Source: Albimonas pacifica
GTDB taxonomy: Bacteria; Pseudomonadota; Alphaproteobacteria; Rhodobacterales; Rhodobacteraceae
Direction: 5' to 3'
Assembly (NCBI RefSeq): GCF_900113695.1
Contig: NZ_FOQH01000005.1
Location: forward strand, 62,001-126,000
Length of the DNA: 64,000 nt
Position numbers and translations under genes: made by a program. This document shows, piece by piece, positions 1 to 64,000 of this stretch (position 1 is the stretch's first letter; each line of letters begins with the position of its first letter). The notes beneath the pieces are model-generated. The model was not told the DNA's origin and did no database searches. It worked only from the letters and a program-made list of their open reading frames with translations.

Positions 1-16
1 GCTCGGTCGTCGTCAT
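1..16 (-). CDS. 5' end of a gene running off the left edge
   Basis: On the minus strand an ATG at 14-16 is preceded, five bases upstream, by a strong GAGGAG ribosome binding site. Only five codons (MTTTE) lie inside the window, so the product cannot be identified. The good start context and the divergent arrangement with the peptidase gene make a real gene likely, but nothing else supports it. Confidence 0.4.
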
Positions 17-260
17 CTCTCTCCTCCCGGCGCGCTGTTTTCCTGCAGGCCCCGGGGCCCGGGGAGGGGACGCGCCGCGCCGATGCGTCGTGCCCTCGGT
101 CAGTCTTCCTTATGGCGCCTCGCGCGGACGAGCGCGACGTCCGTTGCGACGACCGCGGCGCGGCGGGACCGGCCCCGGGCGCCGGGATCGGGGCGCTGGA
201 CGGGGCGGCGCCGCTCTGCGATCACCGGGGCTCCCCGATCCCGGAACCGGAGCCCCCCCG

Positions 261-1514
261 ATGACCGCCGAACGCCACCGCGAGCTCGAAGCGCGCCTCG
301 TGCGCTACGCCGCCGTCGACACCCAGAGCGACGAGACCGCGGCCGGCTCGCCCTCGACCGAGATCCAGCTCGACCTGCAGCGGATGCTGGTCGCCGAGCT
401 GGAGGAGATCGGGGCGCAGGAGGTGACGCTGACCCCCTACGGCGCGGTGCTGGCGACGATCCCCGCCTCGGAGGGCGTCGAGGCGCCCACGCTGGGGCTG
501 CTCGCGCATGTCGACACCGCGCCGGCCTTCCGGGCGACCGGCGTCAAGCCGCGGGTGATCCGCAACTGGAACGGCGGGCCGATCACCTATCCCGACGCGC
601 CCGACCTGGTGCTGAGCCCCGAGGTCTCGCCCTACCTGGCGGGCAAGGAGGGCGAAGACATCGTGGTCGCCTCCGGGACCACGCTGCTGGGGGCGGACGA
701 CAAGGCGGGGGTGGCGATCATCATGACCGCCGCGCGGGCGCTGCTGGCCGATCCCGCGCGGCCCCGGCCGCGGATCCGCATCGCCTTCACCCCCGACGAG
801 GAGATCGGGCGCGGGGTCGACGCGCGCCTGCCCAAGGACCTCGGCGCCGACTTCGCCTTCACCTTCGACGGCGCGCGCAAGGGCGAGATCGAGTTCGAGA
901 GCTTCTCGGCCGACGCCGCCCTGGTGCGGATCGAGGGGGTGGCCACCCATCCCGGCTGGGCCAAGGACAAGCTGGTCAACGCCCTGCACCTGGCGGCGAA
1001 GATCGTGCAGACCCTGCCGCAGGCGACCCTGACGCCCGAGACGACCTCGGGCCGCGAGGGGTTCCTGCATGTCTACAAGCTCGAGGGCACGGCTGCGCAG
1101 GCCGAGATCGGCGTCATCCTGCGCGACTTCGAACTGGAGGCGCTGGAGCGTCACGGCGCCCTGCTGCGCGCGGTCTGCGAGGCGGCGCAGCTCGGCGAGC
1201 CGCGGGCCCGCATCAGCTGCGAGATCCGGCCCCAGTACCGCAACATGCGCTACTGGCTGGAGACGGACATGACGCCCGTCGAGCTCGCCCGCGCCGCCTG
1301 CCGGGCGGAGGGGATCGAGCCGGTCTCGACGCCCATCCGCGGCGGCACCGACGGCTCGCGCCTGACGGAGATGGGGGTTCCGACGCCGAACCTCTTCACC
1401 GGCATGACCGAGATCCACGGGCCGCTGGAGTGGATCAGCGTCCAGGACATGGCCGCCGCGACCGGCGTCTGCCTGCGGCTCGCGGAGCTGGCGGCGGGCG
1501 CCGCCGCCGACTGA
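261..1514 (+). CDS. pepT: Peptidase T (tripeptide aminopeptidase, M20 family)
   Basis: Cytoplasmic zinc aminopeptidase that removes N-terminal residues from tripeptides. The 417-residue product has the usual PepT length and M20 metal ligands: HVD at residues 83-85, the bridging DD in GADDKAG (residues 145-150), EE at 180-181 in TPDEEIG, TFDGA near 203, and a C-terminal TEIHG. I chose the ATG at 261 because the family N-terminus begins there; the reading frame stays open upstream to 90 but encodes only Arg/Pro/Gly-rich sequence. It is a single gene, followed by a roughly 600-bp gap holding a palindromic element. Function is assigned from motifs and length. Confidence 0.93.
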   Translation: MTAERHRELEARLVRYAAVDTQSDETAAGSPSTEIQLDLQRMLVAELEEIGAQEVTLTPYGAVLATIPASEGVEAPTLGLLAHVDTAPAFRATGVKPRVIRNWNGGPITYPDAPDLVLSPEVSPYLAGKEGEDIVVASGTTLLGADDKAGVAIIMTAARALLADPARPRPRIRIAFTPDEEIGRGVDARLPKDLGADFAFTFDGARKGEIEFESFSADAALVRIEGVATHPGWAKDKLVNALHLAAKIVQTLPQATLTPETTSGREGFLHVYKLEGTAAQAEIGVILRDFELEALERHGALLRAVCEAAQLGEPRARISCEIRPQYRNMRYWLETDMTPVELARAACRAEGIEPVSTPIRGGTDGSRLTEMGVPTPNLFTGMTEIHGPLEWISVQDMAAATGVCLRLAELAAGAAAD

Positions 1515-2126
1515 CCGCCCTCCCGCCGCGGCGCGCCCCCGCCCGCCGCCGGCCCCGCGGCTGCCCCATGCGCCCCCGGGAGCGCCTGTTCTCCGGAGCC
1601 GTCTCTCGCGGATGCCGATCAGAGCGACTCGTCCCGGCCGGTCAAGGATCGCGAAGCGACCGCGCCTGCGCGGCTCGTCCTTGACCGGCCGGGGCGAGTC
1701 GCTCAGGCATCCATCGGCGAGAGACGGCTCCGGGGAACAGGCGCGGGCGCATTGTTCTTGGGTGAGTCAGGAGCCTGCCGGAGGCTCCCCCGCCAGCCCG
1801 TCCCTCGTCGCTTCTCCCCCCACGCGACGCAGCCAAGCCCGCCCGCAGGGCGCCTGTAGTCCGCCCGCCCCGCCAGGGGCGGTCTTGCCCGCTTGGGTCC
1901 GGGGGGCTCGACGTTCCCGGCGCCCCGGGTCGCAGGCGCCTTGCTGCCATGCAGCATCTGCAAGGCGGGACTGCGTGCGGATGCGAAATCGTCGCGTGCG
2001 GCGGCCGGCGCGGGCGGGCAGGATGGGGGCGAACGGCGGGGCCGGGGCGCGAGTCGCCTGGGCCCCGCCGCATCCGTTTCCGCGGCGCCGCCCCCCGCTT
2101 CGCGCCGCAAGCCGAAAGGTCCGGTC
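1515..2126. other. 612-bp intergenic region holding palindromic element copy A
   Basis: No convincing gene. Reading frames here are Arg/Pro/Gly-rich by-products of GC content. It holds copy A of the large palindromic element (1581-1770) and its GC-rich extension to about 1853. A small CGCCCC/GGGGCG hairpin follows at 1866-1881. The last bases contain AAAGG (2115-2119), the probable ribosome binding site of the MFS gene. Confidence 0.7.
1581..1770 (-). repeat. Large covarying palindromic element, copy A
   Basis: One of four related elements; this one is inverted relative to the other three. In element orientation it has: ACTCACC near the left end; outer arms GCGCCTGTTC / GAACAGGCGC; the inner stem GAGCGACTCG / CGAGTCGCTC; a variable segment CCCCGGCC facing GGCCGGGA; GGTCAAGGA facing TCCTTGACC; and two mini-hairpins at the apex, CCGCGC-AG-GCGCGG and TCGC-TTC-GCGA. 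The outer arm CCGTCTCTCGC pairs with GCGAGAGACGG, whereas copies B and D have CCGTCCGTCGC with GCGACGGACGG. A further GC-rich tail containing GGCGCCCTGCGGGCGGGC (also in copy C) extends to about 1853. No protein is encoded. Confidence 0.88.
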
Positions 2127-3320
2127 TTGTCCTCCCCTGCGACCGTCGCGCGCGGCGGGCTCGTGATGCTGGCGCTCGCTCTCGGCGGGTTCTCCATCGG
2201 CGTCGCCGAGTTCGCCTCGATGAGCCTCGTGCCCTTCTTCTCCGCCGAGTTCGGCATCGCCGAGACCCAGGCCGGCCACGCCATCTCGGCCTATGCGCTG
2301 GGCGTGTGCGTCGGCGCCCCCGTCCTGACCGTGATGGCCGCGCGCATCGCGCGGCGCACGATCCTGGTGGGGCTGATGGCGCTCTTCGCGCTTGCCAACG
2401 GCGCCTCGGGCCTGGTCGAGGGCTACCCGGCCTTCGTCGCCTCGCGCTTCGTCGCGGGCCTGCCGCACGGGGCCTACCTGGGCGCGGCGGCGCTGATGGC
2501 GGCCTCGATGGTCGCGCCCAACCGCCGGGGGCAGGCGGTGGCGCGGGTGCTGCTGGGGCTGGCCATCGCCACCATCGTGGGCGTGCCGCTCGCCAACGCG
2601 CTCGGGCAGGGCTTCGGCTGGCGCTGGGCCTTCGCCATGGTGGCGGGGCTGGCGGCGGCGTCGGCCGGGCTGCTGACCTGGCTCGCGCCCGAGCAGCGCC
2701 CGGACGCGGGCGCGAGCCCGCTGCGCGAGCTGGGCGCGCTGCGCAGACGGCAGGTCTGGCTGACGCTGGGCATGGGGGCGATCGGCTTCGCGGGGATGTT
2801 CTGCGTCTACACCTACCTCGGCTCGATCGTGATCGAGCATGCGGGCGCCCCGGCCTCCTGGCTGCCGGGGCTGCTGGCGGTGTTCGGGGCGGGGATGACG
2901 GCGGGCTCGATGGCCGGGGGCTGGGCGGCGGACCGGGCGATGACGCCCGCGATCGTGGCGACCATGCTGGCCAGCACCGTCGCGATGCTGATCTTCGCGG
3001 CCGTCGCCGACGACGTGGCGCTGATGATGCCGGCGGTGTTCCTGGTGGGGCTCGGCTGCGCGCTGTCGCCGATCCTGCAGACGCGGCTGATGAACGTGGC
3101 GGGCGACGCGCAGATGCTGGCCGCGGCGCTCAATCACTCCGCCTTCAACGCCGCCAACGCGCTGGGGCCCTGGCTGGGCGGGCTGGCGCTGGCGGCGGGC
3201 TACGGCTGGGCCTCGGTCGGCGTGGTGGGCGCGGCGCTCTCGGCCGGGGGGCTCGTGTTCGTGGCGCTGGCGGTCCTCGACGAGGCCTCGCGCCGGCGCT
3301 GGCAGGGCCGGGTGGCCTAG
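2127..3320 (+). CDS. MFS transporter, AraJ/YdhP-like
   Basis: Inner-membrane major facilitator of about 12 transmembrane helices, probably a proton-driven exporter; the substrate is unknown. The N-terminal half runs from GGFSIGVAEFASM through the GLPHGAYLGAAALMA helix, typical of AraJ/sugar-efflux-type carriers. The 397-residue product assumes a TTG start at 2127, chosen because AAAGG sits seven bases upstream and the protein then starts just before helix 1; an ATG at 2166 is the alternative. The gene converges on xylB and their stop codons overlap by four bases (3317-3320). There is no regulator nearby to suggest the substrate. Confidence 0.85.
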   Translation: MSSPATVARGGLVMLALALGGFSIGVAEFASMSLVPFFSAEFGIAETQAGHAISAYALGVCVGAPVLTVMAARIARRTILVGLMALFALANGASGLVEGYPAFVASRFVAGLPHGAYLGAAALMAASMVAPNRRGQAVARVLLGLAIATIVGVPLANALGQGFGWRWAFAMVAGLAAASAGLLTWLAPEQRPDAGASPLRELGALRRRQVWLTLGMGAIGFAGMFCVYTYLGSIVIEHAGAPASWLPGLLAVFGAGMTAGSMAGGWAADRAMTPAIVATMLASTVAMLIFAAVADDVALMMPAVFLVGLGCALSPILQTRLMNVAGDAQMLAAALNHSAFNAANALGPWLGGLALAAGYGWASVGVVGAALSAGGLVFVALAVLDEASRRRWQGRVA

Positions 3321-4786
3321 GCTTCCAGCGCGCCCGCGATCGCGGGGTGCAGGGCGCGGAAGCGTCCGCGCCGCTCGGCCATGCGGGCGACGAGCGCGGG
3401 CTCGGGGGCGATGACCTCCGCCGGCTCGGGGGGCGCGCAGACCGCGGTCGCCTCGGCGCCGGTCGCGGCGCAGAGGCCGAGGCGCGCGGCGCCCAGCGCC
3501 GCCCCGAAGTCGCCCGCGGGCGGCAGGGTCAGGGGGCGATCGAGCGCCGCGGCCACGATCCTGAGCCACAGGCGCGAGCGGGCGCCCCCGCCCACGGCCC
3601 AGGCGCTTTCGAAATCGGTGCCCGCCGCGCCCAGCGCCGCCTGGCAGTCGGCGAAGGCCAGGGCCACGCCCTCGAGCACCGCCCGCGTCAGATCCGCCCG
3701 GGACGACGCCCGGGCCAGTCCCGCGAAGGCCCCGCGGGCGGCGGGGTCGTTGTGGGGCGTGCGCTCGCCGGAGAGGTAGGGGAGGAACAGCGCCTCGCTC
3801 GGCGCGGCCCCGGACGTGTCGGCGGCCTCGGCCTCGGCGATCAGGTCCGCGGCGGGGGTCGCCGTGATCGCGGACAGCCACTCCAGCGCGTCGGCGGCGG
3901 CGAGGATCACGCCCATCTGGTGCCACAGGCCCGGGGCCGCGTGGCAGAAGGCGTGGACCGCGCCGGCGGTGTTGGGGCGGAAGGCGTCGCCCGCGACGAA
4001 CAGCACGCCCGAGGTGCCCAGCGACACGAACGCGGTCCCCGGCGCGAGCGCCCCCACCCCGCAGGCCGCGGCGGCGTTGTCGCCGCCCCCGCCGGCCACC
4101 ACCGGCGCCCCGGTCATGCCCCAGCGGGCGCGGAGCTCGGGGCGCAGGCGGCCCGAGACCTCGGACCCCTCGACCAGCGCCGGCATGTGGGAGCGGTCGA
4201 GCCCGGTCGCCCCCAGCAGGTCGTCCGACCAGTCGCGGGCGGCCACGTCCAGCCACAGCGTGCCGGAGGCGTCGGACATGTCCGAGACCGCCTCGCCGGT
4301 CAGCGCCAGGCGCACGTAGTCCTTGGGCAGCAGGATGCGCCGGGTCGCCTCGAACAGCCCGGGCTCCTCCCGCGCCAGCCAGGCGGCCTTGGGCGCGGTG
4401 AAGCCCGGCATCACCAGGTTGCCGCCGATGCCGCGGAAGTCGGCGGCCGCGTCCAGCGCCGCGCAGTCGGGGGCCGAGCGCATGTCGTTCCACAGGATCG
4501 CGGGGCGCAGCGGCCGGTCGTCGGCCCCCAGGAACGTGGCCCCGTGCATCTGGCCCGACAGGCCGATGCCCTCGACCGCCGCCATCCCGGCGGGATGGTC
4601 CGCGGCCAGCGCGTCGAGCGCGGCCCAGCAGGCGTCGATCCAGTCCTGCGGCGCCTGCTCGGACCACCCCGGCGCGGGGCGCGAGACCGCCAGCGGCGCG
4701 GAGCGCGAGGCGATCACCGCTCCGTCCGCGTCCATCAGCGCCGCCTTCGCCGAAGAGGTGCCGAGGTCGAGGCCGAGGTAGGTCAT
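3317..4786 (-). CDS. xylB: Xylulokinase (FGGY family)
   Basis: Phosphorylates D-xylulose to xylulose-5-phosphate for the pentose phosphate pathway. The 489-residue protein matches the family length. It has the N-terminal phosphate-binding GLDLGTSSAK (residues 5-14), the sugar-site motif SGQMHG (77-82), the catalytic aspartate D236 in AGGGGDNAAAACG, and SLGTSG (255-260) of the second ATPase half. The ATG at 4786 has GGAG just upstream. No xylose isomerase or xylose transporter is adjacent, so this is an isolated kinase gene. Another FGGY sugar specificity cannot be excluded, but the SGQMHG motif favours xylulose. Confidence 0.9.
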   Translation of the reverse strand: MTYLGLDLGTSSAKAALMDADGAVIASRSAPLAVSRPAPGWSEQAPQDWIDACWAALDALAADHPAGMAAVEGIGLSGQMHGATFLGADDRPLRPAILWNDMRSAPDCAALDAAADFRGIGGNLVMPGFTAPKAAWLAREEPGLFEATRRILLPKDYVRLALTGEAVSDMSDASGTLWLDVAARDWSDDLLGATGLDRSHMPALVEGSEVSGRLRPELRARWGMTGAPVVAGGGGDNAAAACGVGALAPGTAFVSLGTSGVLFVAGDAFRPNTAGAVHAFCHAAPGLWHQMGVILAAADALEWLSAITATPAADLIAEAEAADTSGAAPSEALFLPYLSGERTPHNDPAARGAFAGLARASSRADLTRAVLEGVALAFADCQAALGAAGTDFESAWAVGGGARSRLWLRIVAAALDRPLTLPPAGDFGAALGAARLGLCAATGAEATAVCAPPEPAEVIAPEPALVARMAERRGRFRALHPAIAGALEA

Positions 4787-4983
4787 CGCAGGGTCTCCGG
4801 AGGGGGCGTGAAACGCGGGGGCCCTTCCCATCCCCCGGGCGGGGAGGCGAGGTCAAGGCCGCGCGCGGCCCAGGGCCCCCGCGGCCGCGCGGGCATGGAC
4901 CTGCGCGCCGGCTCGTGCCACCCTGTGCGGGTCGCGCGACGCGGCCGGGGAGCAGCGCTCCGGGCAGGTCACGGGAGAGGCCC

Positions 4984-5292
4984 ATGAGCGGGACCGCCGA
5001 CTCCGATCTCGAAGCGAAGGTCAAACCCAAGGCGCAGCGTCCGCGGCTTTGGAAGGTGATCCTGCTCAACGACGACTTCACCCCGCGCGAATTCGTCACC
5101 GCCGTGCTCAAGAGCGTGTTCCGCCTGACCGAGGACCAGGCCTGGCGGGTGATGATCACGGCCCACCAGAAGGGCGTCTGCGTGGTCGCCGTCTACACCC
5201 GCGAGGTCGCCGAGACCAAGGCCGCCGACGCCAACGAGGCCGGCCGCGCCAACGGCTTCCCCCTGCGCTTCACCACCGAACCCGAGGACTGA
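4984..5292 (+). CDS. clpS: ATP-dependent Clp protease adaptor ClpS
   Basis: Adaptor that binds the ClpA N-domain and delivers N-degron substrates. The 102-residue product has the ClpS core from residue 22. NDD (29-31), the TPREFV stretch and H61 form the pocket that recognises the substrate's N-terminal residue. The GGGAGAGG ribosome binding site lies directly before the ATG. clpA is not adjacent. The last codons, Pro-Glu-Asp-stop, are the first unit of a 12-bp tandem repeat that continues past the stop. High confidence from core motifs. Confidence 0.96.
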   Translation: MSGTADSDLEAKVKPKAQRPRLWKVILLNDDFTPREFVTAVLKSVFRLTEDQAWRVMITAHQKGVCVVAVYTREVAETKAADANEAGRANGFPLRFTTEPED

Positions 5293-5328
5293 CCCGAGGA
5301 CTGACCCGAGGACCGGCCCGAGGACTGA
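5281..5328 (+). repeat. Four 12-bp direct repeats across the clpS stop
   Basis: Four consecutive units at 5281, 5293, 5305 and 5317. Units 1, 2 and 4 read CCCGAGGACTGA and unit 3 ends in CCGG. The first unit encodes the last three residues and the stop of ClpS, so the array gives in-frame tandem stop codons with one readable unit between them. Confidence 0.9.
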
Positions 5329-5373
5329 GGCGCCGCGGCGCCGGGGCCCCCGCAGGGGCGACCGCGCGCCCGG

Positions 5374-6324
5374 TCAGGACACCTGCTCGCCGACCCCGCG
5401 CCGGGGGGGCAGGGGATTCGGCGGGCGGCCCTGGGGCGTGCGGGCCGCGGGCTTCGCAGGGGCCTGGCGCGCCCGCTCGCGCGCGGGCAGGCGGGCGGGG
5501 ACGTCGGTCATCTCGTCGACGATGCGGCGCACGATGGGGGCGGCCTCGGCCTCGGTCATCCCCGGCTGGAGGCGCGGGTCGTAGAGGATCCGCAAGAGGT
5601 CCGCGTCATGCTCGGTCATGAAGGCGAACTCCTCGTCGTCGTTGAAGATCGAGGGCCGCACGGTCGCGTCGTCGTTGGGCAGGCCCAGCGCCTGCACCAC
5701 CTCCTCGTCGAGGCAGGAGTCGCGCAGCAGGTCGGGCAGCTCGTCGCGGATCCCGATCATCGCGGCCGTGTTCCAGCGCCCGTCGCCGCCCCGGTAGGTG
5801 GTGGCGTAGCAGACCACCCAGAGCTGCGAGGCCCAGGCGTCGAACATCTGGAGCTGCGCGTCCGAATAGCGCGTCCCCAGCGCCGCGCGCATCCGCGGGC
5901 GCGAGTCGGGGCCGAGGTACATGATCGTCATGCGTGCGGTCTCGCCCGTCCCGGCCTCGCGCACCTCGAGGCCCGTCGCCTGGGCGATCCGGGCGCCCAG
6001 CGTCTCCATCCGGGCGCGGTCCGAGGGGCGGACCTCGCCCAGCATCCGCCAGGTGAGGTCGCCGCGCCACTTCGACAGCGGGCGCTCGTCGAGGATGTCG
6101 CCGGCGTCGGGAAACTCGGTGCGGAAGGCGATCAGGCGGAAGTTCCGCTCCAGGTCGCGGCGGTCGTAGGGGGCGTCTGCGGGGGCGATGTCGGTGCGCA
6201 GCCAGCCCTTGGCCAGCAGCGAGGCCTGCATCTCGGCGAAATGACGCTCCGGATCGGGCTGCGCGCAGCCCGCCGCCAGCAGCGCCAGCCCCCCGAGCGC
6301 CCCCCGGCGCAGCCCGCGCCTCAT
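5374..6324 (-). CDS. DUF2927 family lipoprotein (second of a tandem pair)
   Basis: Predicted lipoprotein of unknown function. The 316-residue product begins with a basic n-region, a hydrophobic stretch and a lipobox ending at C20 (LLAAGC). The body matches the Rhodobacterales DUF2927 type, with the hallmark RPSIFNDDEEFA and an RILYDPRLQPGM segment. It overlaps the upstream paralogue by four bases (ATGA, 6321-6324), so the two are surely co-transcribed. The Pro/Arg-rich C-terminus after about residue 280 is not shared. No enzymatic motif is recognisable. Confidence 0.85.
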   Translation of the reverse strand: MRRGLRRGALGGLALLAAGCAQPDPERHFAEMQASLLAKGWLRTDIAPADAPYDRRDLERNFRLIAFRTEFPDAGDILDERPLSKWRGDLTWRMLGEVRPSDRARMETLGARIAQATGLEVREAGTGETARMTIMYLGPDSRPRMRAALGTRYSDAQLQMFDAWASQLWVVCYATTYRGGDGRWNTAAMIGIRDELPDLLRDSCLDEEVVQALGLPNDDATVRPSIFNDDEEFAFMTEHDADLLRILYDPRLQPGMTEAEAAPIVRRIVDEMTDVPARLPARERARQAPAKPAARTPQGRPPNPLPPRRGVGEQVS

Positions 6325-7253
6325 CCCGAGGCCCCGGCCCGCGCGGCGGCCAGCGGCGAGAGGCCGTCGAGGCGGGGCCCGGGGCCGATCTCGTCGACGA
6401 TCTCGCGCACGATGGGCATGCCGACCTCGGCGGTCATGCCCGCCCGCAGCCGCGGATCGTAGAGGATCCGCAGCAGCAGCTCGTCATGTCGGGTCAGGAG
6501 GGCGAACTCCTGGTCGTCGTTGAAGATCGAGGGCCGGGCGTCGCCGTCGTCGTTGAGCAGGCCCATGGTCTGGGCCAGCTCCTCGTGGATGCAGCTCTGG
6601 CGCAGGACGCCCCTGGTCTCGGACTTGATGACGATGGTGGCCTTGTTGCGCCACTTGCCCCCCTCGCGCGTGCGGCCGACCTGGCCGACGCAGGGATAGA
6701 GGTCGTTGCGCGCCCATTCGCGCATCAGCGGCATCCGCGCGCCGGAGCCGTCCGCGTCGATCTTCTCGACGAAGGCCGCGCGCAGCGCCGGGGTGGCGAT
6801 CATGATCAGGATGTCGGGGTCGACGTCGGTCTCGATGAAGTCGAGGCCGGTGAGCCGCGACAGCCGGCCCGTGTAGCCGCGGTAGTCGTCGAAATCGCGC
6901 GGGGTCGCCCCGTCGCCGGTGAGCTGCCAGCGCACCGGCCCGTCCCATTTGACCAGGGAGACGGGGGTGGATTTCTGCACCAGCCGCTCGCCGTCCTCGA
7001 ACTCCATGTGGAAGGCGATGCGCTCGAAGTCGCGGGCGAGGTCGGCGTTGGTGAAGGGCGCGTCGGCGGGATCGTACTCGGTGCGCATCAGGCCGGCGGC
7101 GGCGTAGCGCTCCAGCGCCTGCGAATAGAGCTGTTCGGTGGTGAAGGCGCAGCCGGAGGCCAGCGCCGCGGCGGCCAGCGCGCCGAGCGCCGCCAGACGG
7201 CGGCGGGCGGAGAGGAGGGGGGCGACACCGGGGATGGCGGCAAGTCGCGGCAT
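6321..7253 (-). CDS. DUF2927 family lipoprotein (first of a tandem pair)
   Basis: Paralogue of the next gene, 310 residues, with a lipobox ending at C35 (ALASGC) after an unusually long n-region. It shares RPSIFNDDQEFA, the RILYDPRLRAGM segment and the early DPADAPFTNADLARDFERIAF block, which parallels PADAPYDRRDLERNFRLIAF in the neighbour. The pair therefore arose by duplication. It is the first gene of the two-gene unit, with a 479-bp gap upstream. The function is unknown. Confidence 0.85.
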   Translation of the reverse strand: MPRLAAIPGVAPLLSARRRLAALGALAAAALASGCAFTTEQLYSQALERYAAAGLMRTEYDPADAPFTNADLARDFERIAFHMEFEDGERLVQKSTPVSLVKWDGPVRWQLTGDGATPRDFDDYRGYTGRLSRLTGLDFIETDVDPDILIMIATPALRAAFVEKIDADGSGARMPLMREWARNDLYPCVGQVGRTREGGKWRNKATIVIKSETRGVLRQSCIHEELAQTMGLLNDDGDARPSIFNDDQEFALLTRHDELLLRILYDPRLRAGMTAEVGMPIVREIVDEIGPGPRLDGLSPLAAARAGASG

Positions 7254-7732
7254 GCGCTCGGCTCCTTCTGCGTCGGGCGTTCGCGACGAGGACTTGGTTC
7301 GTTCTAACGCGGCCCGCCGCCCGCCGCCATGCCGCGAAGCCGCGCATCACGCGCCGGCGAGGGGGCGCGGCAGGGCCGCTACAGGCGCCGCAGGGGCAGC
7401 CCGCGGCCGGCCCGGGACCGGGCGACGGAGGGCGCCGCCGGGCAGGGCGCGGGTCACGGGCGGGGGCGCGTCGGCGGCGGCCCGAGCGACGGGCGCACGG
7501 GCGGGCCGGGGCGGGGCCCCGGCGCATCGAGCCTCGCCGCGACCGGATCTGCGCCGAAGGCGCCGGCGGGGCCTGGCCTGCGCCGAAGGCGCCGCGCGCG
7601 GCGCGGGCTTCGCCGGGCGACGGAGCCGGCTCCGCCGTCGCGCAGCCCCTGGGCCGAGCCGGTCCGCCTGCGCGCGGCCCCGGGACGCAGGCGGCGCTTG
7701 CCCGGGGCGGCTGGGGCGTTAGGCTCGCCGCC
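7254..7732. other. 479-bp GC-rich intergenic region with short repeats
   Basis: Divergent spacer between the DUF2927 pair and the ChaN-like gene. I see no supported gene. It contains two exact copies of CTGCGCCGAAGGCGCCG (7549-7565 and 7578-7594, 29 bp apart). Each holds a GCGCC-GAA-GGCGC triloop palindrome, resembling the unit of the tandem array at 57156. The less GC-rich stretch around 7270-7310 is the likely promoter region of the DUF2927 operon. Confidence 0.6.
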
Positions 7733-8728
7733 ATGCACAGCTCGCTCCCTTCCCCCGACCTCGCCCCTGTCCCGCGCCCCGCGCGCCTGCGCCCGGCGGG
7801 CGCGCTGCGCAGGCTCCTCGCGGCGGGGGCGCTGGCGCTGGCGGCGGGCTGCGCCTCCGGCGGCGCGCCGGATGCGGGGCTGCCGGAGGGCGCGCGGCTG
7901 GTCGAGCTGCCCTCGGGCCGACCGCTCGACGGCCTGCCGGCGCTGGTCGAGCGGGCGCGCGGCGTCGACCTGCTGGTGGTCGGCGAGATCCACGACGACC
8001 CGGCCCACCAGCGCCTCCAGGCCGCGCTGGCCGCGGCGCTGGGGGTCGAGGCGCTGGCGCTGGAGATGGTCCCGCAGGAGGTCGAGCCTGCGCTGGCCGC
8101 GCTGCGGGCGGCCGGGAGCCCCGACGCGGAGCTGCGCGCCGCCGCGCGATGGGACGACTACGCCCCCTGGCACGGCGTGCTCGACGCGGTCCCCCGGGCG
8201 GAGGTCGCCGGCGGCGGCGTCCCGCGCGCGGCGCTGCGCCAGGCGATGGGCGAGGGCGTCGCCGCGGCCTTCGGCGAGGGGGCGGCGCGCTACGGGCTCG
8301 ACGCCCCGCTCCCCCCCGCGGAACAGGCGGCGCTGGAGGTGGAGCTCGACCGCTCGCACTGCGGGGCGCTGCCGGCGGAGATGCTGGCCCCGATGGTCGA
8401 GGCCCAGCGCCTGCGCGACGCCCGCTTCGCCGAGGCGCTGCTGCGCGTGCGCGAGCGGGCCGGCGGGGCGCAGGCGATGCTGGTCACCGGCAACGGCCAT
8501 GCCCGCCGCGACCGCGGCGTGCCCTGGGTGCTGGCGGACGCGGCGCCCGGGCTCTCCACCCTCGCGATCCTCCAGGCGGAGTGGGCGCAGGACGCGCCCG
8601 GCGACGTCGACGCGGCCCTGGCGCCGTGGCGGCGGGCGGACGGAAGCCTGCCCTACGACCTCGCCGTGATCTCGACCGCCCCGACGGGGCGCGAGGATCC
8701 CTGCGCCCGGTTCCGCAGCCAGGGGTGA
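7733..8728 (+). CDS. ChaN-like lipoprotein (haem/iron-uptake family)
   Basis: Predicted lipoprotein of 331 residues with a lipobox ending at C40 (LALAAGC). It carries the signatures of the ChaN/DUF399 fold: VVGEIHDDPAHQ (residues 83-94), a central RSHCG, and the C-terminal TGNGHARRDRGVPW. ChaN of Campylobacter binds haem and is implicated in iron uptake; transfer of that role here is inference. No TonB receptor or Fur-type site is visible nearby, so the gene appears to stand alone. A downstream start closer to the lipobox is possible, because the n-region of about 25 residues is long. Confidence 0.8.
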   Translation: MHSSLPSPDLAPVPRPARLRPAGALRRLLAAGALALAAGCASGGAPDAGLPEGARLVELPSGRPLDGLPALVERARGVDLLVVGEIHDDPAHQRLQAALAAALGVEALALEMVPQEVEPALAALRAAGSPDAELRAAARWDDYAPWHGVLDAVPRAEVAGGGVPRAALRQAMGEGVAAAFGEGAARYGLDAPLPPAEQAALEVELDRSHCGALPAEMLAPMVEAQRLRDARFAEALLRVRERAGGAQAMLVTGNGHARRDRGVPWVLADAAPGLSTLAILQAEWAQDAPGDVDAALAPWRRADGSLPYDLAVISTAPTGREDPCARFRSQG

Positions 8729-8767
8729 GGGCCGGCCTGCGCGGGACCGGGGGCGGGAGGACGGGGA

Positions 8768-10933
8768 TCAGCCGAACAGGAAGTCGGCGACGTCGAGCGC
8801 GCCCGCCTTCACGTCGTCGAGGATCACCACGCCGCCCTTGTGCTCGATCACCGCGTCGCCCTTGCGGGTCGAGATGTCGAGCTGCTTGAAACGGGCGACG
8901 TCCTCGAAGACCAGGCGGTCCTTGCCGGCGAAGTCCATCACCTTGTCCTTGCCGTCGCCCTTGCCGAAGACGAAGAAGTCGCGGCCCGCGCCGCCCCAGA
9001 GCTTGTCGGCGTCGGCGCCGCCGTCGAGCCGGTCGTTCCCCTCGCCGCCGACCAGCCGGTCCTTGCCCGCGCCGCCCGAGAGCTGGTCCTTGCCCGCGTC
9101 GCCCCACAGGCGGTCCTTGTCCGCGCCCGCGTCGAGCCGGTCGGCGCCCTCGCCGCCGCGGAGCTGGTCGGCGCCCTCGCCGCCGAACAGGAAGTCGGCC
9201 TCCGAGTCGCCCCACAGCCGGTCGCGCCCGGCCGCGCCCAGCAGCCGGTCGGCGCCCTCGCCGCCCCAGAGCCGGCCGTCGGAGGCGTCGGCGAGCGCGA
9301 GCTCGTCGTCGCCGGCGCCGCCGTAGAGCGAATCGAGCCCGCCGCCGCCCTCGAGCACGTCGTCGCCGGCGCCGCCCTCGATCACGTCGTTCCCGGCGCC
9401 GCCGCGGGCCAGGTCGTTCCCCTCGCCGCCCAGGATGCGGTCGTCGCCCTCGCCGCCGTCGAGCGAGTCGTCGCCGGTCCCGCCGTCGAGCCGGTCGTGG
9501 CCCGCGCCGCCCTCGATCCGGTCGGCGCCCGCGTCGCCCTGCGCGGCGTCGTCGCCGGCCTCGCCGTAGAGGCGGTCGTCGCCGTCGCCCCCGCGCAGGT
9601 CGTCGTCGCCCGCGCCACCGGCCACCGCGTCCGCGCCGGCGTCGCCCGCGACGGTGTCGTCGCCCGCTTCGCCCATCAGACGGTCTTCGCCGTCGCCGCC
9701 GAAGATGCGGTCGTTCCCGCCGCCGCCGCGCACGGTGTCGTCGCCGCGCCCGGCCTCGATCGTGTCGTCGCCGGCCTCGGCGTAGCTGAACAGGTCGTGG
9801 CCGTCGGCGTCGGCGCGCGCCGCCATCAGCAGCACCTCGTCGCCCTTCGCCACGGCGGCGAGGTCGGTGATCTCGGCCCCCCAGCCGGCGCGATGGGTCT
9901 CGATCAGGTCGAGCCGGCCGCCCGCGGCGATCTCGTAGACGCGCAGCCGGTCCTCCTCGGCGGCGAAGAGCAGGGAGCGCCCGTCGAGCTCCGCCGTCTC
10001 CAGCGCCAGCGCGCCCTCGGTCGAGCCGACGCGCACGAGCTGCCCCGCCGCGGTCAGGCGGTAGGCGACCAGCTTCTCCGGCCCGGCGGCGAAGACCAGG
10101 ACCTCGCCGCCCGCGGTCGCCACGGCCAGGTCCTCGACCTCGGTCAGGTCGAAGCGGCTCTCGCCGTCGCGGGCGCTGCGCAGCTGGACGCGGGTCGGGG
10201 CCGAGGCGCCGACGCGCCAGACCGAGACCTCGCCCTCGTCGCGCGCCGCGATCACCGCGTAGCGCTGGCCGCCCACGGTGGCGAGCGCGGCGGCCGAGAC
10301 CTCGCCGACCTCCAGCCGGCCGTCGTCGGCGGTGCGCTGCACGACCTCGAGCTCGCCCGCGCGCAGGCGCAGCACGCTCACGCCCCCTTCCTCGCCGCCG
10401 GCGACCAGGATGCGCAGCTCGCCCCCCATCTCGAACGGGACCACCGCGCCGGGGCGCAGCAGGCCGTTGCCCCAGTCCCAGTCGATCCGGTCGAGGAGCT
10501 GCGGCGCGCCGGAGGCGTCGAGCGTGGCGATCGAGACGCCCAGACCCGCGGTGATCAGGTAGTCCTGCCCGCCGAAGCGCGCCGAGGCCAGCGTCGGCGC
10601 GCCGGTCAGCAGGTCGTCGAGCCCGTACCACATGGCGTCCTGCGACCAGACCTGGGTCAGGCCCTCGGCGTCCGCGTCGAGCCGCCAGGCCTGGGCGCCG
10701 CCGGCGCCGCGGCCCGAGGCGGCGGCGTAGGCGTGGATCTCGCCGCCCAGCGTGACCAGCGTCATCTCGCCCGGCCGGCGGGCCTCGGCGCCGCCGTCGC
10801 GATCCTCGAGCCGCAGCTCGAAGCCGCCCTCGCCCGCCTTGTCGCCGTAGATCGTGTCGGCGCCGTCGGTGCCCCGCAGGGACTGCGTGCCGTTGCCGCC
10901 GAACAGAGTCCGGCCCTTGGTCGTCGCGCTCAT
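8768..10933 (-). CDS. Large secreted RTX calcium-binding protein with N-terminal propeller-like domain
   Basis: A 721-residue protein built for type I secretion. A short RTX-like segment (FGGNGTQSLRGTDGADTIYG) opens it. Residues ~45-370 form repeats of about 45-50 residues alternating hydrophobic strands and turns, resembling a beta-propeller. From ~375 to ~650 there is an almost uninterrupted RTX array of GGxGxDxLx nonapeptides, which bind calcium outside the cell. Residues ~650-721 (FFVFGKGDG to DVADFLFG) match the usual C-terminal secretion region. There is no signal peptide. No HlyB/HlyD/TolC genes are adjacent, so export must use a system elsewhere. ATG 10933 was chosen; GTG 10945 is possible. 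No catalytic motif is seen. Confidence 0.85.
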   Translation of the reverse strand: MSATTKGRTLFGGNGTQSLRGTDGADTIYGDKAGEGGFELRLEDRDGGAEARRPGEMTLVTLGGEIHAYAAASGRGAGGAQAWRLDADAEGLTQVWSQDAMWYGLDDLLTGAPTLASARFGGQDYLITAGLGVSIATLDASGAPQLLDRIDWDWGNGLLRPGAVVPFEMGGELRILVAGGEEGGVSVLRLRAGELEVVQRTADDGRLEVGEVSAAALATVGGQRYAVIAARDEGEVSVWRVGASAPTRVQLRSARDGESRFDLTEVEDLAVATAGGEVLVFAAGPEKLVAYRLTAAGQLVRVGSTEGALALETAELDGRSLLFAAEEDRLRVYEIAAGGRLDLIETHRAGWGAEITDLAAVAKGDEVLLMAARADADGHDLFSYAEAGDDTIEAGRGDDTVRGGGGNDRIFGGDGEDRLMGEAGDDTVAGDAGADAVAGGAGDDDLRGGDGDDRLYGEAGDDAAQGDAGADRIEGGAGHDRLDGGTGDDSLDGGEGDDRILGGEGNDLARGGAGNDVIEGGAGDDVLEGGGGLDSLYGGAGDDELALADASDGRLWGGEGADRLLGAAGRDRLWGDSEADFLFGGEGADQLRGGEGADRLDAGADKDRLWGDAGKDQLSGGAGKDRLVGGEGNDRLDGGADADKLWGGAGRDFFVFGKGDGKDKVMDFAGKDRLVFEDVARFKQLDISTRKGDAVIEHKGGVVILDDVKAGALDVADFLFG

Positions 10934-11264
10934 CCTCGCCCCCACCCCTGGAAGCCGGGGATCATTCCCCGGGGGATGGCATAGGCGGCGGCGAGTATTC
11001 GCTAAGTGAAAGCTGCTGGTTAAGCGGAATTGTTTTGGATTACGGTTCCGTATATCGGGCGTAGGGGGCTTGGATATTAAGGTGGACGGACCGTAATGAT
11101 GTCTGGTTGATCAGATGTTTTCAATAGCGGTTAGGCGCAGATGTGCAAAACCGGTTGCCGGGGCGTTGGGAAAATCGGTTTCCAGGTCGTGAACCGGTCG
11201 GGGCCGCCGGGGGGGGCGCCGGCGGGCGCGGCTCCGGGCGCGGCTGCCGGCGCGTCGGGGCGGG
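10934..11264. promoter_or_regulatory. AT-rich upstream island of the RTX gene
   Basis: Between about 10990 and 11180 the base composition falls sharply compared with the rest of the window. The region contains an inverted pair, ATTACGGTTCCGT (11039-11051) and ACGGACCGTAAT (11086-11097), plus a nearby ACCGGTT / CGGTTTCC / ACCGGTC series at about 11150-11200. It lies directly upstream of the RTX gene and probably holds its promoter and operators. The regulator is not known. Confidence 0.55.
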
Positions 11265-11516
11265 TCAGCCGGCCTTGCGGATCACGAAGCGGCGCCCGCC
11301 CCCCGGCGCCGGCGCGTCCGAGAGCAGGGCGTGCCCCTCCTCGGCGCAGAAATTCGGCAGGTCGATCGCGGCCATCGGGTCGTCCGCCACGATCGCCAGC
11401 ACCGCCCCCGCCGGCAGCCCGGCCAGGCGCTTGCGCGCGCGCAGCACCGGCAGGGGGCAGATCAGGCCGAGGGCGTCGATCTCGAGATCGGGGACGGGCA
11501 GGGGGTCGGGGGACAT
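11265..11516 (-). CDS. TusA/SirA-like sulfur carrier protein
   Basis: Small cytoplasmic sulfurtransferase-family protein of 83 residues. It carries the diagnostic CPLP motif (C20-P-L-P23) within LGLICPLPVLRARKRL, where the cysteine carries persulfide sulfur in the family. The rest follows the two-layer TusA fold, ending in the FVIRK strand. It is divergent from a SoxX-like cytochrome and a CcdA gene, which suggests a role in sulfur trafficking linked to sulfur oxidation rather than tRNA thiolation; that link is inference. Confidence 0.88.
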   Translation of the reverse strand: MSPDPLPVPDLEIDALGLICPLPVLRARKRLAGLPAGAVLAIVADDPMAAIDLPNFCAEEGHALLSDAPAPGGGRRFVIRKAG

Positions 11517-11642
11517 GGGCGGGCTCCGGCGGACGGGACAGGGGCTAACCTTCCCCGCGGCCCGGGGCAAGACGCCGCCCCTCGCTTGCGCCGCCCGCGC
11601 GCCGACCCTAGGGTCCGGGGCCCGAGACGAACCGTCGACGCC

Positions 11643-12809
11643 ATGCCCTTCTCGCCCTCCCGCCGCTCCCGCCGTTCCGCCGCCCGCCGCTCCGGCGCGG
11701 CGCTGGCGATCCTCGCCGCGCTGGCGGCCGCGCCCGCCGCGGCGCAGGCGGCCGACCCCGCCGCGGCCGAGGCGCCCGCGCGCGACCCCCGCCCGCAGGC
11801 GCATGCCTACACCGTGGTGGACGGGCGCACGATCCCCGCGCCGCTGGGCGGGGCCACGGGCGACGCCGAGCGGGGGCGGGCGATCTACGCCGATCCCGCG
11901 CTGGGCGGCTGCCGGGCCTGCCACGCGGCGCCGGGCCTGCCGCAGGCGCCGATCGTGCCGCTGGCGCTGGCCGACCGCGCGCCTCGCCCGGAGCCGGAGG
12001 TCGAGCTGCCCCCCGCCCTCGACGATCCCGAAGCCGCGGCGCTGGAGGACGAGGACGGCTCCGACTCCGACAGCCGCCTCGCCCCGGAGACGGCCGCGCC
12101 CCCGCCCGAGCGCCCCGCGCCCGAGGCGGTCGCCGACGGCGGCGAGGGAGAGGCGGCCGGCGACGAGGGCGCCGGCGAAGGCGTGGACGGACCCGATCCC
12201 ACGGGCGACGGCTCGGGCGGGCTCGACGCCGCGGCGGCGGCGCTGCTGCCGCTGCCGCCGGGGCCGGACCTCGACGGGGTCGCCACGCGGCTGGAGATCG
12301 GCGAGTTGCGGCTGCTGGTTATCAACCCGCGGATCGCGCGGGCGGGGTCTCGGATGCCGGCCTATCACACGATCTCGCTGTCCCAGGCCGCCCTGACCCC
12401 GGCGCTGCGCCAGCCCTGGCTGAGCGCGCAGGAGATCGAGGACGTGGTCGCCTACCTCGCCACGCTCGACGGCTCCGCGGCGACCGGGGCGGCGCCCGCG
12501 TCCGCCGAGCAGGAGGCCGCCGCGACGCCGGGCGGGGCCGCGGGCACGGATGCGGCCGCGCCCGCGCCCGAGGCGCCGCCGGCCGCGCCCGCGCCGGAAG
12601 CGGCGCCCGCCGCGGAGGCCCCGGCCGACGACGCGCCCGCCGCGGAGGCCCCGGCCGAGACGCCCGCCGCGCAGGCGCCCGCGGGCGGCGGCGGTCCGGA
12701 GGCGGAGGCCCCGACCGCACGAGAGACGCCCGCCGCGCCCCGGCCGGAGGCGGAGGCCGCGCCTGTGGAGGCGGGCGGCGCGGACGCCTCCGCAGACACG
12801 GCGAAGTGA
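11643..12809 (+). CDS. soxX: SoxX-like c-type cytochrome with an acidic insert and long Ala/Pro tail
   Basis: Periplasmic monohaem cytochrome; SoxX pairs with SoxA in thiosulfate oxidation. A signal peptide spans residues 1-35 (APAAAQA). The haem motif is C90-RA-C93-H94. GPDLDGVATR (207-216) and ELRLLVINPRI lead to the probable axial Met238 in RMPAYH, followed by a final helix ending near 276. Two parts are unusual. Residues ~104-204 are an acidic, low-complexity insert between the haem motif and the GPDLDGV block. Residues 277-388 are an Ala/Pro/Glu repeat tail. Typical SoxX proteins are far shorter than 388 residues. The neighbour is ccdA; soxA, Y, Z, B, C and D are not in the window. Confidence 0.72.
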   Translation: MPFSPSRRSRRSAARRSGAALAILAALAAAPAAAQAADPAAAEAPARDPRPQAHAYTVVDGRTIPAPLGGATGDAERGRAIYADPALGGCRACHAAPGLPQAPIVPLALADRAPRPEPEVELPPALDDPEAAALEDEDGSDSDSRLAPETAAPPPERPAPEAVADGGEGEAAGDEGAGEGVDGPDPTGDGSGGLDAAAAALLPLPPGPDLDGVATRLEIGELRLLVINPRIARAGSRMPAYHTISLSQAALTPALRQPWLSAQEIEDVVAYLATLDGSAATGAAPASAEQEAAATPGGAAGTDAAAPAPEAPPAAPAPEAAPAAEAPADDAPAAEAPAETPAAQAPAGGGGPEAEAPTARETPAAPRPEAEAAPVEAGGADASADTAK

Positions 12810-12912
12810 GCGGGGGCGACGCGGCGCCCGGTCGACGCGGCCGGCCCGAGGGGGCAGAAGGACGCTCGCCCGCCCTCGATCGAGACCCCGCACAGGGAGC
12901 CCCGCGCGCCGC

Positions 12913-13809
12913 ATGACCGACATCGGACTGCTCGCCGCCTTCTTCGGCGGCCTCCTCAGCTTCCTGTCGCCCTGCGTGCTGCCGCTGGCGCCGCCCTACC
13001 TCGCGTTCATGGCGGGCTCGACCCTCGACAAGCTGACGGGGGAGGAGGAGCAGGCCGACGCGGCGCTGGCGCGGCGGGTGTTCATCTCGTCGCTGTTCTT
13101 CGTCGCGGGGCTTGGGACGGTGTTCGTGGCGCTGGGGGCGGGGGCGAGCCTGGTGGGCCAGACCCTGCAGTCCTGGCGCTACGAGTTCGGGATCGCCGCG
13201 GGCTTCGTGATCTACGTGATGGGCCAGCATTTCATCGGCTTCCGCCGCGCGCCGCTGACGGCCGCGCTGGCCATCGCCGCGGCGGCGCTGCTGGCGCTCT
13301 CGGGCGGCTGGGAGGGGTTCGTCGAACAGGCGCAGGCCCACTGGCCGGTGCTGGCGGCGCTGGCGCTGCTGGCGGCCGCGCTGCGCCTCTCGGGGATGGA
13401 GAAGATCCCGTTCCTGATGCAGGAGGCGCGCTTCGACGCCGGGGGCGCGGCGGGCAGCTTCGCGGGGGCCTACGTGATCGGGCTGGCCTTCGCCTTCGGC
13501 TGGACGCCCTGCATCGGGCCGGTGCTCGGCTCGATCCTGTTCCTCGCCGCCCAGCGCGAGACCATCGGCGAGGGCGTGGGGATGCTGGCGGTCTACGCGC
13601 TCGGCCTCGGCGTGCCCTTCATCCTCGCGGCGGCCTTCGTGCGCCCCTTCATGCGCTGGATGCGCGGCTTCCGCCGGCACCTCGGCCGGGTCGAGATGGC
13701 GATGGGCGCGCTGCTGGTCGCCGTCGGCCTGCTGATGATGACCGGCGCCTTCGAGACGCTGGCCTTCTGGCTGCTGGAGACCTTCCCCGCGCTCGCCACC
13801 ATCGGCTGA
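12913..13809 (+). CDS. ccdA: CcdA/SoxV-type thiol-disulfide transmembrane transporter
   Basis: Polytopic inner-membrane protein that carries reducing equivalents from cytoplasmic thioredoxin to periplasmic partners, for cytochrome c maturation or Sox proteins. The 298-residue product has the two active cysteines in classic context: C21 in FLSPCVLPL and C200 in GWTPCIGPVLG. It is about 50 residues longer than a minimal CcdA, because the loop between helices 3 and 4 (about residues 112-165) contains two extra hydrophobic stretches. It lies about 100 bp downstream of the SoxX-like gene on the same strand, so a SoxV role is plausible. Confidence 0.88.
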   Translation: MTDIGLLAAFFGGLLSFLSPCVLPLAPPYLAFMAGSTLDKLTGEEEQADAALARRVFISSLFFVAGLGTVFVALGAGASLVGQTLQSWRYEFGIAAGFVIYVMGQHFIGFRRAPLTAALAIAAAALLALSGGWEGFVEQAQAHWPVLAALALLAAALRLSGMEKIPFLMQEARFDAGGAAGSFAGAYVIGLAFAFGWTPCIGPVLGSILFLAAQRETIGEGVGMLAVYALGLGVPFILAAAFVRPFMRWMRGFRRHLGRVEMAMGALLVAVGLLMMTGAFETLAFWLLETFPALATIG

Positions 13810-13833
13810 GGGGCGGGGCGCGGGGCGCAGCGC

Positions 13834-14910
13834 TCAATCCGAGACGATCACCCGGTTGCGGCCGCTGTTCTTGGCCCGGTAGAGGGCCGCGTCGGCGCGC
13901 GCGATCAGGGCCGCCGCCCCCTCCCCCCGGCGCCATTCCGCGACGCCCAGCGAGGCGGTGACGCTGCCCAGCCGCTTGCGGGTGCCGGTGATCACGAAGG
14001 CGCGGGCGGCGAGCTCCTGGCGGATGCGCTCGGCCACGTGGCGGGCGCCCAGACGCTCGGTCCGGGGCAGGACCAGCGCGAATTCCTCCCCGCCGAAGCG
14101 GGCGGCGGTGTCCTTGCCCTGCACGTTCTGGCGCAGCAGGCGGGCGAACTGCTTGAGCACCGAATCCCCCACCGCGTGGCCGAAGCCGTCGTTGATCCGC
14201 TTGAAGTGGTCGAGGTCGCAGATCACCAGGCTCAGCGGCCCGCGCTCGGGCGCCTCGTGGATGGCGAGCTCCAGCGCGGCGTCGAAGCGGCGGCGGTTGG
14301 CGAGGCCGGTCAGGTGGTCGATGTAGGACCGCTCCCGCAGGTCCTGCAGCTCGTCCTGGAGGTCGGAGATCTGGGCGCGCGCGGCGGCCAGCTCGGCGTC
14401 GTGCCCCTCGACCTGCTGGGCGTAGCGGGTGGTCAGGTCGATCAGGTCGCGGATCGTCTGGCGCACGGTGCCGGGCCGGGCGAGGATCGACATGCCGTCG
14501 CGCGCCCGGGTCAGGTCGTAGTGGAAGGCGTCGTTGGCCGCCGAGCGGCGGGCGAGCGATTCCGACAGCAGCGCGAGCTCGAGCTCCACCTCCCGGCCGA
14601 CGTCGAGGAACCGCTCCGCCTGGCCGCCGAGGGCGAGATGCGTCTCGTGCAGGCGCTCGACCGCGTCGAGGTTGGCGCCCCCGCCCTCGGGCAGCAGTGC
14701 GTCGACGGCGGCGCACAGGCGCGGGTCCTCGCCGCCGAGATAGGCGTAGAACAGTTCGAACACACGCGGGTCGGGCGGCAGGCCGCGCCGCTCCGCCTCG
14801 GCCAGGGCGCGGCGCGCCCGCTCGCCCGTGGCGGCGAGGTCGACCGGCGCGGCCGGCGCGTCGGTCTGCGTTCGCGGCTGCATCCGCTCCATCGTCACGA
14901 TGCGCTCCAT
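13834..14910 (-). CDS. Diguanylate cyclase (GGDEF) with coiled-coil N-terminus
   Basis: Synthesises cyclic di-GMP from two GTP. The 358-residue protein has a helical N-terminal region without a recognised sensor, a coiled coil at about 165-195, the linker-to-domain start DHLTGLANRRRFD (198-210), the metal-binding CDLDHFKRIND (231-241), and the active-site RFGGEEF (271-277). The inhibitory I-site (RxxD just before GGEEF) reads QGKD, so product inhibition is probably lost. There is no membrane segment, so it is cytoplasmic. ATG 14910 was used; ATGs at codons 7 and 10 are alternatives. Confidence 0.9.
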   Translation of the reverse strand: MERIVTMERMQPRTQTDAPAAPVDLAATGERARRALAEAERRGLPPDPRVFELFYAYLGGEDPRLCAAVDALLPEGGGANLDAVERLHETHLALGGQAERFLDVGREVELELALLSESLARRSAANDAFHYDLTRARDGMSILARPGTVRQTIRDLIDLTTRYAQQVEGHDAELAAARAQISDLQDELQDLRERSYIDHLTGLANRRRFDAALELAIHEAPERGPLSLVICDLDHFKRINDGFGHAVGDSVLKQFARLLRQNVQGKDTAARFGGEEFALVLPRTERLGARHVAERIRQELAARAFVITGTRKRLGSVTASLGVAEWRRGEGAAALIARADAALYRAKNSGRNRVIVSD

Positions 14911-15110
14911 CCTCGGCCCGCGGGACGGACGGCGCCCGCCCCCGGAGTCCGGCGCGAGTTAGAGGGGAGTCAGGTTGGCAAAGTCTTAAGCCGGGCGCGA
15001 TCGCGTTCTGACGAGGACGTGAGCGACGCGGACGGAGGGGCTGGAGCGGAGGCATGAGGCCGGTTCCGGCCCGTCGGCGCGCAGCCGGGCGGGGGCCGGC
15101 GCCGGAATGC

Positions 15111-15144
15111 GGAACGCCCGCGACCGGGGGGGCGCGGGCGTTCC
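15111..15144 (-). terminator. Hairpin downstream of sat-cysC
   Basis: A perfect 12-bp stem, GGAACGCCCGCG (15111-15122) with CGCGGGCGTTCC (15133-15144), lies 44 bp beyond the sat-cysC stop. There is no T-run, so it may be a Rho-assisted or bidirectional terminator between sat-cysC and the GGDEF gene, or simply protect the 3' end. Confidence 0.55.
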
Positions 15145-15187
15145 TGCGCGGATCGGGGGGCGGCCGCGGGGGCCGCCTGCCGGTCGA

Positions 15188-16891
15188 TCAGCCGATCAGG
15201 CCCATCTGCTCCAGCTTCAGCAGCACGGTCTGGGCGCAGTTGTCGACGTCGGTGCCCTCGGTCTCGAGCTTCAGCTCGGGCTTCTCGGGCGCCTCGTAGG
15301 GGTCGGAGATGCCGGTGAACTCCTTGATCTTCCCCTCGCGGGCCAGCTTGTAGAGGCCCTTGCGGTCGCGCTTCTCGCACTCCTCCAGGGAGGTCGCGAC
15401 ATGCACCTCGACGAAGGCGCCGTAGGCCTCGATCATCTCGCGCACGGCACGGCGGGTGGCCGTGTAGGGCGCGATCGGGGCGCAGAGCGCGATGCCGCCG
15501 TTCTTGGTGATCTCGGACGCGACGTAGCCGATCCGCTTGATGTTGATGTCGCGGTGCTCCTTGGAGAAGCCCAGCTCGGACGACAGGTGCTTGCGCACCA
15601 CGTCGCCGTCGAGCAGCGTCACCGGGCGGCCGCCCAGCTCCATCAGCTTGACCATCAGCGCGTTCGCGATCGTCGACTTGCCAGAGCCCGAGAGGCCGGT
15701 GAGGAACACCGTGAAGCCCTGCTGGGCCCGCGGCGGACGGGTGCGGCGCAGCTCTTCGACCACCTCGGGGAAGGAGAACCACTCGGGGATGTCGAGGCCT
15801 TCCTGCAGGCGGCGGCGCAGCTCGGTGCCCGAGATGTTGAGGACGGTCACGCCCTCCTCGATCTCGTCGGCGGGCTCGTACTGGGCGCGCTCCTGCACGT
15901 AGACCATGTGCTTGAAGTCGACCATCTCGACGCCGATCTCGGCCTCGTGCTCGCGGAACAGGTCCTGGGCGTCGTAGGGGCCGTAGAAGTCCTCGCCCGC
16001 CGAGTTCTTGCCCGGGCCGGCGTGGTCGCGGCCGACGATGAAGTGGGTCACGCCGTGGTTGCGGCGGATCAGGCCGTGCCACACCGCCTCGCGGGGACCT
16101 GCCATGCGCATGGCCAGCGGCAGCAGCGACAGGTGGGTGGTGGACGCGGGATACTTGTCGAGCACCGCCTCGTAGCAGCGCACGCGGGTGAAGTGGTCGA
16201 CGTCGCCCGGCTTGGTCATGCCCACGACGGGATGGATCAGCAGGTTGGCCTGGGCCTCCTTCGCGGCGCGGAAGGTCAGCTCCTGGTGGGCGCGGTGCAG
16301 CGGGTTGCGCGTCTGGAACGCCACGATCTTGCGCCAGCCCATCTTGCGGAAGTAGGCGCGCAGCTCGTTGGGCGTGTCGCGGCGCGAGCGGTAGTCGTAG
16401 TGCACCGGCTGCTGGATGCCGGTGATCGGGCCGCCCAGGTAGACGTTCCCGGCGGTGTTGTGCAGGTAGTTGACCGCCGGGTGGGCCAGGTCGTCGGCGC
16501 CGAAGACCTTCTCGGCCTCGCGCGACTTGTTGGGGACCCACTTGTCGGTCACGGACATGATCGCGAGGATCACGCCCTCGGCGTCGCGGAGCGCGATGTC
16601 CTGGCCAGGCGCGATCGTGTCGGCGAACTTGTCGTTGACATCGAGCGTGATCGGGATCGGCCACAGCGCGCCGTCGGCGGTGCGCATGTTCTCCACCACG
16701 CCGTCGTAATCGGCCTCGGTCAGGAAGCCCTTGAGCGGGTTGAAGCCGCCGTTCATCAGCAGCTCGAGGTCGCAGACCTGGCGCGCGGTGAGATCCCAGG
16801 ACGGCAGCTCGGCCGCCTCCATCTTCAGCTTGGCGGCGCTGTCGTAGGAAACATAGAGCTCGGGAATGGGAGCGGTGTTCGCGGTCGTCAT
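15188..16891 (-). CDS. sat-cysC: Bifunctional sulfate adenylyltransferase / APS kinase
   Basis: Catalyses sulfate + ATP to APS, then APS + ATP to PAPS. The 567-residue fusion has an N-terminal ATP-sulfurylase of the homo-oligomeric Sat type, with the catalytic QTRNPLHRAH (193-202) and GRDHAGPG (287-294). The C-terminal APS kinase has a P-loop GLSGSGKS (399-406), DGDVVRKHLS and DINIKRIGYVA. The domain order Sat-CysC is that found in alphaproteobacterial and some other bacterial fusions. The 279-bp upstream region contains a 9-bp hairpin. With CysQ at 44.9-45.7 kb, which removes the by-product PAP, this gives most of the sulfate-activation step. Confidence 0.95.
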   Translation of the reverse strand: MTTANTAPIPELYVSYDSAAKLKMEAAELPSWDLTARQVCDLELLMNGGFNPLKGFLTEADYDGVVENMRTADGALWPIPITLDVNDKFADTIAPGQDIALRDAEGVILAIMSVTDKWVPNKSREAEKVFGADDLAHPAVNYLHNTAGNVYLGGPITGIQQPVHYDYRSRRDTPNELRAYFRKMGWRKIVAFQTRNPLHRAHQELTFRAAKEAQANLLIHPVVGMTKPGDVDHFTRVRCYEAVLDKYPASTTHLSLLPLAMRMAGPREAVWHGLIRRNHGVTHFIVGRDHAGPGKNSAGEDFYGPYDAQDLFREHEAEIGVEMVDFKHMVYVQERAQYEPADEIEEGVTVLNISGTELRRRLQEGLDIPEWFSFPEVVEELRRTRPPRAQQGFTVFLTGLSGSGKSTIANALMVKLMELGGRPVTLLDGDVVRKHLSSELGFSKEHRDINIKRIGYVASEITKNGGIALCAPIAPYTATRRAVREMIEAYGAFVEVHVATSLEECEKRDRKGLYKLAREGKIKEFTGISDPYEAPEKPELKLETEGTDVDNCAQTVLLKLEQMGLIG

Positions 16892-16942
16892 GTTGTCGGC
16901 TTCTCGCTTCGATCGGCGGTCATGGTGCAGGGGCCGGTTCCG

Positions 16943-16968
16943 CGCGCCTTCTGGACCCGGAAGGCGCG
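16943..16968 (-). promoter_or_regulatory. Hairpin in the sat-cysC leader region
   Basis: A perfect 9-bp inverted repeat, CGCGCCTTC / GAAGGCGCG with an 8-base loop, is centred about 65 bp upstream of the sat-cysC ATG. It sits in the less GC-rich spacer between two divergent genes. It could be a leader hairpin or an operator; nothing identifies the regulator. Confidence 0.35.
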
Positions 16969-17170
16969 AAAGGCAACAACTCGTCGCCGGAAATGCTGCA
17001 CCGCGACAATGCGCTCGACGTTGCGTCGGGCGTCGTTCATCGGCGATTTTACAGCCGATCTTCGCGGTTTCGCGTCGAATTCGGCCGAAGCAGGCGCCGG
17101 CGCCTCCGCCGCTTTCGCGCGGCTCGCCAAGCCTCTATGGTCGCCCCGCCGATCTCCCGGCTCTCCGCAG

Positions 17171-17971
17171 ATGGCCCGCCGCCCCGTGACCGTGCCCCCC
17201 CCCCTCTCCGCCTTTCTGATCGTCAAGGACGAGGCCGCGCGCCTGCCGCGCACGCTCGCGGCCCTCGAGGGGCTGGCCGACCAGGTGGTGGTGGTCGACA
17301 GCGGATCGAGCGACGAAACGGTCGAGATCGCGCGCGCGGCGGGGGCCGAGGTGTTCCACCGCGACTGGACCGGCTACGGCGCCCAGAAGCGCTTCGCCGA
17401 GGACCGGTGCCGGCACGACTGGCTCCTGAACGTGGACGCCGACGAGGTGGTGACGCCGGAACTGGCCGCCGAGATCCGCGCGACGCTCGCCGCGGATCCC
17501 GCGCCCGCGGCCTACGTGCTGCGCATCCTCAACGTCTACCCGGGGGCCGAGCGGCCGCGGCCGCTGGCGAACGACTACGCGGTGGTGCGCCTCTATCACC
17601 GCAGCGTGGGGCGCTACCGCGACCATCCGCTCTTCGACCGGGTCGAGGTCGAGGGGCCGGCGCGGCGGCTGCGCGCGCCGATCCACCACTTCCCCTTCCT
17701 CGACTGGCACGGGCTGGTGGCCAAGGAGAACGCCTACTCCTCCTTCCAGGCCGAGGCCGCGAAGCCCCGCAAGCTGTGGAAGCTGCGCCTGCGCCTGATG
17801 GTCGAGGGGCCGTTCGTGTTCCTCAAGTCCTGGCTGGCGCGCGGGCACGTGCTGGGCGGGTGGAACGGCTTCGTGTTCTCGGTCGTCATCGCCTTCGCCC
17901 GCTTCATGCGGGTCGCCAAGATGATCGAGCGGGAGGAGGCGCGCCGGCGGGAGCGGGCGCAGGGGGGCTGA
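17171..17971 (+). CDS. Family 2 glycosyltransferase, WaaE/KdtX-like
   Basis: Cytoplasmic-face GT-A enzyme of 266 residues. FLIVKDEAARLPRTLAAL, VVVDSGSSDETVEIA and the metal-binding LLNVDADEVV (a DxD-type site) follow the order seen in LPS-core glucosyltransferases of the WaaE/KdtX group. HHFPFLDWHGLVAKENAYSSFQAE and the hydrophobic C-terminal segment are also typical. The likely substrate is lipooligosaccharide core, but the acceptor is unknown. No other LPS gene is adjacent. The 3' end lies four bases from a convergent small membrane-protein gene. Confidence 0.85.
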   Translation: MARRPVTVPPPLSAFLIVKDEAARLPRTLAALEGLADQVVVVDSGSSDETVEIARAAGAEVFHRDWTGYGAQKRFAEDRCRHDWLLNVDADEVVTPELAAEIRATLAADPAPAAYVLRILNVYPGAERPRPLANDYAVVRLYHRSVGRYRDHPLFDRVEVEGPARRLRAPIHHFPFLDWHGLVAKENAYSSFQAEAAKPRKLWKLRLRLMVEGPFVFLKSWLARGHVLGGWNGFVFSVVIAFARFMRVAKMIEREEARRRERAQGG

Positions 17972-17975
17972 GCGC

Positions 17976-18206
17976 TCAGCGCCGCGCCGAGCGGATCGCC
18001 AGCAGCGCCGCCGTCCCCAGCGCGAAGCCGGGCGCCGCGGTCAGGATCCAGCCGTCGAACCACAGGCAGACGGCGATCATCGCCGCCAGGCCGGCGGAGC
18101 TCGCCAGACCCTGGTTCAGCCGGTCGAGCCCCAGGCGCACGATGCCCAGGAACCCGGCCGCGAACAGCACGCCGATCAGGGCGCCGGTCAGCGCCTCGAT
18201 CAGCAT
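17976..18206 (-). CDS. Small membrane protein of unknown function
   Basis: A 76-residue ORF from ATG 18206. It is predicted to have two transmembrane segments: LTGALIGVLFAAGFLGIV near the N-terminus and SSAGLAAMIAVCLWFDGW through LTAAPGFALGTAALLAI. The frame extends upstream to 18287 without membrane character. It converges tightly on the glycosyltransferase (four-base gap). I do not recognise a family; coding status rests on its hydrophobic pattern. Confidence 0.5.
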   Translation of the reverse strand: MLIEALTGALIGVLFAAGFLGIVRLGLDRLNQGLASSAGLAAMIAVCLWFDGWILTAAPGFALGTAALLAIRSARR

Positions 18207-18497
18207 CGCGTCGTCGCCCGGGCGGCGGGGGAGGGGAGCGTCGGAGCCATGGCCGGCGCGTTTGGCCCAATCCGGCCGAGTCGCCAAGGGGCGCCGACGC
18301 CGCGCCGGCGGCCGGTCCCCGGGCGAGGCTTGCCTGCGGGCGGCGGCGGGCTCATTCTGCGGGCGGCTCGCGCGGCCTGTCGTGTTGAGCGTGAAGGCCT
18401 GTTCAGGTTAGCTTTTCGGTCCGAAGCGCCGACCCCGCGACGATGGACGCCGCGCCCGTGGTCCGGGGGTCCCCAGTCGGCGCGTCAGGAGGGGTCC

Positions 18498-20072
18498 ATG
18501 CCATTTGCGAACGTCCGGCGCGCCGTCGCCGGCAGTCTTGCCGCGATGCTCGTCCTCGCCGCGGTCCCGGCCGCCGCGCAGACCCTGCGCTGGACCTCCC
18601 AGGCCGACGCCCTGACCCTCGACCCCCACGCCCAGAACGAGGGGCCCACGATCGCCCTGACCGGCATGATCTACGAGGCGCTCGTCACCCGCGATCCCAC
18701 GATGACCCTGCAGCCCGAGCTCGCCACCGCCTGGGAGGCGATCGAGGGCGGCTGGCGCTTCGCCCTGCGCCCCGGCGTGACCTTCCACGGGGGCGAGGCG
18801 TTCGACGCCCGGGACGTCGCCTTCTCGATCCGCCGGGCGATGGCCCCCACCTCCGACTGGCGCGAGCAGCTCGCTTCGATCGTTGAGGTCGAGACGCCCG
18901 ATCCCCTGACCGTGGTCCTGCGCACCTCGGGGCCGAACCCGATCCTGCCCAACCAGCTGACCAACGTCTTCATCATGGACAGCGGCTGGGCCGAGGCCAT
19001 GGGCGTGACGGCGCCCCAGGACTACGCCTCCAAGCAGGAGACGGCCGCCGTCCGCCAGGCCAACGGCACCGGCCCCTTCGTGCTGGAGGAGCGCCGCCCC
19101 GACGAGCTGACGGCGCTCTCCGCCAATCCCGACTGGTGGGGGAAGGGCCTGTTCCCGGGCAACCTCGCGCGCATCGAGTATCGCCCGATGCGCAACCCCG
19201 CGACCCGGGTGGCGGCGCTGCTCGCGGGCGACGTCGACCTGGTGCTCGACCCGCCGCTGCAGGATCTCGCGCGGATCCGGGCGGCGGGGATGACGGTGGC
19301 GAGCGCGCCCCAGATCCGCACCATCTTCCTGGGCATGGACCAGGGCTCGGCCGAGCTGCGCAGCTCCGACGTGGGGGGGCGCAACCCGTTCGGCGACCGG
19401 CGCGTGCGCCTCGCGGTGAACCACGCCATCGACCGCGAGGCGATCCGCGACCACGTGATGGAGGGGCTGAGCTATCCCACCGGCCTGCTGACCCCGCCGG
19501 GCGTGCACGGCGCCACGCCCGCCAACGACGCGCCCTATCCCTACGACCCCGAGCGCGCCCGCGCCCTGCTGGCCGAGGCGGGCTACGCCGAGGGCTTCAA
19601 GGTCCGCCTCGACTGCCCCAACGACCGCTACAACAACGACGAGGAGATCTGCCAGGCCCTCGTCCCGATGCTGGCGCGGGTGGGGATCGAGGTCTCGCTC
19701 GACCTCCAGCCCCGCGCCCGCCACTTCCCCAAGGTGCAGAACCGGGAGACCGACTTCTACCTGCTGGGCTGGGGCACGCCGACCTTGGACAGCGCCTTCG
19801 TGCTCGACTACCTGGTCGGCGCCGGCGGGGCCTGGAACGCCACCGGCTTCGACAACCTGCGCCTGAACGAGCTGATCGCCGCGATGACCACCGAGACCGA
19901 CCTCGCCCGGCGCGACGCGATGATCGCCGAGGCCTGGGAGATCGTGCGCGAGCAGGCGCCCTACGCCCCCCTCCACCACCAGGTGATCGCCTGGGCGAGC
20001 GCCCCCCATGTCGACGCCCCGATCTGCCCCGACGACGCCCTGCGCCCGCGCTTCGTCGTGATCCGCGAATGA
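18498..20072 (+). CDS. ABC transporter periplasmic binding protein, family 5
   Basis: Periplasmic solute-binding protein of the DppA/OppA type, 524 residues. It has a Sec signal peptide of about 28 residues (LAAVPAAAQT). The mature domain opens LRWTSQADALTLDPHAQNE and contains the family block FALRPGVTFHGGEAFDARDV. AGGGG near the ATG (18488-18493) is an excellent ribosome binding site. It is the first gene of a four-gene importer, followed by two permeases and a fused ATPase. The substrate (di/oligopeptide, nickel, glutathione or an opine) cannot be read from the sequence. Confidence 0.93.
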   Translation: MPFANVRRAVAGSLAAMLVLAAVPAAAQTLRWTSQADALTLDPHAQNEGPTIALTGMIYEALVTRDPTMTLQPELATAWEAIEGGWRFALRPGVTFHGGEAFDARDVAFSIRRAMAPTSDWREQLASIVEVETPDPLTVVLRTSGPNPILPNQLTNVFIMDSGWAEAMGVTAPQDYASKQETAAVRQANGTGPFVLEERRPDELTALSANPDWWGKGLFPGNLARIEYRPMRNPATRVAALLAGDVDLVLDPPLQDLARIRAAGMTVASAPQIRTIFLGMDQGSAELRSSDVGGRNPFGDRRVRLAVNHAIDREAIRDHVMEGLSYPTGLLTPPGVHGATPANDAPYPYDPERARALLAEAGYAEGFKVRLDCPNDRYNNDEEICQALVPMLARVGIEVSLDLQPRARHFPKVQNRETDFYLLGWGTPTLDSAFVLDYLVGAGGAWNATGFDNLRLNELIAAMTTETDLARRDAMIAEAWEIVREQAPYAPLHHQVIAWASAPHVDAPICPDDALRPRFVVIRE

Positions 20073-20148
20073 TCCCTCCGCGAGTCCCGGGCGGGGGCCG
20101 CGCTCCGGCGGCCGCCCGCCGCCGGAGCCCGCCCTCCGCGGCGGGGAC

Positions 20149-21150
20149 ATGAGCGCCGGGCGCCTCGTCCGCGCGGCCGCCGCCGGCGGCGTCGCCGGGC
20201 TGGTCCTGCGCCGGCTGGGGCAGGGCGCGCTGGTGATGCTGGCCGCGGGCGCGCTGGCCTTCGCGATCTCCGAGCTCGCGGGCGATCCCGTCGCGGCGAT
20301 GGTCGGCCTCGACGCCTCCCCCGAGCGGCGGGCCGAGGCGCGGATCGCGCTGGGGCTGGACCGGCCGGCGCTCCTGCGCTTCCTCGACTGGGCGGGCGCG
20401 GCGCTGGGCGGCGACCTGGGCCTGTCGTGGCGGCTGCGCATCCCGGTGGCCGAGGCGCTGGCCCAGCGGCTGCCGGCGACGGCGGAGCTGGTCGTCGTCT
20501 CGGCCCTGTTCGCGATTCCCGCGGGGCTCGCCGCGGGGACCTGGGCGGGGCTGCGGCCGGGCTCGGCCGGCTCGCGCGGGGCGGCGGCGGCCTCGCTGCT
20601 GGGGGTCTCGGTCCCGACCTTCGTCATCGGCCTCGCCCTGATCCAGGTCTTCGCGGTGGAGCTGCGCTGGCTGCCGGCCTCCGGGCGGGCGGGCACGGTG
20701 GAGCTGGGCGGCTGGCGCAGTTCGCTGCTGACCGCGCAGGGCTGGGCCTCGATCCTGCTGCCGGCGCTGACGCTGGCGCTGTTCCAGCTGCCGGCGATCC
20801 TGCGCCTCGCGCGCGCCGAGACCGCCGAGGCGCTGGCCGCCGAGCACATCCGCTTCGCCCGCGCCCGCGGCCTGCCGGAGCGGGTCGCGCTGCGCCACGC
20901 CCTGCGCAGCGCCGCGCCCCCGGTGATCGCGGCGACGGCCACCAACCTGGGCGCGCTGGTCGCCTTCTCGGTGATCACCGAGACGGTGTTCCAGTGGCCG
21001 GGCACGGGCCTGTTCTTCCTGCAGTCGGTCGAGGCGGTGGACGCCCCCGCCATGGCCGGCTGCCTGGTGCTGGCGGCGGCGATCTTCGTGGCGGTGAACC
21101 TGGTCGCGGACCTGGCGCACCTGGCGCTCGACCCGCGCCTGCGGGGCTGA
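20149..21150 (+). CDS. ABC importer permease 1 (DppB type)
   Basis: Inner-membrane permease, 333 residues, about six transmembrane helices. The N-terminal region contains AFAISELAGDPVAAMVG and LDRPALLRFLDWAGAALGGDLG, which parallel the DppB periplasmic loop. The EAA-type loop toward the ATPase reads HIRFARARGLPERVALRHALRSAAPP, followed by FSVITETVFQWPGTG. It lies 76 bp after the binding-protein gene and six bases before the second permease. It differs from most family members by a hydrophilic leader of about 20 residues. Confidence 0.92.
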   Translation: MSAGRLVRAAAAGGVAGLVLRRLGQGALVMLAAGALAFAISELAGDPVAAMVGLDASPERRAEARIALGLDRPALLRFLDWAGAALGGDLGLSWRLRIPVAEALAQRLPATAELVVVSALFAIPAGLAAGTWAGLRPGSAGSRGAAAASLLGVSVPTFVIGLALIQVFAVELRWLPASGRAGTVELGGWRSSLLTAQGWASILLPALTLALFQLPAILRLARAETAEALAAEHIRFARARGLPERVALRHALRSAAPPVIAATATNLGALVAFSVITETVFQWPGTGLFFLQSVEAVDAPAMAGCLVLAAAIFVAVNLVADLAHLALDPRLRG

Positions 21151-21156
21151 GCGGCG

Positions 21157-22026
21157 GTGCGTCCCGTCCTCGTCCTCGCGGTGGCGCTGGGCCTGCTTCC
21201 GGCGCTCGCCTGCCTGTTCGCGCCCTGGGTCGCGCCGCAGGACCCGTTCGATCCCGCCGCCCTGTCGCTGCGCGACGCCTTCCTGCCGCCGGCCTGGGCC
21301 GAGGGCGGGCGGGCGCCGTTCTGGCTGGGGACCGACGGGCAGGGGCGGGACCTGCTGTCGACCATGCTCTACGGCGGGCGGCTCTCGATCCTGGTGGCGC
21401 TGGCGGCGACGGCGCTGGGCCTGGGGCTGGGGGCGCTCGTGGGCGTCGTGGCGGGGGCCGCGGGGGGCTGGCTCGACGCGGTCCTGATGCGGCTCGCGGA
21501 GGTGCAGCTCACCCTGCCGGGGATCCTGGTGGCGATCCTGGTCAACGGGCTCGCCCGCGCCCTGCTGCCCCCCGGCGCGCGGGAGGCGCTGGCGATCCCG
21601 GCCACCGCGCTCGCCATTGGGCTCAGCGACTGGCCGCAGTTCGCCCGCGTGGCCCGCGCCGCCGCCGCGGTGGAGGCGCGGCGCGACTTCGTCGCCGCCG
21701 CCCGCATCACCGGCCTGCCGGGGTGGCGGATCCTGCTGCGCCACGTCCTGCCCGGCGTCGCGCGCCCGCTGCTGACGCTGGCCGCGGTCCTGCTGCCGCT
21801 GGCGGCCATCGCCGAGGCGACGCTGTCGTTCCTCGGGCTCGGCGCGCCGCCGTCGACGCCCTCGCTGGGCACGCTGATCCGGCTGGGGTCCGAGCAGATG
21901 TTCGCCGGGCGCTGGTGGATCGCGGCCTTCCCCTCGGCCCTGCTGGTGGCGCTGGCGCTGGGCGCCAACGCCGCCGCCGAGGCGTTGCGCGCGCGCGCCG
22001 ACCCGCATCGGAGCGCGCGCCCGTGA
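21157..22026 (+). CDS. ABC importer permease 2 (DppC type)
   Basis: Second permease, 289 residues, starting at GTG 21157 six bases after permease 1. It shows the DppC hallmarks WLGTDGQGRDLLSTMLYGGR, DFVAAARITGLPGWRILLRHVLP (the EAA loop) and ATLSFLGLGAPPSTPSLGTL. It pairs with permease 1 to form the channel. Its TGA overlaps the GTG start of the ATPase gene (GTGA at 22023-22026), indicating translational coupling. Confidence 0.92.
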   Translation: MRPVLVLAVALGLLPALACLFAPWVAPQDPFDPAALSLRDAFLPPAWAEGGRAPFWLGTDGQGRDLLSTMLYGGRLSILVALAATALGLGLGALVGVVAGAAGGWLDAVLMRLAEVQLTLPGILVAILVNGLARALLPPGAREALAIPATALAIGLSDWPQFARVARAAAAVEARRDFVAAARITGLPGWRILLRHVLPGVARPLLTLAAVLLPLAAIAEATLSFLGLGAPPSTPSLGTLIRLGSEQMFAGRWWIAAFPSALLVALALGANAAAEALRARADPHRSARP

Positions 22027-23567
22027 CCCCGCTCCTGCGCATCGAGGACCTGCGCGTCGCCTTTGGCGGGCGCCAGGCGGTGGACGGCGCCAGCCTCGAG
22101 ATCGCGCCGGGCGAGATCCTGGCGCTGGCGGGCGAATCCGGCGCCGGCAAGTCGGCGCTGGCCGCCGCCCTGCTGGGGCTGATCCCGCCGCCCGGACGGG
22201 TGACGGGGGGGCGGATCCTGTTCGCCGGCCTCGACCTCGCTACGCTGCCCGAGGCCGGCTTCCGTCCCCTGCGCGGCCTGCGCATCGCCACGGTGGTTCA
22301 GGACCCGAGCGCCGCGCTCGACCCCATGGCCTCGATCGGCGCCCAGCTCGTCGAGACGCTGCGCCTGCGCCGCGGCCTCGCCCGCGGCCCGGCGCGCGCG
22401 CGGGCCGAGGCGCTGCTGGCCGAGGCCGGGCTGCCGGAGCCCGCCGCCATGCTCTCCCGCCCGCCGCACCGGCTTTCGGGCGGGCAGCGCCAGCGGGCGG
22501 TGATCGCGCTGGCGCTGGCGGGCGACCCGGAGCTGCTGGTGGCCGACGAGCCCACCGCCTCGCTCGACGTCGCGGGGCGGGCGGCGCTGCTGGCGCTGCT
22601 GCGCCGCCTGTGCCGCGATCGGGGGATGGCGGCGCTGCTGATCGGCCACGACCTCGCCGCCGCGGCCGCCTGCGCCGACCGCGTGGCGGTGATGCAGGCG
22701 GGCCGCATCGTCGAGACCGGCCCGCCGGAGACGATCCTGCGCGCCCCCTCCCATCCCTGGACCCGGGCGATGGCCGCGGCGCTGCCGCGGCTCGACGCGC
22801 CCGGCCCCGTCGCCCGGGCGCCGCAGGGGCCGGCGGTGCTGGCGCTGGAGGGGGTCGGCCTCTCCTACGCCCGCCGCGCGCTGCTGCGCCCCGCGCCGGC
22901 GGCGGTCCTCCAGGACGTCTCCCTGAGCCTGCGGGCGGGGGAGAGCCTGGGGCTGGTCGGCGCCTCGGGCTCGGGCAAGAGCAGCGTGGCGCGGCTGGCG
23001 GCGGGGCTGCTGCGCCCCGACGTCGGGCGGGTGCGGCGGGAGGGGACCGTGCAGATGGTCTTCCAGGACGCGCTCGGCTCGCTGAATCCGCGGATGACGG
23101 CGGGCGAGATCGTGGCCGAGCCCGTCGCCCACCTGCGTCTCGCAGCCCCCGGCGCGCCGACGCGGGCCGAGGTCGCCCGCCTGCTCGAGGCCGTGGGCCT
23201 GCCGCCGGACGCGGCCGCGCGCCGGCCGCTCGCCTTCTCCGGCGGCCAGCGTCAGCGCATCGCCATCGCCCGCGCGCTGGCGGCCCGCCCGGCGCTGCTG
23301 ATCGCGGACGAGCCGACCTCGGCCCTCGACGTGACCACGCAAGAGCGGGTGCTGGCGCTGCTCGCCCGGCTGCAGGCGGAGCGGGGCTTCGCGATGCTGT
23401 TCGTCACCCACGACCTCGCCGTCGCCCGCGCGGTCTGCCCGCGGCTCGCGGTGATGGAGGCGGGCCGGGTGGTCGAGCAGGGCCCGGCGGCGGCGATCCT
23501 CGACGCCCCGCGCAGCGCGGCCGCGCGCCGGCTGGTCGCGGCGGCGCGGGCGATGGCGCCGGCCTGA
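22023..23567 (+). CDS. Fused double ATPase of the peptide-type ABC importer (DppD-DppF)
   Basis: Cytoplasmic ATP-hydrolysing component, 514 residues, with two complete nucleotide-binding domains in one chain. Domain 1 has Walker A GESGAGKS (37-44), signature LSGGQRQR (151-158) and Walker B ADEPTAS. Domain 2 has GASGSGKS (313-320), FSGGQRQR (405-412) and ADEPTSALD. The DppD and DppF halves are usually separate genes; fused forms are known in alphaproteobacteria. It starts with GTG at 22023, overlapping the preceding stop. It ends the importer operon, about 100 bp before the GST-like gene. Confidence 0.93.
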   Translation: MTPLLRIEDLRVAFGGRQAVDGASLEIAPGEILALAGESGAGKSALAAALLGLIPPPGRVTGGRILFAGLDLATLPEAGFRPLRGLRIATVVQDPSAALDPMASIGAQLVETLRLRRGLARGPARARAEALLAEAGLPEPAAMLSRPPHRLSGGQRQRAVIALALAGDPELLVADEPTASLDVAGRAALLALLRRLCRDRGMAALLIGHDLAAAAACADRVAVMQAGRIVETGPPETILRAPSHPWTRAMAAALPRLDAPGPVARAPQGPAVLALEGVGLSYARRALLRPAPAAVLQDVSLSLRAGESLGLVGASGSGKSSVARLAAGLLRPDVGRVRREGTVQMVFQDALGSLNPRMTAGEIVAEPVAHLRLAAPGAPTRAEVARLLEAVGLPPDAAARRPLAFSGGQRQRIAIARALAARPALLIADEPTSALDVTTQERVLALLARLQAERGFAMLFVTHDLAVARAVCPRLAVMEAGRVVEQGPAAAILDAPRSAAARRLVAAARAMAPA

Positions 23568-23673
23568 GCGGCCGCGCGCCCGCCGAGACTTCCGCCCCGG
23601 CGCAGGCGCCGCTAGGGTGCGCGCCGACCGCCCCGCCGCCCGACGACGGCGGGGCCAGACCGGAGGATCCGTC

Positions 23674-24300
23674 TTGATCGCGCTCTATTCCTCGCCCGGC
23701 GCCTGCTCGCTCGCCTCCCACATCGCGCTGCGCGAGGCGGGGGCCGAGTTCGAGCTGCACCGCGTCGATTTCGCCGCCGCCCAGCAGCGCACGCCCGAAT
23801 ACCTGGCGATGAACCCCAAGGGCCGGGTTCCGCTGCTGGTCACGGAGAAGGGGCCGCTGACCGAGACGCCGGCGATCCTGGCCTGGATCGCGCAGAGCTT
23901 CCCGCAGGCGGGCCTCGCCCCGACCGACCCCTGGGCCTTCGCGCAGATGCAGAGCTTCAACGCCTATCTCTGCGCCACGCTGCACGTGAACCACGCCCAC
24001 GGCCGGCGCGCCGCGCGCTGGGCGGACCAGGAGAGCTCGCACGCCGACATGGTCGCCAAGGTCCCGCAGACGGTGGGCGAGAGCTTCCGCCACATCGAGG
24101 AGGAGGTCTTCAAGGGCCCGTTCGTGATGGGGGATGGTCACAGCGTCGCCGACGCCTATCTCTACACGGTCTCCCGGTGGATGGAGACGGACAAGCTGGA
24201 TATCGCGCGGTTCCCCAGGGTGCATGAGCACCGGACCCGGATGCAGGCGCGCCCCGCCGTTCAGGCGGCGCTGGAGGCGGAGGGGCTGAAGCCCCTCTGA
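23674..24300 (+). CDS. Glutathione S-transferase family protein
   Basis: A 208-residue thioredoxin-fold plus helical GST. The N-terminus IALYSSPGACSLASHIALREAG resembles the beta-class bacterial enzymes, in which the early Ser-Pro-Gly-Ala-Cys region holds the active cysteine (C11). PKGRVPLL with a cis-proline and LTETPAILAWIA complete the glutathione site. The start is TTG at 23674, chosen because GGAGG (23662-23666) sits seven bases upstream and the family N-terminus begins there. The substrate is unknown. Confidence 0.88.
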   Translation: MIALYSSPGACSLASHIALREAGAEFELHRVDFAAAQQRTPEYLAMNPKGRVPLLVTEKGPLTETPAILAWIAQSFPQAGLAPTDPWAFAQMQSFNAYLCATLHVNHAHGRRAARWADQESSHADMVAKVPQTVGESFRHIEEEVFKGPFVMGDGHSVADAYLYTVSRWMETDKLDIARFPRVHEHRTRMQARPAVQAALEAEGLKPL

Positions 24301-24367
24301 CCCCCCGGCGGCGTCGGCGAGGCCGCGTCCGCCGGGCAGGGCGGGGCCGCGCCAGACAGGAGCCGCG

Positions 24368-25411
24368 ATGCGCCTCTTCCAATGCCCCGCCTGCGGCGGG
24401 CGCCTGTGGTTTCACAACCTCGCCTGCGCCTGCGGCGCGCAGGTGGTCTGGGATCCCGACGCCGAGAGCCGCGCCGGCGCCTTCGCGGCGCTGGCCGCCG
24501 AGGGCGAGGCGGGCCCCCGGGCCTGCGCCCACCGCGAGAGCCTGGGCTGCAACTGGCCGGCGGAGGGCGGCGAGTTCTGCCGCGCCTGCGCCATGACCCA
24601 CACCTCCCCCGATCCCTCGCTGCCCGAGGCGGTCGCCCAGTGGGCCGAGGCCGAGGCCGCCAAGCGCTGGGTGCTGGCCAACCTCGCCCGCTGGGACTGG
24701 TGGACGCCCGACGACCCCGGCCCCGCGCCGGTGTTCAAGATGCTGGCCGAGGAGACCCGCCACGGCCCCGTGGACGTGATCATGGGCCACGCGGACGGGG
24801 TGGTGACCATCAACCTCGCCGAGGCCGACCGCGCCGAGCGGGCGCGCCGGCGCGAGGACCTGGGCGAGGCGTTCCGCACGCTCAACGGCCATTTCCGCCA
24901 CGAGCTCGCCCATGCCCTGCAGCTCCGCCTCTCGGCCTCCGCCGAGTTCCTCGAGGCGTTCCGCGCCCTCTTCGGCGACGAGCGGGAGGACTACGCCGCG
25001 GCGCTCGCGCGCCACTACGAGCAGGGCCCGCCCCCCGACTGGCAGGACGAGCACGTCAGCGAATACGCCTCCGCCCATGCGCACGAGGACTGGGCGGAGA
25101 GCTGCGCCCATCTCCTGCACCTGACCGACATCGTGGACAGTTTCGTGGCCGCGGGCCTCGACGCGCCCTCGGCGGGGCCGGACTACGACGCCTATGCCGA
25201 GCGCGACGCGCTGGCGCTGGTCGACCGGGGCTGCGAGCTGGGGCTGGCGCTGAACCACGTGAACCGGTCGATGGGCCTCGCGGACCTCTACCCGTTCGTG
25301 CTGCCCGAGCGGGCGCGCGAGAAGCTGGCCTTCGTGCACCGCTGGCTCGCCGCGGGCCCGATCGCCCCGGCCGATCGGGCTCCGGCGCCGGCCGACGCCC
25401 CGACGGCCTGA
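24368..25411 (+). CDS. Zinc-ribbon putative zinc metallopeptidase (DUF2248 type)
   Basis: A 347-residue protein that joins an N-terminal zinc ribbon (C6, C9, C20, C22; then C53, C61, C71, C74) to a zincin-like domain with HELAH at 178-182. Later HVSEYASAHAHEDWAESCAHLLH supplies more potential metal ligands and an acidic residue. This layout fits the predicted zinc-binding metallopeptidases of alphaproteobacteria. It converges on a transglutaminase-like gene; in this group the two families often occur near each other in ATP-grasp/Anbu peptide-modification loci. Neither Anbu nor ATP-grasp genes are visible here, so the role is inferred only. Confidence 0.75.
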   Translation: MRLFQCPACGGRLWFHNLACACGAQVVWDPDAESRAGAFAALAAEGEAGPRACAHRESLGCNWPAEGGEFCRACAMTHTSPDPSLPEAVAQWAEAEAAKRWVLANLARWDWWTPDDPGPAPVFKMLAEETRHGPVDVIMGHADGVVTINLAEADRAERARRREDLGEAFRTLNGHFRHELAHALQLRLSASAEFLEAFRALFGDEREDYAAALARHYEQGPPPDWQDEHVSEYASAHAHEDWAESCAHLLHLTDIVDSFVAAGLDAPSAGPDYDAYAERDALALVDRGCELGLALNHVNRSMGLADLYPFVLPERAREKLAFVHRWLAAGPIAPADRAPAPADAPTA

Positions 25412-25468
25412 CCGCGGGCCGGGGCGGGCGCCGCGCCCCCCTCGCGCGTCGCGCGGGGGGCGGCCGGG

Positions 25469-26284
25469 TCAGGCGGCGTCGGGCGCCTCGTCGATCCAGA
25501 CCTCGAACTTCGCGAGCTGCGCGAAGCCGAAGGAGTGGGTCAGCGGCACGTCGGCCGCGTCGCGCCCCCGCCCGACCAGCACCCGGCCCCTGCGGGGGGT
25601 GAGGTTGCGCGGATCGAAGGTCATCCAGCGCCCGTCGAGGAACACCTCCATCCAGGCGGCGAAATCCATCGGCGCGTAGGGCGGCGGCTGGCCGATGTCC
25701 GAGACGTAGCCGGTGCAGTAGCGCGTGGGCACGTTCAGCGCCCGGCAGAAGGCCACCGCCAGGTGGGCGAAGTCGCGGCACACGCCGGTGCGCTCCTGGT
25801 TCGCCTCGAAGGCGGTGCGGGTGTTGCGGGCGGCCATGTAGTCGAAGACGATGTGGTGGTGGACGTATTCCACCACTCCCTGCACCCGCGCCCAGCCCTC
25901 GGGCAGGTGGCCGAAGCGGTTCCAGGCCTCCTCCATCAGCTTGTCGGACTCGCAGTATCGCGAGGGCAGCAGGAACTGGATCGTGTCGGAGGGCAGGTCC
26001 TCGATCGCGGCCTGCCGGGCGTCGGGGAACACCGGATCGGGCGCGCCGTCGTCGCGGATGATGCCGTCCGTGCGCAGCGAGAACCGCCCCGCGGGGGCCA
26101 CCATCCGGGCGCACCAGTTGCCGAACGAGTCGCGGTAGTGGTCGATCGGCACCGGCGGCGACACGGTCAGGTGGTCCGGCCGCTCGAGGCAGGACACGCG
26201 CGAGTGGTGCACGTTGAGCATCGCGACGATCGGCGTGGGGGCCTGGAAATCGCTGGCGATCTCGCATCCTAGGCGCAGGCGCAT
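25469..26284 (-). CDS. Transglutaminase-like cysteine protease-fold protein
   Basis: A 271-residue cytoplasmic protein with an N-terminal beta-rich domain and a C-terminal transglutaminase-like core. The nucleophile is C169 in RTGVCRDFAHLAVAFCRAL and the acid is D224 in WMTFDPRN. In the usual triad a histidine sits in DFHAW; here the motif reads MDFAAW, with A209 at that place, so activity or the triad may be altered. It is convergent with the zinc peptidase gene (57-bp gap). It could be a peptidase, amide-bond former or inactive binder. Confidence 0.8.
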   Translation of the reverse strand: MRLRLGCEIASDFQAPTPIVAMLNVHHSRVSCLERPDHLTVSPPVPIDHYRDSFGNWCARMVAPAGRFSLRTDGIIRDDGAPDPVFPDARQAAIEDLPSDTIQFLLPSRYCESDKLMEEAWNRFGHLPEGWARVQGVVEYVHHHIVFDYMAARNTRTAFEANQERTGVCRDFAHLAVAFCRALNVPTRYCTGYVSDIGQPPPYAPMDFAAWMEVFLDGRWMTFDPRNLTPRRGRVLVGRGRDAADVPLTHSFGFAQLAKFEVWIDEAPDAA

Positions 26285-26571
26285 GACGTCTCCTTGGGTG
26301 TCGCGGGCGAAAGGGGCCGGCGGAGAGGCGCGACTCGGCCCCTCCGCGAGAGTGGAGGCAGTTAACCGGCGGGGTCACGGAGGCAAGCCCCCTCGCGTCG
26401 GAACGACGCGGGGGGAGGGCGGCGCCGTCCCGGGCCGCGCGACCGCCGCGCCGCCCGCTCCGTCGCCGCCTGAAGCCCCTGCGCGCGCGGCCTTAACGTC
26501 GTCTCAACCCGAGTCGCCGACTTCCTGTCGCCCACCGCCCGGCCCGCCCGGGCCCTGCGGAGCGCCCGAGC

Positions 26572-27405
26572 ATGCACCGACCCGCCGTCCCGATCCCGCC
26601 CCTTGCGGCGGTCCTGACGGTCCTCGCCGCCCTCGCGGCGCTGGCGCCGACCGCCCCGGCGCAGGCGGGGGCCGAGCCGCTGTGCGAGGGGTTCGGGCCG
26701 CAGGCGCCGCGCGACATCTCGGTGAAGTCCGGCGCCAACCCGCGCGGCTTCGCCGCCGCGCCCCCGGCCTCGCGCATGAACCTGTGCAACATCCACTTCC
26801 ACGTGAACGCCGAGCACAAGGGCCCGGGCTTCTCGGTCCCCGGCGGGGAAGGGGAGCATGGCGGGTGGCTGTGCAACGAGACCGCCGAGCTGACCGCGCT
26901 CGAGCGCGAGGATCCGCTGCACGGCCACGGCGCCTGCCACGGCCTGGAGCCCGGCGACACGGTCGAGGTGCACTGGGTCCACACCACCTGCGACGCGGGG
27001 CCCGGGGCGGGGCTCGGCGCCTGCGCGAGCGAGCGCTGCGCCAACCCGCAGCTGCGCGTCGAGACCCAGGTGTTCCTGGCAGTCAACGATCCGGAGGCGC
27101 TGGATTTCTCCCAGTTCGACTACGCCGCGCCCGACCCCTCGATCCCCGCCGCGCCCAGCCAGCCGCGCGCGCTGCCCACCGGCTTCGGGGAGCCGGTCGT
27201 CTTCGCCGGCTCCACCACCGGGCCGAAGTACTCCGAGCAGAGCTGCTCGCCCTACCAGGTCACCTGGTCGGTGCGCCCCTGGTGCGCGCGGGTCGACGTG
27301 ATGACCCTGCACCGCTGGTGCGCCGAGAACACGTTCGAGGAAGACCACGCCCACGGCGTGCGCCGGCTGGTGGTCTCGCCGGCCCTGCTGTCGCCGATCG
27401 ACTGA
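26572..27405 (+). CDS. Delta-class carbonic anhydrase-like protein, exported
   Basis: Predicted periplasmic enzyme of 277 residues interconverting CO2 and bicarbonate. A signal peptide spans ~1-33 (PTAPAQAGA). The central MNLCNIHFHVNAEHKGPGF places candidate zinc ligands H75, H77 and H82. Further family-like segments are EHGGWLCNETAEL, DTVEVHWVHTTCD, QPRALPTGFGEP, STTGPKYSEQSCSPYQVTWSVRPWC and the C-terminal HAHGVRRLV. About ten cysteines suggest disulfides, consistent with export. It is not in a carboxysome or bicarbonate-transport context. Assignment rests on my recall of this protein type; no alignment could be run. Confidence 0.72.
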   Translation: MHRPAVPIPPLAAVLTVLAALAALAPTAPAQAGAEPLCEGFGPQAPRDISVKSGANPRGFAAAPPASRMNLCNIHFHVNAEHKGPGFSVPGGEGEHGGWLCNETAELTALEREDPLHGHGACHGLEPGDTVEVHWVHTTCDAGPGAGLGACASERCANPQLRVETQVFLAVNDPEALDFSQFDYAAPDPSIPAAPSQPRALPTGFGEPVVFAGSTTGPKYSEQSCSPYQVTWSVRPWCARVDVMTLHRWCAENTFEEDHAHGVRRLVVSPALLSPID

Positions 27406-27420
27406 GCCCGCGCGCCGCCG

Positions 27421-27600
27421 ACTTTTTCGAGCTCCGCCGCCCGCCGCGGCCGCCGCCTGCGAGGGCCGCCCGGCGCGGCCTCCTCCCTTCCGCGGCCGCC
27501 CGGCGCGGCGTCCGGCTTCCGGGAGCCGCCCGGCGCGGCGCCCTGCCTGCGGCGGCGGCCCGGCTCGGCGTCCTGCCTCCGGGGGGCGCTCGGCGCGGCG
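27421..27600 (+). repeat. 30-bp tandem array (about six units)
   Basis: Units start at 27421, 27451, 27481, 27511, 27541 and 27571, exactly 30 bp apart. The conserved half reads GCCGCCCGGCGCGGC with small changes; the other half varies. Being a multiple of three, the array gives ten-residue repeats in several frames on both strands, but no frame has a convincing start or ribosome binding site. Confidence 0.85.
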
Positions 27601-27915
27601 GCCCGATCCTGCGCCGCCGCCTCGTCGTGGGGCGCGGTCCCTCGCCCCGAGGGGCCCCGGGCTGGACCCGGGGCCTCCCTCCTGCCGCCGGCAGGGAGCG
27701 TGGGCGTGGAGGGCCTGAGAGCGGCGGGCCGCGTCGGGAACGCTGCGACAAGCGCCTGTGCGAAGGGCCCCGGTCTCCCTGCCGAACCTGCCCCCAGCCT
27801 CCGTCTCGGATCGGCGCCGAACCGCCTGGCTCGCGCCTCACGGCACGCCGCGAAGAGGCGCCGGGTCAGGCCCGGGGCGCGCGTGGGGCTGGCGGGGGAG
27901 CGGACCTCCGGCGGC
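27601..27915. other. GC-rich spacer with CCCGGG hairpins
   Basis: No supported gene. It holds two members of the CCCGGG-loop-CCCGGG hairpin family, at 27655-27673 (loop CTGGA) and 27861-27877 (loop TCAGG). It separates the convergent carbonic anhydrase and ApbC genes and could act as a bidirectional terminator region. Confidence 0.55.
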
Positions 27916-29013
27916 TCAGGCCTTGCCGCTCTCGATCAACCGGGCGGCGAGGTCGCGGAAGGCCTGGCTCTGGGGGGCGTCGGGCGCGGCGGCGACGATC
28001 GGGGCGCCGGCGTCGCCCGAGACGCGGATGTCGAGGTGCAGGGGGATCTCGCCCAGGAACGGGAGCCCCAGGCGCTTCGCCTCGGCCTTGGCCCCGTCAT
28101 GGCCGAAGATGTGGCTCGGCTGGCCGCAGTGGGGGCACACGAACACCGACATGTTCTCCACCAGCCCCAGCACCGGCGTCTCCAGCTTGCGGAACATCGC
28201 CACCGCCTTCTTGGCGTCGAGCAGCGCCACGTCCTGCGGGGTCGAGACCACGATGGCGCCGGTGACCTCGGCCTTCTGGCACAGGCTCAGCGCCACGTCG
28301 CCGGTGCCCGGCGGCAGGTCCACCACCAGCACGTCCAGCTCGCCCCAGCGCACCTGGTTCATCATCTGCTGGAGCGCGCCCATCAGCATCGGGCCGCGCC
28401 AGATCACCGCCTCGTCCTCGGGCAGCATCAGGCCGATCGACATCGCCGTCAGTCCGTGCGCCTTCAGCGGGATGATCGTGTCGCCGTCGGAGCGGGGACG
28501 CTCCGACAGCCCCAGCATCCGCGCCTGGGAGGGGCCGTGGATGTCCGCGTCCAGCAGCCCCACCCGCTTGCCGGCCTGCGCCAGCGCCACGGCGAGGTTG
28601 ACCGAGACGGTCGACTTGCCGACCCCGCCCTTGCCCGAGCCGACCGCGAGGATCTTGTCCACGCCCGCGATCTTCTTAGAGGCCTGCGGCTGCGGATGCC
28701 GGCCGATCTTGAGGCTCGGCGCCGCCCCGGCGGGGGGCGCGGGCGCGCGCGCGGCGGGCGCGGCGGGACCGTGGGCGGTCAGCACCCCCTGCACCTTCTC
28801 GACGCCGGGCAGGGCGCCCACGGCGGCCTCGGCCGCCTGGAGCACGGGACCCATCTCGCGGCCGCGGGCGGGGTCGACCTCGAGGATGAAGCGGGCCTGG
28901 CCGGCCTCGAACGAGGGGGCGCGCACCATGTCGGCGGCGACCAGGTCCTTGCCCGAGCCGGGATCCACCACCCGGGAAAGGGCCTTCAGGATGTCCTCGC
29001 GCGTGACGCTCAT
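27916..29013 (-). CDS. apbC: Iron-sulfur cluster carrier ApbC (Mrp/NBP35 family)
   Basis: P-loop ATPase that carries and transfers [4Fe-4S] clusters. The 365-residue product has an N-terminal MIP18-like domain (residues 1-~80), an Ala/Pro linker, then the deviant Walker A GKGGVGKS (127-134), DADIHGPSQ and VVDLPPGTGD. The cluster-binding CPHC is C293/C296. The ATG at 29013 follows GAGGAG. The neighbouring ErpA gene at 33 kb is a second iron-sulfur carrier. Strong motif match. Confidence 0.95.
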   Translation of the reverse strand: MSVTREDILKALSRVVDPGSGKDLVAADMVRAPSFEAGQARFILEVDPARGREMGPVLQAAEAAVGALPGVEKVQGVLTAHGPAAPAARAPAPPAGAAPSLKIGRHPQPQASKKIAGVDKILAVGSGKGGVGKSTVSVNLAVALAQAGKRVGLLDADIHGPSQARMLGLSERPRSDGDTIIPLKAHGLTAMSIGLMLPEDEAVIWRGPMLMGALQQMMNQVRWGELDVLVVDLPPGTGDVALSLCQKAEVTGAIVVSTPQDVALLDAKKAVAMFRKLETPVLGLVENMSVFVCPHCGQPSHIFGHDGAKAEAKRLGLPFLGEIPLHLDIRVSGDAGAPIVAAAPDAPQSQAFRDLAARLIESGKA

Positions 29014-29256
29014 TTCGGGGTCTCCTCGCGCGGCCGGATGCGGTCGGGTCGGCGCGCCTTCGCGCCTACCTATGGGGCGGGAGCGGAACCCGCAAGGCGG
29101 CGGCCGGGCGCGGCGACGGAGAGCGCCCCCTCTCGCCCGCCCCGCGCGGACGGCGGGGGCGGGAGCGGCCCCGGGTCGGGCCCGGGGCGCCTGCGCGGGC
29201 AAGGGAGCGTCGGAGCGCCCGCAGCGCGCGCGCCAGGGCGCCGGGGCGGCGCAGGC

Positions 29257-30039
29257 TCAGAGGTCGAGCTCGATCCAGACGGGGGCGTGGTCGGAAGGCT
29301 TGTCGCCGCCGCGCGCCCAGGCGTCGACCTCGGCGCCCTTCAGACGGTCGGCGGCCTGGGGGGTCAGCAGCAGGTGGTCGATGCGGATGCCGTCGTTCTT
29401 CTGCCAGGCGCCGGCCTGGTAGTCCCAGAACGTGTAGACCTCGGGCCCGGGGCGGTGGATGCGCAGCGCGTCGGTCCAGCCCTGATTGAGGATCCGGCGG
29501 TAGGCGGCCCGGGTCCGCGGCAGGAACAGCGCGTCCTCGGTCCAGGCCTGCGGGCGGGCGGCGTCCTCGGGCTGGGGGATGACGTTGTAATCGCCCGCCA
29601 GCACCGCGATCTCCTCCGAGGCGATCAACTCCGCCGCGCGCGCCTCCAGCCGCTCCATCCAGGCGAGCTTGTAGTCGTATTTCGGCCCCGGAGCGGGGTT
29701 GCCGTTGGGCAGGTAGAGGCCGCAGACGCGCACCGCGCCCTTGTCGGCCGAGATCGTGGCCTCGATGTAGCGGGCCTGTTCGTCGCTCTCGTCGCCGGGC
29801 AGGCCGCGCATCACGTCCTCGATCGGGCGGCGCGCGAGGATCGCGACGCCGTTGAAGCCCTTCTGGCCGTGGGTCTCGAGGTTCCAGCCGGCGTCCTCGA
29901 TGGGCTCGCGCGGGAAGGTCTCGTCGACGGACTTGATCTCCTGCAGGCAGACTACGTCGGGTTTCGCCCGGTCGAGCCATTCCAGCAGGGCGGGGAGGCG
30001 GGCCTTCACGCCGTTGATGTTGAAGGTGGCGATCTTCAT
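29257..30039 (-). CDS. xthA: Exodeoxyribonuclease III
   Basis: AP endonuclease/3'-5' exonuclease of base-excision repair, 260 residues. Motifs are TFNINGVKARL (5-15), the metal ligand E34 in CLQEIK, LYLPNG, AGDYNV, the substrate-binding HPG-like DGIRIDHLL segment and the C-terminal GGDKPSDHAPVW. The ATG at 30039 starts with the family sequence MKIATFNING. Palindromic element copy B begins 79 bp upstream. Confidence 0.95.
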   Translation of the reverse strand: MKIATFNINGVKARLPALLEWLDRAKPDVVCLQEIKSVDETFPREPIEDAGWNLETHGQKGFNGVAILARRPIEDVMRGLPGDESDEQARYIEATISADKGAVRVCGLYLPNGNPAPGPKYDYKLAWMERLEARAAELIASEEIAVLAGDYNVIPQPEDAARPQAWTEDALFLPRTRAAYRRILNQGWTDALRIHRPGPEVYTFWDYQAGAWQKNDGIRIDHLLLTPQAADRLKGAEVDAWARGGDKPSDHAPVWIELDL

Positions 30040-30117
30040 CGGCGGGGGTCTCCTGGCCTCTGGCGGGGGCCTCGCGAGGCGGGGCTCGCTCAGGCGTTGC
30101 GCTGCGCGCGGGGGCGC

Positions 30118-30305
30118 TTCTGAACTCACCCGGGAACAGGGCCGCGCCTGTTCCCCGGATCCGTCCGTCGCTGAAGATGCCTGAGCGACTCGGCCCCGGG
30201 GGTCAAGGACAAGCCGGCTTCGCCGGTCGCTTCGCGATCCCTGACCCCCGGGGCCGAGTCGCTCTGATCGGCATCAGCGACGGACGGCTCCGGGGAACAG
30301 GCGCT
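30118..30305 (+). repeat. Large covarying palindromic element, copy B
   Basis: Lies between recQ and xthA. From left: TTCTGAACTCACC; a 9-bp-stem hairpin GGGAACAGG/CCTGTTCCC; outer arms GCGCCTGTTCCCCGGA / TCCGGGGAACAGGCGC; GTCCGTCGCTGA / TCAGCGACGGAC; inner stem GAGCGACTCG (30183-30192) with CGAGTCGCTC (30255-30264); variable segment GCCCCGGG with CCCGGGGC (perfectly complementary); GGTCAAGGA with TCCCTGACC. At the apex are CCGGC-TTC-GCCGG (30214-30226) and TCGC-TTC-GCGA (30227-30237). Confidence 0.9.
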
Positions 30306-30345
30306 TCGCGAGGGGCGGGTTCCGGGGCGCCGGGGGCGGGCGGGA

Positions 30346-32460
30346 TCAGGCCTCGGCGGCCGCGGCGAGGATGGAGAGGAAGGCGGGGCCGAAGCGCTCG
30401 GCGCGCTGGGGGCCCATGCCGGGGACCTCGGCGAGGGCCTCGAGGCTGTCGGGACGGCGCTCGACCACCTTGGAGAGGGTGGAGTTGGTGCAGGTCAGCA
30501 GCTTGTCCGTGCCCTGCGCCCCGCGCGCGAGGCGCAGCTGGGCGGCGTGGAGCGCGTCGAAGACCTCGCCCGTGCCGGCGGCGGCGGCGCGGATCCGGGT
30601 CGGGTGCGCCTCGGGAGCGGGCGCGCCGGTGAGGACCTCCAGGAACTCGGCGCCGTAGCGGGCGAGCTTCGCCGCGCCGACGCCGTGGCAGGTGGCGAGC
30701 TCGTCCATGGTCCGCGGCTTCTTCGTGGCCATGTCGATCAGGGAGCGGTCGTTGAAGACGATGTAGGCGGGGGCGTTCTGGGCCTCGGCCAGGCGCCGGC
30801 GCAGGGACTTGAGGGCGGCGAGCAGGGGCTCGTCCGCCTCGTCCACCAGGGCGGCGGGGGCGGGGCGGCGGTCGTCCTTCGCGGCGCCGCGGGCCTTGAG
30901 CGCGTCCTTGCGCAGCTGCAGGCCCTTCTCGCCGCGCAGCACCGGGCGGGCGTCCTCGGTCAGCCGCCAGCCGCCGGTCTGCCCGTCGACGGCGGCGAGC
31001 CCCAGCGCCAGCAGCTGGCGCAGGATCGCGCGCCAGGCGTTGCGGTCGAACTCCTTGCCGATGCCGAAGACCGAGAGGCGGTCGTGGCCCAGCCGCTCGC
31101 CCCGCTCGTTGGGTTTGCCGAGCAGGACGTCGACGACATGCTCGACCCCGAAGCGCTCGCCGGTGCGGTAGATGGCCGAGAGGGCCTTCTGGGCGGCCAC
31201 GGCGCCGTCGAAGAGCTCGGGCGGCTTGCGGCAGAGGTCGCAGTTGCCGCAGGGCTGCGGGCGCGCCTCGCCGAAATAGGCGAGCAGGGTCTGGCGGCGG
31301 CAGCCGGGCGCCTCGGCCAGCGCGAGCAGGGCGTTGAGGCGCTGGTGGTCGGCGCGCTTGCGCTCCTCCGGCGCCTGGCTCTCGTCGATCTGCAGGCGGC
31401 GGAGCTTGATGTCCTCGACCCCGTAGAGGGTGAAGGTGTCGGCGGGGGCGCCGTCGCGGCCCGCGCGCCCGATCTCCTGGTAGTAGGACTCGACCGACTT
31501 GGGCAGGTCGGCGTGGGCCACGAAGCGGATGTCGGGCTTGTCCACGCCCATGCCGAAGGCGACGGTGGCGCAGATCACCATGCCGTCCTCGCGGGAGAAG
31601 CGGTCCTGGGTGTGGGAGCGCGTCTCGGCGTCGAGGCCGGCGTGGTAGGGCAGGGCGTCGAGCCCCTCGGCGCGCAGCGCGGTCGCCAGCACCTCGCACT
31701 TGTTGCGGCTGCCCGCATAGACGATGCCCGAGCGGCCCTTGCGGGGCAGGACGAAGTCCATCAGCTGCTTGCGCGGCGAGGCCTTGGCCTCGAAGGCGAG
31801 GTAGAGGTTGGGACGGTCGAAGCCGCGCAGGAACACGGCGGGGGCGGCGGGGTCCTCGCCCCCCCCGCCGACGTCGTCCGTCAGGGGGGCGTCGTCGTGG
31901 TCGAAGAGGCGGCGCAGGATCTCGGCGCGGGTCTCCTCGTCGGCGGTGGCGGTGAAGGCGGCGGTCTGGACGTTGCCGAGCGCGGCGCGCAGCTCGCCGA
32001 TGCGAAGGTAATCGGGGCGGAAGTCGTGGCCCCACTGGGAGACGCAATGCGCCTCGTCGATCGCCAGCAGCGAGATCGGCAGGCGGGCGAGGAGCTGGCG
32101 GGAGGAGGCGAGGCGCTCGGGCGCGAGGTAGAGGAGCTTCAGGGCGCCGCGGTCGATCGCCTCGAAGATGCGCTCGTTGTCCTGAGGCGTGTTGGCGGAG
32201 GTGAGGGCGCCGGCCTCGACGCCGGCCTCGCGCAGGCCAGCCACCTGGTCGCGCATCAGGGCGATGAGGGGGGAGACGACCAGCGTCACGCCCTCCCGCG
32301 CCAGGGCGGGGAGCTGGTAGCACAGCGACTTGCCGCCGCCGGTGGGCATGATCGCCAGGACGTTCCGGCCGGCCTCGATGGCGGAGACGATCTCCTCCTG
32401 GCCGGGGCGGAAGGCGTCGAAGCCGAAGACGGATTTCAGGAGCGTCTCAGGGGTGGGCAT
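30346..32460 (-). CDS. recQ: ATP-dependent DNA helicase RecQ
   Basis: 3'-5' helicase of recombination and fork repair, 704 residues. Motif I MPTGGGKSLCYQL (39-50), motif II DEAH (135-138), the RecQ-specific helix SQWGHDFRPDY, motif VI YYQEIGRAGRDG and a zinc site in GCRRQTLLAYFG...CGNCDLC are all present. A winged-helix region follows. A C-terminal HRDC-like domain contains VFNDRSLIDMA and the last HhH-like segment VPGMGPQRAERFG. An ATG at 32460 starts the protein. It is bracketed by element copies B and C in the same orientation, outside any operon. Confidence 0.95.
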   Translation of the reverse strand: MPTPETLLKSVFGFDAFRPGQEEIVSAIEAGRNVLAIMPTGGGKSLCYQLPALAREGVTLVVSPLIALMRDQVAGLREAGVEAGALTSANTPQDNERIFEAIDRGALKLLYLAPERLASSRQLLARLPISLLAIDEAHCVSQWGHDFRPDYLRIGELRAALGNVQTAAFTATADEETRAEILRRLFDHDDAPLTDDVGGGGEDPAAPAVFLRGFDRPNLYLAFEAKASPRKQLMDFVLPRKGRSGIVYAGSRNKCEVLATALRAEGLDALPYHAGLDAETRSHTQDRFSREDGMVICATVAFGMGVDKPDIRFVAHADLPKSVESYYQEIGRAGRDGAPADTFTLYGVEDIKLRRLQIDESQAPEERKRADHQRLNALLALAEAPGCRRQTLLAYFGEARPQPCGNCDLCRKPPELFDGAVAAQKALSAIYRTGERFGVEHVVDVLLGKPNERGERLGHDRLSVFGIGKEFDRNAWRAILRQLLALGLAAVDGQTGGWRLTEDARPVLRGEKGLQLRKDALKARGAAKDDRRPAPAALVDEADEPLLAALKSLRRRLAEAQNAPAYIVFNDRSLIDMATKKPRTMDELATCHGVGAAKLARYGAEFLEVLTGAPAPEAHPTRIRAAAAGTGEVFDALHAAQLRLARGAQGTDKLLTCTNSTLSKVVERRPDSLEALAEVPGMGPQRAERFGPAFLSILAAAAEA

Positions 32461-32630
32461 GGGATCGGGCGCGGGCCTGGATGCTGCTGCGTGGGGTCGG
32501 GGGGCAGAGTATCGGGGCCGACGCGCGAAGGCGAGAGGGGGAGGGGCGGGTCTGCAGGGACGCAGGCGCCCTGCGGGCGGGCTTGGCCTGCGCGCGCTTC
32601 GCGCGCGGCGGGCTGGCGCCCGCGGGGCGC

Positions 32631-32822
32631 TTCTGGAACTCACCAGAGAACAAGCCGCGCCTGGTCTCCGGATCCGTCCATCGCTTCTGGCCGGCCTGAG
32701 CGACTCGCCCCCGCCGGTCAAGGACAAGCCGCGCTGCGCGCGGTCGCTTCGCGATCCTTGACCGGCGGGGGCGAGTCGCTCCGTTGGCCGCCAGCGACGG
32801 ACGGCTCCGGAGAACAGGCGCT
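32631..32822 (+). repeat. Large covarying palindromic element, copy C
   Basis: Lies between erpA and recQ, in the same orientation as copy B. The variable stem is CCCCCGCC with GGCGGGGG (perfectly complementary); GGTCAAGGA pairs fully with TCCTTGACC. The apex hairpins are CCGCGC-TGC-GCGCGG and TCGC-TTC-GCGA. A GC-rich left extension from about 32566 includes GGCGCCCTGCGGGCGGGC, shared with copy A. The outer arm has one mismatch (CATCG against CGACGG). Confidence 0.9.
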
Positions 32823-32860
32823 CCCGGAGGGCTCGTGGCGGGCGGCGGCGGGCCGCGCGC

Positions 32861-33232
32861 TTACATCGAGAAGGAGACGCCGCAGCCGCAGGAGCTGGAG
32901 GCGTTGGGGTTCTCCACCGCGAAACGGGCGCCGATCAGCTCGTCGGTGAAGTCGATCACCGAGTCGGAGAGGTAGGGGAGCGAGACCGGGTCGACCAGGA
33001 TCTTCTGGCCGTCCTTCTCGAGCACCAGGTCGTCCTCGGCGGGCGCGTCCTCGAGCGTGATCTCGTACTGGAAGCCGGAGCAGCCGCCGCCTTCCACCGC
33101 GACCCGCAGGCATTGCGGGCGGCCGGCGTCGTCGGCGATCTCGGCCAGGCGCGCGAAGGCGCGGTCGGTCGCGCGGGGCGGGATCGAGATCGCGGGCGTC
33201 GAGAGGTCGAGCGAGAAGTCAGGCGCGGCCAT
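32861..33232 (-). CDS. erpA: A-type iron-sulfur carrier ErpA
   Basis: Small scaffold/carrier that hands [4Fe-4S] or [2Fe-2S] clusters to apoproteins; 123 residues. The three cysteines that define the family are C51 in GGGCSGFQYEITL and C115/C117 in SSCGCGVSF. LPYLSDSVIDFTDELIGARFAVENPNA is the conserved C-terminal block. It is divergent from dgt with a 128-bp intergenic region. In related genomes it usually lies near xthA and dgt, but here recQ is in between. Confidence 0.94.
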   Translation of the reverse strand: MAAPDFSLDLSTPAISIPPRATDRAFARLAEIADDAGRPQCLRVAVEGGGCSGFQYEITLEDAPAEDDLVLEKDGQKILVDPVSLPYLSDSVIDFTDELIGARFAVENPNASSSCGCGVSFSM

Positions 33233-33360
33233 GGCGGTTTTCCCTTCGCGGAGGATGGTGTAGGCCTCGCGCCATCATCTAGGCGGAGGCGGGGGGGACG
33301 CAAGAGGCGTCGCGGCCGCCGACGCCCCCGACCCCGCATTCCAGAGCCGGGAGCGCCCCG

Positions 33361-34530
33361 ATGCCCGCGTCCTACGCCTGCCTGCCCGCCGCCTCGCGCG
33401 GGCGCCTGCACGCCGAGCCGGAATCCGCCCACCGCACGCCCTTCCAGCGCGACCGCGACCGGATCATCCACTCCTCGGCCTTCCGCAGGCTCAAGCACAA
33501 GACCCAGGTCTTCGTGGAGCATGAAGGCGATTACTACCGCACCCGGCTGACTCATTCCATCGAGGTGGCGCAGGTGGCGCGCACGCTGGCGCGCGACCTC
33601 GGCCTGACCGAGGAGCTGGCGGAGGCGGTGGCGCTGGCCCACGACCTGGGCCACACGCCCTTCGGCCACACCGGCGAGGATGCGCTGCACGCCGCCATGA
33701 TCCCCTACGGCGGCTTCGACCACAACGCCCAGGCCCTGCGGATCGTCACCGAGATCGAGGCGCGCTACGCCGAGTTCGACGGGCTGAACCTGACCTGGGA
33801 GACGCTGGAGGGCATCGCCAAGCACAACGGGCCGCTGTGCGAAATGGGCGCGGACACGGGCGAGCTGCACTATGCGCTGGCCGAATACGTCGCCCGCCAC
33901 GACCTGGAGCTGCACACCCACGCCTCGGCCGAGGCGCAGGCGGCGGCGCTGTCGGACGACATCGCCTACAACACCCACGACCTCGACGACGGGCTGCGGG
34001 CGGGGCTGTTCACGGCCGAGGAGATCGCGACCCTGCCGGTGGTGGGCGACTGCTTCGCGGAGGTGGACCGCAGGTATCCCGGCCTCGACCCCGCGCGCCG
34101 CCAGCACGAGGCGTTGCGGCGCGTGTTCGGGGCGCTGGTGGAGGACGTGCTGGAGACCTCGCGCCTGCGGCTGGCGCAGTCCGGGGCCGAGACCGCGGAC
34201 GAGATCCGGGCGCTGGGGCGGCCGGTGATCGCCTTCTCGGACGGGCTGGTCTCGGACCTGCGGCAGGTGCGCGGCTTTCTGTTCGAGCGGATGTATCGCC
34301 ACTGGCGCGTGGCCCGGATGCGGCGCAAGGCGGCGGCGGTGGTGGCGGAGCTGTTCGAGATCTACATGGAGACGCCGCGCGTCCTGCCCGACGACTGGCG
34401 CGATTCCGCGATGCACGCGATGTCCGCGGCGGGGCGGGCGCGGGTGGTGGCCGACTACATCGCGGGCATGACCGACCGCTTCGCCCTGCAGGAGCACCGC
34501 CAGCTCACCGACCCGATGTCGCGCACCTGA
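33361..34530 (+). CDS. dgt: dGTP triphosphohydrolase-like protein (Dgt, HD domain)
   Basis: Hydrolyses dNTPs to deoxynucleoside and triphosphate, controlling nucleotide pools. The 389-residue product has the HD metal site: H65 in TRLTHSIEVAQ, H94-D95 in ALAHDLGHTPFGHTGE, and a distal D in ALSDDIAYNTHDLDDG. RRLKHKTQVF precedes it. It matches the shorter alphaproteobacterial type-2 Dgt rather than the 505-residue E. coli enzyme. It is divergent from erpA. Confidence 0.93.
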   Translation: MPASYACLPAASRGRLHAEPESAHRTPFQRDRDRIIHSSAFRRLKHKTQVFVEHEGDYYRTRLTHSIEVAQVARTLARDLGLTEELAEAVALAHDLGHTPFGHTGEDALHAAMIPYGGFDHNAQALRIVTEIEARYAEFDGLNLTWETLEGIAKHNGPLCEMGADTGELHYALAEYVARHDLELHTHASAEAQAAALSDDIAYNTHDLDDGLRAGLFTAEEIATLPVVGDCFAEVDRRYPGLDPARRQHEALRRVFGALVEDVLETSRLRLAQSGAETADEIRALGRPVIAFSDGLVSDLRQVRGFLFERMYRHWRVARMRRKAAAVVAELFEIYMETPRVLPDDWRDSAMHAMSAAGRARVVADYIAGMTDRFALQEHRQLTDPMSRT

Positions 34531-34597
34531 GGCGCTGGCGGCCGGCGAGGCGCGCCCCCGCTGGGCGGGGGCGCGCGGGGTCGGCTGCGGCGGCGCC

Positions 34598-35449
34598 TCA
34601 GGCGGCGGCGAGCGTCCGGAAGGCGGGGGCCGCGTCCCGCGCCCAGGTCTCGAGGGAGCGGGGGGCGCGGCCGGTCAGGGTCTCGACGTCGGGGGCGACG
34701 GCGGCGGTCCAGCCCGCGCGCACCGGAGCGAAGATCGAGGCGAGGAACGGCGCGTAGTCGGCGGGCAGGCCGGCGGCGATCAGGCCCTCGACGAAGGGCG
34801 CCTCGGGGATGTCGCGGTAGGCGACGGGGCGGCCCAGGGCGCCGGCCAGGATCGCGGCGGCCTCGGCGTAGGTCAGCGCCGCGGGGCCGGTGAGGTTGAA
34901 GGCCCGGCCGTCGAAACGGTCCGTGGTCAGCGCCGCGGCCGCGCTTTCGGCGACGTCGCGCACGTCGATGAAGGACGAGGCGCCCTCGCCCGCCGGAACC
35001 GCGATCTCGCCCGCCAGCACGCCATGACCCCAGTAGTTCAGGAAGTTGTCGGCGAACCAGTTGGGGCGCAGGATCACGAAGGGCGCGCCCGAGCGTTCCA
35101 GCGCCAGCTCGACCTGGCGGTAGGGGATGGTGTCGTCGGCGTCGACCCCGAAGACGCTCTGCATCACCGTCTTCACGCCCCGGGCGGCGGCGAAGTCCAC
35201 CACCGGCAGGAGCATCTGGGTGACCGCCACGTAGCCGCCGGGCAGCATCAGGTGGAGGCGGTCGACCCCCTCGAAGGCGGGGGCGAAGGTCGCGGGGTCG
35301 GCGTGGTCGAAGGCGACGCCCTCGGCCCCCTCGACCGCGCGCCCGTCGCGGGTGGCGGCGCGCACGCGCTCGCCCCTGGCGACGAGGGCGCGGACCAGGG
35401 GGCGGCCGACGGCGCCGCCGGCGCCGAGAACGAGGATCTTGCCGGGCAT
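34598..35449 (-). CDS. NmrA-like NAD(P)-binding oxidoreductase
   Basis: A 283-residue atypical short-chain reductase of the NmrA/QOR2 type. It has the nucleotide-binding GAGGAVG (9-15), no Tyr-x3-Lys catalytic pair, FVILRPNWFADNFLNYWG and a C-terminal NmrA-like segment. It could be a quinone or flavin reductase or a redox sensor. It is divergent from an HxlR regulator, with a 149-bp intergenic region that holds a clear dyad; the pair is a classic HxlR-controlled module. The ATG at 35449 was chosen over the upstream frame because family homology begins there. Confidence 0.85.
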   Translation of the reverse strand: MPGKILVLGAGGAVGRPLVRALVARGERVRAATRDGRAVEGAEGVAFDHADPATFAPAFEGVDRLHLMLPGGYVAVTQMLLPVVDFAAARGVKTVMQSVFGVDADDTIPYRQVELALERSGAPFVILRPNWFADNFLNYWGHGVLAGEIAVPAGEGASSFIDVRDVAESAAAALTTDRFDGRAFNLTGPAALTYAEAAAILAGALGRPVAYRDIPEAPFVEGLIAAGLPADYAPFLASIFAPVRAGWTAAVAPDVETLTGRAPRSLETWARDAAPAFRTLAAA

Positions 35450-35471
35450 TGGGGACCTCCGAAACGATGTG

Positions 35472-35507
35472 GTATCCATTGGAAACCTTGTTTCCATGGG
35501 TTACATA
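35472..35507. promoter_or_regulatory. Candidate HxlR operator
   Basis: A dyad TGGAAAC-CTT-GTTTCCA (35480-35496) is flanked by outer half-sites GTATCC and GGTTAC. It lies between the divergent NmrA-like and HxlR genes and 22 bp upstream of the reductase start. This placement fits autoregulated HxlR control. Confidence 0.6.
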
Positions 35508-35598
35508 GACCGCAGTCGGAAAGCGCGTAAGAAGGCACTTTCCGGTGACGTGGTGACCTCGGGGTGACCGGCCCCGGGGCGGGAGGAGGAGGACGCGG

Positions 35599-35982
35599 AT
35601 GGAGCGGCCCTGGGACGTCTATGCGCAGGCCTGTCCGACGCGGATGGTGCTCGACCGGCTGGCGGACAAGTGGTCGGTGCTGATCCTGGACCGGCTGAAG
35701 CCGGGGCCGGTGCGCTTCAACGGGCTGCGGCGCGACATCGAGGGGATCTCGCAGAAGGTCCTCTCGGCCACGCTGAAGAAGCTGGAGCGCGACGGGCTGG
35801 TGGCGCGCGAGGCCTTCCCGACGGTGCCGGTGACGGTGGAATACTCGCTGACCCCGCTGGGATGCACGCTGACCGAGACGGTCTCGGCGCTGGCCCATTG
35901 GGCCGAGCGCAACATGGAGGCGGTGATCGAGGCGCAGAAGGCTTATGACGCGGCCCTCGGCGAGGCGCGGCACGGAGGGTGA
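35599..35982 (+). CDS. HxlR family transcriptional regulator
   Basis: A 127-residue winged-helix regulator. It contains CPTRMVLDRLADKWSVLILDRL, where C12 is a possible thiol sensor, LRRDIEGISQKVLSATLKKLERDGLV as the recognition-helix region, and PVTVEYSLTPLG as the wing. HxlR proteins respond to aldehydes, disulfides or electrophiles. The divergent oxidoreductase is its likely target. Element copy D follows immediately downstream. Confidence 0.93.
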   Translation: MERPWDVYAQACPTRMVLDRLADKWSVLILDRLKPGPVRFNGLRRDIEGISQKVLSATLKKLERDGLVAREAFPTVPVTVEYSLTPLGCTLTETVSALAHWAERNMEAVIEAQKAYDAALGEARHGG

Positions 35983-36040
35983 CGGGGCCCGGAGGCGCCC
36001 TGCGGGCGGCCTGCGCGCCTGCGGCGCGCGCGGGGGCCGC

Positions 36041-36230
36041 TTCTGAACTCACCCAAGAACAGGCCCGCGCCTCTTCTCCGCAGCCGTCCGTCGCTGAAGA
36101 TGCCTGAGCGAGTCGTCCGGAGCGGTCAAGGACGAGCCGCGCGGAGCGCGGTCGCTGCGCGATCCTTGACCGCTCCGGCCGACTCGCTCTGATCGGCATC
36201 AGCGACGGACGGCTCCGGAGAACAGGCGCT
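36041..36230 (+). repeat. Large covarying palindromic element, copy D
   Basis: Lies between the HxlR gene and argS, in the same orientation as copies B and C. The inner stem changed on both sides: GAGCGAGTCG with CGACTCGCTC, where the other copies have GAGCGACTCG with CGAGTCGCTC. The variable segment is TCCGGAGC with GCTCCGGC (7 of 8 paired). The apex hairpins are CCGCGC-GGA-GCGCGG and TCGC-TGC-GCGA. A GC-rich left extension from about 35993 includes GGCGCCCTGCGGGCGG. Confidence 0.9.
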
Positions 36231-36326
36231 CCCGGGAGGGCCTGGGGCGGGGCGTGCGGGGGGCGTGGCGCGTTGACCCGCGGGCGCGGCGGTGGCAAAG
36301 GTCGCGCGCCGCAGATGGAGCCTTCC

Positions 36327-38066
36327 ATGAACCTCTTCGCCGACATCCGGGCCCTGGTGACCGACAGCCTCGAGGCGCTGGCCGCGCAGGGCGCGCTGCC
36401 CCCGGGACTGGATCTCGCCAACGTCGCCGTCGAGCCGCCCCGCGATCCCGCCCATGGCGACATGGCGACCAACGCCGCGATGGTGCTCGCCAAGCCCGCG
36501 CGGATGAAGCCGCGCGACATCGCCGAGGCGCTCGCGCCCCTGCTGGAGGCGGACGCGCGCGTCGCCTCCGCCGAGGTGGCGGGGCCCGGGTTCCTCAACC
36601 TGCGGCTCTCGCCCGCCGTGTGGCGGGCGGCGGTGGCGACCGCGCTGGCGCAGGGCGCGGACTTCGGCCGCTCGGACATGGGCGGGCGCAGGAAGGTGAA
36701 CGTCGAGTACGTCTCGGCCAACCCCACCGGCCCGCTGCACGTGGGGCATACCCGCGGCGCGGTCTTCGGCGACGCGCTGGCGAGCCTGCTGGACTTCGCC
36801 GGCTGGGACGTGACGCGCGAGTATTACATCAACGACGGCGGCGCGCAGGTCGACGTGCTGGCCCGCTCCGCCTACGAGCGCTACCGCGAGGCGCACGGGC
36901 TGGAGCCGGCGATCGCCGACGGGCTCTATCCCGGCGACTATCTCGTGCCCGTGGGCGAGGCGCTGAAGGCGAAGTTCGGCGACGCCCTGCTCGACAAGCC
37001 CGAAGCCGAGTGGCTGCGCGAGGTGCGCGACTTCGCCACCGGGATGATGATGGACCTGATCCGCGAGGATCTGGCCGCGCTGGGCGTGAAGATGGACGTC
37101 TTCTTCTCGGAGAAGTCGCTCTATTCCGGCGGCCGCATCGAGGGCGCGCTGAAGACGCTCGAGGAAAAGGGCCTGGTCTACGTCGGCGTGCTGGAGCCGC
37201 CGAAGGGCAAGACCCCCGAGGACTGGGAGCCGCGGCCCCAGACCCTGTTCCGCTCGACCGACTACGGCGACGACGTGGATCGGCCGCTGAAGAAGTCGGA
37301 CGGCGGCTGGACCTATTTCGCGCCCGACATCGCCTATCACTACGACAAGGTGGAGCGGGGCTTCGACGAGCTGATCAACGTCTTCGGCGCGGACCACGGC
37401 GGCTATGTGAAGCGCCTGAAGGCGGCGACGGCGGCCCTGTCGGGCAACCGGGTGCCGCTGGACATCAAGCTCACCCAGCTCGTGAAGCTCTTCAAGAACG
37501 GCGAGCCGTTCAAGATGTCGAAGCGCGCGGGCACCTTCGTGACGCTGCGCGACGTCGTGGACGAGGTGGGTCCCGACGTGACCCGCTTCGTGATGCTGAC
37601 CCGCAAGAACGACGCGCCGCTGGATTTCGACTTCGCCAAGGCCACCGAGCAGTCGCGCGACAACCCCGTCTGGTACGTGCAGTACGCCTCCGCCCGGGTG
37701 AACTCGATCTTCCGCACCGCCGTCGAGGCGGGGCTGGGCCAGGTGGCCGCCGACGAGGCGGCGCTGGCGCCGCTGGATCATCCCGACGAGCTGGAGCTCG
37801 CCGCCAAGGTCGCCGAATGGCCCCGGCTGGTGGAGACGGCGGCCAGGCATCACGAGCCGCACCGGGTGGCCTTCTACCTCTACGACCTCGCCTCGGCCTT
37901 CCATGCCCACTGGAACAAGGGCAAGGACGAGCCGCGGCTGCGTGTCGTGCAGGAGACGGATCCTGCGGGAACCGCGGCCCGGCTGGCGCTTGTGAAGTCC
38001 GTCGCGGTTGTCATCGCCGCCGGTTTGGGTATCTTGGGGGTGACCCCCGCCGAAGAGATGCGCTGA
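36327..38066 (+). CDS. argS: Arginyl-tRNA synthetase
   Basis: Class I synthetase that charges tRNA-Arg, 579 residues. The N-terminal additional domain precedes [17 protein letters not shown], where HVGH (138-141) is the HIGH motif. The KMSKS counterpart is KMSKR (396-400). The C-terminal anticodon-binding DALR-type domain ends near MR. The ATG at 36327 has GGAG six bases upstream; an in-frame ATG at 36315 is less well placed. It heads the argS-SPOR-nagZ-scpA-scpB run. Confidence 0.96.
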
Positions 38067-38154
38067 ACAAGCGTCCGCGGCGGGGACGAGCAGTCATCGC
38101 CGCGCCTCACGGGGAAAACTTCGGGGGCCGGCCTCAGCGCAGGCGGGATTCCGA

Positions 38155-39054
38155 ATGGCCGAAATGGCCGGAGACCCCTACGGGTTCGACGAACGCGGCG
38201 GCCGCGGCTGGCGGCGGCAATTCGCAGGCGCGCTCGGCGGCGCCTGCGCCATCGCGCTGGTCTGGGGCCTGGTCAGTTGGGGTCATGGCCTGCTGACCCG
38301 CGACTCCGGGCAGATCCCGTTTCTCAGGGCCGAGGACGGCCCGATGAAGATCGTGCCCGAGGATCCGGGCGGCCTGAAGCTCGAGCGCACCGACATGGCC
38401 GTCAGCCGCATCGTGGGCGGCGTCGCGGGCTCGGCCGTCGAGCCGGGCCTGGCGCCGCAGGCCGAAGGGCTGGCCGACGAGGACCAGCCGCAGCCCTACC
38501 TGACCGCGCCCGATCCGCTGGCGACGCCCTCCGACGGCGCCCAGGACCCGGCCGCCGCCCCCGACGCCGACCCCGACGCGATCGAGCGCGCCGTGGCCCG
38601 CGCGCTGCAGGAGCAGCAGATGGGCGACGATCCGACCGCGAGCCAGGTGGAGGACGAGGACGAGAGCTCCTCCCTCTCCGCCGTCGCCGCACCGCCGCCG
38701 CCGCTGCGCCCGCGCGCCCCGACCCGCGCCGAGATGGCCGCCGCCGCGGCCGCCGCCGCCGCGGCGATCCCCGCGCCGACGCCGGCCGCGACCTCGCTGG
38801 CCACGGGCGACATCGGGGTGCAGCTCGGCGCCTTCAACTCGCAGGCCATCGCGGAATCGCAGTGGCGACGCGCCCAGCGCCGGCACGAGGACCTGCTGAG
38901 CGGGCTCGCCCACGCGGTCACCACCGTCGAGTCCGGCGGGCGCACGCTCTACCGTCTGCGCGCCGGGCCGGTGGCCGACCGCGGGCAGGCGCAGGAGCTC
39001 TGCGCCGCGCTGAAGTCCCGCGGCGACGCCTGCATCGTGGCCACCATCCGATGA
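38155..39054 (+). CDS. SPOR-domain membrane protein
   Basis: A 299-residue inner-membrane protein with one transmembrane segment (residues ~24-44, FAGALGGACAIALVWGLVSW). A long Pro/Ala/Asp-rich periplasmic linker follows. The C-terminal SPOR domain (about 220-299) contains GVQLGAFNSQAIAESQWRR and TLYRLRAGPVADRGQAQELC. SPOR domains bind denuded septal peptidoglycan, so a role in division is likely. It overlaps nagZ by four bases (ATGA), which ties it to a cell-wall recycling partner. Confidence 0.9.
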   Translation: MAEMAGDPYGFDERGGRGWRRQFAGALGGACAIALVWGLVSWGHGLLTRDSGQIPFLRAEDGPMKIVPEDPGGLKLERTDMAVSRIVGGVAGSAVEPGLAPQAEGLADEDQPQPYLTAPDPLATPSDGAQDPAAAPDADPDAIERAVARALQEQQMGDDPTASQVEDEDESSSLSAVAAPPPPLRPRAPTRAEMAAAAAAAAAAIPAPTPAATSLATGDIGVQLGAFNSQAIAESQWRRAQRRHEDLLSGLAHAVTTVESGGRTLYRLRAGPVADRGQAQELCAALKSRGDACIVATIR

Positions 39055-40067
39055 GCGCCCGGGCGATCATCCTGGGCTGCTCCGGGCCCCGCCTCTCGGC
39101 CGGCGAGGCCGCCTTCTTCCGCGACGCCGACCCCTGGGGCTTCATCGTCTTCGCCCGCAACGTCGAGAGCCCCGACCAGCTGCGCGCCCTGACCGCCGAC
39201 CTGCGCGAGGCCGTCGGCCGCGACGCCCCCATCCTGGTGGACCAGGAGGGCGGCCGCGTCGCCCGCCTCAAGCCCCCCCACTGGCGCGAATGGCCGTGGA
39301 TGGAGCGCATCGTCGAGGGCCTGCCCGAGGCGCTGGCCGACGAGGCGCTGGCCCTCCAGTTCCGCGCCATCGCGGCCGAGCTGCACGACGTCGGCCTCGA
39401 CGTGAATTGCATGCCCATCGCCGACGTGCGCTTCGAGGAGACCGACGGGATCATCTCGACCCGCGCGCTGGGGCGGTCGGCCGAGACGGTGGCCCGCCGC
39501 GGGCGGATCGTGACGGACGCGATGGCGGCCGGCGGCGTGCTGCCGGTCCTGAAGCACCTGCCGGGGCACGGGCGGGCGACCGCGGACAGCCACCTGGCGC
39601 TGCCGGTGGTCGACGCCTCGTTGGAGGAGCTGCGCGCCCACGACTTCGCGGCCTTCCGGCCGCTCGCGGACCTCGCGATGGGGATGACGGCGCATATCGT
39701 CTACTCCGCCATCGACCCTGACGCCCCCGCCACCCAGTCCCCCGCCGGCATCCGCGCGATCCGCGAGGAGCTGGGCTTCGACGGCCTGCTGATGACCGAC
39801 GACCTGTCGATGAACGCGCTGGCGGGCGGCATGGCGGAACGGGCCGAGCGCTCGATCGCCGCGGGCTGCGACCTGATCCTGCACTGCAACGGCGACATGG
39901 CCGAGATGGAGGGCGCGCTGAGCGCCACCCCGCGCCTCGAGGGCCGGGCGCTGGCCCGCGCCGAGCGGGCGCTCGCCGCCCGCCGGGCGCCGGAGGCGTT
40001 CGACGCCCGGGCCGCCGACTCCCGCTACGCCGAGATCGTCGGCCTGCTGGAGAGCGCCCATGCCTGA
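39051..40067 (+). CDS. nagZ: Beta-N-acetylhexosaminidase NagZ
   Basis: Cytoplasmic GH3 enzyme that removes GlcNAc from anhydromuropeptides in peptidoglycan recycling; 338 residues. The family signature KHLPGHGRATADSH spans 168-181, with its mobile-loop histidine. The nucleophile is D250 in LLMTDDLSM. VDQEGGRVARL is also conserved. The start overlaps the SPOR gene and the end overlaps scpA by eight bases. Confidence 0.95.
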   Translation: MSARAIILGCSGPRLSAGEAAFFRDADPWGFIVFARNVESPDQLRALTADLREAVGRDAPILVDQEGGRVARLKPPHWREWPWMERIVEGLPEALADEALALQFRAIAAELHDVGLDVNCMPIADVRFEETDGIISTRALGRSAETVARRGRIVTDAMAAGGVLPVLKHLPGHGRATADSHLALPVVDASLEELRAHDFAAFRPLADLAMGMTAHIVYSAIDPDAPATQSPAGIRAIREELGFDGLLMTDDLSMNALAGGMAERAERSIAAGCDLILHCNGDMAEMEGALSATPRLEGRALARAERALAARRAPEAFDARAADSRYAEIVGLLESAHA

Positions 40068-40887
40068 GCGCGCCGCCTGGGACCAGCTGTTCCGCGACGT
40101 CCCCGACGGGCGCACCGGGGCGCTGACCGGCGACGACAAGACCGCGGCCGAGGCGCTGGTCGTCGACGTCGAGGGCTTCGAGGGCCCGCTCGACATCCTC
40201 CTGACGCTCGCGCGCAGCCAGAAGGTGGACCTGCGCCACGTCTCGATCCTGCAGCTCGCCGAGCAATACCTCGCCTTCGTCGAGGAGGCCAAGCGTCTGC
40301 GCATCGAGCTGGCCGCCGACTACCTGGTCATGGCCGCCTGGCTCGCCTACCTCAAATCCCGGCTGCTGCTGCCCCCCGAGCCGACCGAGGAGGGCCCCTC
40401 GGCCGAGGAACTGGCCGCCCGCCTCGCTTGGCGGCTGGAGCGGCTGGAGGCGATGCGCGAGGCCGGCGCCCGGCTGATGGGCCGCGACCAGCTCGAGCGC
40501 GACCGCTTCGCCCGCGGCGCGCCGGATACCCAGACGCTGCGCCGCACGGTGATCTACGACGCGAGCCTGATCGACCTGCTGCGCGCCTATTCGCGCATCA
40601 AGACCCGCGACGACTACCGCCCCCTGCACATGAACCGCGCGCCGGTGATGACGCCCGAGGAGGCCATCGAGCGCCTGCGCGGCCTGATCGGCGACGTGCT
40701 CGACTGGCGCACGCTGTCGAGCTTCCTGCCCGCCTCCTGGCGCGAGGATCCCAAGCGTCGCCGCTCGGCCACCGCCGCCACCTTCGTGGCGATGCTGGAG
40801 CTGGTGCGCCGCGGCGAGGCGGAGCTGCGCCAGCAGGAGGTGTTCGGCGAGATCACCCTGAGGCGTCGCGCCGCCGATGCCCGATGA
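40060..40887 (+). CDS. scpA: Segregation and condensation protein A
   Basis: Kleisin subunit of the SMC-ScpAB condensin, 275 residues. The N-terminal VDVEGFEGPLDILLTLARSQKVDL motif region contacts SMC. The central LAADYLVMAAWLAYLKSRLLLPP helix is typical, and a C-terminal winged helix ends ELRQQEVFGEITLRR. It overlaps both nagZ and scpB, so it is translationally coupled. Confidence 0.94.
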   Translation: MPERAAWDQLFRDVPDGRTGALTGDDKTAAEALVVDVEGFEGPLDILLTLARSQKVDLRHVSILQLAEQYLAFVEEAKRLRIELAADYLVMAAWLAYLKSRLLLPPEPTEEGPSAEELAARLAWRLERLEAMREAGARLMGRDQLERDRFARGAPDTQTLRRTVIYDASLIDLLRAYSRIKTRDDYRPLHMNRAPVMTPEEAIERLRGLIGDVLDWRTLSSFLPASWREDPKRRRSATAATFVAMLELVRRGEAELRQQEVFGEITLRRRAADAR

Positions 40888-41521
40888 ACCCGAAGACGAC
40901 GCCGCCGCGCCGCTGTTCCCCTCGCCCCCCATCGAGGAGCAGGAGCGGATGGTCGAGGCGGTGCTCTTCGCCTCGCGCGAGCCGCTGACGCCCGCCGAGA
41001 TCGCCGCCCGCCTCCCCCAGGGATGCGACGCCGCCCAGGCGCTGGAGCGGGTGCGCCGGCGCTACGAGGGGCGGGGCGTCACGCTGGAGCAGGCCGGCAA
41101 TTCCTGGGCCTTCCGCACCGCTGCGGATCTCGGCTGGCTGCTGGCGCGCGAGGTGGTCGAGACGCGGCCCCTGTCGCGGGCGGCCATCGAGACGCTGGCG
41201 ATCATCGCCTACCACCAGCCCGTCACCCGCGCCGAGATCGAGGACATCCGCGGCGTCGCGGTCTCCAAGGGCACGCTGGACCTGCTGATCGAGCGCAACT
41301 GGGTCCGTCTCGGCCGCCGCCGGATGACCCCGGGCCGCCCCTCGACCTACGTGGTGACGGAGGGCTTCCTCGACCACTTCGGCCTCGAGAGCGCCCGCGA
41401 CCTGCCGGGCCTGAAGGAGCTGCGCGACGCGGGCCTTCTGGACAACGTCCCCCCCGGCGAGGCGGAGCCCGACCCCGACGACCCCAACCAGCCCCGCATG
41501 TTCGAGGATCCCGACGACTGA
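40877..41521 (+). CDS. scpB: Segregation and condensation protein B
   Basis: Condensin accessory protein with two winged helices, 214 residues. It contains MVEAVLFASREPLTPAEIAA, SRAAIETLAIIAYHQPVTRAEIEDIRGV and RPSTYVVTEGFLDHFGL, in family order. The acidic C-terminal tail, DPDDPNQPRMFEDPDD, is common in Rhodobacterales. It ends the operon; tat genes often follow in relatives but do not here. Confidence 0.95.
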   Translation: MPDEPEDDAAAPLFPSPPIEEQERMVEAVLFASREPLTPAEIAARLPQGCDAAQALERVRRRYEGRGVTLEQAGNSWAFRTAADLGWLLAREVVETRPLSRAAIETLAIIAYHQPVTRAEIEDIRGVAVSKGTLDLLIERNWVRLGRRRMTPGRPSTYVVTEGFLDHFGLESARDLPGLKELRDAGLLDNVPPGEAEPDPDDPNQPRMFEDPDD

Positions 41522-41606
41522 TCCCGGGGCGGGCCGGGCCTGTCTTGGGGCCTCGCGCAGGGACGGCATCCGCCGCGCGGCGCACGTGACGGGCGGCGGG
41601 CAGAGG

Positions 41607-41625
41607 CCCCGGGTCAAGCCCGGGG
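41607..41625. repeat. CCCGGG hairpin, loop TCAAG
   Basis: CCCCGGG-TCAAG-CCCGGGG, the cleanest member in this window of a short palindrome family. Other members are at 27655-27673 (loop CTGGA), 27861-27877 (TCAGG), 29169-29187 (TCGGG) and 44694-44712. Most are followed by CGC. All are intergenic. Confidence 0.75.
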
Positions 41626-41647
41626 CGCCTGTGGGGCGGGCGGAACG

Positions 41648-41734
41648 CGTAGGGCGCATTTCAATGCGTCTGTCCAGCGCCGCCCCCACGCCGCCCCCCC
41701 CGCCCTACGACGGCGCATTGAAATGCGCCCTACG
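41648..41734. repeat. REP-like inverted pair with GTAG ends
   Basis: CGTAGGGCGCATTTCAATGCG (41648-41668, 21 bp) recurs as an exact inverted copy at 41714-41734. Each arm is itself a hairpin (GCGCATT-TC-AATGCG) preceded by GTAG. That tetranucleotide is the cleavage context of REP elements handled by RAYT transposases. The right arm overlaps the cueR stop codon. Confidence 0.8.
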
Positions 41735-42116
41735 TGCCCGCGAGGTCGGTCAGGATCGGGCAGTCCGGCCGGTCGTCGCCGTGGCAGCGATGCACGAGCG
41801 TGGTCAGCGTCTCCCGCATCGCCTGCAGCTCGGCGACCTTGCGGTCGATCTCGACCAGATGCGCCTCCGCCACCCGCTTCACGTCGGCCGAGGCGCGCTC
41901 GCGGTCCTCGTAGAGCGCGAGCAGGGTCCGGCACTCCTCGATGGAGAAGCCCAGCGAGCGGGAGCGGGCCAGGAACGCCAGCTTGTGCGCGTCCCGGTCC
42001 GAGAAATCCCGGTAGCCGTTCTCGCCGCGGGCCGGGCGCACCAGCCCGATGTCCTCGTAGTAGCGGATGGTCTTGGCGGGCAGGCCCGAGCGGGCCGAGA
42101 CGTCGGAGATGTTCAT
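41730..42116 (-). CDS. cueR: Copper-responsive MerR-family regulator CueR
   Basis: Cu(I)-sensing activator, 128 residues. The N-terminal winged helix is NISDVSARSGLPAKTIRYYEDIGL. A dimer coiled coil follows, then the metal loop C111-HGDDRPD-C119-P, whose seven-residue spacing defines CueR. S76 stands where zinc sensors have cysteine. It is the second gene of copA-cueR, overlapping by four bases (ATGA), so it is autoregulated from the copA promoter. Its stop codon lies inside a REP-like palindrome. Confidence 0.95.
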   Translation of the reverse strand: MNISDVSARSGLPAKTIRYYEDIGLVRPARGENGYRDFSDRDAHKLAFLARSRSLGFSIEECRTLLALYEDRERASADVKRVAEAHLVEIDRKVAELQAMRETLTTLVHRCHGDDRPDCPILTDLAGT

Positions 42117-44536
42117 CGTGCAGCCTCCTGGGCGCCGGGGCGCCAGCGGGTGAGCAGCAGGGAGTTGCCGACCACGCTGACCGAGCTGAGCGCCATCGCG
42201 GCGCCGGCGACCGCGGGGTCCAGCAGGCCCGCCGCCGCCACGGGAATGCAGAGCGTGTTCCAGGCGAAGGCCCAGAACAGGTTCTGGCGGATCTTCGAGG
42301 ACGTGGCCGCCGCGATGTCGAGCGCCGAGGCCACCAGCGTCGGGCGCGGGCGCACCAGCGCCACCCCCGCCACCTCCATCGCCGCGTCCGCGCCGCCGCC
42401 CATGGCGATGCCGAGATCGGCCGCGGCCAGCGCCGGCGCGTCGTTGATCCCGTCGCCGACCATGGCGACGCGCCGGCCCCGCGCGACCAGGGCCTGCACG
42501 ACCTCGGCCTTGCCCTCGGGGCGCACGCCCGCCACGACGTCCTCGATCCCCAGCCGCTCGGCCACCGCGCGGGCGGCGGGCTCTGCATCGCCCGTCAGCA
42601 GCGAGACGGCGACCCCGCGCCGGCGCAGGGAGGCGACCGCCTCGGCCGCATCCTCGCGCGGGGCGTCGGACAGGGCGATCAGCCCCAGCGCCTCGCCCTC
42701 GCGCGCCACCCAGACCACGGTGCGCCCGGCGCCGGCCATCTCGGCGGCCTGCGCCTGCAGCTCCGCGCCGGCCCCGGGGGCGGCGTAGTCCTGCCGGCCG
42801 ATGCGCACCGGGACGGCGTCGATGCGCGCCTCGACGCCGGCGCCGACGGCGGCGCGGAAGCCCTCGGGCTCGCGCAGGGGCAGGCCCTCCGCCGCCGCGA
42901 CCATGGCCCGGCCCAGCGGATGCTCGGACCCGCGCTGCACGGAGGCCGCCAACGCCAGCAGCTCCTCGCGCGAGAGACCGGCGAGCGGACGGACCTCGGC
43001 GACCTCGGGTTTGCCGAGGGTCAGGGTGCCGGTCTTGTCGAAGATCACCGCGTCGATGCGCGCCGCCCGCTCCAGCGAGGCGATGTCCTTGATCAGCACG
43101 CCGGCCTTCGCCGCAGCCCCGGTGCCCGCGACCAGCGCCGTGGGCGTGGCCAGCCCCAGCGCGCAGGGGCAGGCGATGACCAGCACCGAGATCGCGGCCG
43201 AGACGGCGGCGTCCAGCGACGCCCCCGCCACGAGCCAGCCCATCAGCGTCAGCGCCGCGATCGCCAGCACAACCGGCACGAAGACCGAGGCGATGCGGTC
43301 CACCAGCCGCTGCACCGGCGCCTTGCCGGTCTGGGCCCGGGCGACCATCTCGGCGATCTTCGCGAGCGTGGTGTCCCGCCCCACCCGGTCGGCGCGCAGG
43401 CGCACCTGGCCGGTTCCGTTCACCGCGCCGGCGGGGACCGGGTCGCCCGTCAGGCGGGGGACGGGCAGGGGCTCGCCCGTCACCAGGCTCTCGTCGAACT
43501 CGCTCTCGCCGCGCACGACGGTTCCGTCCACGGGGGCGCGCTCGCCCGGGCGCAGGATCACCATGTCGCCGACCGAGACCTCGGCCACCGGCACCTCGAT
43601 CTCCTCGCCTGCCCGCAGCACCCGGGCGCTGTCGGGGCGCAGGGCCATCAGCTGGCGAAGGGCGGCCGAGGCGGCGCGCTTGGCCCGCGATTCCAGCGCC
43701 TTGCCGGCGAGGACCAGGGTGATGATCACCGCCGCCGCCTCGTAGTAGAGATGCGGCGCGTGGCCGGCATGGGCGGTCGCGAGCATCCAGGTCGAGAAGC
43801 CCCAGGCCGCCAGCGTGCCCATCGAGACCAGCGTGTCCATGTTCGCCGTGCGCGCGCGCAGCGCGGCCAGCGCCCCGCGGTGGAAGCGGCGGCCGAACCA
43901 GGCGACGACCGGGGTCGCCAGGACCAGCTCCGTCCAGCCGGGCATCCGCCAGGACGGCTCGAAGGTCATGGCGATCATCTGGGCCAGCAGCGGCGCGGTC
44001 AGCAGGGCCGCGAGCGGCAGGTCCCAGCGCTCGGCCCCCGCGCGCGGCTCCTGCGCGGCGAGCGCGCCGGCGTCGGCGAGCGTCGCCTCGTAGCCCGCGG
44101 CCTTCACGGCGGCGATCAGCTCCCCGTCCTCGGCCGCCCCGCGCAGGCGGCGGACCTCGGCCCGGTCGAGGGCGAGGTTCACCTCCGCCGCGACCACGCC
44201 GGGAACCCCCTCCAGCGCCCGCTGGATGCGCCTGGCGCAGCCCGCGCAGGTCATGCCCCGCAGGGCGAGGGCCGCGGTCTCCTCCCGCGCGGCGAAGCCG
44301 GCCCCGCGCAGGGCGGCGGCGAGCTCGGCGGCCGAGGCGCCCGCAAGCGCCACGTCGGCCCGCTCCAGCGCCAGGTTCACCTGGGCCGAGGCGACGCCGG
44401 GAAGGGCGGCGAGCGCGCGCTCCACCCGCCCCGCGCAGCCCGCGCAGGTCATCCCCGCCACCGAGATCGACAGGCCCGGCGGGGCCGAGGGCGACTCGGT
44501 CGGGAGGTCAAGTTCCTGGAATGCAGCGTCTTTCAT
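42113..44536 (-). CDS. copA: Copper-exporting P1B-type ATPase CopA
   Basis: Inner-membrane Cu(I) efflux pump, 807 residues. Two N-terminal heavy-metal domains carry GMTCAGC (C31/C34 and C97/C100). Eight transmembrane helices include the metal-binding C456-P-C458. The phosphorylated D500 sits in DKTGT, followed by the ATP-binding HP motif (SEHPLG) and VGDGINDAPAL. The ATG at 44536 has AGGAG upstream. A CueR-type promoter precedes it. Confidence 0.96.
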   Translation of the reverse strand: MKDAAFQELDLPTESPSAPPGLSISVAGMTCAGCAGRVERALAALPGVASAQVNLALERADVALAGASAAELAAALRGAGFAAREETAALALRGMTCAGCARRIQRALEGVPGVVAAEVNLALDRAEVRRLRGAAEDGELIAAVKAAGYEATLADAGALAAQEPRAGAERWDLPLAALLTAPLLAQMIAMTFEPSWRMPGWTELVLATPVVAWFGRRFHRGALAALRARTANMDTLVSMGTLAAWGFSTWMLATAHAGHAPHLYYEAAAVIITLVLAGKALESRAKRAASAALRQLMALRPDSARVLRAGEEIEVPVAEVSVGDMVILRPGERAPVDGTVVRGESEFDESLVTGEPLPVPRLTGDPVPAGAVNGTGQVRLRADRVGRDTTLAKIAEMVARAQTGKAPVQRLVDRIASVFVPVVLAIAALTLMGWLVAGASLDAAVSAAISVLVIACPCALGLATPTALVAGTGAAAKAGVLIKDIASLERAARIDAVIFDKTGTLTLGKPEVAEVRPLAGLSREELLALAASVQRGSEHPLGRAMVAAAEGLPLREPEGFRAAVGAGVEARIDAVPVRIGRQDYAAPGAGAELQAQAAEMAGAGRTVVWVAREGEALGLIALSDAPREDAAEAVASLRRRGVAVSLLTGDAEPAARAVAERLGIEDVVAGVRPEGKAEVVQALVARGRRVAMVGDGINDAPALAAADLGIAMGGGADAAMEVAGVALVRPRPTLVASALDIAAATSSKIRQNLFWAFAWNTLCIPVAAAGLLDPAVAGAAMALSSVSVVGNSLLLTRWRPGAQEAAR

Positions 44537-44561
44537 GGTCCGGCTCCTTGGCTCGGCGCCG

Positions 44562-44592
44562 GATATAAGGTTTCCAGTCGCTGGAAGGTCAA
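44562..44592 (-). promoter_or_regulatory. CueR-type promoter of copA
   Basis: On the minus strand, -35 TTGACC (44587-44592) and -10 TATATC (44562-44567) are separated by exactly 19 bp. The over-long spacer contains the dyad CCTTCCAG-CGA-CTGGAAACC. A long spacer with a central dyad is the hallmark of MerR-family activation by DNA untwisting. Confidence 0.88.
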
Positions 44593-44854
44593 GGGGATCT
44601 TCGCACGCCGCCCTCAAACGTCGCCCCGGGCGACCCACAGGCCCTCGGCGCCCACGGCCCGCCCCACCCCCCGCGCGCCGCAGGCGCGCGCGACCCGGGC
44701 CCCGGCCCGGGGCGCCCGGCGGGCGGCTGGCCGCCTGCAAGCCACTGGAGGTAAAGCGCCACGCCCGCCGCCCGCCCGCCCCGGGCGCCCGGCCGGGCCG
44801 CGCCGCGGGCCGGACGCCGGCCGCGGGCGCGACCGCCGACGCGGCGCTCCGGGC
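44593..44854. other. GC-rich spacer between copA and cysQ
   Basis: No supported gene. It contains one CCCGGG-type hairpin (44694-44712) and otherwise low-complexity GC-rich sequence between the copA promoter and the 3' end of cysQ. Confidence 0.5.
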
Positions 44855-45688
44855 TCAGTCGTGGGGCGCCAGCCGGTCGAGGATCGCGCGGTGCAGCCCG
44901 GGGGCGGAGGCGATCAGGCCGGAGAGCCGCGGTTCCGGCCGGTTGTAGCGCGGCGTCTCGCCCCGCGCGTCCGAGACGGCGGCGCCGGCCTCGCGCAGGA
45001 TCAGGTCGCCGGCGGCGGCGTCCCATTCCCAGACCCCGCCCACCGAGATCGAGCAGTCGAACCGCCCCTGCGCCACCAGGCACAGCCGGTAGCACAGCGA
45101 GGCGCGGAAGTGCCGCGTCACCGGCGGCGGCGCGCCCTTCCAGCGCTCGGGCCGCATTCCGGCGGCCGATACCAGCGCGTCGGCGCCGGTCAGCTCGGTG
45201 CGGGCGGAGGGCGCCAGCGCCGCCCCGTCCAACGTCGCGCCGCCGCCGAGGCTGGCGGCGTACATGGCGCCGCGGGCGGGCAGGAACATCACCCCCGCCC
45301 GGACCACGCCGCCCTGGGCGACGGCGAGCGCGTGGCCCCAGGTCTCCTCGCCCTTGAGGAAGGCGCGGGTGCCGTCGATCGGATCGCAGATGAACACCCG
45401 CTCGGCCGAGAGGCGGGCCTCGCGCCGCGCGCCCTCGTCCTCGGTCTCCTCCGACAGCCACCCGTAGCCGGGCCGCGCCGCGCCGAGCTCGGCGCGCAGC
45501 ATCCGGTCGACCTCGAGGTCGGCCTCCGAGACCGGGCCCTGGCCGCCGCCCTTCTCCCAGGACTCGGGGTCCTCGCGGAAGTGGCGGAGCGCGATGACGC
45601 CGGCGGCCCGCGCCGCCTCGGTCAGCAGCGCGAGATCCTCGGCGTCGCGGGGGTCGAGGGCAGGGGGATCGAGATCAGCCGCCGGCAA
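44855..45688 (-). CDS. cysQ: 3'(2'),5'-bisphosphate nucleotidase CysQ
   Basis: Hydrolyses 3'-phosphoadenosine-5'-phosphate (PAP), the by-product of PAPS use; 277 residues. Lithium-sensitive phosphatase motifs are E80 in WLSEETEDE, DPIDGT (102-107) and the C-terminal WEWDAAAGDLILREAG. It starts with TTG at 45688, where GAGGG sits upstream, and overlaps pmbA by 14 bases. It complements the Sat-CysC enzyme encoded at 15-17 kb. An inositol-monophosphatase role is the alternative. Confidence 0.88.
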   Translation of the reverse strand: MPAADLDPPALDPRDAEDLALLTEAARAAGVIALRHFREDPESWEKGGGQGPVSEADLEVDRMLRAELGAARPGYGWLSEETEDEGARREARLSAERVFICDPIDGTRAFLKGEETWGHALAVAQGGVVRAGVMFLPARGAMYAASLGGGATLDGAALAPSARTELTGADALVSAAGMRPERWKGAPPPVTRHFRASLCYRLCLVAQGRFDCSISVGGVWEWDAAAGDLILREAGAAVSDARGETPRYNRPEPRLSGLIASAPGLHRAILDRLAPHD

Positions 45689-47039
45689 CCGTCAGGCCCT
45701 CGACCAGCAGGGAGGGGACCACGGCCGATTTCGTCTCGTCGCCGTCGTTGGCGGCGGTCAGGCCCGCCAGCATCCGCTTGAGGTTGCCCGCGACCGTGAT
45801 CTCGTTGACCGGGTAGGCGAGCGCGCCGTTCTCGATCCAGAAGCCCGAGGCGCCGCGGGAATAGTCGCCGGTGGTGGCGTTGATCGAGGCGCCGATCATC
45901 GAGGTGACCAGCAGCCCCGTGCCGACCTGCGCCAGCATCTCCTCGAGGCTCAGGGCCCCCGGCGTCAGCCGGACGTTCGAGGTTCCCGGCGAGGGCGTCG
46001 ACGAGGCGCCGCGCATGGCGTTGCCCGTCGACTCCATGCCCAGCTGGCGGCCGGAGGCGAGGTCCAGGACCCAGCTCGTCAGCACCCCGTCCCTGACGAA
46101 GGCGCGCTCGCTCACCGGCAGCCCTTCGGCGTCGAAGGGGCGGGAGGCGGCGGCGCCCGGGCGCAGCGGCTCCTCGACCAGGTCCATGCCGGCGGGCAGC
46201 ACCCGCTCCCCCAGCAGGTCCGCGGCCCAGGAGCCGCCGCGGGCGACCGAGGCGCCGTTGGCCGCGCCCAGCAGGTGGCCCATGAGGCTCGAGGCGATGC
46301 GGCGGTCGTAGATCACCGGCCAGGCCCCGGTGGGGGCGCGGCGGGGGTTCAGGCGGGCGACGGCCCGCTCGCCCGCCTCGCGCCCGATCTCCTCGGCCGA
46401 GGGCAGGGACGCCCAGCGCCGCCGGCTCTCGGCGCGGTGGTCGCGCTCCATCCCCAGGCCCTCGCCAGCGATGGCCGAGACGTAGAGCGACGAGGTGGTG
46501 CGCGCGTAGCCCCCGGAGAAGCCGTTGGAGGCCGCGAGGTGGATGCGCCGGCGCGACCAGGCGGCGCCGGCGCCCTCGGCCTGGGTCACGCCCTTCACGG
46601 CCAGCGCCGCGGCCTCGGCCGCGCGGGCCGCGTCCTCGAGCGCCGCGGGATCGGGCGGCCCGGCGGGGTCGAGCATGTCGAGCGCGGCCACGTCCCAGGA
46701 GGCGGCGAGCTGCCCGGGGTCGGCGAGGCCGCACCAGGGATCCTCGGGCGCCACGCGGGCCATGGCCACGGCGCGCTCGGCCAGCGCGGCGATCGTCGCC
46801 GGGCGGGCGTCGGAGGCCGAGACGGTGGCCTGCCTGCGCCCGATCAGCACGCGCAGGCCCACGTCGACGCCCTCGGCCCTCTCGGCCTGCTCGAGGCGCG
46901 CGCCCCGCACGTCGGCCGAGAGGCTCTCGCCCGAGATCGCGATGGCGTCGGCGCTCTGCGCGCCGGCGGATTTCGCCGCCGCCAGCAGCGCCTCGCAGAT
47001 CGCCTCGCCCGCGGGGGCGGTCATGTCGCCGTCCATCAT
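45675..47039 (-). CDS. pmbA: PmbA/TldE-type metalloprotease homologue
   Basis: Partner subunit of the TldD/TldE protease, which processes modified peptides and antitoxins; 454 residues. TldE lacks the catalytic HExxxH of TldD, and none is seen here. Typical segments are GVDVGLRVLIGRRQATVSASD, NPRRAPTGAWPVIYDRR and the C-terminal TGDYSRGASGFWIENG. The ATG at 47039 overlaps the MAPEG stop. tldD is not in the window. It sits in a coupled MAPEG-pmbA-cysQ operon. Confidence 0.92.
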   Translation of the reverse strand: MMDGDMTAPAGEAICEALLAAAKSAGAQSADAIAISGESLSADVRGARLEQAERAEGVDVGLRVLIGRRQATVSASDARPATIAALAERAVAMARVAPEDPWCGLADPGQLAASWDVAALDMLDPAGPPDPAALEDAARAAEAAALAVKGVTQAEGAGAAWSRRRIHLAASNGFSGGYARTTSSLYVSAIAGEGLGMERDHRAESRRRWASLPSAEEIGREAGERAVARLNPRRAPTGAWPVIYDRRIASSLMGHLLGAANGASVARGGSWAADLLGERVLPAGMDLVEEPLRPGAAASRPFDAEGLPVSERAFVRDGVLTSWVLDLASGRQLGMESTGNAMRGASSTPSPGTSNVRLTPGALSLEEMLAQVGTGLLVTSMIGASINATTGDYSRGASGFWIENGALAYPVNEITVAGNLKRMLAGLTAANDGDETKSAVVPSLLVEGLTVAGG

Positions 47040-47458
47040 GCCTCCATTCCGGTTCCAAGACCCATCAGGCCATGGGAGATGGCCCCGAGGGCCGCCAGCA
47101 GCAACGCCAGCAGGGTCAGCAGCGCGCCCGCGCCGCGGCTCCAGCGGGCGGCGTCGGCCTGTGTGAAGTGCCAGGCGTGCAGCACCCGGCCCACGGTCAG
47201 CATCGCCCCCAGCGCATGGATCGCGAGGCTCGGCGCCCCCAGCAGGGCGGCGAGCGCGATCAGCAGCAGGGTCAGGGGCACGAACTCGACGAAATTCGCC
47301 TGGCCGCGCATCGCGCGGATCACGCGCGGGTCGCCCCCGTCGCCCATCCAGACCTTCCGCTCGCGCCGCACCTTCACGACGTTGAAGGCGAGCCAGAACA
47401 GCACCAGGCCGTTCAGCCCCCCGTAGAGGGCGACGGCGGAGAGGGCGGGCAGGGGCAT
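47036..47458 (-). CDS. MAPEG family membrane protein
   Basis: A 140-residue protein with four predicted transmembrane helices. RRERKVWMGDGGDPRVIRAMRGQANFVEFVPL is the MAPEG signature region, with the RAxxNxxE-like element. The eukaryotic family handles glutathione and eicosanoids; the bacterial role is unknown. It is the first gene of the operon with pmbA and cysQ and overlaps pmbA by four bases. Confidence 0.88.
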   Translation of the reverse strand: MPLPALSAVALYGGLNGLVLFWLAFNVVKVRRERKVWMGDGGDPRVIRAMRGQANFVEFVPLTLLLIALAALLGAPSLAIHALGAMLTVGRVLHAWHFTQADAARWSRGAGALLTLLALLLAALGAISHGLMGLGTGMEA

Positions 47459-47770
47459 CGGACGCTCCGGGAGAGGGGGGCGGGCGAAGGGCCGCCGCGC
47501 CTCCGCAACGTATAGGGTGAGGCGCGGGCGTCAATCGGTGCAGGGCCGGGAGGGGGGCGCGACGCGCCCGCCCCGGCCGCGCGCCCAGGGCCCGACCCGG
47601 GGCCTTCGGCGGCCGGGCGGCCCGGGGCGATCCGCCTGGCGAGAGAACGACGGCGCCGCTGGCGGTCGTCGCCCCCGGACGCCGCGCCGGCCGGCCCTTG
47701 GCCGACGTCGGGACAGGTCTCGGTCAGGCCCGGGGCGCGCCTTGGGGGCGCGCGCGCGAGGCGGCGCCGG
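47459..47770. other. 312-bp spacer between two minus-strand operons
   Basis: No supported gene. Near 47510-47545 the minus strand shows TTGACG and TATACG 14 bp apart, a possible but non-ideal promoter for the MAPEG operon. Two partial CCCGGGG palindromes occur at about 47589-47604 and 47726-47735. Confidence 0.4.
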
Positions 47771-48532
47771 TCAGAGCGACTTGTAGAGCGGCAGCCAGCC
47801 CAGGAAGTCGTCCGTCGGCCCCGGCGAGCCGTATTCGGCCGCCATCCACCCGTCCCAGCCGAGGTCGCGGAGCATGGGCAGCACCCGCTCCAGCGCCAGC
47901 TCGCCGGTGTCGGGGGGGCTGCGGCGGGGGGCGCCGGCGAACTGGACGTGGCGGATGAGGGGCAGGTGACGCTCGAAGCGGCGCAGCACGTCCCCCTCCT
48001 GCACCTGCACGTGGTAGAGGTCGAACATCAGGCCCAGCTCGGGGCGTCCGACGCTCTCGATGATCGCGGCGGCCTGGGCGAGGGTCGAGAGGAAATAGCC
48101 GGGCTGGTCGCGGTCGTTCAGCGGCTCCAGCACCAGGGTCAGCTTCGCCTCCGCCGCCCGCTCGCAGGCCCAGCGCAGGGTCTCGCGGAAGGTCGCGCCC
48201 GCGGCCTCGCCCGAGGCGCGGCCGGACATCACGTGGATGTGGCGCGCGCCCAGCGCCTGCGCCCAGTCGATGGCCCGCAGGATGCCCTCGCGGGCCTCCG
48301 CCTCGCGGCCCGGGACGGCGGCCATGCCGGGTTCTCCCGTGGCGCTGGGGGGCACGTTGACGCCGAGCATGGGGATGCCGGCGTCGGCCAGCGCCTGCAC
48401 GGCGGCGGCGCGGTCGTGGGCGTAGGGATACTGGGTCTCGACCGCCTCGAAGCCGGCGGCGGCGGCGGCGCGGATGGCCTGGTCGAGGGGCAGGTCCTTC
48501 CACAGGTGCCCGAGATTGGCGGCGATCTTCAC
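47771..48532 (-). CDS. Hydroxypyruvate isomerase-like TIM-barrel protein
   Basis: A 253-residue sugar-isomerase-fold protein (Hyi/OtnI group). AANLGHLWKDLPLDQAIRAAAAAGFEAVE opens the barrel; LEPLND, MFDLYHVQVQEGD and HVQFAGAPRRSPPDTGEL carry the metal and substrate residues. It may interconvert hydroxypyruvate and tartronate semialdehyde. The GTG start (48532) overlaps the guaD stop, so it is co-translated with guanine deaminase. This suggests a purine-to-glyoxylate degradation link, which is inference. Confidence 0.85.
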   Translation of the reverse strand: MKIAANLGHLWKDLPLDQAIRAAAAAGFEAVETQYPYAHDRAAAVQALADAGIPMLGVNVPPSATGEPGMAAVPGREAEAREGILRAIDWAQALGARHIHVMSGRASGEAAGATFRETLRWACERAAEAKLTLVLEPLNDRDQPGYFLSTLAQAAAIIESVGRPELGLMFDLYHVQVQEGDVLRRFERHLPLIRHVQFAGAPRRSPPDTGELALERVLPMLRDLGWDGWMAAEYGSPGPTDDFLGWLPLYKSL

Positions 48533-49818
48533 GGGCGGACCTCCTTGCCGGCGGCCCAGACCTGGCGCACGGCGCGGTCGTCGCCGAGCATGATCAGGGC
48601 GAACAGCGCCTCCCACACGTCCCGCGCGCGCCCGGTGCGCTGCGCCAGAACCGGGGTGGCGGCGAGGTCGAGGGCCACCAGGTCCGCCTCCATCCCCACC
48701 GCCAGCGTGCCCACCTTGTCGGCGATGCGCATCACCTGGGCGGAGCCGGCGGTCCCCAGCCAGAACAGCTGGGCGGGGTGCAGGGGGTGGCCGCGCAGCT
48801 GGCCGACCTCGTAGGCCGCGCGCATGGTGGCGAGCATCGAGAAGCTGGACCCGCCGCCGACGTCGGTCGCCAATCCGACGGGCACGCCCGCCGCCTTCAG
48901 CCCGGCGACGTCGCAGAGCCCCGAGCCGATGAAGGTGTTCGAGGTCGGGCAATGCGCGACGCCCGAGCCGGTGGCCAGGATCGCGGCCCTCTCGCGGTCG
49001 GTCAGGTGGATCGCGTGGCCCATCATGGCGCCCGGCCCCGCAAGGCCGAAGCGCTCGTAGACCGCGAAATAGTCGGCGTCGTCGGGGTAGAGCCCGCGCA
49101 CCCAGGCGATCTCCTCGGGCTGCTCGCTCAGGTGGGTCTGCATCAGGCAGTCGGGGTGCTCGGCCCACAGCGCGCCGGCGGCTTCGAGCTGCTCGGGGCT
49201 GGAGGTGGGGGCGAAGCGGGGGGTGACGGCGTAGGTCAGGCGGCCGCGGCCGTGCCAGCGCTCGATCAGGGCCTTCGACTGGTCGTAGCCGGTCCGGGGG
49301 GTGTCGCGCAGGCCGTCGGGGGCGTTGCGGTCCATCATCACCTTGCCGGCGGCGAGCCGCAGGCCGCGGGCCTCGGCGGCGGCGAAGATCGCCTCGGCGC
49401 TCTCGGGGTGGACGGTGGCGAAGGCGCAGGGGGTGGTGGTGCCGTTGCTCAGCGTCAGGTCGAGGTAGAGCTCGGCCTGCGCGCGCGCATAGGCGGGGTC
49501 GGCGAAGCGCAACTCCTCGGGGAAGGTGTAGCCGTTCAGCCAGTCGATCAGCCGACGGCCCCAGGAGGCGATCATGCCGGTCTGGGGATAGTGCGCGTGG
49601 CAGTCGACGAAGCCGGCGGAGATCAGGGCGTCGCCCATGTCCACGATGCGGGCGTCGGGATGGGCGGCGCGCAGGTCGTCGGCCGTCCCGAGGGCGGCGA
49701 CGATGCCGTCCTCGACCAGCACGCCGCCGCGGGAGGCGTGGCGCGCGCTCTCCTCCGGCGGGACCGCGAACGGGTCCGCCTCGAAGGCGAGGGTCTGGCC
49801 GAGGATCAGGAGGGTCAT
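48529..49818 (-). CDS. guaD: Guanine deaminase
   Basis: Converts guanine to xanthine; amidohydrolase superfamily, 429 residues. Zinc ligands are H74 and H76 in FVDCHAHYPQTGMI, the histidine of MQTHLSEQPEE, GHAIHL, and D in GLATDVGGGSSFSML. CPTSNTFIGSG and the Y/R residues of the guanine pocket fit GuaD rather than other deaminases. It is the first gene of a two-gene operon with the isomerase-like protein. Other purine-catabolism genes are not in the window. Confidence 0.93.
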   Translation of the reverse strand: MTLLILGQTLAFEADPFAVPPEESARHASRGGVLVEDGIVAALGTADDLRAAHPDARIVDMGDALISAGFVDCHAHYPQTGMIASWGRRLIDWLNGYTFPEELRFADPAYARAQAELYLDLTLSNGTTTPCAFATVHPESAEAIFAAAEARGLRLAAGKVMMDRNAPDGLRDTPRTGYDQSKALIERWHGRGRLTYAVTPRFAPTSSPEQLEAAGALWAEHPDCLMQTHLSEQPEEIAWVRGLYPDDADYFAVYERFGLAGPGAMMGHAIHLTDRERAAILATGSGVAHCPTSNTFIGSGLCDVAGLKAAGVPVGLATDVGGGSSFSMLATMRAAYEVGQLRGHPLHPAQLFWLGTAGSAQVMRIADKVGTLAVGMEADLVALDLAATPVLAQRTGRARDVWEALFALIMLGDDRAVRQVWAAGKEVRP

Positions 49819-49952
49819 GGGCGGCTCCGCTGCGACGGCGAGGGGCGGGAAGGCCCGTGAACGCTTGTCGGGGCCGGAGCCTCAATCAGGGGCCGAGGCG
49901 GCGGGCGCGTCAACAGCGCCGCCGCCGCAGCCGGGGAGGGAGGGTGGAAGGC

Positions 49953-50045
49953 TCAGGGAGCCAGGAAAGGCGCCGCGTTCGCTGCGTAGAGGGCCGCAAG
50001 GCCGAAGATCGCATAGAGAACGGGCGCAGCCAGGAAGGCGCGCAT
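49953..50045 (-). CDS. 30-residue hydrophobic small ORF
   Basis: ATG at 50043-50045, stop at 49953-49955. The product begins MRAFLAAPVLYAIFGLAAL and ends APFLAP: one short transmembrane helix after a single positive charge. GAGG lies seven bases upstream of the ATG, an ideal ribosome binding site. The region upstream is less GC-rich than its surroundings and has a TACAAT -10-like element near 50125. I recognise no family. It could be a membrane microprotein. Confidence 0.55.
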   Translation of the reverse strand: MRAFLAAPVLYAIFGLAALYAANAAPFLAP

Positions 50046-50321
50046 GGGGAAACCTCGAACGGTCTGGTTTGAAAGGCCCGGTCGGGAAGCCGCCGGGAGC
50101 GCTGAAATAGGGAGGTCGGGAAGGAATTGTAAGGGATTTGCGACAGCTTTTTTGCGCTGCAGCGGAAACGCTGCGTCCCCGTCCGGCGGCCTGTTTTTCG
50201 CACAGGGAGAATGCGCCGCCCCGGCGCCCAGAAGGCGGGCAGGGGCGGTCGCGTCAGCCGCCCGCGCGACGGGCGGCGGGCTGCGCGGCGCCTACGGGCG
50301 CGCCAGGCGCCGGGCGCGGCC

Positions 50322-50666
50322 TCACGGCCCCGAGAGGTTCAGCGAGATCAGAATCGCCGTCTGCGCCGCCAGCGCGGCGAGGCCCGCGACGAGCGCCCGA
50401 AGCCGCAGGCGCTCGCTCCCCTGCCAGGCGATCAGCCCGCCGTCCAGCAGTCCCAGGACCGCGCTGCAGGCCGACGCAAGGCCCGTCAGCAGCATCACGG
50501 CCAGCGCCGCGCCGGCGGAGGGGTCCCCGCGCGCGTCGGCGAGCAGCAGGCGCCCGAGCAGTTCGGCCAGCAGCAGCCCGCCGGGGAGGGCGGCGGCGAG
50601 CGCGAGGACCGGCGGCAGCGCGATGCGGCCCGCCCGGCCGGCGGCGCGGGGCCGCAGCCTCGCCAT
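50322..50666 (-). CDS. Hypothetical membrane protein downstream of the cyclase
   Basis: A 114-residue ORF starting 16 bp after the cyclase stop. Three hydrophobic stretches are seen: PPVLALAAALPGGLLLAELL, GAALAVMLLTGLASACSAVL and LRALVAGLAALAAQTAILI. It is probably co-transcribed with the cyclase. I recognise no family and coding status is moderate. Confidence 0.5.
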   Translation of the reverse strand: MARLRPRAAGRAGRIALPPVLALAAALPGGLLLAELLGRLLLADARGDPSAGAALAVMLLTGLASACSAVLGLLDGGLIAWQGSERLRLRALVAGLAALAAQTAILISLNLSGP

Positions 50667-50682
50667 CGCCCAGCCCGCCCGG

Positions 50683-51927
50683 TCAGCCCGCCGCGGCGGC
50701 GATCGGCACGAAGGCGTCGCGGGCGCAGGCGCGGGTGAAGAGCTCGATGCCGCGGTCGAAGTCGCGCAGGGACTGCGGGCCGACCGAGATCCAGCGGTCC
50801 GGCTCCACCTGCGCCACCTCGCGCGTCACCAGCACCATGCGCCCCAGGGTCTTGGACAGCTCGTCGAGGCGGGCGACCTTGTTCACCGCCGTGCCGATGG
50901 CCGAGAAGGTCAGGCGGGTCGGCACGCCGATGTTGCCGAACATCACCTCGCCCATGCTCATGGCGATGGAGAAGTTCATGCGCTCGCGCGCCTCCTCCGG
51001 CGCGGCCCCGATCCAGGCCTCGCGCAGGTCGAGCGCCTTCTCCATCGCGCGCACGGCGGCGCGCACGGCCTCGGGCCCGCCGGTGTCGCCGCGGATCGGG
51101 AAGATCGCGAGCACGGCGTCGCCGATGAACTCCAGAATCTCGCCGCCCTCGTCGATCACCGCCTGGGCGGTGCAGTCGTAGTAGGTCTTGAGCAGGTCGA
51201 GATAGTCCGCGGGATCCATCTCGTTCGACAGCCGCGTCGAGCCGCGCAGGTCCGAGTGCCAGACGACCGCGCGGATCGTCTCGCCGTCGCCGCGGCGCAC
51301 GTCGCCCTTCAGGGCGCGCTTGGCCGCGGTGGCGCCCAGGTAGGCGTCCGCGAGGTTGACCATCACCCGCTTCTGGATCGCCGCGTGGCAGGCGACGGCG
51401 AAGACCTTCTGCACCCGGCTCAGCGCCTGCAGGTCGCCGTCGGAGAAGCCGCCCGGCCGGGTGGTGGACCACGACGCCATCAGCCCCGAGTCGCCGCCGC
51501 GGAAGCCGTCGACCTCGGCCACGCGGAAGCGGGTGGCGGTCAGCAGGTAGTCGGTGAAGCCCTTGTCGTGCAGCTCCTGCAGGACGGGGAAGTCGAGATG
51601 CTTCTCCGGCCCCTCCAGCTTGCGGCGCAGGCGGTCGAGCCGGTTGACCAGAACATGCTTGAACGGGCTCTTTTCGAAGTCCTTCGAGCGTTCGGCGTCG
51701 TGGCGGAACTGGAACAGCTCCGCCTCCTCGCCCAGGCGCCAGTAGATCTGCTCCGCCTGGAACAGCGGGTGCAGCGTGGGCCAGCTCAGCGCGGCCCGCT
51801 CGAGCGGAACGCCGATGGCATGCAGGCGCAGGCACAGATCCCCGAACAGCAGCAGGATGTCGGGGTCGTCCAGCGCCTGATCGAGAAGCCAGGTCTCGAT
51901 CTCTTCGGAGAGGGGCTCATGCGTCAT
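50683..51927 (-). CDS. Class III adenylate/guanylate cyclase
   Basis: A 414-residue soluble nucleotide cyclase. Residues 1-210 form a helical and GAF-like regulatory part; the catalytic domain follows. Metal-binding aspartates are D226 in VVWHSDLRGST and D270 in EFIGDAVLAIFP. NFSIAMSMGEVMFGNIG and TFSAIGTAVNKVARL are further family elements. The purine-selecting lysine cannot be placed with certainty, so cAMP is probable rather than proven. A small membrane-protein gene follows. The N-terminal signal is unknown. Confidence 0.9.
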   Translation of the reverse strand: MTHEPLSEEIETWLLDQALDDPDILLLFGDLCLRLHAIGVPLERAALSWPTLHPLFQAEQIYWRLGEEAELFQFRHDAERSKDFEKSPFKHVLVNRLDRLRRKLEGPEKHLDFPVLQELHDKGFTDYLLTATRFRVAEVDGFRGGDSGLMASWSTTRPGGFSDGDLQALSRVQKVFAVACHAAIQKRVMVNLADAYLGATAAKRALKGDVRRGDGETIRAVVWHSDLRGSTRLSNEMDPADYLDLLKTYYDCTAQAVIDEGGEILEFIGDAVLAIFPIRGDTGGPEAVRAAVRAMEKALDLREAWIGAAPEEARERMNFSIAMSMGEVMFGNIGVPTRLTFSAIGTAVNKVARLDELSKTLGRMVLVTREVAQVEPDRWISVGPQSLRDFDRGIELFTRACARDAFVPIAAAAG

Positions 51928-52182
51928 CGCGGGAAGATAGGCGCGCCCCGGCCGCTCGGCAACGAGGATGCGCGAGAAGGCGCGGGCGTGGCGCGCGGGC
52001 CACGGCCGGCGACCGCCCGCGCGGCGTCGCGGCAGGGCCGCGACGGGGCCGCAGGGGGCGGCGGGACGGGAGGCTTGAGCGGGCCGGCGGCGCTGGCTAG
52101 GGTGCATTCCGCAAGGTGAAGGCGTCCGGGCCGAGGGGTCGGTTCCGGGAAGGAGCGCCGCGCCGCACAGGGGGTCCATTTC

Positions 52183-53148
52183 ATGAAGCAGCATTCCGGG
52201 CGCGCGGGCCGCGCCGGCGGGGCCGCGGCGGGCGCGGCCGCGTTGCTCCTCGGGGTCGGGCTGGCGGCGACGCCGGCCTCGGCCCTGACGATCCAGGTCT
52301 CGCAGTCGGTCGCCTCGCTCGCGGGGCCGGAGAGCTCGGCCGGCGGCGGCACGCTGCTGGCGCTGGCGCGTGCGGCCGCCACGGTGTGGGAGGCCGCGCT
52401 CGACGACGGCGGCGCGGGCACGGTGGTGAACATCGAGGTGGGCTGGGCCGACATCTCGGGGCTGGGGCGGACCACGACCGCCAGCTCGCCCCCCGCCGGG
52501 CCGGGCATGATCGGTCAGGCGAACGCGCGCACGGTGGAGCTCGCGACCAGCGTCTCGGGCGGCTGGCATCTCGACCCGACGCCCTTCGACATGAGCGGCG
52601 AATACGCCGCCGTCGCCACGACCACGACGGCGGGCGACGGCGCCGGCGGCTCGATCGAGGCGAGCCGTCGCCACGGCGGCGCGACGGGGGACGCGGCGGG
52701 GCGCTTCGACGCCTTCACCGTGCTGATCCACGAGATCGCCCACGCCATCGGCTTCGGCGATTACGGCGACAGCCCCTTCGACGCCGGAGTCGTCGAGATC
52801 CTCCAGCCCGGCACGGGCGCGGTCTTCGAGGCCCCGCTGGTGGTCGAGGGCGGCGGCCATGTGCAGGCGCTGCGCGGCGACGGCCTGCCGGATCTCAACA
52901 GCCCCTATTTCCACTCGCTGCTCGGGCCGGTGCAGTATGCGGGGCGGCGGGTTCTGCCCTCGCAGGCGGACGTGCTGGTGGTGGCCGAGATCGTGGGCTA
53001 CCAGCTCGGCGTCTCGGGGACGGGGGTCGGCGCGCAGCTCTCGGCCGGGAGCTTCGGCGCGACGGCCGTGCCGGTTCCGGCGGCGGGCGGGCTGCTGGCC
53101 GCGGGCCTCGCGGCGCTCGTCGCCGCGGGGCGGCGCCGGCGGGCCTGA
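52183..53148 (+). CDS. Secreted zincin-type metalloprotease with VPxPA C-terminal sorting signal
   Basis: A 321-residue exported protein. A signal peptide spans ~1-34 (ATPASA). The catalytic zinc motif is H183-E-I-A-H187 followed by G190 and D193 (HExxHxxGxxD). The C-terminus has the three-part architecture of protein-sorting tags: VPVPA (296-300), a hydrophobic helix, then RRRR. It matches the VPLPA/PEP-CTERM type, removed by an exosortase-like enzyme. No exosortase gene is visible nearby. The region between signal peptide and active site is not a recognised domain. Confidence 0.75.
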   Translation: MKQHSGRAGRAGGAAAGAAALLLGVGLAATPASALTIQVSQSVASLAGPESSAGGGTLLALARAAATVWEAALDDGGAGTVVNIEVGWADISGLGRTTTASSPPAGPGMIGQANARTVELATSVSGGWHLDPTPFDMSGEYAAVATTTTAGDGAGGSIEASRRHGGATGDAAGRFDAFTVLIHEIAHAIGFGDYGDSPFDAGVVEILQPGTGAVFEAPLVVEGGGHVQALRGDGLPDLNSPYFHSLLGPVQYAGRRVLPSQADVLVVAEIVGYQLGVSGTGVGAQLSAGSFGATAVPVPAAGGLLAAGLAALVAAGRRRRA

Positions 53149-53191
53149 GGCGCGGGCCGCGGCTTGCGGCCGGCAGGGGCGCCCAGGAGCG

Positions 53192-53221
53192 CGAAGGGCG
53201 CGCCGGGGGGCGCGCCCTTCG
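53192..53221. terminator. Bidirectional terminator between metalloprotease and metG
   Basis: Perfect 13-bp stem CGAAGGGCGCGCC / GGCGCGCCCTTCG with a GGGG loop, between two convergent genes and followed by GTTCG. Its central placement suits termination of both transcripts. Confidence 0.8.
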
Positions 53222-53251
53222 GTTCGTGCCGAGCCGCGGGCCGGGCCGGGC

Positions 53252-54988
53252 TCAGGCGCCGGCGAAGCGGGCGGCCATCTCCTCGCGCGCCTCGTCGGTG
53301 ATCTTGGCGAAGAGCACCTCCGGGACCGTGAACGCATGGCCGGCGGAGAGGGCCGAGAGCGCCTCGCCCACGTCTTTCGGCCAGTCCTTGGAGGCGACCT
53401 CGGGATCGAGGCCCAGCGACTCGAGGATCGTGTCGGAGGCGTCGGGCACGAAGGGCCGCGACAGGATCCCGTAGAGGCGCACGAGGTTGAGCGAGAAGCG
53501 GATGATCGCGGCCGCCCGCTCGGGGTCGGTCTTGAACACCGCCCAGGGCTCGGCGCGCTGGAGATACTCGTTGCCCGCCACCCAGATCGCGCGCAGCTCG
53601 GCCGCGGCGCGGCGGATGGCGATGGCGTCCCAGTGGGCCTCGTAGGCCTTCAGGCGCTCGGCGATCTCGGCGGTCACCTCGGCCTCCATCTCGCCGTAGG
53701 CGCCGCCGCGCGGAACTTCCTCGCCGAAGCGGGCGCGGCAGAACTTGGTGACGCGGCTGACGAAGTTGCCGAGCACGTCGGCGAGGTCCTTGTTCACGCC
53801 GGCCTGGAAGCTCTCCCAGGTGAAGTCGGTGTCCGCGCTCTCGGGGATGTTGGCGAGCAGCCACCACCGCCAGTAGTCGGGCGGCAGGATGTCGAGCGCC
53901 TGGTCCATGAACACGCCCCGGCCCGAGGAGGTCGAGAACTTGCCCCCCTCGTAGTTCAGCCAGTTGGTGGACTTGATGAAGTCGACCAGGTGCCAGCGCT
54001 CGTCGCCGTCGGCGGAGGCGCCCATCAGGGTGACGGGGAAGCCCAGCGTGTGGAAGGGGACGTTGTCCTTGCCCATGAACTCGACGTAGCGGACGTCCTC
54101 GGCCCCCTTGTCGTCGCGCCACCAGCGCTGCCAGGCGGCGTCGTCCTGGCCGGTGGCGTCGGCCCATTCGGCGGTGGCGGCGATATAGGCGATGGGGGCG
54201 TCGAACCAGACGTAGAAGACCTTGCCGTCCATGCCCGGCCAGTCGGCCTCGCCCCTTCTCACCGGGATGCCCCAGTCGAGGTCGCGGGTGATGCCGCGGT
54301 CCTGCAGGCCGTCGCCGTCGTTGAGCCACTTCTTCGCGATCGAGGTGGTCAGGACCGGCCAGTCGGTCTTGCTCTCGATCCAGGCGCTCAGCCTGTCGCG
54401 CATCGCCGACTGGCGCAGGTGCAGGTGCTTGGTCTCGCGCACCTCGAGGTCGGTGGAGCCGGAGATGGCGGAGTAGGGGTTGATCAGGTCGGTGGGGTCG
54501 AGCTGCTTGGTGCAGTTCTCGCACTGGTCGCCGCGGGCCTTCTCGTAGCCGCAGTTGGGGCAGGTCCCCTCGACGTAGCGGTCGGGCAGGAAGCGGCCGT
54601 CGGCGGGGGACCAGATCTGCTTCTCGGTCACCTCGGCGATCAGGCCGGCGTCGGCGAGCCGGCCGGCGAGGTGCTGGGTCAGCCGGTGGTTGCGCCGGCT
54701 GGACGAGCGGCCGAAATGGTCGAAGCTGAGGCGGAAGCCCCGGGCGATCTCCGCCTGGACCTCGTGCATCTCGTCGCAGAATTCGGCCGGGGACTTGCCG
54801 GCCTTGGCGGCGGCGAGCTCGGTGGGGGTGCCGTGTTCGTCGGTCGCGCAGATCAGCAGCACCTCGTGCCCGCGCTGGCGCATCACCCGGGCGTAGGCGT
54901 CGGAGGGCAGCTGCGAGCCCACCAGGTTCCCGAGATGCTTGATCCCGTTGATATAGGGCAGGGCGGAGGTGACGAGAATGCGGGTCAT
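53252..54988 (-). CDS. metG: Methionyl-tRNA synthetase
   Basis: Charges tRNA-Met; class I synthetase, 578 residues. The HIGH counterpart is in [12 protein letters not shown], a zinc knuckle has CPNC and CENC, and the KMSKS site reads KFSTS (350-354) in [18 protein letters not shown]. This KFSTS form occurs in a subset of bacterial enzymes. [22 protein letters not shown] and the C-terminal anticodon-binding helices complete it. It lacks the C-terminal dimerisation (Trbp) domain. Confidence 0.95.
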
Positions 54989-55228
54989 GCGGGTCCGGTT
55001 GGTCTGCGTGTGGCTGCGGGCGTGCGCGGCGTCCGGTCGGAGGTCGCGCCCCTCATAACGCATGGAGTCTCCCGGGGCGAGGGGCGAGGGGCGAGGGGCC
55101 CGCGCGCCCCCCGGCCCGGGACGGCCCGCCCGCCCACCCCCGCCCCGGCCCGGCGGGCGCGCGGGCCCGCTGCGCGCTCCGGCCTCGGAGGCGCAGGGGG
55201 CTGTGGGCATGGGGCGGAGATCAGGCCG

Positions 55229-56446
55229 TCAGCGGCGGCGGCCGAGCAGGCGGTCGACGATGAAGGAGGAGCGGGGCGTGTAGACGTAGGGCGTCTTCTC
55301 GGCCGCGGGCGGGCGGGCGCGCATCCGCCAGAAGCCGATCACCGCCAGCGCCACATGGGCGGCGGCGATGAACACGAAGAGCGAGGAGGGCCCCGCCGCC
55401 TCGATCAGCCGGGCCGAGAAGAACGGCGCCAGGATCGCGCCCATGGCGTAGATGAAGAGGAGCGAGGCGTTGAGCTCGATCGCCTCCTGGGGCTCGGCGA
55501 AGTCGTTGGCGTGGGCGGAGCTGACCGAGTAGATCGGGTAGCTGACCAGGCCGAAGACCAGCGCGCCGCCGTAGATCGCGGCCGGCGAGGCGCCCCCGAT
55601 CCAGGCGACGCCCAGGCACACCGCCATCGCCGCCACCGACAGCCACACCAGCACCCAGCGCCGGTCGTGCTTGTCCGCGAGCCAGCCGACCGGCGCCTGC
55701 GCCAGCGCCCCGCCCAGGATCGCCGCCGAGAGGAACAGCGCGATGCCGTTCGCATCCAGCCCCACCTCCAGCCCGTAGAGCGGGCCCACCATGCGGAAGG
55801 CCGGCATGGTGATGCCCGCGACGAACACCCCGGCCGCGCCCAGCGGCGACAGGCGCAGGGTCTTGAGCGGGCGCAGGCGGGGCGGCGTCTCGGGCTTCTC
55901 GGGCTCGGGCGCGCTGGTCAGCGTCAGGGGGACCAGGCACAGGCAGCACATGCAGGCGACGATGTTGTAGCTCACGAAGGTCGCGGGCGGCAGGAACGAG
56001 ATCATCGCCTGCGCCGCCAGCGCCGCGCCCAGGTCCACCACCCGGTAGACGCCGATCACCCGCCCGCGGGTGTCGTTGGTGACCCGCGCCTGCAGCCAGC
56101 CCTCGATCACCGTGGCCGAGCCCGCCACCGCGAAGCCGGTCAGCATGCGCAGCACCGCCCAGAACCAGGGCTCGTGCCACAGCGGATGCGCCAGCGCCCC
56201 GATCGCGCCCGAGGCCGCGAAGGCCGCGAAGACGCGCACGTGGCCGATGGTGCCGGTCATCCTGGGGGCCAGCCAGCAGCCCACGAAGAAGCCCACGAAA
56301 TGCGCCGAGCCCAGCAGGCCGATCTCGGCCGCCGAGAAGCCCAGCGCCGCCCCCGACAGCGCGTCCAGCGGCGCCAGCGAGCCCGAGCCGAGCTGCACGA
56401 GCACCACCGACATCAGCAGGGCGGCGAAGGAGATGATCAGGCGCAT
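55229..56446 (-). CDS. MFS transporter, YcaD-like
   Basis: A 405-residue 12-helix carrier. The loop between helices 2 and 3, and VIEGWLQARVTNDTRGRVIGVYRVVDLGAA in helix 5, resemble the YcaD group. GGALAQAPVGWLADKHDRRWVLV is the half-two signature loop. The C-terminal tail ends with FIVDRLLGRRR. The substrate is unknown. The ATG at 56446 begins just before helix 1; longer upstream frames lack membrane character. It stands alone. Confidence 0.85.
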   Translation of the reverse strand: MRLIISFAALLMSVVLVQLGSGSLAPLDALSGAALGFSAAEIGLLGSAHFVGFFVGCWLAPRMTGTIGHVRVFAAFAASGAIGALAHPLWHEPWFWAVLRMLTGFAVAGSATVIEGWLQARVTNDTRGRVIGVYRVVDLGAALAAQAMISFLPPATFVSYNIVACMCCLCLVPLTLTSAPEPEKPETPPRLRPLKTLRLSPLGAAGVFVAGITMPAFRMVGPLYGLEVGLDANGIALFLSAAILGGALAQAPVGWLADKHDRRWVLVWLSVAAMAVCLGVAWIGGASPAAIYGGALVFGLVSYPIYSVSSAHANDFAEPQEAIELNASLLFIYAMGAILAPFFSARLIEAAGPSSLFVFIAAAHVALAVIGFWRMRARPPAAEKTPYVYTPRSSFIVDRLLGRRR

Positions 56447-57444
56447 TGGGACGAGGGTCGCGGCTGGGGTCGGGAGGCGGCGCGACGAGGCGGCCAGGGT
56501 CCCTCCCCATTGCCCCGATCCGGCGCCGGGGTCGAGCGAATTGCGCGCGCAGGATGTGGAAAATGCCCGGCGACGGCGCGGCCGGAGCGGGCGCAGGCTC
56601 GGTGCGGATGGGGAAAAATCGTCCTCCGGGGCCGTGGGCGGCGAGGGAGGCGCGCTGTTCCGCGCCCCGGAGGACCAGCGGCGCTTCCGGCGCCGCCGCG
56701 GGTCGGGTCCGATCCGGGGCCTCGTCCTTTCCCCGCGCCCGGGGGAGGGAAGAGGTCCCGGTCCGACGGCCGTCACGCTCACGAGGGACAGAAGCGGGCC
56801 GGCTCAGACGAAGCTCGTCGCGGCGATCCGGGCAGGGATTTTCGCGGCGAGTCCGTTGGGACGAGTCGCTTTTGCCACGGCCTGCGTGATCGGAGCGTGA
56901 CCAAACTCACAAACCGGCGGTTTTTTCATCTGCGCGGCCGTGAAAGCCGCCCCCGCCACGCCTCCCGCGCCCTCGGGCCGCGTCCCGGCCATCACGACGC
57001 CCGCCGCAGGCGGCCGGGCGGCGGCCGGCGCCGCCGCGCGGCCCCGGCCCAGGGGCGCGCCGGGGATGCGACGCCCGCCGAGGGCCGAGCGCCCGACGCA
57101 TGGCGTGCGCCGTGGATCCGACGCCCGCCCCGTCTCGCGTGCGCGACGCTTTCCGGCGCCTCCGGCGCGACGCCTGCTGCGCGCCTCCGGCGCGACGCCT
57201 GCTGCGCGCCTCCGGCGCAACGCCTGCTGCGCGCCTCCGGCGCGACGCCTGCCGCGCGCCGCGGGCGCGACAGGGCGACGGGGCGCGGGTCGACGCGGCG
57301 CCTGCGCCGGCGGGGGCGGGCGCGCCTTGGGCGCATTGCTCCGCGGGCGCGGCGCTGGTATCCGGACGGCCCGCCCGATCCGACCCACCGGCCCGGTCCC
57401 CCGCCGTTCGAACGGGCCTGGCCCCCAACGCGACGAGAGCGCCC
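56447..57444. other. 1-kb intergenic region with tandem repeats
   Basis: No supported gene. Contents are: the MFS promoter side (56447-56560); a less GC-rich stretch (56800-56940) with AAACC-GGC-GGTTT followed by Ts near 56912, a weak terminator-like hairpin; the 25-bp tandem array (57156-57255); and the leader of the ABC exporter gene. Reading frames here are repeat-derived Arg/Ala/Gly-rich sequence. Confidence 0.6.
57156..57255 (+). repeat. 25-bp tandem array (four units plus a degraded one)
   Basis: Units of GCGCCTCCGGCGCGACGCC plus TGCTGC start at 57156, 57181, 57206 and 57231. They are nearly identical, and a degraded fifth follows at 57256. Each contains a GCGCC-TCC-GGCGC palindrome. 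Because 25 is not a multiple of three, the array shifts frame and is not coding. Confidence 0.9.
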
Positions 57445-59220
57445 GTGGCCGACGCAGACGACACCAAGGACCGGCCGCGCTCGCGCTCGGTGGGAAGCCT
57501 CCGCCGGCTGGGGCCGCTGCTCGCCCCCTACCGGGCGATCGCCTGGGGCGCGCTGGCGATGCTGCTGACCACCACCGTCCTCAACCTCGTGCTGCCGATC
57601 GTCGCCGGCCGCGTGGTCGACGGCTTCCGGGCCGAGCGCATCGAGCTGATGGACTACTACTTCCTCTCGGCGCTGGGCGTGGCCGCGGCTCTCGCGGCCG
57701 CCACCGCCGCGCGCTACTACCTCGTCACGCGCCTCGGCGAGCGCGTGGTCGCCGACGTGCGCCGCATCGTCTACGACCGCGTCATCGGCATGTCCCCCGC
57801 CTTCTACGAGCGGCTGATGACCGGCGAGGTGCTCAGCCGCCTCAACGCCGACACCACGCTGCTGCTCTCGGTGGTCTCGTCGTCGGTCTCGGTCGCGCTG
57901 CGCAACTCGCTCCTGCTGATGGGGGGGCTCGCGCTGATGTTCTGGACCTCGCCGAAGCTGACCGGCTACGCGCTGCTGATCGTGCCGCTGGTGGTGATCC
58001 CGATCCTGACCTTCGGGCGCAAGGTCCGCCGGCTCTCGAAGATCAACCAGGAGGCGCTGGCCGACAGCTCGGCGCGCGCGTCCGAGACGCTGCTCGCCGC
58101 GCAGACCGTGCAGGCCTACACCGCCGAGGACGACAGCCGCCGCCTCTACGGCGGGCTGGTGGAGAAAAGCTTCGAGGCCGCCCGCCAGCGCATCTTCGCC
58201 CGCGCGCTGTTGACGGCCGCGGTGATCTTCCTGGTGTTCTCCGCCGTCGTGGGCGTGCTGTGGATCGGCGCCGCCGACCTGCGCGACGGCGCGATGTCGG
58301 CGGGCGAGCTCGTCCAGTTCCTGATCTACGCGGGCCTCGTGGCCGGCGCCACAGGCTCCCTCTCCGAGATCTGGGGCGAGCTGCAGCGCGCCGCCGGCGC
58401 GACCGAGCGCCTGCTGGAGCTGATGGACGCCGAAGACCCGATCCAGGCGCCCGCCGCCCCGGTCCCCGCGCCGAACCCCGCGCGGGGCGAGATCGTCTTC
58501 GACGACGTCACCTTCCGCTATCCCTCGCGCCCCGACCGCTCCGCGCTCGACCACGTCTCCTTCACCGTGAAGCCGGGGGAGACCGTGGCGCTGGTGGGGC
58601 CCTCGGGGGCGGGCAAGACCACGATCTTCCAGCTCCTGCTGCGCTTCTACGACCCCCAGTCGGGCGAGATCCGCGTCGACGGGACCGGGGCGGGCGCGAT
58701 GACCCAGCCCGACCTGCGGCGCATCTTCTCGGTGGTCAGCCAGGACCCGGCGATCTTCGCCGACACGGTCGCGGCCAACATCGCCTTCGGCGCCAAGGGC
58801 GCCACGCAGGCGCGGATCGAGGCCGCCGCCCGCGCCGCCGCGGCGCATGACTTCATCATGGACCTGCCGGACGGCTACGGCTCCTATGTCGGGGAGCGGG
58901 GCGTGATGCTCTCGGGCGGACAGAAGCAGCGGCTGGCGATCGCCCGGGCGATCCTGCGCGACGCGCCGGTGCTGCTGCTCGACGAGGCGACCTCGGCGCT
59001 CGACGCCGAGTCCGAGCGCCTGGTGCAGGAGGCGGTCGCGCGCCTGTCGGAGACCCGCACCACGCTGGTCATCGCCCACCGCCTCGCCACCGTGAAGCGC
59101 GCCGACCGCATCCTCGTGCTGGAGCGCGGGCGCATCGCCGCCGAGGGCACGCATGAGGAGCTGGTCGCCGCCGACGGAACCTACGCCCGGCTCGCCCGGC
59201 TGCAGTTCACGGCCGAGTGA
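57445..59220 (+). CDS. ABC exporter, half-transporter with fused membrane and ATPase domains
   Basis: A 591-residue exporter. Six transmembrane helices span ~35-320, with the coupling segment IGMSPAFYERLMTGEVLSRLN. The ATPase has FRYPSRPDRSALDHVSF, Walker A GPSGAGKT (385-392), signature LSGGQKQR (489-496), Walker B LLLDEATSALD and the switch HRLATV. It probably works as a homodimer of the MsbA type, exporting a lipid or hydrophobic compound. It starts at GTG 57445; no ATG lies near the start of homology. The upstream frame contains the tandem array and is rejected. Confidence 0.92.
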   Translation: MADADDTKDRPRSRSVGSLRRLGPLLAPYRAIAWGALAMLLTTTVLNLVLPIVAGRVVDGFRAERIELMDYYFLSALGVAAALAAATAARYYLVTRLGERVVADVRRIVYDRVIGMSPAFYERLMTGEVLSRLNADTTLLLSVVSSSVSVALRNSLLLMGGLALMFWTSPKLTGYALLIVPLVVIPILTFGRKVRRLSKINQEALADSSARASETLLAAQTVQAYTAEDDSRRLYGGLVEKSFEAARQRIFARALLTAAVIFLVFSAVVGVLWIGAADLRDGAMSAGELVQFLIYAGLVAGATGSLSEIWGELQRAAGATERLLELMDAEDPIQAPAAPVPAPNPARGEIVFDDVTFRYPSRPDRSALDHVSFTVKPGETVALVGPSGAGKTTIFQLLLRFYDPQSGEIRVDGTGAGAMTQPDLRRIFSVVSQDPAIFADTVAANIAFGAKGATQARIEAAARAAAAHDFIMDLPDGYGSYVGERGVMLSGGQKQRLAIARAILRDAPVLLLDEATSALDAESERLVQEAVARLSETRTTLVIAHRLATVKRADRILVLERGRIAAEGTHEELVAADGTYARLARLQFTAE

Positions 59221-59305
59221 CCGGGCCGCGCAGCGCGCGCGCGGCGATTTCGGCGCCCAAGCCGCGGGAATCCCGCTAGTCTCTCCGCGAGAAGCCCGCA
59301 GAGGC

Positions 59306-59319
59306 TTACGTTTACGTCA
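59306..59319. promoter_or_regulatory. Candidate MerR/LiuR-like operator
   Basis: TTACGTTTACGTCA, an imperfect dyad built from two ACGT cores, lies 80 bp upstream of the acyl-CoA synthetase gene. It resembles the motif reported for the MerR-family regulator LiuR of acyl-CoA and branched-chain catabolism. That assignment is from memory and needs a motif search. Confidence 0.4.
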
Positions 59320-59398
59320 GGTTTGACTTGCGCCCTGCGCCCGGGGCGGCCAAGTGGAAGCCAAAGCTTCAACTGCAATGTCTCAGGGAGGAGACGGG

Positions 59399-61321
59399 AT
59401 GGTCAGCGAGAGCGGCGCGTTCGCCACACGCATGGACAAGGCGCGGTGGGAGGAGGTCCCCGTCTCGGAGCGCTGGAGCGCGAAGAGCGTCTATGAGCAG
59501 GTCTCCAGGACCGCCTCGACCTATCCGCGCCGGCCGGCCGTGAGCTTCCAGATCACGTCGGGCCCCACCGACAAGGCGATCACCCTGACCTGGGCCGAGG
59601 TCCGCGCCCAGGCCGCCCAGACCGCCAACCTGCTGCGCGAACTGGGCGTGCACGAGGGCGACTCCGTCGCCTACCTGCTGCCCAACTGCAACGAGGCCGC
59701 GATCACCCTGATCGCCGGCGCCACCGCGGGCAAGGTCTGCCCGCTGAACCCGCTGCTCGACGCCGAGAGCCTGGGCGCGCTCCTGCGCGAGCTCGACGCC
59801 AAGGTGCTGGTGACGCTCGCGCCCTTCCCCAAGACCGACGTCGCCGACAAGGCCGCCGCCGCGGTGGCGCTGGCCCCGAACGTGAAGGCGGTGCTCGAGG
59901 TCGACCTGAAGCGCTACCTCTCGCCGCCGCTGAGCTGGATCGTGCCGCTGATCCGGCCAAGGCGCGCCGGCGGGCACAAGGCGAAGGTGCTGGACTTCCA
60001 CACCGAGGTCGCCAGGCGCTCGGCCGAGCTGACCTTCGCCGAATCCGGCGACGAGAGCCAGATCGGCGCCTGCTTCCACACCGGCGGCACCACCGGCATG
60101 CCCAAGGTGGCGCAGCATTCCCATGTGGGGATGCTCTACAACGGCTGGTGCTCGGCCGCGATGATGGTGCGCGAGAGCGACGTGCTGCTCTGCCCGCTGC
60201 CGATGTTCCACGTCTTCGCGGCCTATCCGATCTGGATGGCCTGCATCATGTCGGGCGCCCACATGGTGATGCCGACGCCGGCGGGCTATCGCGGCGACGG
60301 GGTCTTCGACAACTTCTGGAAGCTGGTCGAGCGCTGGAAGGCCACGCTGATGATCGTGGTGCCCACCGCCGCCGGCGCCCTGATGCAGCGCAAGATCGAC
60401 GCCGACGTCAGCTCGGTGAAATACGCGCTCTGCGGCTCCTCGCCCCTGCCCAAGGCGCTGTTCGAGCGGTTCGAGCAGGCGACGGGGGTGAAGATCCTCG
60501 AGGGCTACGGGATGACCGAGGCGACCTGCCTCGTCTCCTGCAACCCGCGCGACGGGGTGCAGAAGGTGGGCTCGGTCGGGCTGCCGTTCCCCTACACCGA
60601 CGTGCGGATCCTGCACATGGACGCCTCGGGCGCCGTGACGAAGGAGTGCGGCGTGGACGAGATCGGGGAGATCTGCGTCTCCAACCCCGGCGTGCGGCCG
60701 GGGGCGACCTATCTCGAGGCCGCGCGCAACGTGAACCTCTATGCCGACGAGAAATGGCTGCGCACCGGCGACCTGGGCCGGATCGACGCCGACGGCTACA
60801 TCTGGATCACCGGCCGGGCCAAGGACCTGATCATCCGCGGCGGCCACAACATCGACCCCGCCGAGATCGAGGAGGCGCTGGCCAGGCACCCCTCCGTCGC
60901 CTTCGTGGGCGCCATCGGCCAGCCCGACGCGCATTCGGGCGAGGTCCCCGCGGCCTATGTCGAGCTGGCGGCGGGCGCGCAGACCACGGTCGAGGAGCTG
61001 CACGCCTGGGCGGTCGAGCACGTCAACGAACGCGCCGCCCACCCGCGCTACATCGAGCTGATGTCCGAGATCCCCAAGACCGCGGTGGGCAAGATCTTCA
61101 AGCCCGACCTGCGCAAGAGCGCCATCCGCCGGATCCACGGCGAGGCGCTGGCGGCCGCGGGCATCGAGGCCTCGATCGAGGTGGTCGAGGACAAGAAGCT
61201 GGGTCTGGTCAGCGTGGTGACCCCCGCCTCGCCGAACGTGGCCGAGGCGCGCATCCGGGAAGTGCTGGGCGTGTTCCCCCAGCCGGTGCGCGTGACCTCC
61301 GCCGCTCCCGCCATGGCCTGA
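59399..61321 (+). CDS. Acyl-CoA synthetase (AMP-forming)
   Basis: ATP-dependent ligase of the ANL superfamily, 640 residues. ATP-binding motifs are TGGTTGMPK (228-236), GYGMTE (369-374), WLRTGDLGRIDADGYIWITGR and the catalytic PKTAVGKIFKPDLRK near residue 560. It matches the alphaproteobacterial acyl-CoA synthetases of 630-640 residues that activate fatty or related carboxylic acids. The ATG at 59399 has GGGAGGAG upstream; the upstream frame from 59354 is rejected. It is followed by a strong terminator. It is a single gene. Confidence 0.93.
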   Translation: MVSESGAFATRMDKARWEEVPVSERWSAKSVYEQVSRTASTYPRRPAVSFQITSGPTDKAITLTWAEVRAQAAQTANLLRELGVHEGDSVAYLLPNCNEAAITLIAGATAGKVCPLNPLLDAESLGALLRELDAKVLVTLAPFPKTDVADKAAAAVALAPNVKAVLEVDLKRYLSPPLSWIVPLIRPRRAGGHKAKVLDFHTEVARRSAELTFAESGDESQIGACFHTGGTTGMPKVAQHSHVGMLYNGWCSAAMMVRESDVLLCPLPMFHVFAAYPIWMACIMSGAHMVMPTPAGYRGDGVFDNFWKLVERWKATLMIVVPTAAGALMQRKIDADVSSVKYALCGSSPLPKALFERFEQATGVKILEGYGMTEATCLVSCNPRDGVQKVGSVGLPFPYTDVRILHMDASGAVTKECGVDEIGEICVSNPGVRPGATYLEAARNVNLYADEKWLRTGDLGRIDADGYIWITGRAKDLIIRGGHNIDPAEIEEALARHPSVAFVGAIGQPDAHSGEVPAAYVELAAGAQTTVEELHAWAVEHVNERAAHPRYIELMSEIPKTAVGKIFKPDLRKSAIRRIHGEALAAAGIEASIEVVEDKKLGLVSVVTPASPNVAEARIREVLGVFPQPVRVTSAAPAMA

Positions 61322-61343
61322 ACCGGCCGGCAGGCCGAGATGC

Positions 61344-61380
61344 GAAGGGCCGCCCCCCTCCGGGGCGGCCCTTCCTGTTT
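61344..61380. terminator. Bidirectional terminator between acyl-CoA synthetase and xerD
   Basis: Perfect 13-bp stem GAAGGGCCGCCCC / GGGGCGGCCCTTC with a CCTCC loop, followed by CTGTTT. It lies between two convergent genes. Confidence 0.88.
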
Positions 61381-61421
61381 CTCGACGCCCGCCCCGGGGC
61401 CGCTCGCGCCCTGCGACGGGC

Positions 61422-62333
61422 TCAGCCGCCCGCGAGGGGGTGATGCGTCAGCACCAGCTCCCTGAGCCGCGCGTCCAGCACGTGGGTGTAGATCTCGGTG
61501 GTCGAGAGGTCCGCGTGCCCCAGCAGCTGCTGGATCGAGCGCAGGTCCGCCCCGTGCGCCAGCAGATGCGTCGCGAAGGCGTGGCGCAGCGTGTGGGGGG
61601 AGACCCGGGCCGGCTCGATCCCCGCCGCGGCCGCAAGCCCCTGGACAAGCTGCCACATCCGCTGCCGGGTGACGTGCCCCGCCTTGCCCGGGGAGGGGAA
61701 CAGGAAGGCCGAGCCCTTCCAGGCCGGCGTCGCGTCGCGATGCGAGAGCCAGGCGGCCAGCATCTCCCGCGCCGGCGGGGAGAGGGGGACCATCCGCTCC
61801 TTCCCCCCCTTGCCGCGCACCAGGATCATGCGCGGGTCGCCGCGCACGGCCGCGACGGGCAGCGATACGAGCTCGCTGACCCGAAGGCCGGTGGCGTAGA
61901 GCAGCTCCATCAGGCAGGCGAGGCGCAGGGCGTCGCGCTTTCCCGCCTCGGTCCCCCGGGCGGGGCGGCGGGCGGCGGTCATCAGCGCCTCGGCCTCCGC
62001 CTCGGTCAGGGTCTTGGGCAGGCGGCGGGCGGCGCCGGGGCCCGAGAGGCGGGCGGCGGGATCGTCCTCGCGCCAGCCCTCCGACAGGGCGAAGCGGTAG
62101 AATTGCCGGGCGGCCGACAACCGGCGCGCCCGCGTCGCCTGGCCGAGGCCGCGGGCTTCGAGATCCGACAGCCACGCCTCCAGCGTCCCGCGGTCCGCCT
62201 GCGCCCAGTCGGCCCCGGCGAATTCCGCGAGGTCCTGGAGGTCGCGCGCATAGGCGGCGAGCGTGTTGGCGGCGGCGCCGCGCTCGGCCTGCAGCGCCTC
62301 GAGGAAGGCGCGCAGGGGATCGCGCGGGACCAT
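61422..62333 (-). CDS. xerD: Tyrosine recombinase XerD/XerC
   Basis: Site-specific recombinase that resolves chromosome dimers at dif; 303 residues. The catalytic set is complete: R151 in TGLRVSEL, K175 in GKGGKER, H247 and R250 in HTLRHAFATHLL, H273 in LLGHADLSTT and Y282 in IYTHV. An N-terminal SAM-like DNA-binding domain precedes it. The ATG at 62333 lies just after the stop of a 44-residue ORF. Location near aroK-aroB is typical of Rhodobacterales and favours XerD. Confidence 0.93.
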   Translation of the reverse strand: MVPRDPLRAFLEALQAERGAAANTLAAYARDLQDLAEFAGADWAQADRGTLEAWLSDLEARGLGQATRARRLSAARQFYRFALSEGWREDDPAARLSGPGAARRLPKTLTEAEAEALMTAARRPARGTEAGKRDALRLACLMELLYATGLRVSELVSLPVAAVRGDPRMILVRGKGGKERMVPLSPPAREMLAAWLSHRDATPAWKGSAFLFPSPGKAGHVTRQRMWQLVQGLAAAAGIEPARVSPHTLRHAFATHLLAHGADLRSIQQLLGHADLSTTEIYTHVLDARLRELVLTHHPLAGG

Positions 62334-62334
62334 C

Positions 62335-62469
62335 TCAGCCGTTGGGCGGAGGGGCGGGGCGGGAGATCTCGCGCACCGGGGCGGGCAGCTCCGCGAAGGC
62401 GGCGTAGACGGCGAAGCCCGCCGCCGCCAGCAGCACGAGATAGAGAAGGTATCTGAAGACCACCGACAT
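62335..62469 (-). CDS. 44-residue membrane ORF upstream of xerD
   Basis: ATG 62469 to stop 62335-62337, directly before xerD. A basic start MSVVFRYLLYLVLL leads to a single transmembrane helix, then a proline-rich tail (RPAPPPNG). GGAG lies about eight bases upstream. Its stop is one base from the xerD ATG (TGA-G-ATG), implying translational coupling. Function unknown. Confidence 0.7.
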   Translation of the reverse strand: MSVVFRYLLYLVLLAAAGFAVYAAFAELPAPVREISRPAPPPNG

Positions 62470-62729
62470 GCCTGCTCCGCCGGGCGCCCGGCGGCGCCGA
62501 TGTTTGCGTTCGATTCGACCGTGCGGCGGGCGCTCCGGCGGGTCTGCGCCCGCCTGGAAGGGTCCGGAGCGCCGCTCCAGCCCCGCCGCATCGGCCCGCC
62601 GGCCCTTTGCGCCGCGCGACGCGCTGGCGTAAAGAGGCCCGGCTTCGCCTCGGCGCGCACTCTACAGGGCGCGCGGGGGGCCCGCAACGCGCCCGACCTC
62701 GCAGGGTCGTGCGCAGGATCCGCGAGACC

Positions 62730-63437
62730 ATGACCACGTCCGACGCCGACCCCAGGCCGACCGCGGCCGCAGCCCCCGAGCCCGACGCGCCCGAGAGCGG
62801 CGCGGCGGCGGCGGATTTCGCCGCCGCCGTGGATGCGGCGGCCGCGGCGGCGGCCGGGGAGCCGGCGGGCGAGCTGCCGGCGCGCGGTCCTCTGCGCCTC
62901 GCGCGGCCGGTGGTGCTGATCGGGCTGATGGGGGCGGGCAAGACGTCGGTCGGGCGCAGGCTTGCGGCGCATCTCGGCGCGGGCTTCGTGGACAGCGACG
63001 AGGAGGTCGAGCGCGCCGCCCGCATGACCATCCCCGAGATCTTCGCCCAGTACGGCGAGCCCGAGTTCCGCGACGGCGAGCGGCGCGTGATCTCGCGCCT
63101 GCTGGAGCGCGGCCCCCAGATCATCGCCACCGGCGGCGGGGCCTGGATGAACGCCCTGACCCGCGAGGCGATCCGCGAACGCGGCGCGACGGTGTGCTGG
63201 CTGCGCGCCGAGCTCGACACCCTGCTGGGCCGGGTGATGAAGAAGGGCGGCGCCGCGCGCCCTCTGCTGGCGGTGGGCGACCCGCGCCGGACGCTGGGCG
63301 ACCTGATGGCCGCGCGCTACCCGGTCTATGCCGAGGCGGACGTGACGGTGGACAGCCACGCCGGCGAGCGGCATGAGGCGGTCGTGGCCCGGATCCTCGA
63401 CGCGCTCGCCGCGCGGGGCGACGCGGGCCCGGCCTGA
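62730..63437 (+). CDS. aroK: Shikimate kinase with low-complexity N-terminal extension
   Basis: Phosphorylates shikimate in aromatic amino acid biosynthesis. The 235-residue protein has its P-loop GLMGAGKT at 65-72, [17 protein letters not shown] and ATGGGAWMN in family order. The first ~55 residues are Ala/Pro/Glu-rich and not part of the usual 170-190-residue enzyme. No better start is visible before the core, so the extension may be real. It lies 29 bp before aroB. Confidence 0.92.
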
Positions 63438-63466
63438 ACGATTTCCTGGACGAAGGGGCAGGGACC

Positions 63467-64000
63467 ATGCGGGAGACCGTGGACGTCGCGCTGGGCGCGC
63501 GGGCTTATTCGATCGAGATCGGCCCCGGCCTGATCGCGCGCGGCGGCGAGTTCATCGCCCCCCTGCTGCCGCGCCCCCGGGTCGCGGTCGTCACCGACGA
63601 GACCGTCGCCGCCCGCTGGCTGGAGCCGCTGCGCGAGGGGCTCGCCGCCTCGGGCGTCGCGATGGAGGCGCTGGCCCTGCCGCCGGGCGAGGCCACCAAG
63701 AACTGGTCCGACCTCGGCCGTACGGTCGAGTGGCTGCTCGCGCAGAAGGTCGAGCGGGCGGACCTGGTGGTGGCGCTGGGTGGGGGCGTGATCGGCGACC
63801 TCGCGGGCTTCGCGGCCGCGATCCTGCGCCGGGGCGTGGGCTTCGTGCAGGTCCCGACCACGCTGCTCGCCCAGGTCGACAGCGCGGTCGGCGGCAAGAC
63901 CGGGGTGAACTCTCCGCATGGCAAAAACCTGATCGGCGCCTTCCACCAGCCCCGCCTGGTGCTCGCCGACACCGACGCGCTGGAGACGCTGCCCGCGCGC
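63467..64000 (+). CDS. aroB: 3-dehydroquinate synthase (5' part, runs off the right edge)
   Basis: Second step of the shikimate pathway. Only 178 codons are inside the window. It has [35 protein letters not shown] (NAD-binding), [20 protein letters not shown] and [16 protein letters not shown], all canonical. The ATG at 63467 follows AGGGA. It is probably co-transcribed with aroK. Confidence 0.95.

Follow-up and report, generated by a model that had tools for sequence, protein, structure and literature searches.

What keeps the two arms of a palindrome matched when their sequence changes? Sequence alone is the usual basis for assessing bacterial intergenic palindromes, and it has long been asked whether they represent junk, mobile DNA or functional sequence. 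A stretch of 64,000 nucleotides from Albimonas pacifica (hereafter, the window) raises this question, as a preliminary description of it reported four palindromes of ~190 bp whose fold is maintained while their sequence diverges.

All four were recovered with a covariance model built partly from these same copies, at 1581–1773 (−), 30118–30305 (+), 32632–32822 (+) and 36041–36230 (+), with E-values of 5.7e-34 or lower (Table 1). The segments of the variable 8-bp stem read as originally reported, with arms complementary at 7 or 8 of 8 positions in every copy, and the mismatch in copy A is a C.A, i.e., a G.U on the other strand. The two-sided changes described elsewhere in the stems also hold, namely a GACTC/GAGTC swap in copy D and an outer arm altered on both sides in copy A (CCGTCTCTCGC/GCGAGAGACGG).

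Table 1 Features of the four palindromic copies in the window.
Feature	Position	Strand	Sequence	Remarks
Copy A, long palindrome	1581..1770	-		Subtype with GGAGCC...GGCTCC 5' module
Copy A, variable stem, left arm	1687..1694	-	CCCCGGCC	Partner 1632-1639
Copy A, variable stem, right arm	1632..1639	-	GGCCGGGA	7/8 pair
Copy A, 5' module, small hairpin	1771..1790	-	GGGGAGCCTCCGGCAGGCTC	
Copy A, distal 5' module	1833..1854	-	GGCGCCCTGCGGGCGGGCTTGG	
Copy B, long palindrome	30118..30305	+		Between Exo_endo_phos gene (29257-30039 -) and RecQ-type helicase gene (30346-32460 -)
Copy B, variable stem, left arm	30193..30200	+	GCCCCGGG	
Copy B, variable stem, right arm	30247..30254	+	CCCGGGGC	8/8 pair
Copy B, 5' module	30069..30089	+	GCCTCGCGAGGCGGGGCTCGC	
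Copy C, long palindrome	32631..32822	+		Between RecQ-type helicase gene and Fe-S_biosyn gene (32861-33232 -)
Copy C, variable stem, left arm	32708..32715	+	CCCCCGCC	
Copy C, variable stem, right arm	32764..32771	+	GGCGGGGG	8/8 pair
Copy C, distal 5' module	32565..32586	+	GGCGCCCTGCGGGCGGGCTTGG	
Copy D, long palindrome	36041..36230	+		Between HxlR-type gene (35644-35982 +) and argS (36327-38066 +)
Copy D, variable stem, left arm	36116..36123	+	TCCGGAGC	
Copy D, variable stem, right arm	36172..36179	+	GCTCCGGC	7/8 pair
Copy D, distal 5' module	35994..36011	+	GGCGCCCTGCGGGCGGCC	

These four copies are members of a large intergenic family. While all four places stood, a family of four did not: an exact-core pattern matched 127 times in the 6.0-Mb A. 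pacifica genome (G000), which is a floor, as the pattern overlooks diverged cores. A contiguous 700 kb of contig C37 held 17 copies, which scales to ~146 genome-wide (other stretches include some picked because copies were already known there), and we estimate the total at 150–200. Near-full-length copies examined in this genome numbered 87; two of 89 distinct copies were partial, and both were left out of this set. The element has 67 modelled pairs, and family-wide counts from covariance models are lower bounds (10 or 84 candidates scored per genome). The family core extends to other genera as lower-copy relatives, and the expansion to high copy is lineage-specific. The conserved unit is also longer than first described: it spans ~300–340 bp, reaching ~100 bp 5' and ~45 bp 3' beyond the ~190-bp boundaries, and is a mosaic with the near-perfect palindrome inside.

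Analysis of the fold, which consists of a single long hairpin and a short terminal stem, revealed covariation above shuffles, as in a structured RNA. For copy D, RNA folding z-scores were −12.0 (+ strand) and −10.6 (− strand), and none of 200 shuffles folded equally well. Across 37 copies, 98.2% of stem cells were paired compared to 90.7% when shuffled, with a covariation score of 0.176 vs. 0.050, values that 0/500 shuffles reached in either case; the arms thus do not vary independently. The 87 copies include 38 distinct left 8-mers, and all eight variable-stem pairs are Watson–Crick in 68 copies, with one mismatch in 15 and two or three in four. Two-sided changes were likewise found in 26 of 36 pairs in a relative family (A5). 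The preliminary description had offered intra-element template-switching as an alternative, i.e., a quasi-palindrome correction that copies one arm from the other, and the 68 fully matched stems agree with it. However, copying within the hairpin should erase the asymmetric internal loop found between stems CGTCGC and GAGCG, and the two sides of this loop differ in every parsed copy (left = right in 0/81 of the 87 own copies and 0/33 of the 34 from the sister species G001; seven unparsed). We therefore consider template-switching very improbable.

The same loci were also compared with those of the sister species. From a non-random sample of 34 G001 copies, comprising the best-scoring loci and those of the syntenic stretch, 19 match one of the 87 A. 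pacifica copies on both flanks (22 flank matches, minus three matched on one side only), and at least 19 copies thus occupy shared positions. The 8-bp stem differs at all 19 of these orthologous loci, yet its pairing persists: among 152 ungapped cells, both sides had changed and were paired in 78, and the remainder were the same (59), changed on one side (9), or changed on both sides and unpaired (6). In the rest of the stem (n = 1001), the corresponding counts were 52, 930, 18, and 1. The fold is thus kept while the sequence diverges, both among the 87 copies and at 19/19 orthologous loci. For copy B, both variable arms differ from those of the orthologue, and the hairpin between them is identical. 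Variable parts are more alike between copies of the same genome than between orthologues, with a variable-stem identity of 0.452 for orthologues, 0.432 for random cross-species pairs, and 0.580 and 0.666 for copies of one genome. The unpaired columns 162 and 164 also carry near-fixed differences between the species. Neither this within-genome homogenisation nor the high copy number had been seen in the preliminary description.

These shared places bear on the possibility that the family is a non-autonomous MITE- or REP-like element which is still moving and whose pairing is needed by a hairpin-binding transposase. The high copy number, intergenic location, and lineage-specific expansion are consistent with mobility, as is copy D, which is absent from the orthologous gap at the syntenic place in G001. 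Against it, all four G001 copies in a syntenic 80 kb have a counterpart in A. pacifica, as do the 19 of 34 matched on both flanks, and partial copies are rare (2/89). A search for Y1 and Y2 transposases, following the suggestion to look for a RAYT or other HUH enzyme, yielded no match to the RAYT-type Y1_Tnp profile (PF01797) in the A. pacifica genome, for which the control matched in 5/14; the Y2_Tnp profile matched no control and is thus uninformative. A target duplication is undefinable, since the flanks of the one candidate empty site (copy D) have diverged. Ongoing mobility hence appears improbable to us.

Linkage among copies tracks base pairing rather than distance. Across 61 of 66 copies (five unparsed copies were left out), the left and right variable arms were strongly correlated (r = 0.864), as was the outer pair (r = 0.717), while arm–apical loop correlations were near zero (r = 0.048 and 0.013) and outer–arm correlations were 0.050–0.068. 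Inner modules are shuffled between copies, with arms and loops co-occurring in many combinations (tally of all but 4/87 A. pacifica and 1/34 G001 copies). This shuffling had also gone unnoticed before. A plausible reading, which we hold at somewhat less than even confidence, is that the copies form a natural combinatorial library, in which nested stem and loop modules are swapped between dispersed copies and, at fixed loci, give way to other matched pairs, with linkage disequilibrium set by pairing and not by distance.

Matched replacement could also arise from gene conversion centred on the palindrome, with no selection on the fold: the hairpin or cruciform would be cut near its tip and resected in both outward directions, and refilling from a second copy would then replace the two arms jointly and leave them matched. 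Long palindromes are known break sites cut by SbcCD. The orthology signal is distributed as such a process would leave it, being undetectable in the centre (apical region and arms, p = 0.27 each) and retained in the outer regions (p = 0.005 and 0.012); arms and loops are shared between copies in many combinations. However, since arms and the loop they enclose are nearly unlinked, whole-centre replacement alone is insufficient, and the origin of new matched arms is left unexplained. In addition, the only two SbcD-like matches scored 63.4 and 50.4 bits, both under the curated cut-off of 77.65. We view palindrome-centred conversion as a real but unlikely contender.

The two strands of the element are not equivalent: three features, wobble polarity, GNA/CUUG loops and folding energy, point to the strand opposite to the orientation first described as the favoured one. 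Stem mismatches outside the apical region were A.C in 40 cases and G.T in six (121 copies), a polarity favouring that strand, and a column-read tally left out pairs 104-122 and 110-115 because of loop misalignment. This wobble excess is partly inherited, with 13 vs. 3 in A. pacifica and 6 vs. 3 in G001 when tallied by pairs. Apical loops on the favoured strand are C[GNA]G in 50 copies, CUUG in 24, other in 11, and unparsed in two (87 copies), and this strand folds more stably in 120/121 copies. Such polarity of loops and mismatches is not predicted by palindrome-centred conversion. The initially proposed reading of a structured RNA or single-stranded DNA is supported, with one strand favoured. 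GNA loops are stable in DNA too, and DNA folding parameters favour the same strand as RNA ones, so the folded molecule may also be single-stranded DNA. Unpaired G>A changes exceed C>T changes per site in A. pacifica, but not in G001, and family A5 has no polarity (A.C 15, G.U 12, hand tally). Element orientation also correlates with local GC skew; since this correlation is strongest nearby and the favoured strand is C-rich in the element flanks too, we do not interpret it as replication polarity.

Elements are rarely located in divergent gaps. Of 65 classified copies (66 minus one at a stretch edge), 62 lie in tandem or convergent gaps and three in divergent ones, compared to 235 divergent ones among the 780 gaps of ≥100 bp that lack an element. 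Intrinsic-terminator-like sites were found in 0/20 convergent gaps with an element vs. 23/105 without (p = 0.023), and in 2/62 vs. 58/545 when tandem and convergent gaps were pooled (p = 0.07). By eye, some copies come after a gene's own terminator-like hairpin (C24:139105, C32:317347). The element itself lacks a clean T run: in 41 of 70 parsed copies (of 87), the favoured strand has a short hairpin followed by GTTCTTGGGTGA, and an arm of this short hairpin is in competition with the long hairpin at its base. Relative to the genes of tandem gaps, copies lie almost equally often in either direction (24 vs. 18), which reveals no fixed orientation and does not support a fixed 3'-UTR role; the favoured strand has no co-directional upstream gene in 21/65 copies. 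A type-2 copy (L153) in genome G255 lies upstream of argS, as copy D does. With only four matches up to E = 1 (best E 0.02) across 80 named argS loci, and with copy D missing in G001, this coincidence was treated as chance. Other shared neighbours (L063/L016 and L342/L036) are too few for a claim.

Rfam provided no family: it gave no match in the window and, in ten loci, five matches, all below their gathering scores. Copy D was not matched in phage and plasmid collections either. The accessible portions of the literature searched contain no description of the family, in line with the initial impression that its layout is undescribed, and neither they nor Rfam provided a catalogued REP, BIME, or MITE family to which it belongs. 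One of the closest known systems is that of the Caulobacter CIR (CcrM-associated intergenic) repeats, described in the available text as ~110 bp long with two stem-loops, a linker, and GANTC at a loop (PMC2229807, PMC10969869). Both are intergenic structured alphaproteobacterial repeats with GANTC sites. However, as far as these accounts go, our family differs in being one long palindrome, carrying GANTC in its stem and set in a unit of 300–340 bp, without the ~110-bp arrangement of two stem-loops and linker; family A5, with two hairpins and a linker, is more CIR-like.

This likeness raises the alternative of a CcrM-linked element acting as DNA through methylation sites in its stem. GANTC is indeed concentrated, with 163 of the 1826 sites in 2.06 Mb inside elements that make up 0.6% of the sequence and at least two sites in 78/87 copies, and the GACTC/GAGTC swap preserves the motif. 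However, enrichment is expected of every word that a repeat has fixed (GATC occurs 129 times inside elements and CTNAG 66 times). The GANTC sites lie in the stem rather than the loop, are conserved no better than neighbouring stem positions, and are absent by eye from full-length relatives (three in G241, one in G022), and the variable stem is left unexplained. A methylation-based role thus seems remote.

Other known repeats share some of these traits. ERIC, YPAL, and Correia-type MITEs are similarly intergenic, ~100–200 bp, and multi-copy with a long RNA stem-loop, but neither TA ends nor a target duplication are evident in our family, and matched inner-stem turnover at fixed loci and pairing-based linkage are not described for them in the portion of the text available (PMC2229807). 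REPs are also extragenic palindromes, of 20–40 bp, whose CGTC kind has 8–9 bp stems, is common in alphaproteobacteria, and is reported without a dedicated transposase in the sections available (PMC3733652). Compared to GTAG and CGTC REPs as described there, our family has 67 modelled pairs and no Y1 transposase was found, its ~190-bp palindrome falling outside the 20–40 bp unit with GTAG or CGTC tag that defines REP/BIME elements. Since CGTC REPs are reported to lack a dedicated transposase, the missing Y1 bears on the GTAG kind only. Like our family, integron attC sites are palindromes between genes that are read on one strand and combine a variable paired part with asymmetries that are conserved. 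However, copies of the family are dispersed singly, by eye without core boxes or cassette arrays.

Taken together, we see an even chance that the family is a structured RNA-like repeat located at gene ends, with its fold under constraint and its copies homogenised within each genome by exchange, a function we infer from sequence. Selection would target one strand in its folded form, most probably as an RNA from the strand opposite to the orientation first described. This strand is predicted to form a long hairpin with two small hairpins at its end, whose loops are GNA or CUUG; adjoining gene ends, it would restrict read-through or shield the end of the mRNA. Short gene-conversion tracts between copies may spread stem and loop modules genome-wide, and linkage would follow base pairing because exchanges or mutations leaving an unpaired arm would be lost.

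Because its places are common to two species, its sequence is homogenised in each, and its pairing outlasts that sequence, the family makes the respective roles of fold selection and recombination directly addressable. Pairing-based linkage is a clean and testable signal, which could be looked for in ERIC, CIR, and REP families. If true, recombination combined with strong fold selection, or else palindrome-centred conversion, would represent a new mode of concerted evolution for bacterial repeats.

Direct reading of the window (G000:C36:62001-126000) confirmed both the coordinates and the sequence reading that the preliminary description had given for its four palindromic copies, A to D. The element occurs genome-wide in the genome under study (G000; 6.02 Mb, 68 contigs): all 40 candidates scored, from a total of 219, were matches, and 89 distinct copies, 87 of them near full length, were collected from 2.06 Mb of this genome and loci L001-L060. 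An exact-pattern search for the core TCAAGGACNAGCC...ATCCTTGA across 394 genomes of the family returned 127 matches in G000, 24 in the sister species G001, and no more than two in each of 14 further genomes with a match; 378 genomes lacked an exact match, and a reversed control of the pattern gave none in the same set. The argS gene of G000 is closest, among named records, to that of Oceanicella actignis (81% identity); the other argS matches retained bear names of Rhodobacteraceae or relatives, and the family (f1) is probably Rhodobacteraceae.

Locations of long-type and short-type elements (copies A to D in window coordinates, strand as read in the preliminary description; others in locus coordinates)
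Element	Location	Strand	Remark
Copy A, long type	1581-1770	-	
Copy B, long type	30118-30305	+	
Copy C, long type	32631-32822	+	
Copy D, long type	36041-36230	+	
Short type, other family genomes	L151-L154, L156-L160, L162-L166, L170-L173; ~1440-1660 in each		
Short type, G000	L259:760-884 (C35, about 80760)		beside a lone GGCGCCC module

In the orientation of the preliminary description (hereafter the reader's orientation), the conserved unit comprises, in order, a distal module, AGGCGCCCTGCGGGCGGGCYTGG; a spacer ending in GCTTCTGAACTCACC (type I) or GGAGCCTCCGGCGGGCTCCTGACTCACC (type II); the palindrome; and ~45 bp of G-rich tail. Folding predicts a single long hairpin for the palindrome, with small hairpins at its tip. 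The distal module GGCGCCCTGCGGGCGGGC is also found alone, at 19 sites apart from the element in 2.06 Mb (G000:C37, C35, C31, and C32), all 19 between predicted genes, so that two or more intergenic repeat modules make up the element as a mosaic. The elements are rich in GANTC (CcrM) sites, with 163 of the 1826 sites in 2.06 Mb falling within 0.6% of the DNA (87 copies); in the window copies, these sites lie in the CGACTCG/CGAGTCG stems.

The maintenance of pairing as stems diverge, proposed from the four window copies, was borne out in larger samples. Across 37 copies (33 from G000, four from G001), standard pairs made up 98.2% of 2476 cells vs. 90.7% in shuffles, two-sided changes 156 cells vs. 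45.8, and the covariation score 0.176 vs. 0.050, with none of 500 shuffles as high on any of these measures, although the structure was taken from the model itself and hence derived from the copies being scored, which biases the values in its favour. Further pair types (27) were not above shuffles (26.5) in this sample, and sliding partner columns by 1-3 positions lowered pairing to 35-47%. The 8-bp variable stem displays 38 distinct left 8-mers among 87 copies, and is Watson-Crick at 8/8 positions in 68 of them; 15 copies have one failing pair, 3 have two, and 1 has three.

Similar changes separate orthologous copies. The syntenic 80 kb of G001 contains counterparts of copies A, B, and C at corresponding positions, along with a fourth copy whose G000 match lies to the left of the window; copy D is without a counterpart there. 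In copy B and its orthologue, the hairpin enclosed by the arms is identical over ~48 bases, while the 8-bp stem has changed on both sides and is still largely paired. Of 34 G001 copies, drawn from the syntenic stretch and the best-scoring loci, 19 could be paired through both flanks with one of the 87 G000 copies; the other 15 carry little information because those 87 are a subset of all copies in G000. The 8-bp stem differs in all 19 orthologue pairs: of its 152 pair cells, 78 changed on both sides and are paired, 6 changed on both sides and are unpaired, 9 changed on one side, and 59 are unchanged. The corresponding counts for the rest of the stem (1001 cells) are 52, 1, 18, and 930. Orthologous elements are 73-90% identical; nearest-flank identities, for which the 5′ flanks contain part of the conserved unit, fall within 44-69% for 29 of 38 values and exceed 90% for two.

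Orthologues are hardly more alike in the variable stem (0.452) than random cross-species pairs (0.432, permutation p = 0.27), and identity is higher within genomes (0.580 and 0.666). The framework retains a small orthologue excess (0.879 vs. 0.864, p = 0.003), located in its outer parts. At unpaired columns 162 and 164, the two species are nearly fixed for different letters (17/19 vs. 18/19 and 17/19 vs. 16/19), which could hardly result from independent drift at 19 loci. Across 61 parsed copies, left and right arms are strongly associated (r = 0.864), as are the outer partners despite lying ~130 nt apart (r = 0.717), yet the arms are nearly independent both of the apical hairpin that they enclose (0.048, 0.013) and of the outer partners (0.050-0.068; nominal p 0.015-0.042). 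Linkage of the distal 5′ module extends to the outer partners (0.153, 0.203), not to the arms or apical loop, and the 13 copies that share the left arm CCCCCTCC differ widely in apical hairpin and outer type, with 12 combinations of the two among them. Association thus tracks base pairing rather than distance. These findings require that short tracts be exchanged between copies, and that some process keep pairing partners matched, either selection on the fold or, as the main rival, palindrome-centred break repair from another copy, which may also act jointly with selection.

Of these, we favour selection on the fold, because the polarity of loops and mismatches points towards a single-stranded functional form, and because an asymmetric internal loop has been kept (left equals right in 0/81 and 0/33 parsed copies), which shows that more than a drive towards perfect symmetry shapes the fold. 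Stem mismatches in the reader's orientation include 40 A.C vs. 6 G.T across 121 copies, an excess that shrinks to 13 vs. 3 and 6 vs. 3 when counted by pairs, and A.C mismatches in this orientation correspond to G.U wobbles on the opposite strand. On that strand, the apical loop is C[GNA]G in 50/87 copies and CUUG in 24/87 (with 11 other loops and two unparsed), the second mini-hairpin reads CGC[GAA] in 46/87 and CGC[GCA] in 38/87, and the RNA fold is the more stable in 120/121 copies, with DNA parameters in agreement. Weighing against this polarity, G>A changes are also in excess, per site, at unpaired positions of G000 (46 at 13 G vs. 45 changes at 25 C); those in G001 show no such excess (7 changes at 17 G vs. 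13 at 23 C), and no mismatch polarity was seen in A5, a lower-copy relative family sharing the core (A.C 15, G.U 12, counted by hand). Taken together, this is moderate evidence for an RNA, or one DNA strand, in minus orientation relative to the reader's; single-stranded DNA would produce nearly identical strand signs.

Broadly, the element is one of the palindromic repeats found between bacterial genes. REP identity was rejected on size, the CIR layout, as far as reviews describe it, is unlike that of the element, and no MITE hallmarks have been demonstrated for it. The literature searched yielded no description of the element, although thin coverage of subscription journals means that this is no proof. 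With 10 candidates scored in each genome, full-length relatives were found at no fewer than nine places in G241 and as at least seven matches at six places, one on both strands, in G022; weaker single relatives were among the candidates scored in G020 and G199. A second, shorter type, found because it resembles the first model's inner hairpin, consists of an TTTGCTGAGAGGC-like motif, an extra hairpin, a linker, and a covarying hairpin with a TCAAGGACAAGCC...ATCCTTGA core, and, in an alignment of 17 sequences (14 genomes), 26 of its 36 pairs have changed on both sides. A model search of 38 genomes (84 candidates scored each) identified Roseibaca domitiana and an Oceanicola sp. as named carriers, with a third, weak match in Paradonghicola geojensis; at least one copy is present in G000 itself. 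G002, placed in the same genus, yielded only one, short match, of the short type by eye, in the first DNA search (13 candidates scored), and no long-model match in the 80 kb examined. In L151, L157, L159, and L165, the short type directly precedes a gene that begins, as judged by eye, like an FAD-binding (GMC-like) oxidoreductase. Short-type elements in G002 and Oceanicola sp. 22II-s10i lie near the same genes as G000 long-type copies, these cases (L063 vs. L016, L342 vs. L036) being too few to separate from chance. Based on spread across genomes, the short type may predate the long type, which may have multiplied in the lineage that includes G000 and G001.

Within the examined stretches, where genes were called by a purpose-written codon-model script and not a published gene finder, 65 of 66 copies are flanked by both neighbour genes, and overlap with a predicted gene never exceeds 60 bp. 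These 65 copies occupy 42 tandem, 20 convergent, and 3 divergent gaps, compared to 440, 105, and 235 element-free gaps of ≥100 bp. The upstream gene is co-directional with the favoured strand (opposite to the reader's orientation) for 44/65 copies, and for 24 vs. 18 in tandem gaps alone. Distances to the facing stop codon start from 34 nt on one side and are ≥58 nt in 37/38 cases on the other, close to the conserved flank lengths, so that the unit often fills the gap. Intrinsic-terminator-like sites, called with a purpose-written script, were detected in 0/20 convergent gaps with an element vs. 23/105 without (p = 0.023), a contrast that weakens when tandem and convergent gaps are pooled (2/62 vs. 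58/545, p = 0.07); a terminator-like hairpin clearly precedes some copies. The 75-nt flanks on each side of 60 copies are C-rich when read on the favoured strand (52-55% C, 26-34% G), and could act as a Rho loading sequence. Judging from its place, we suggest a putative gene-end element, which would limit read-through or protect 3′ ends.
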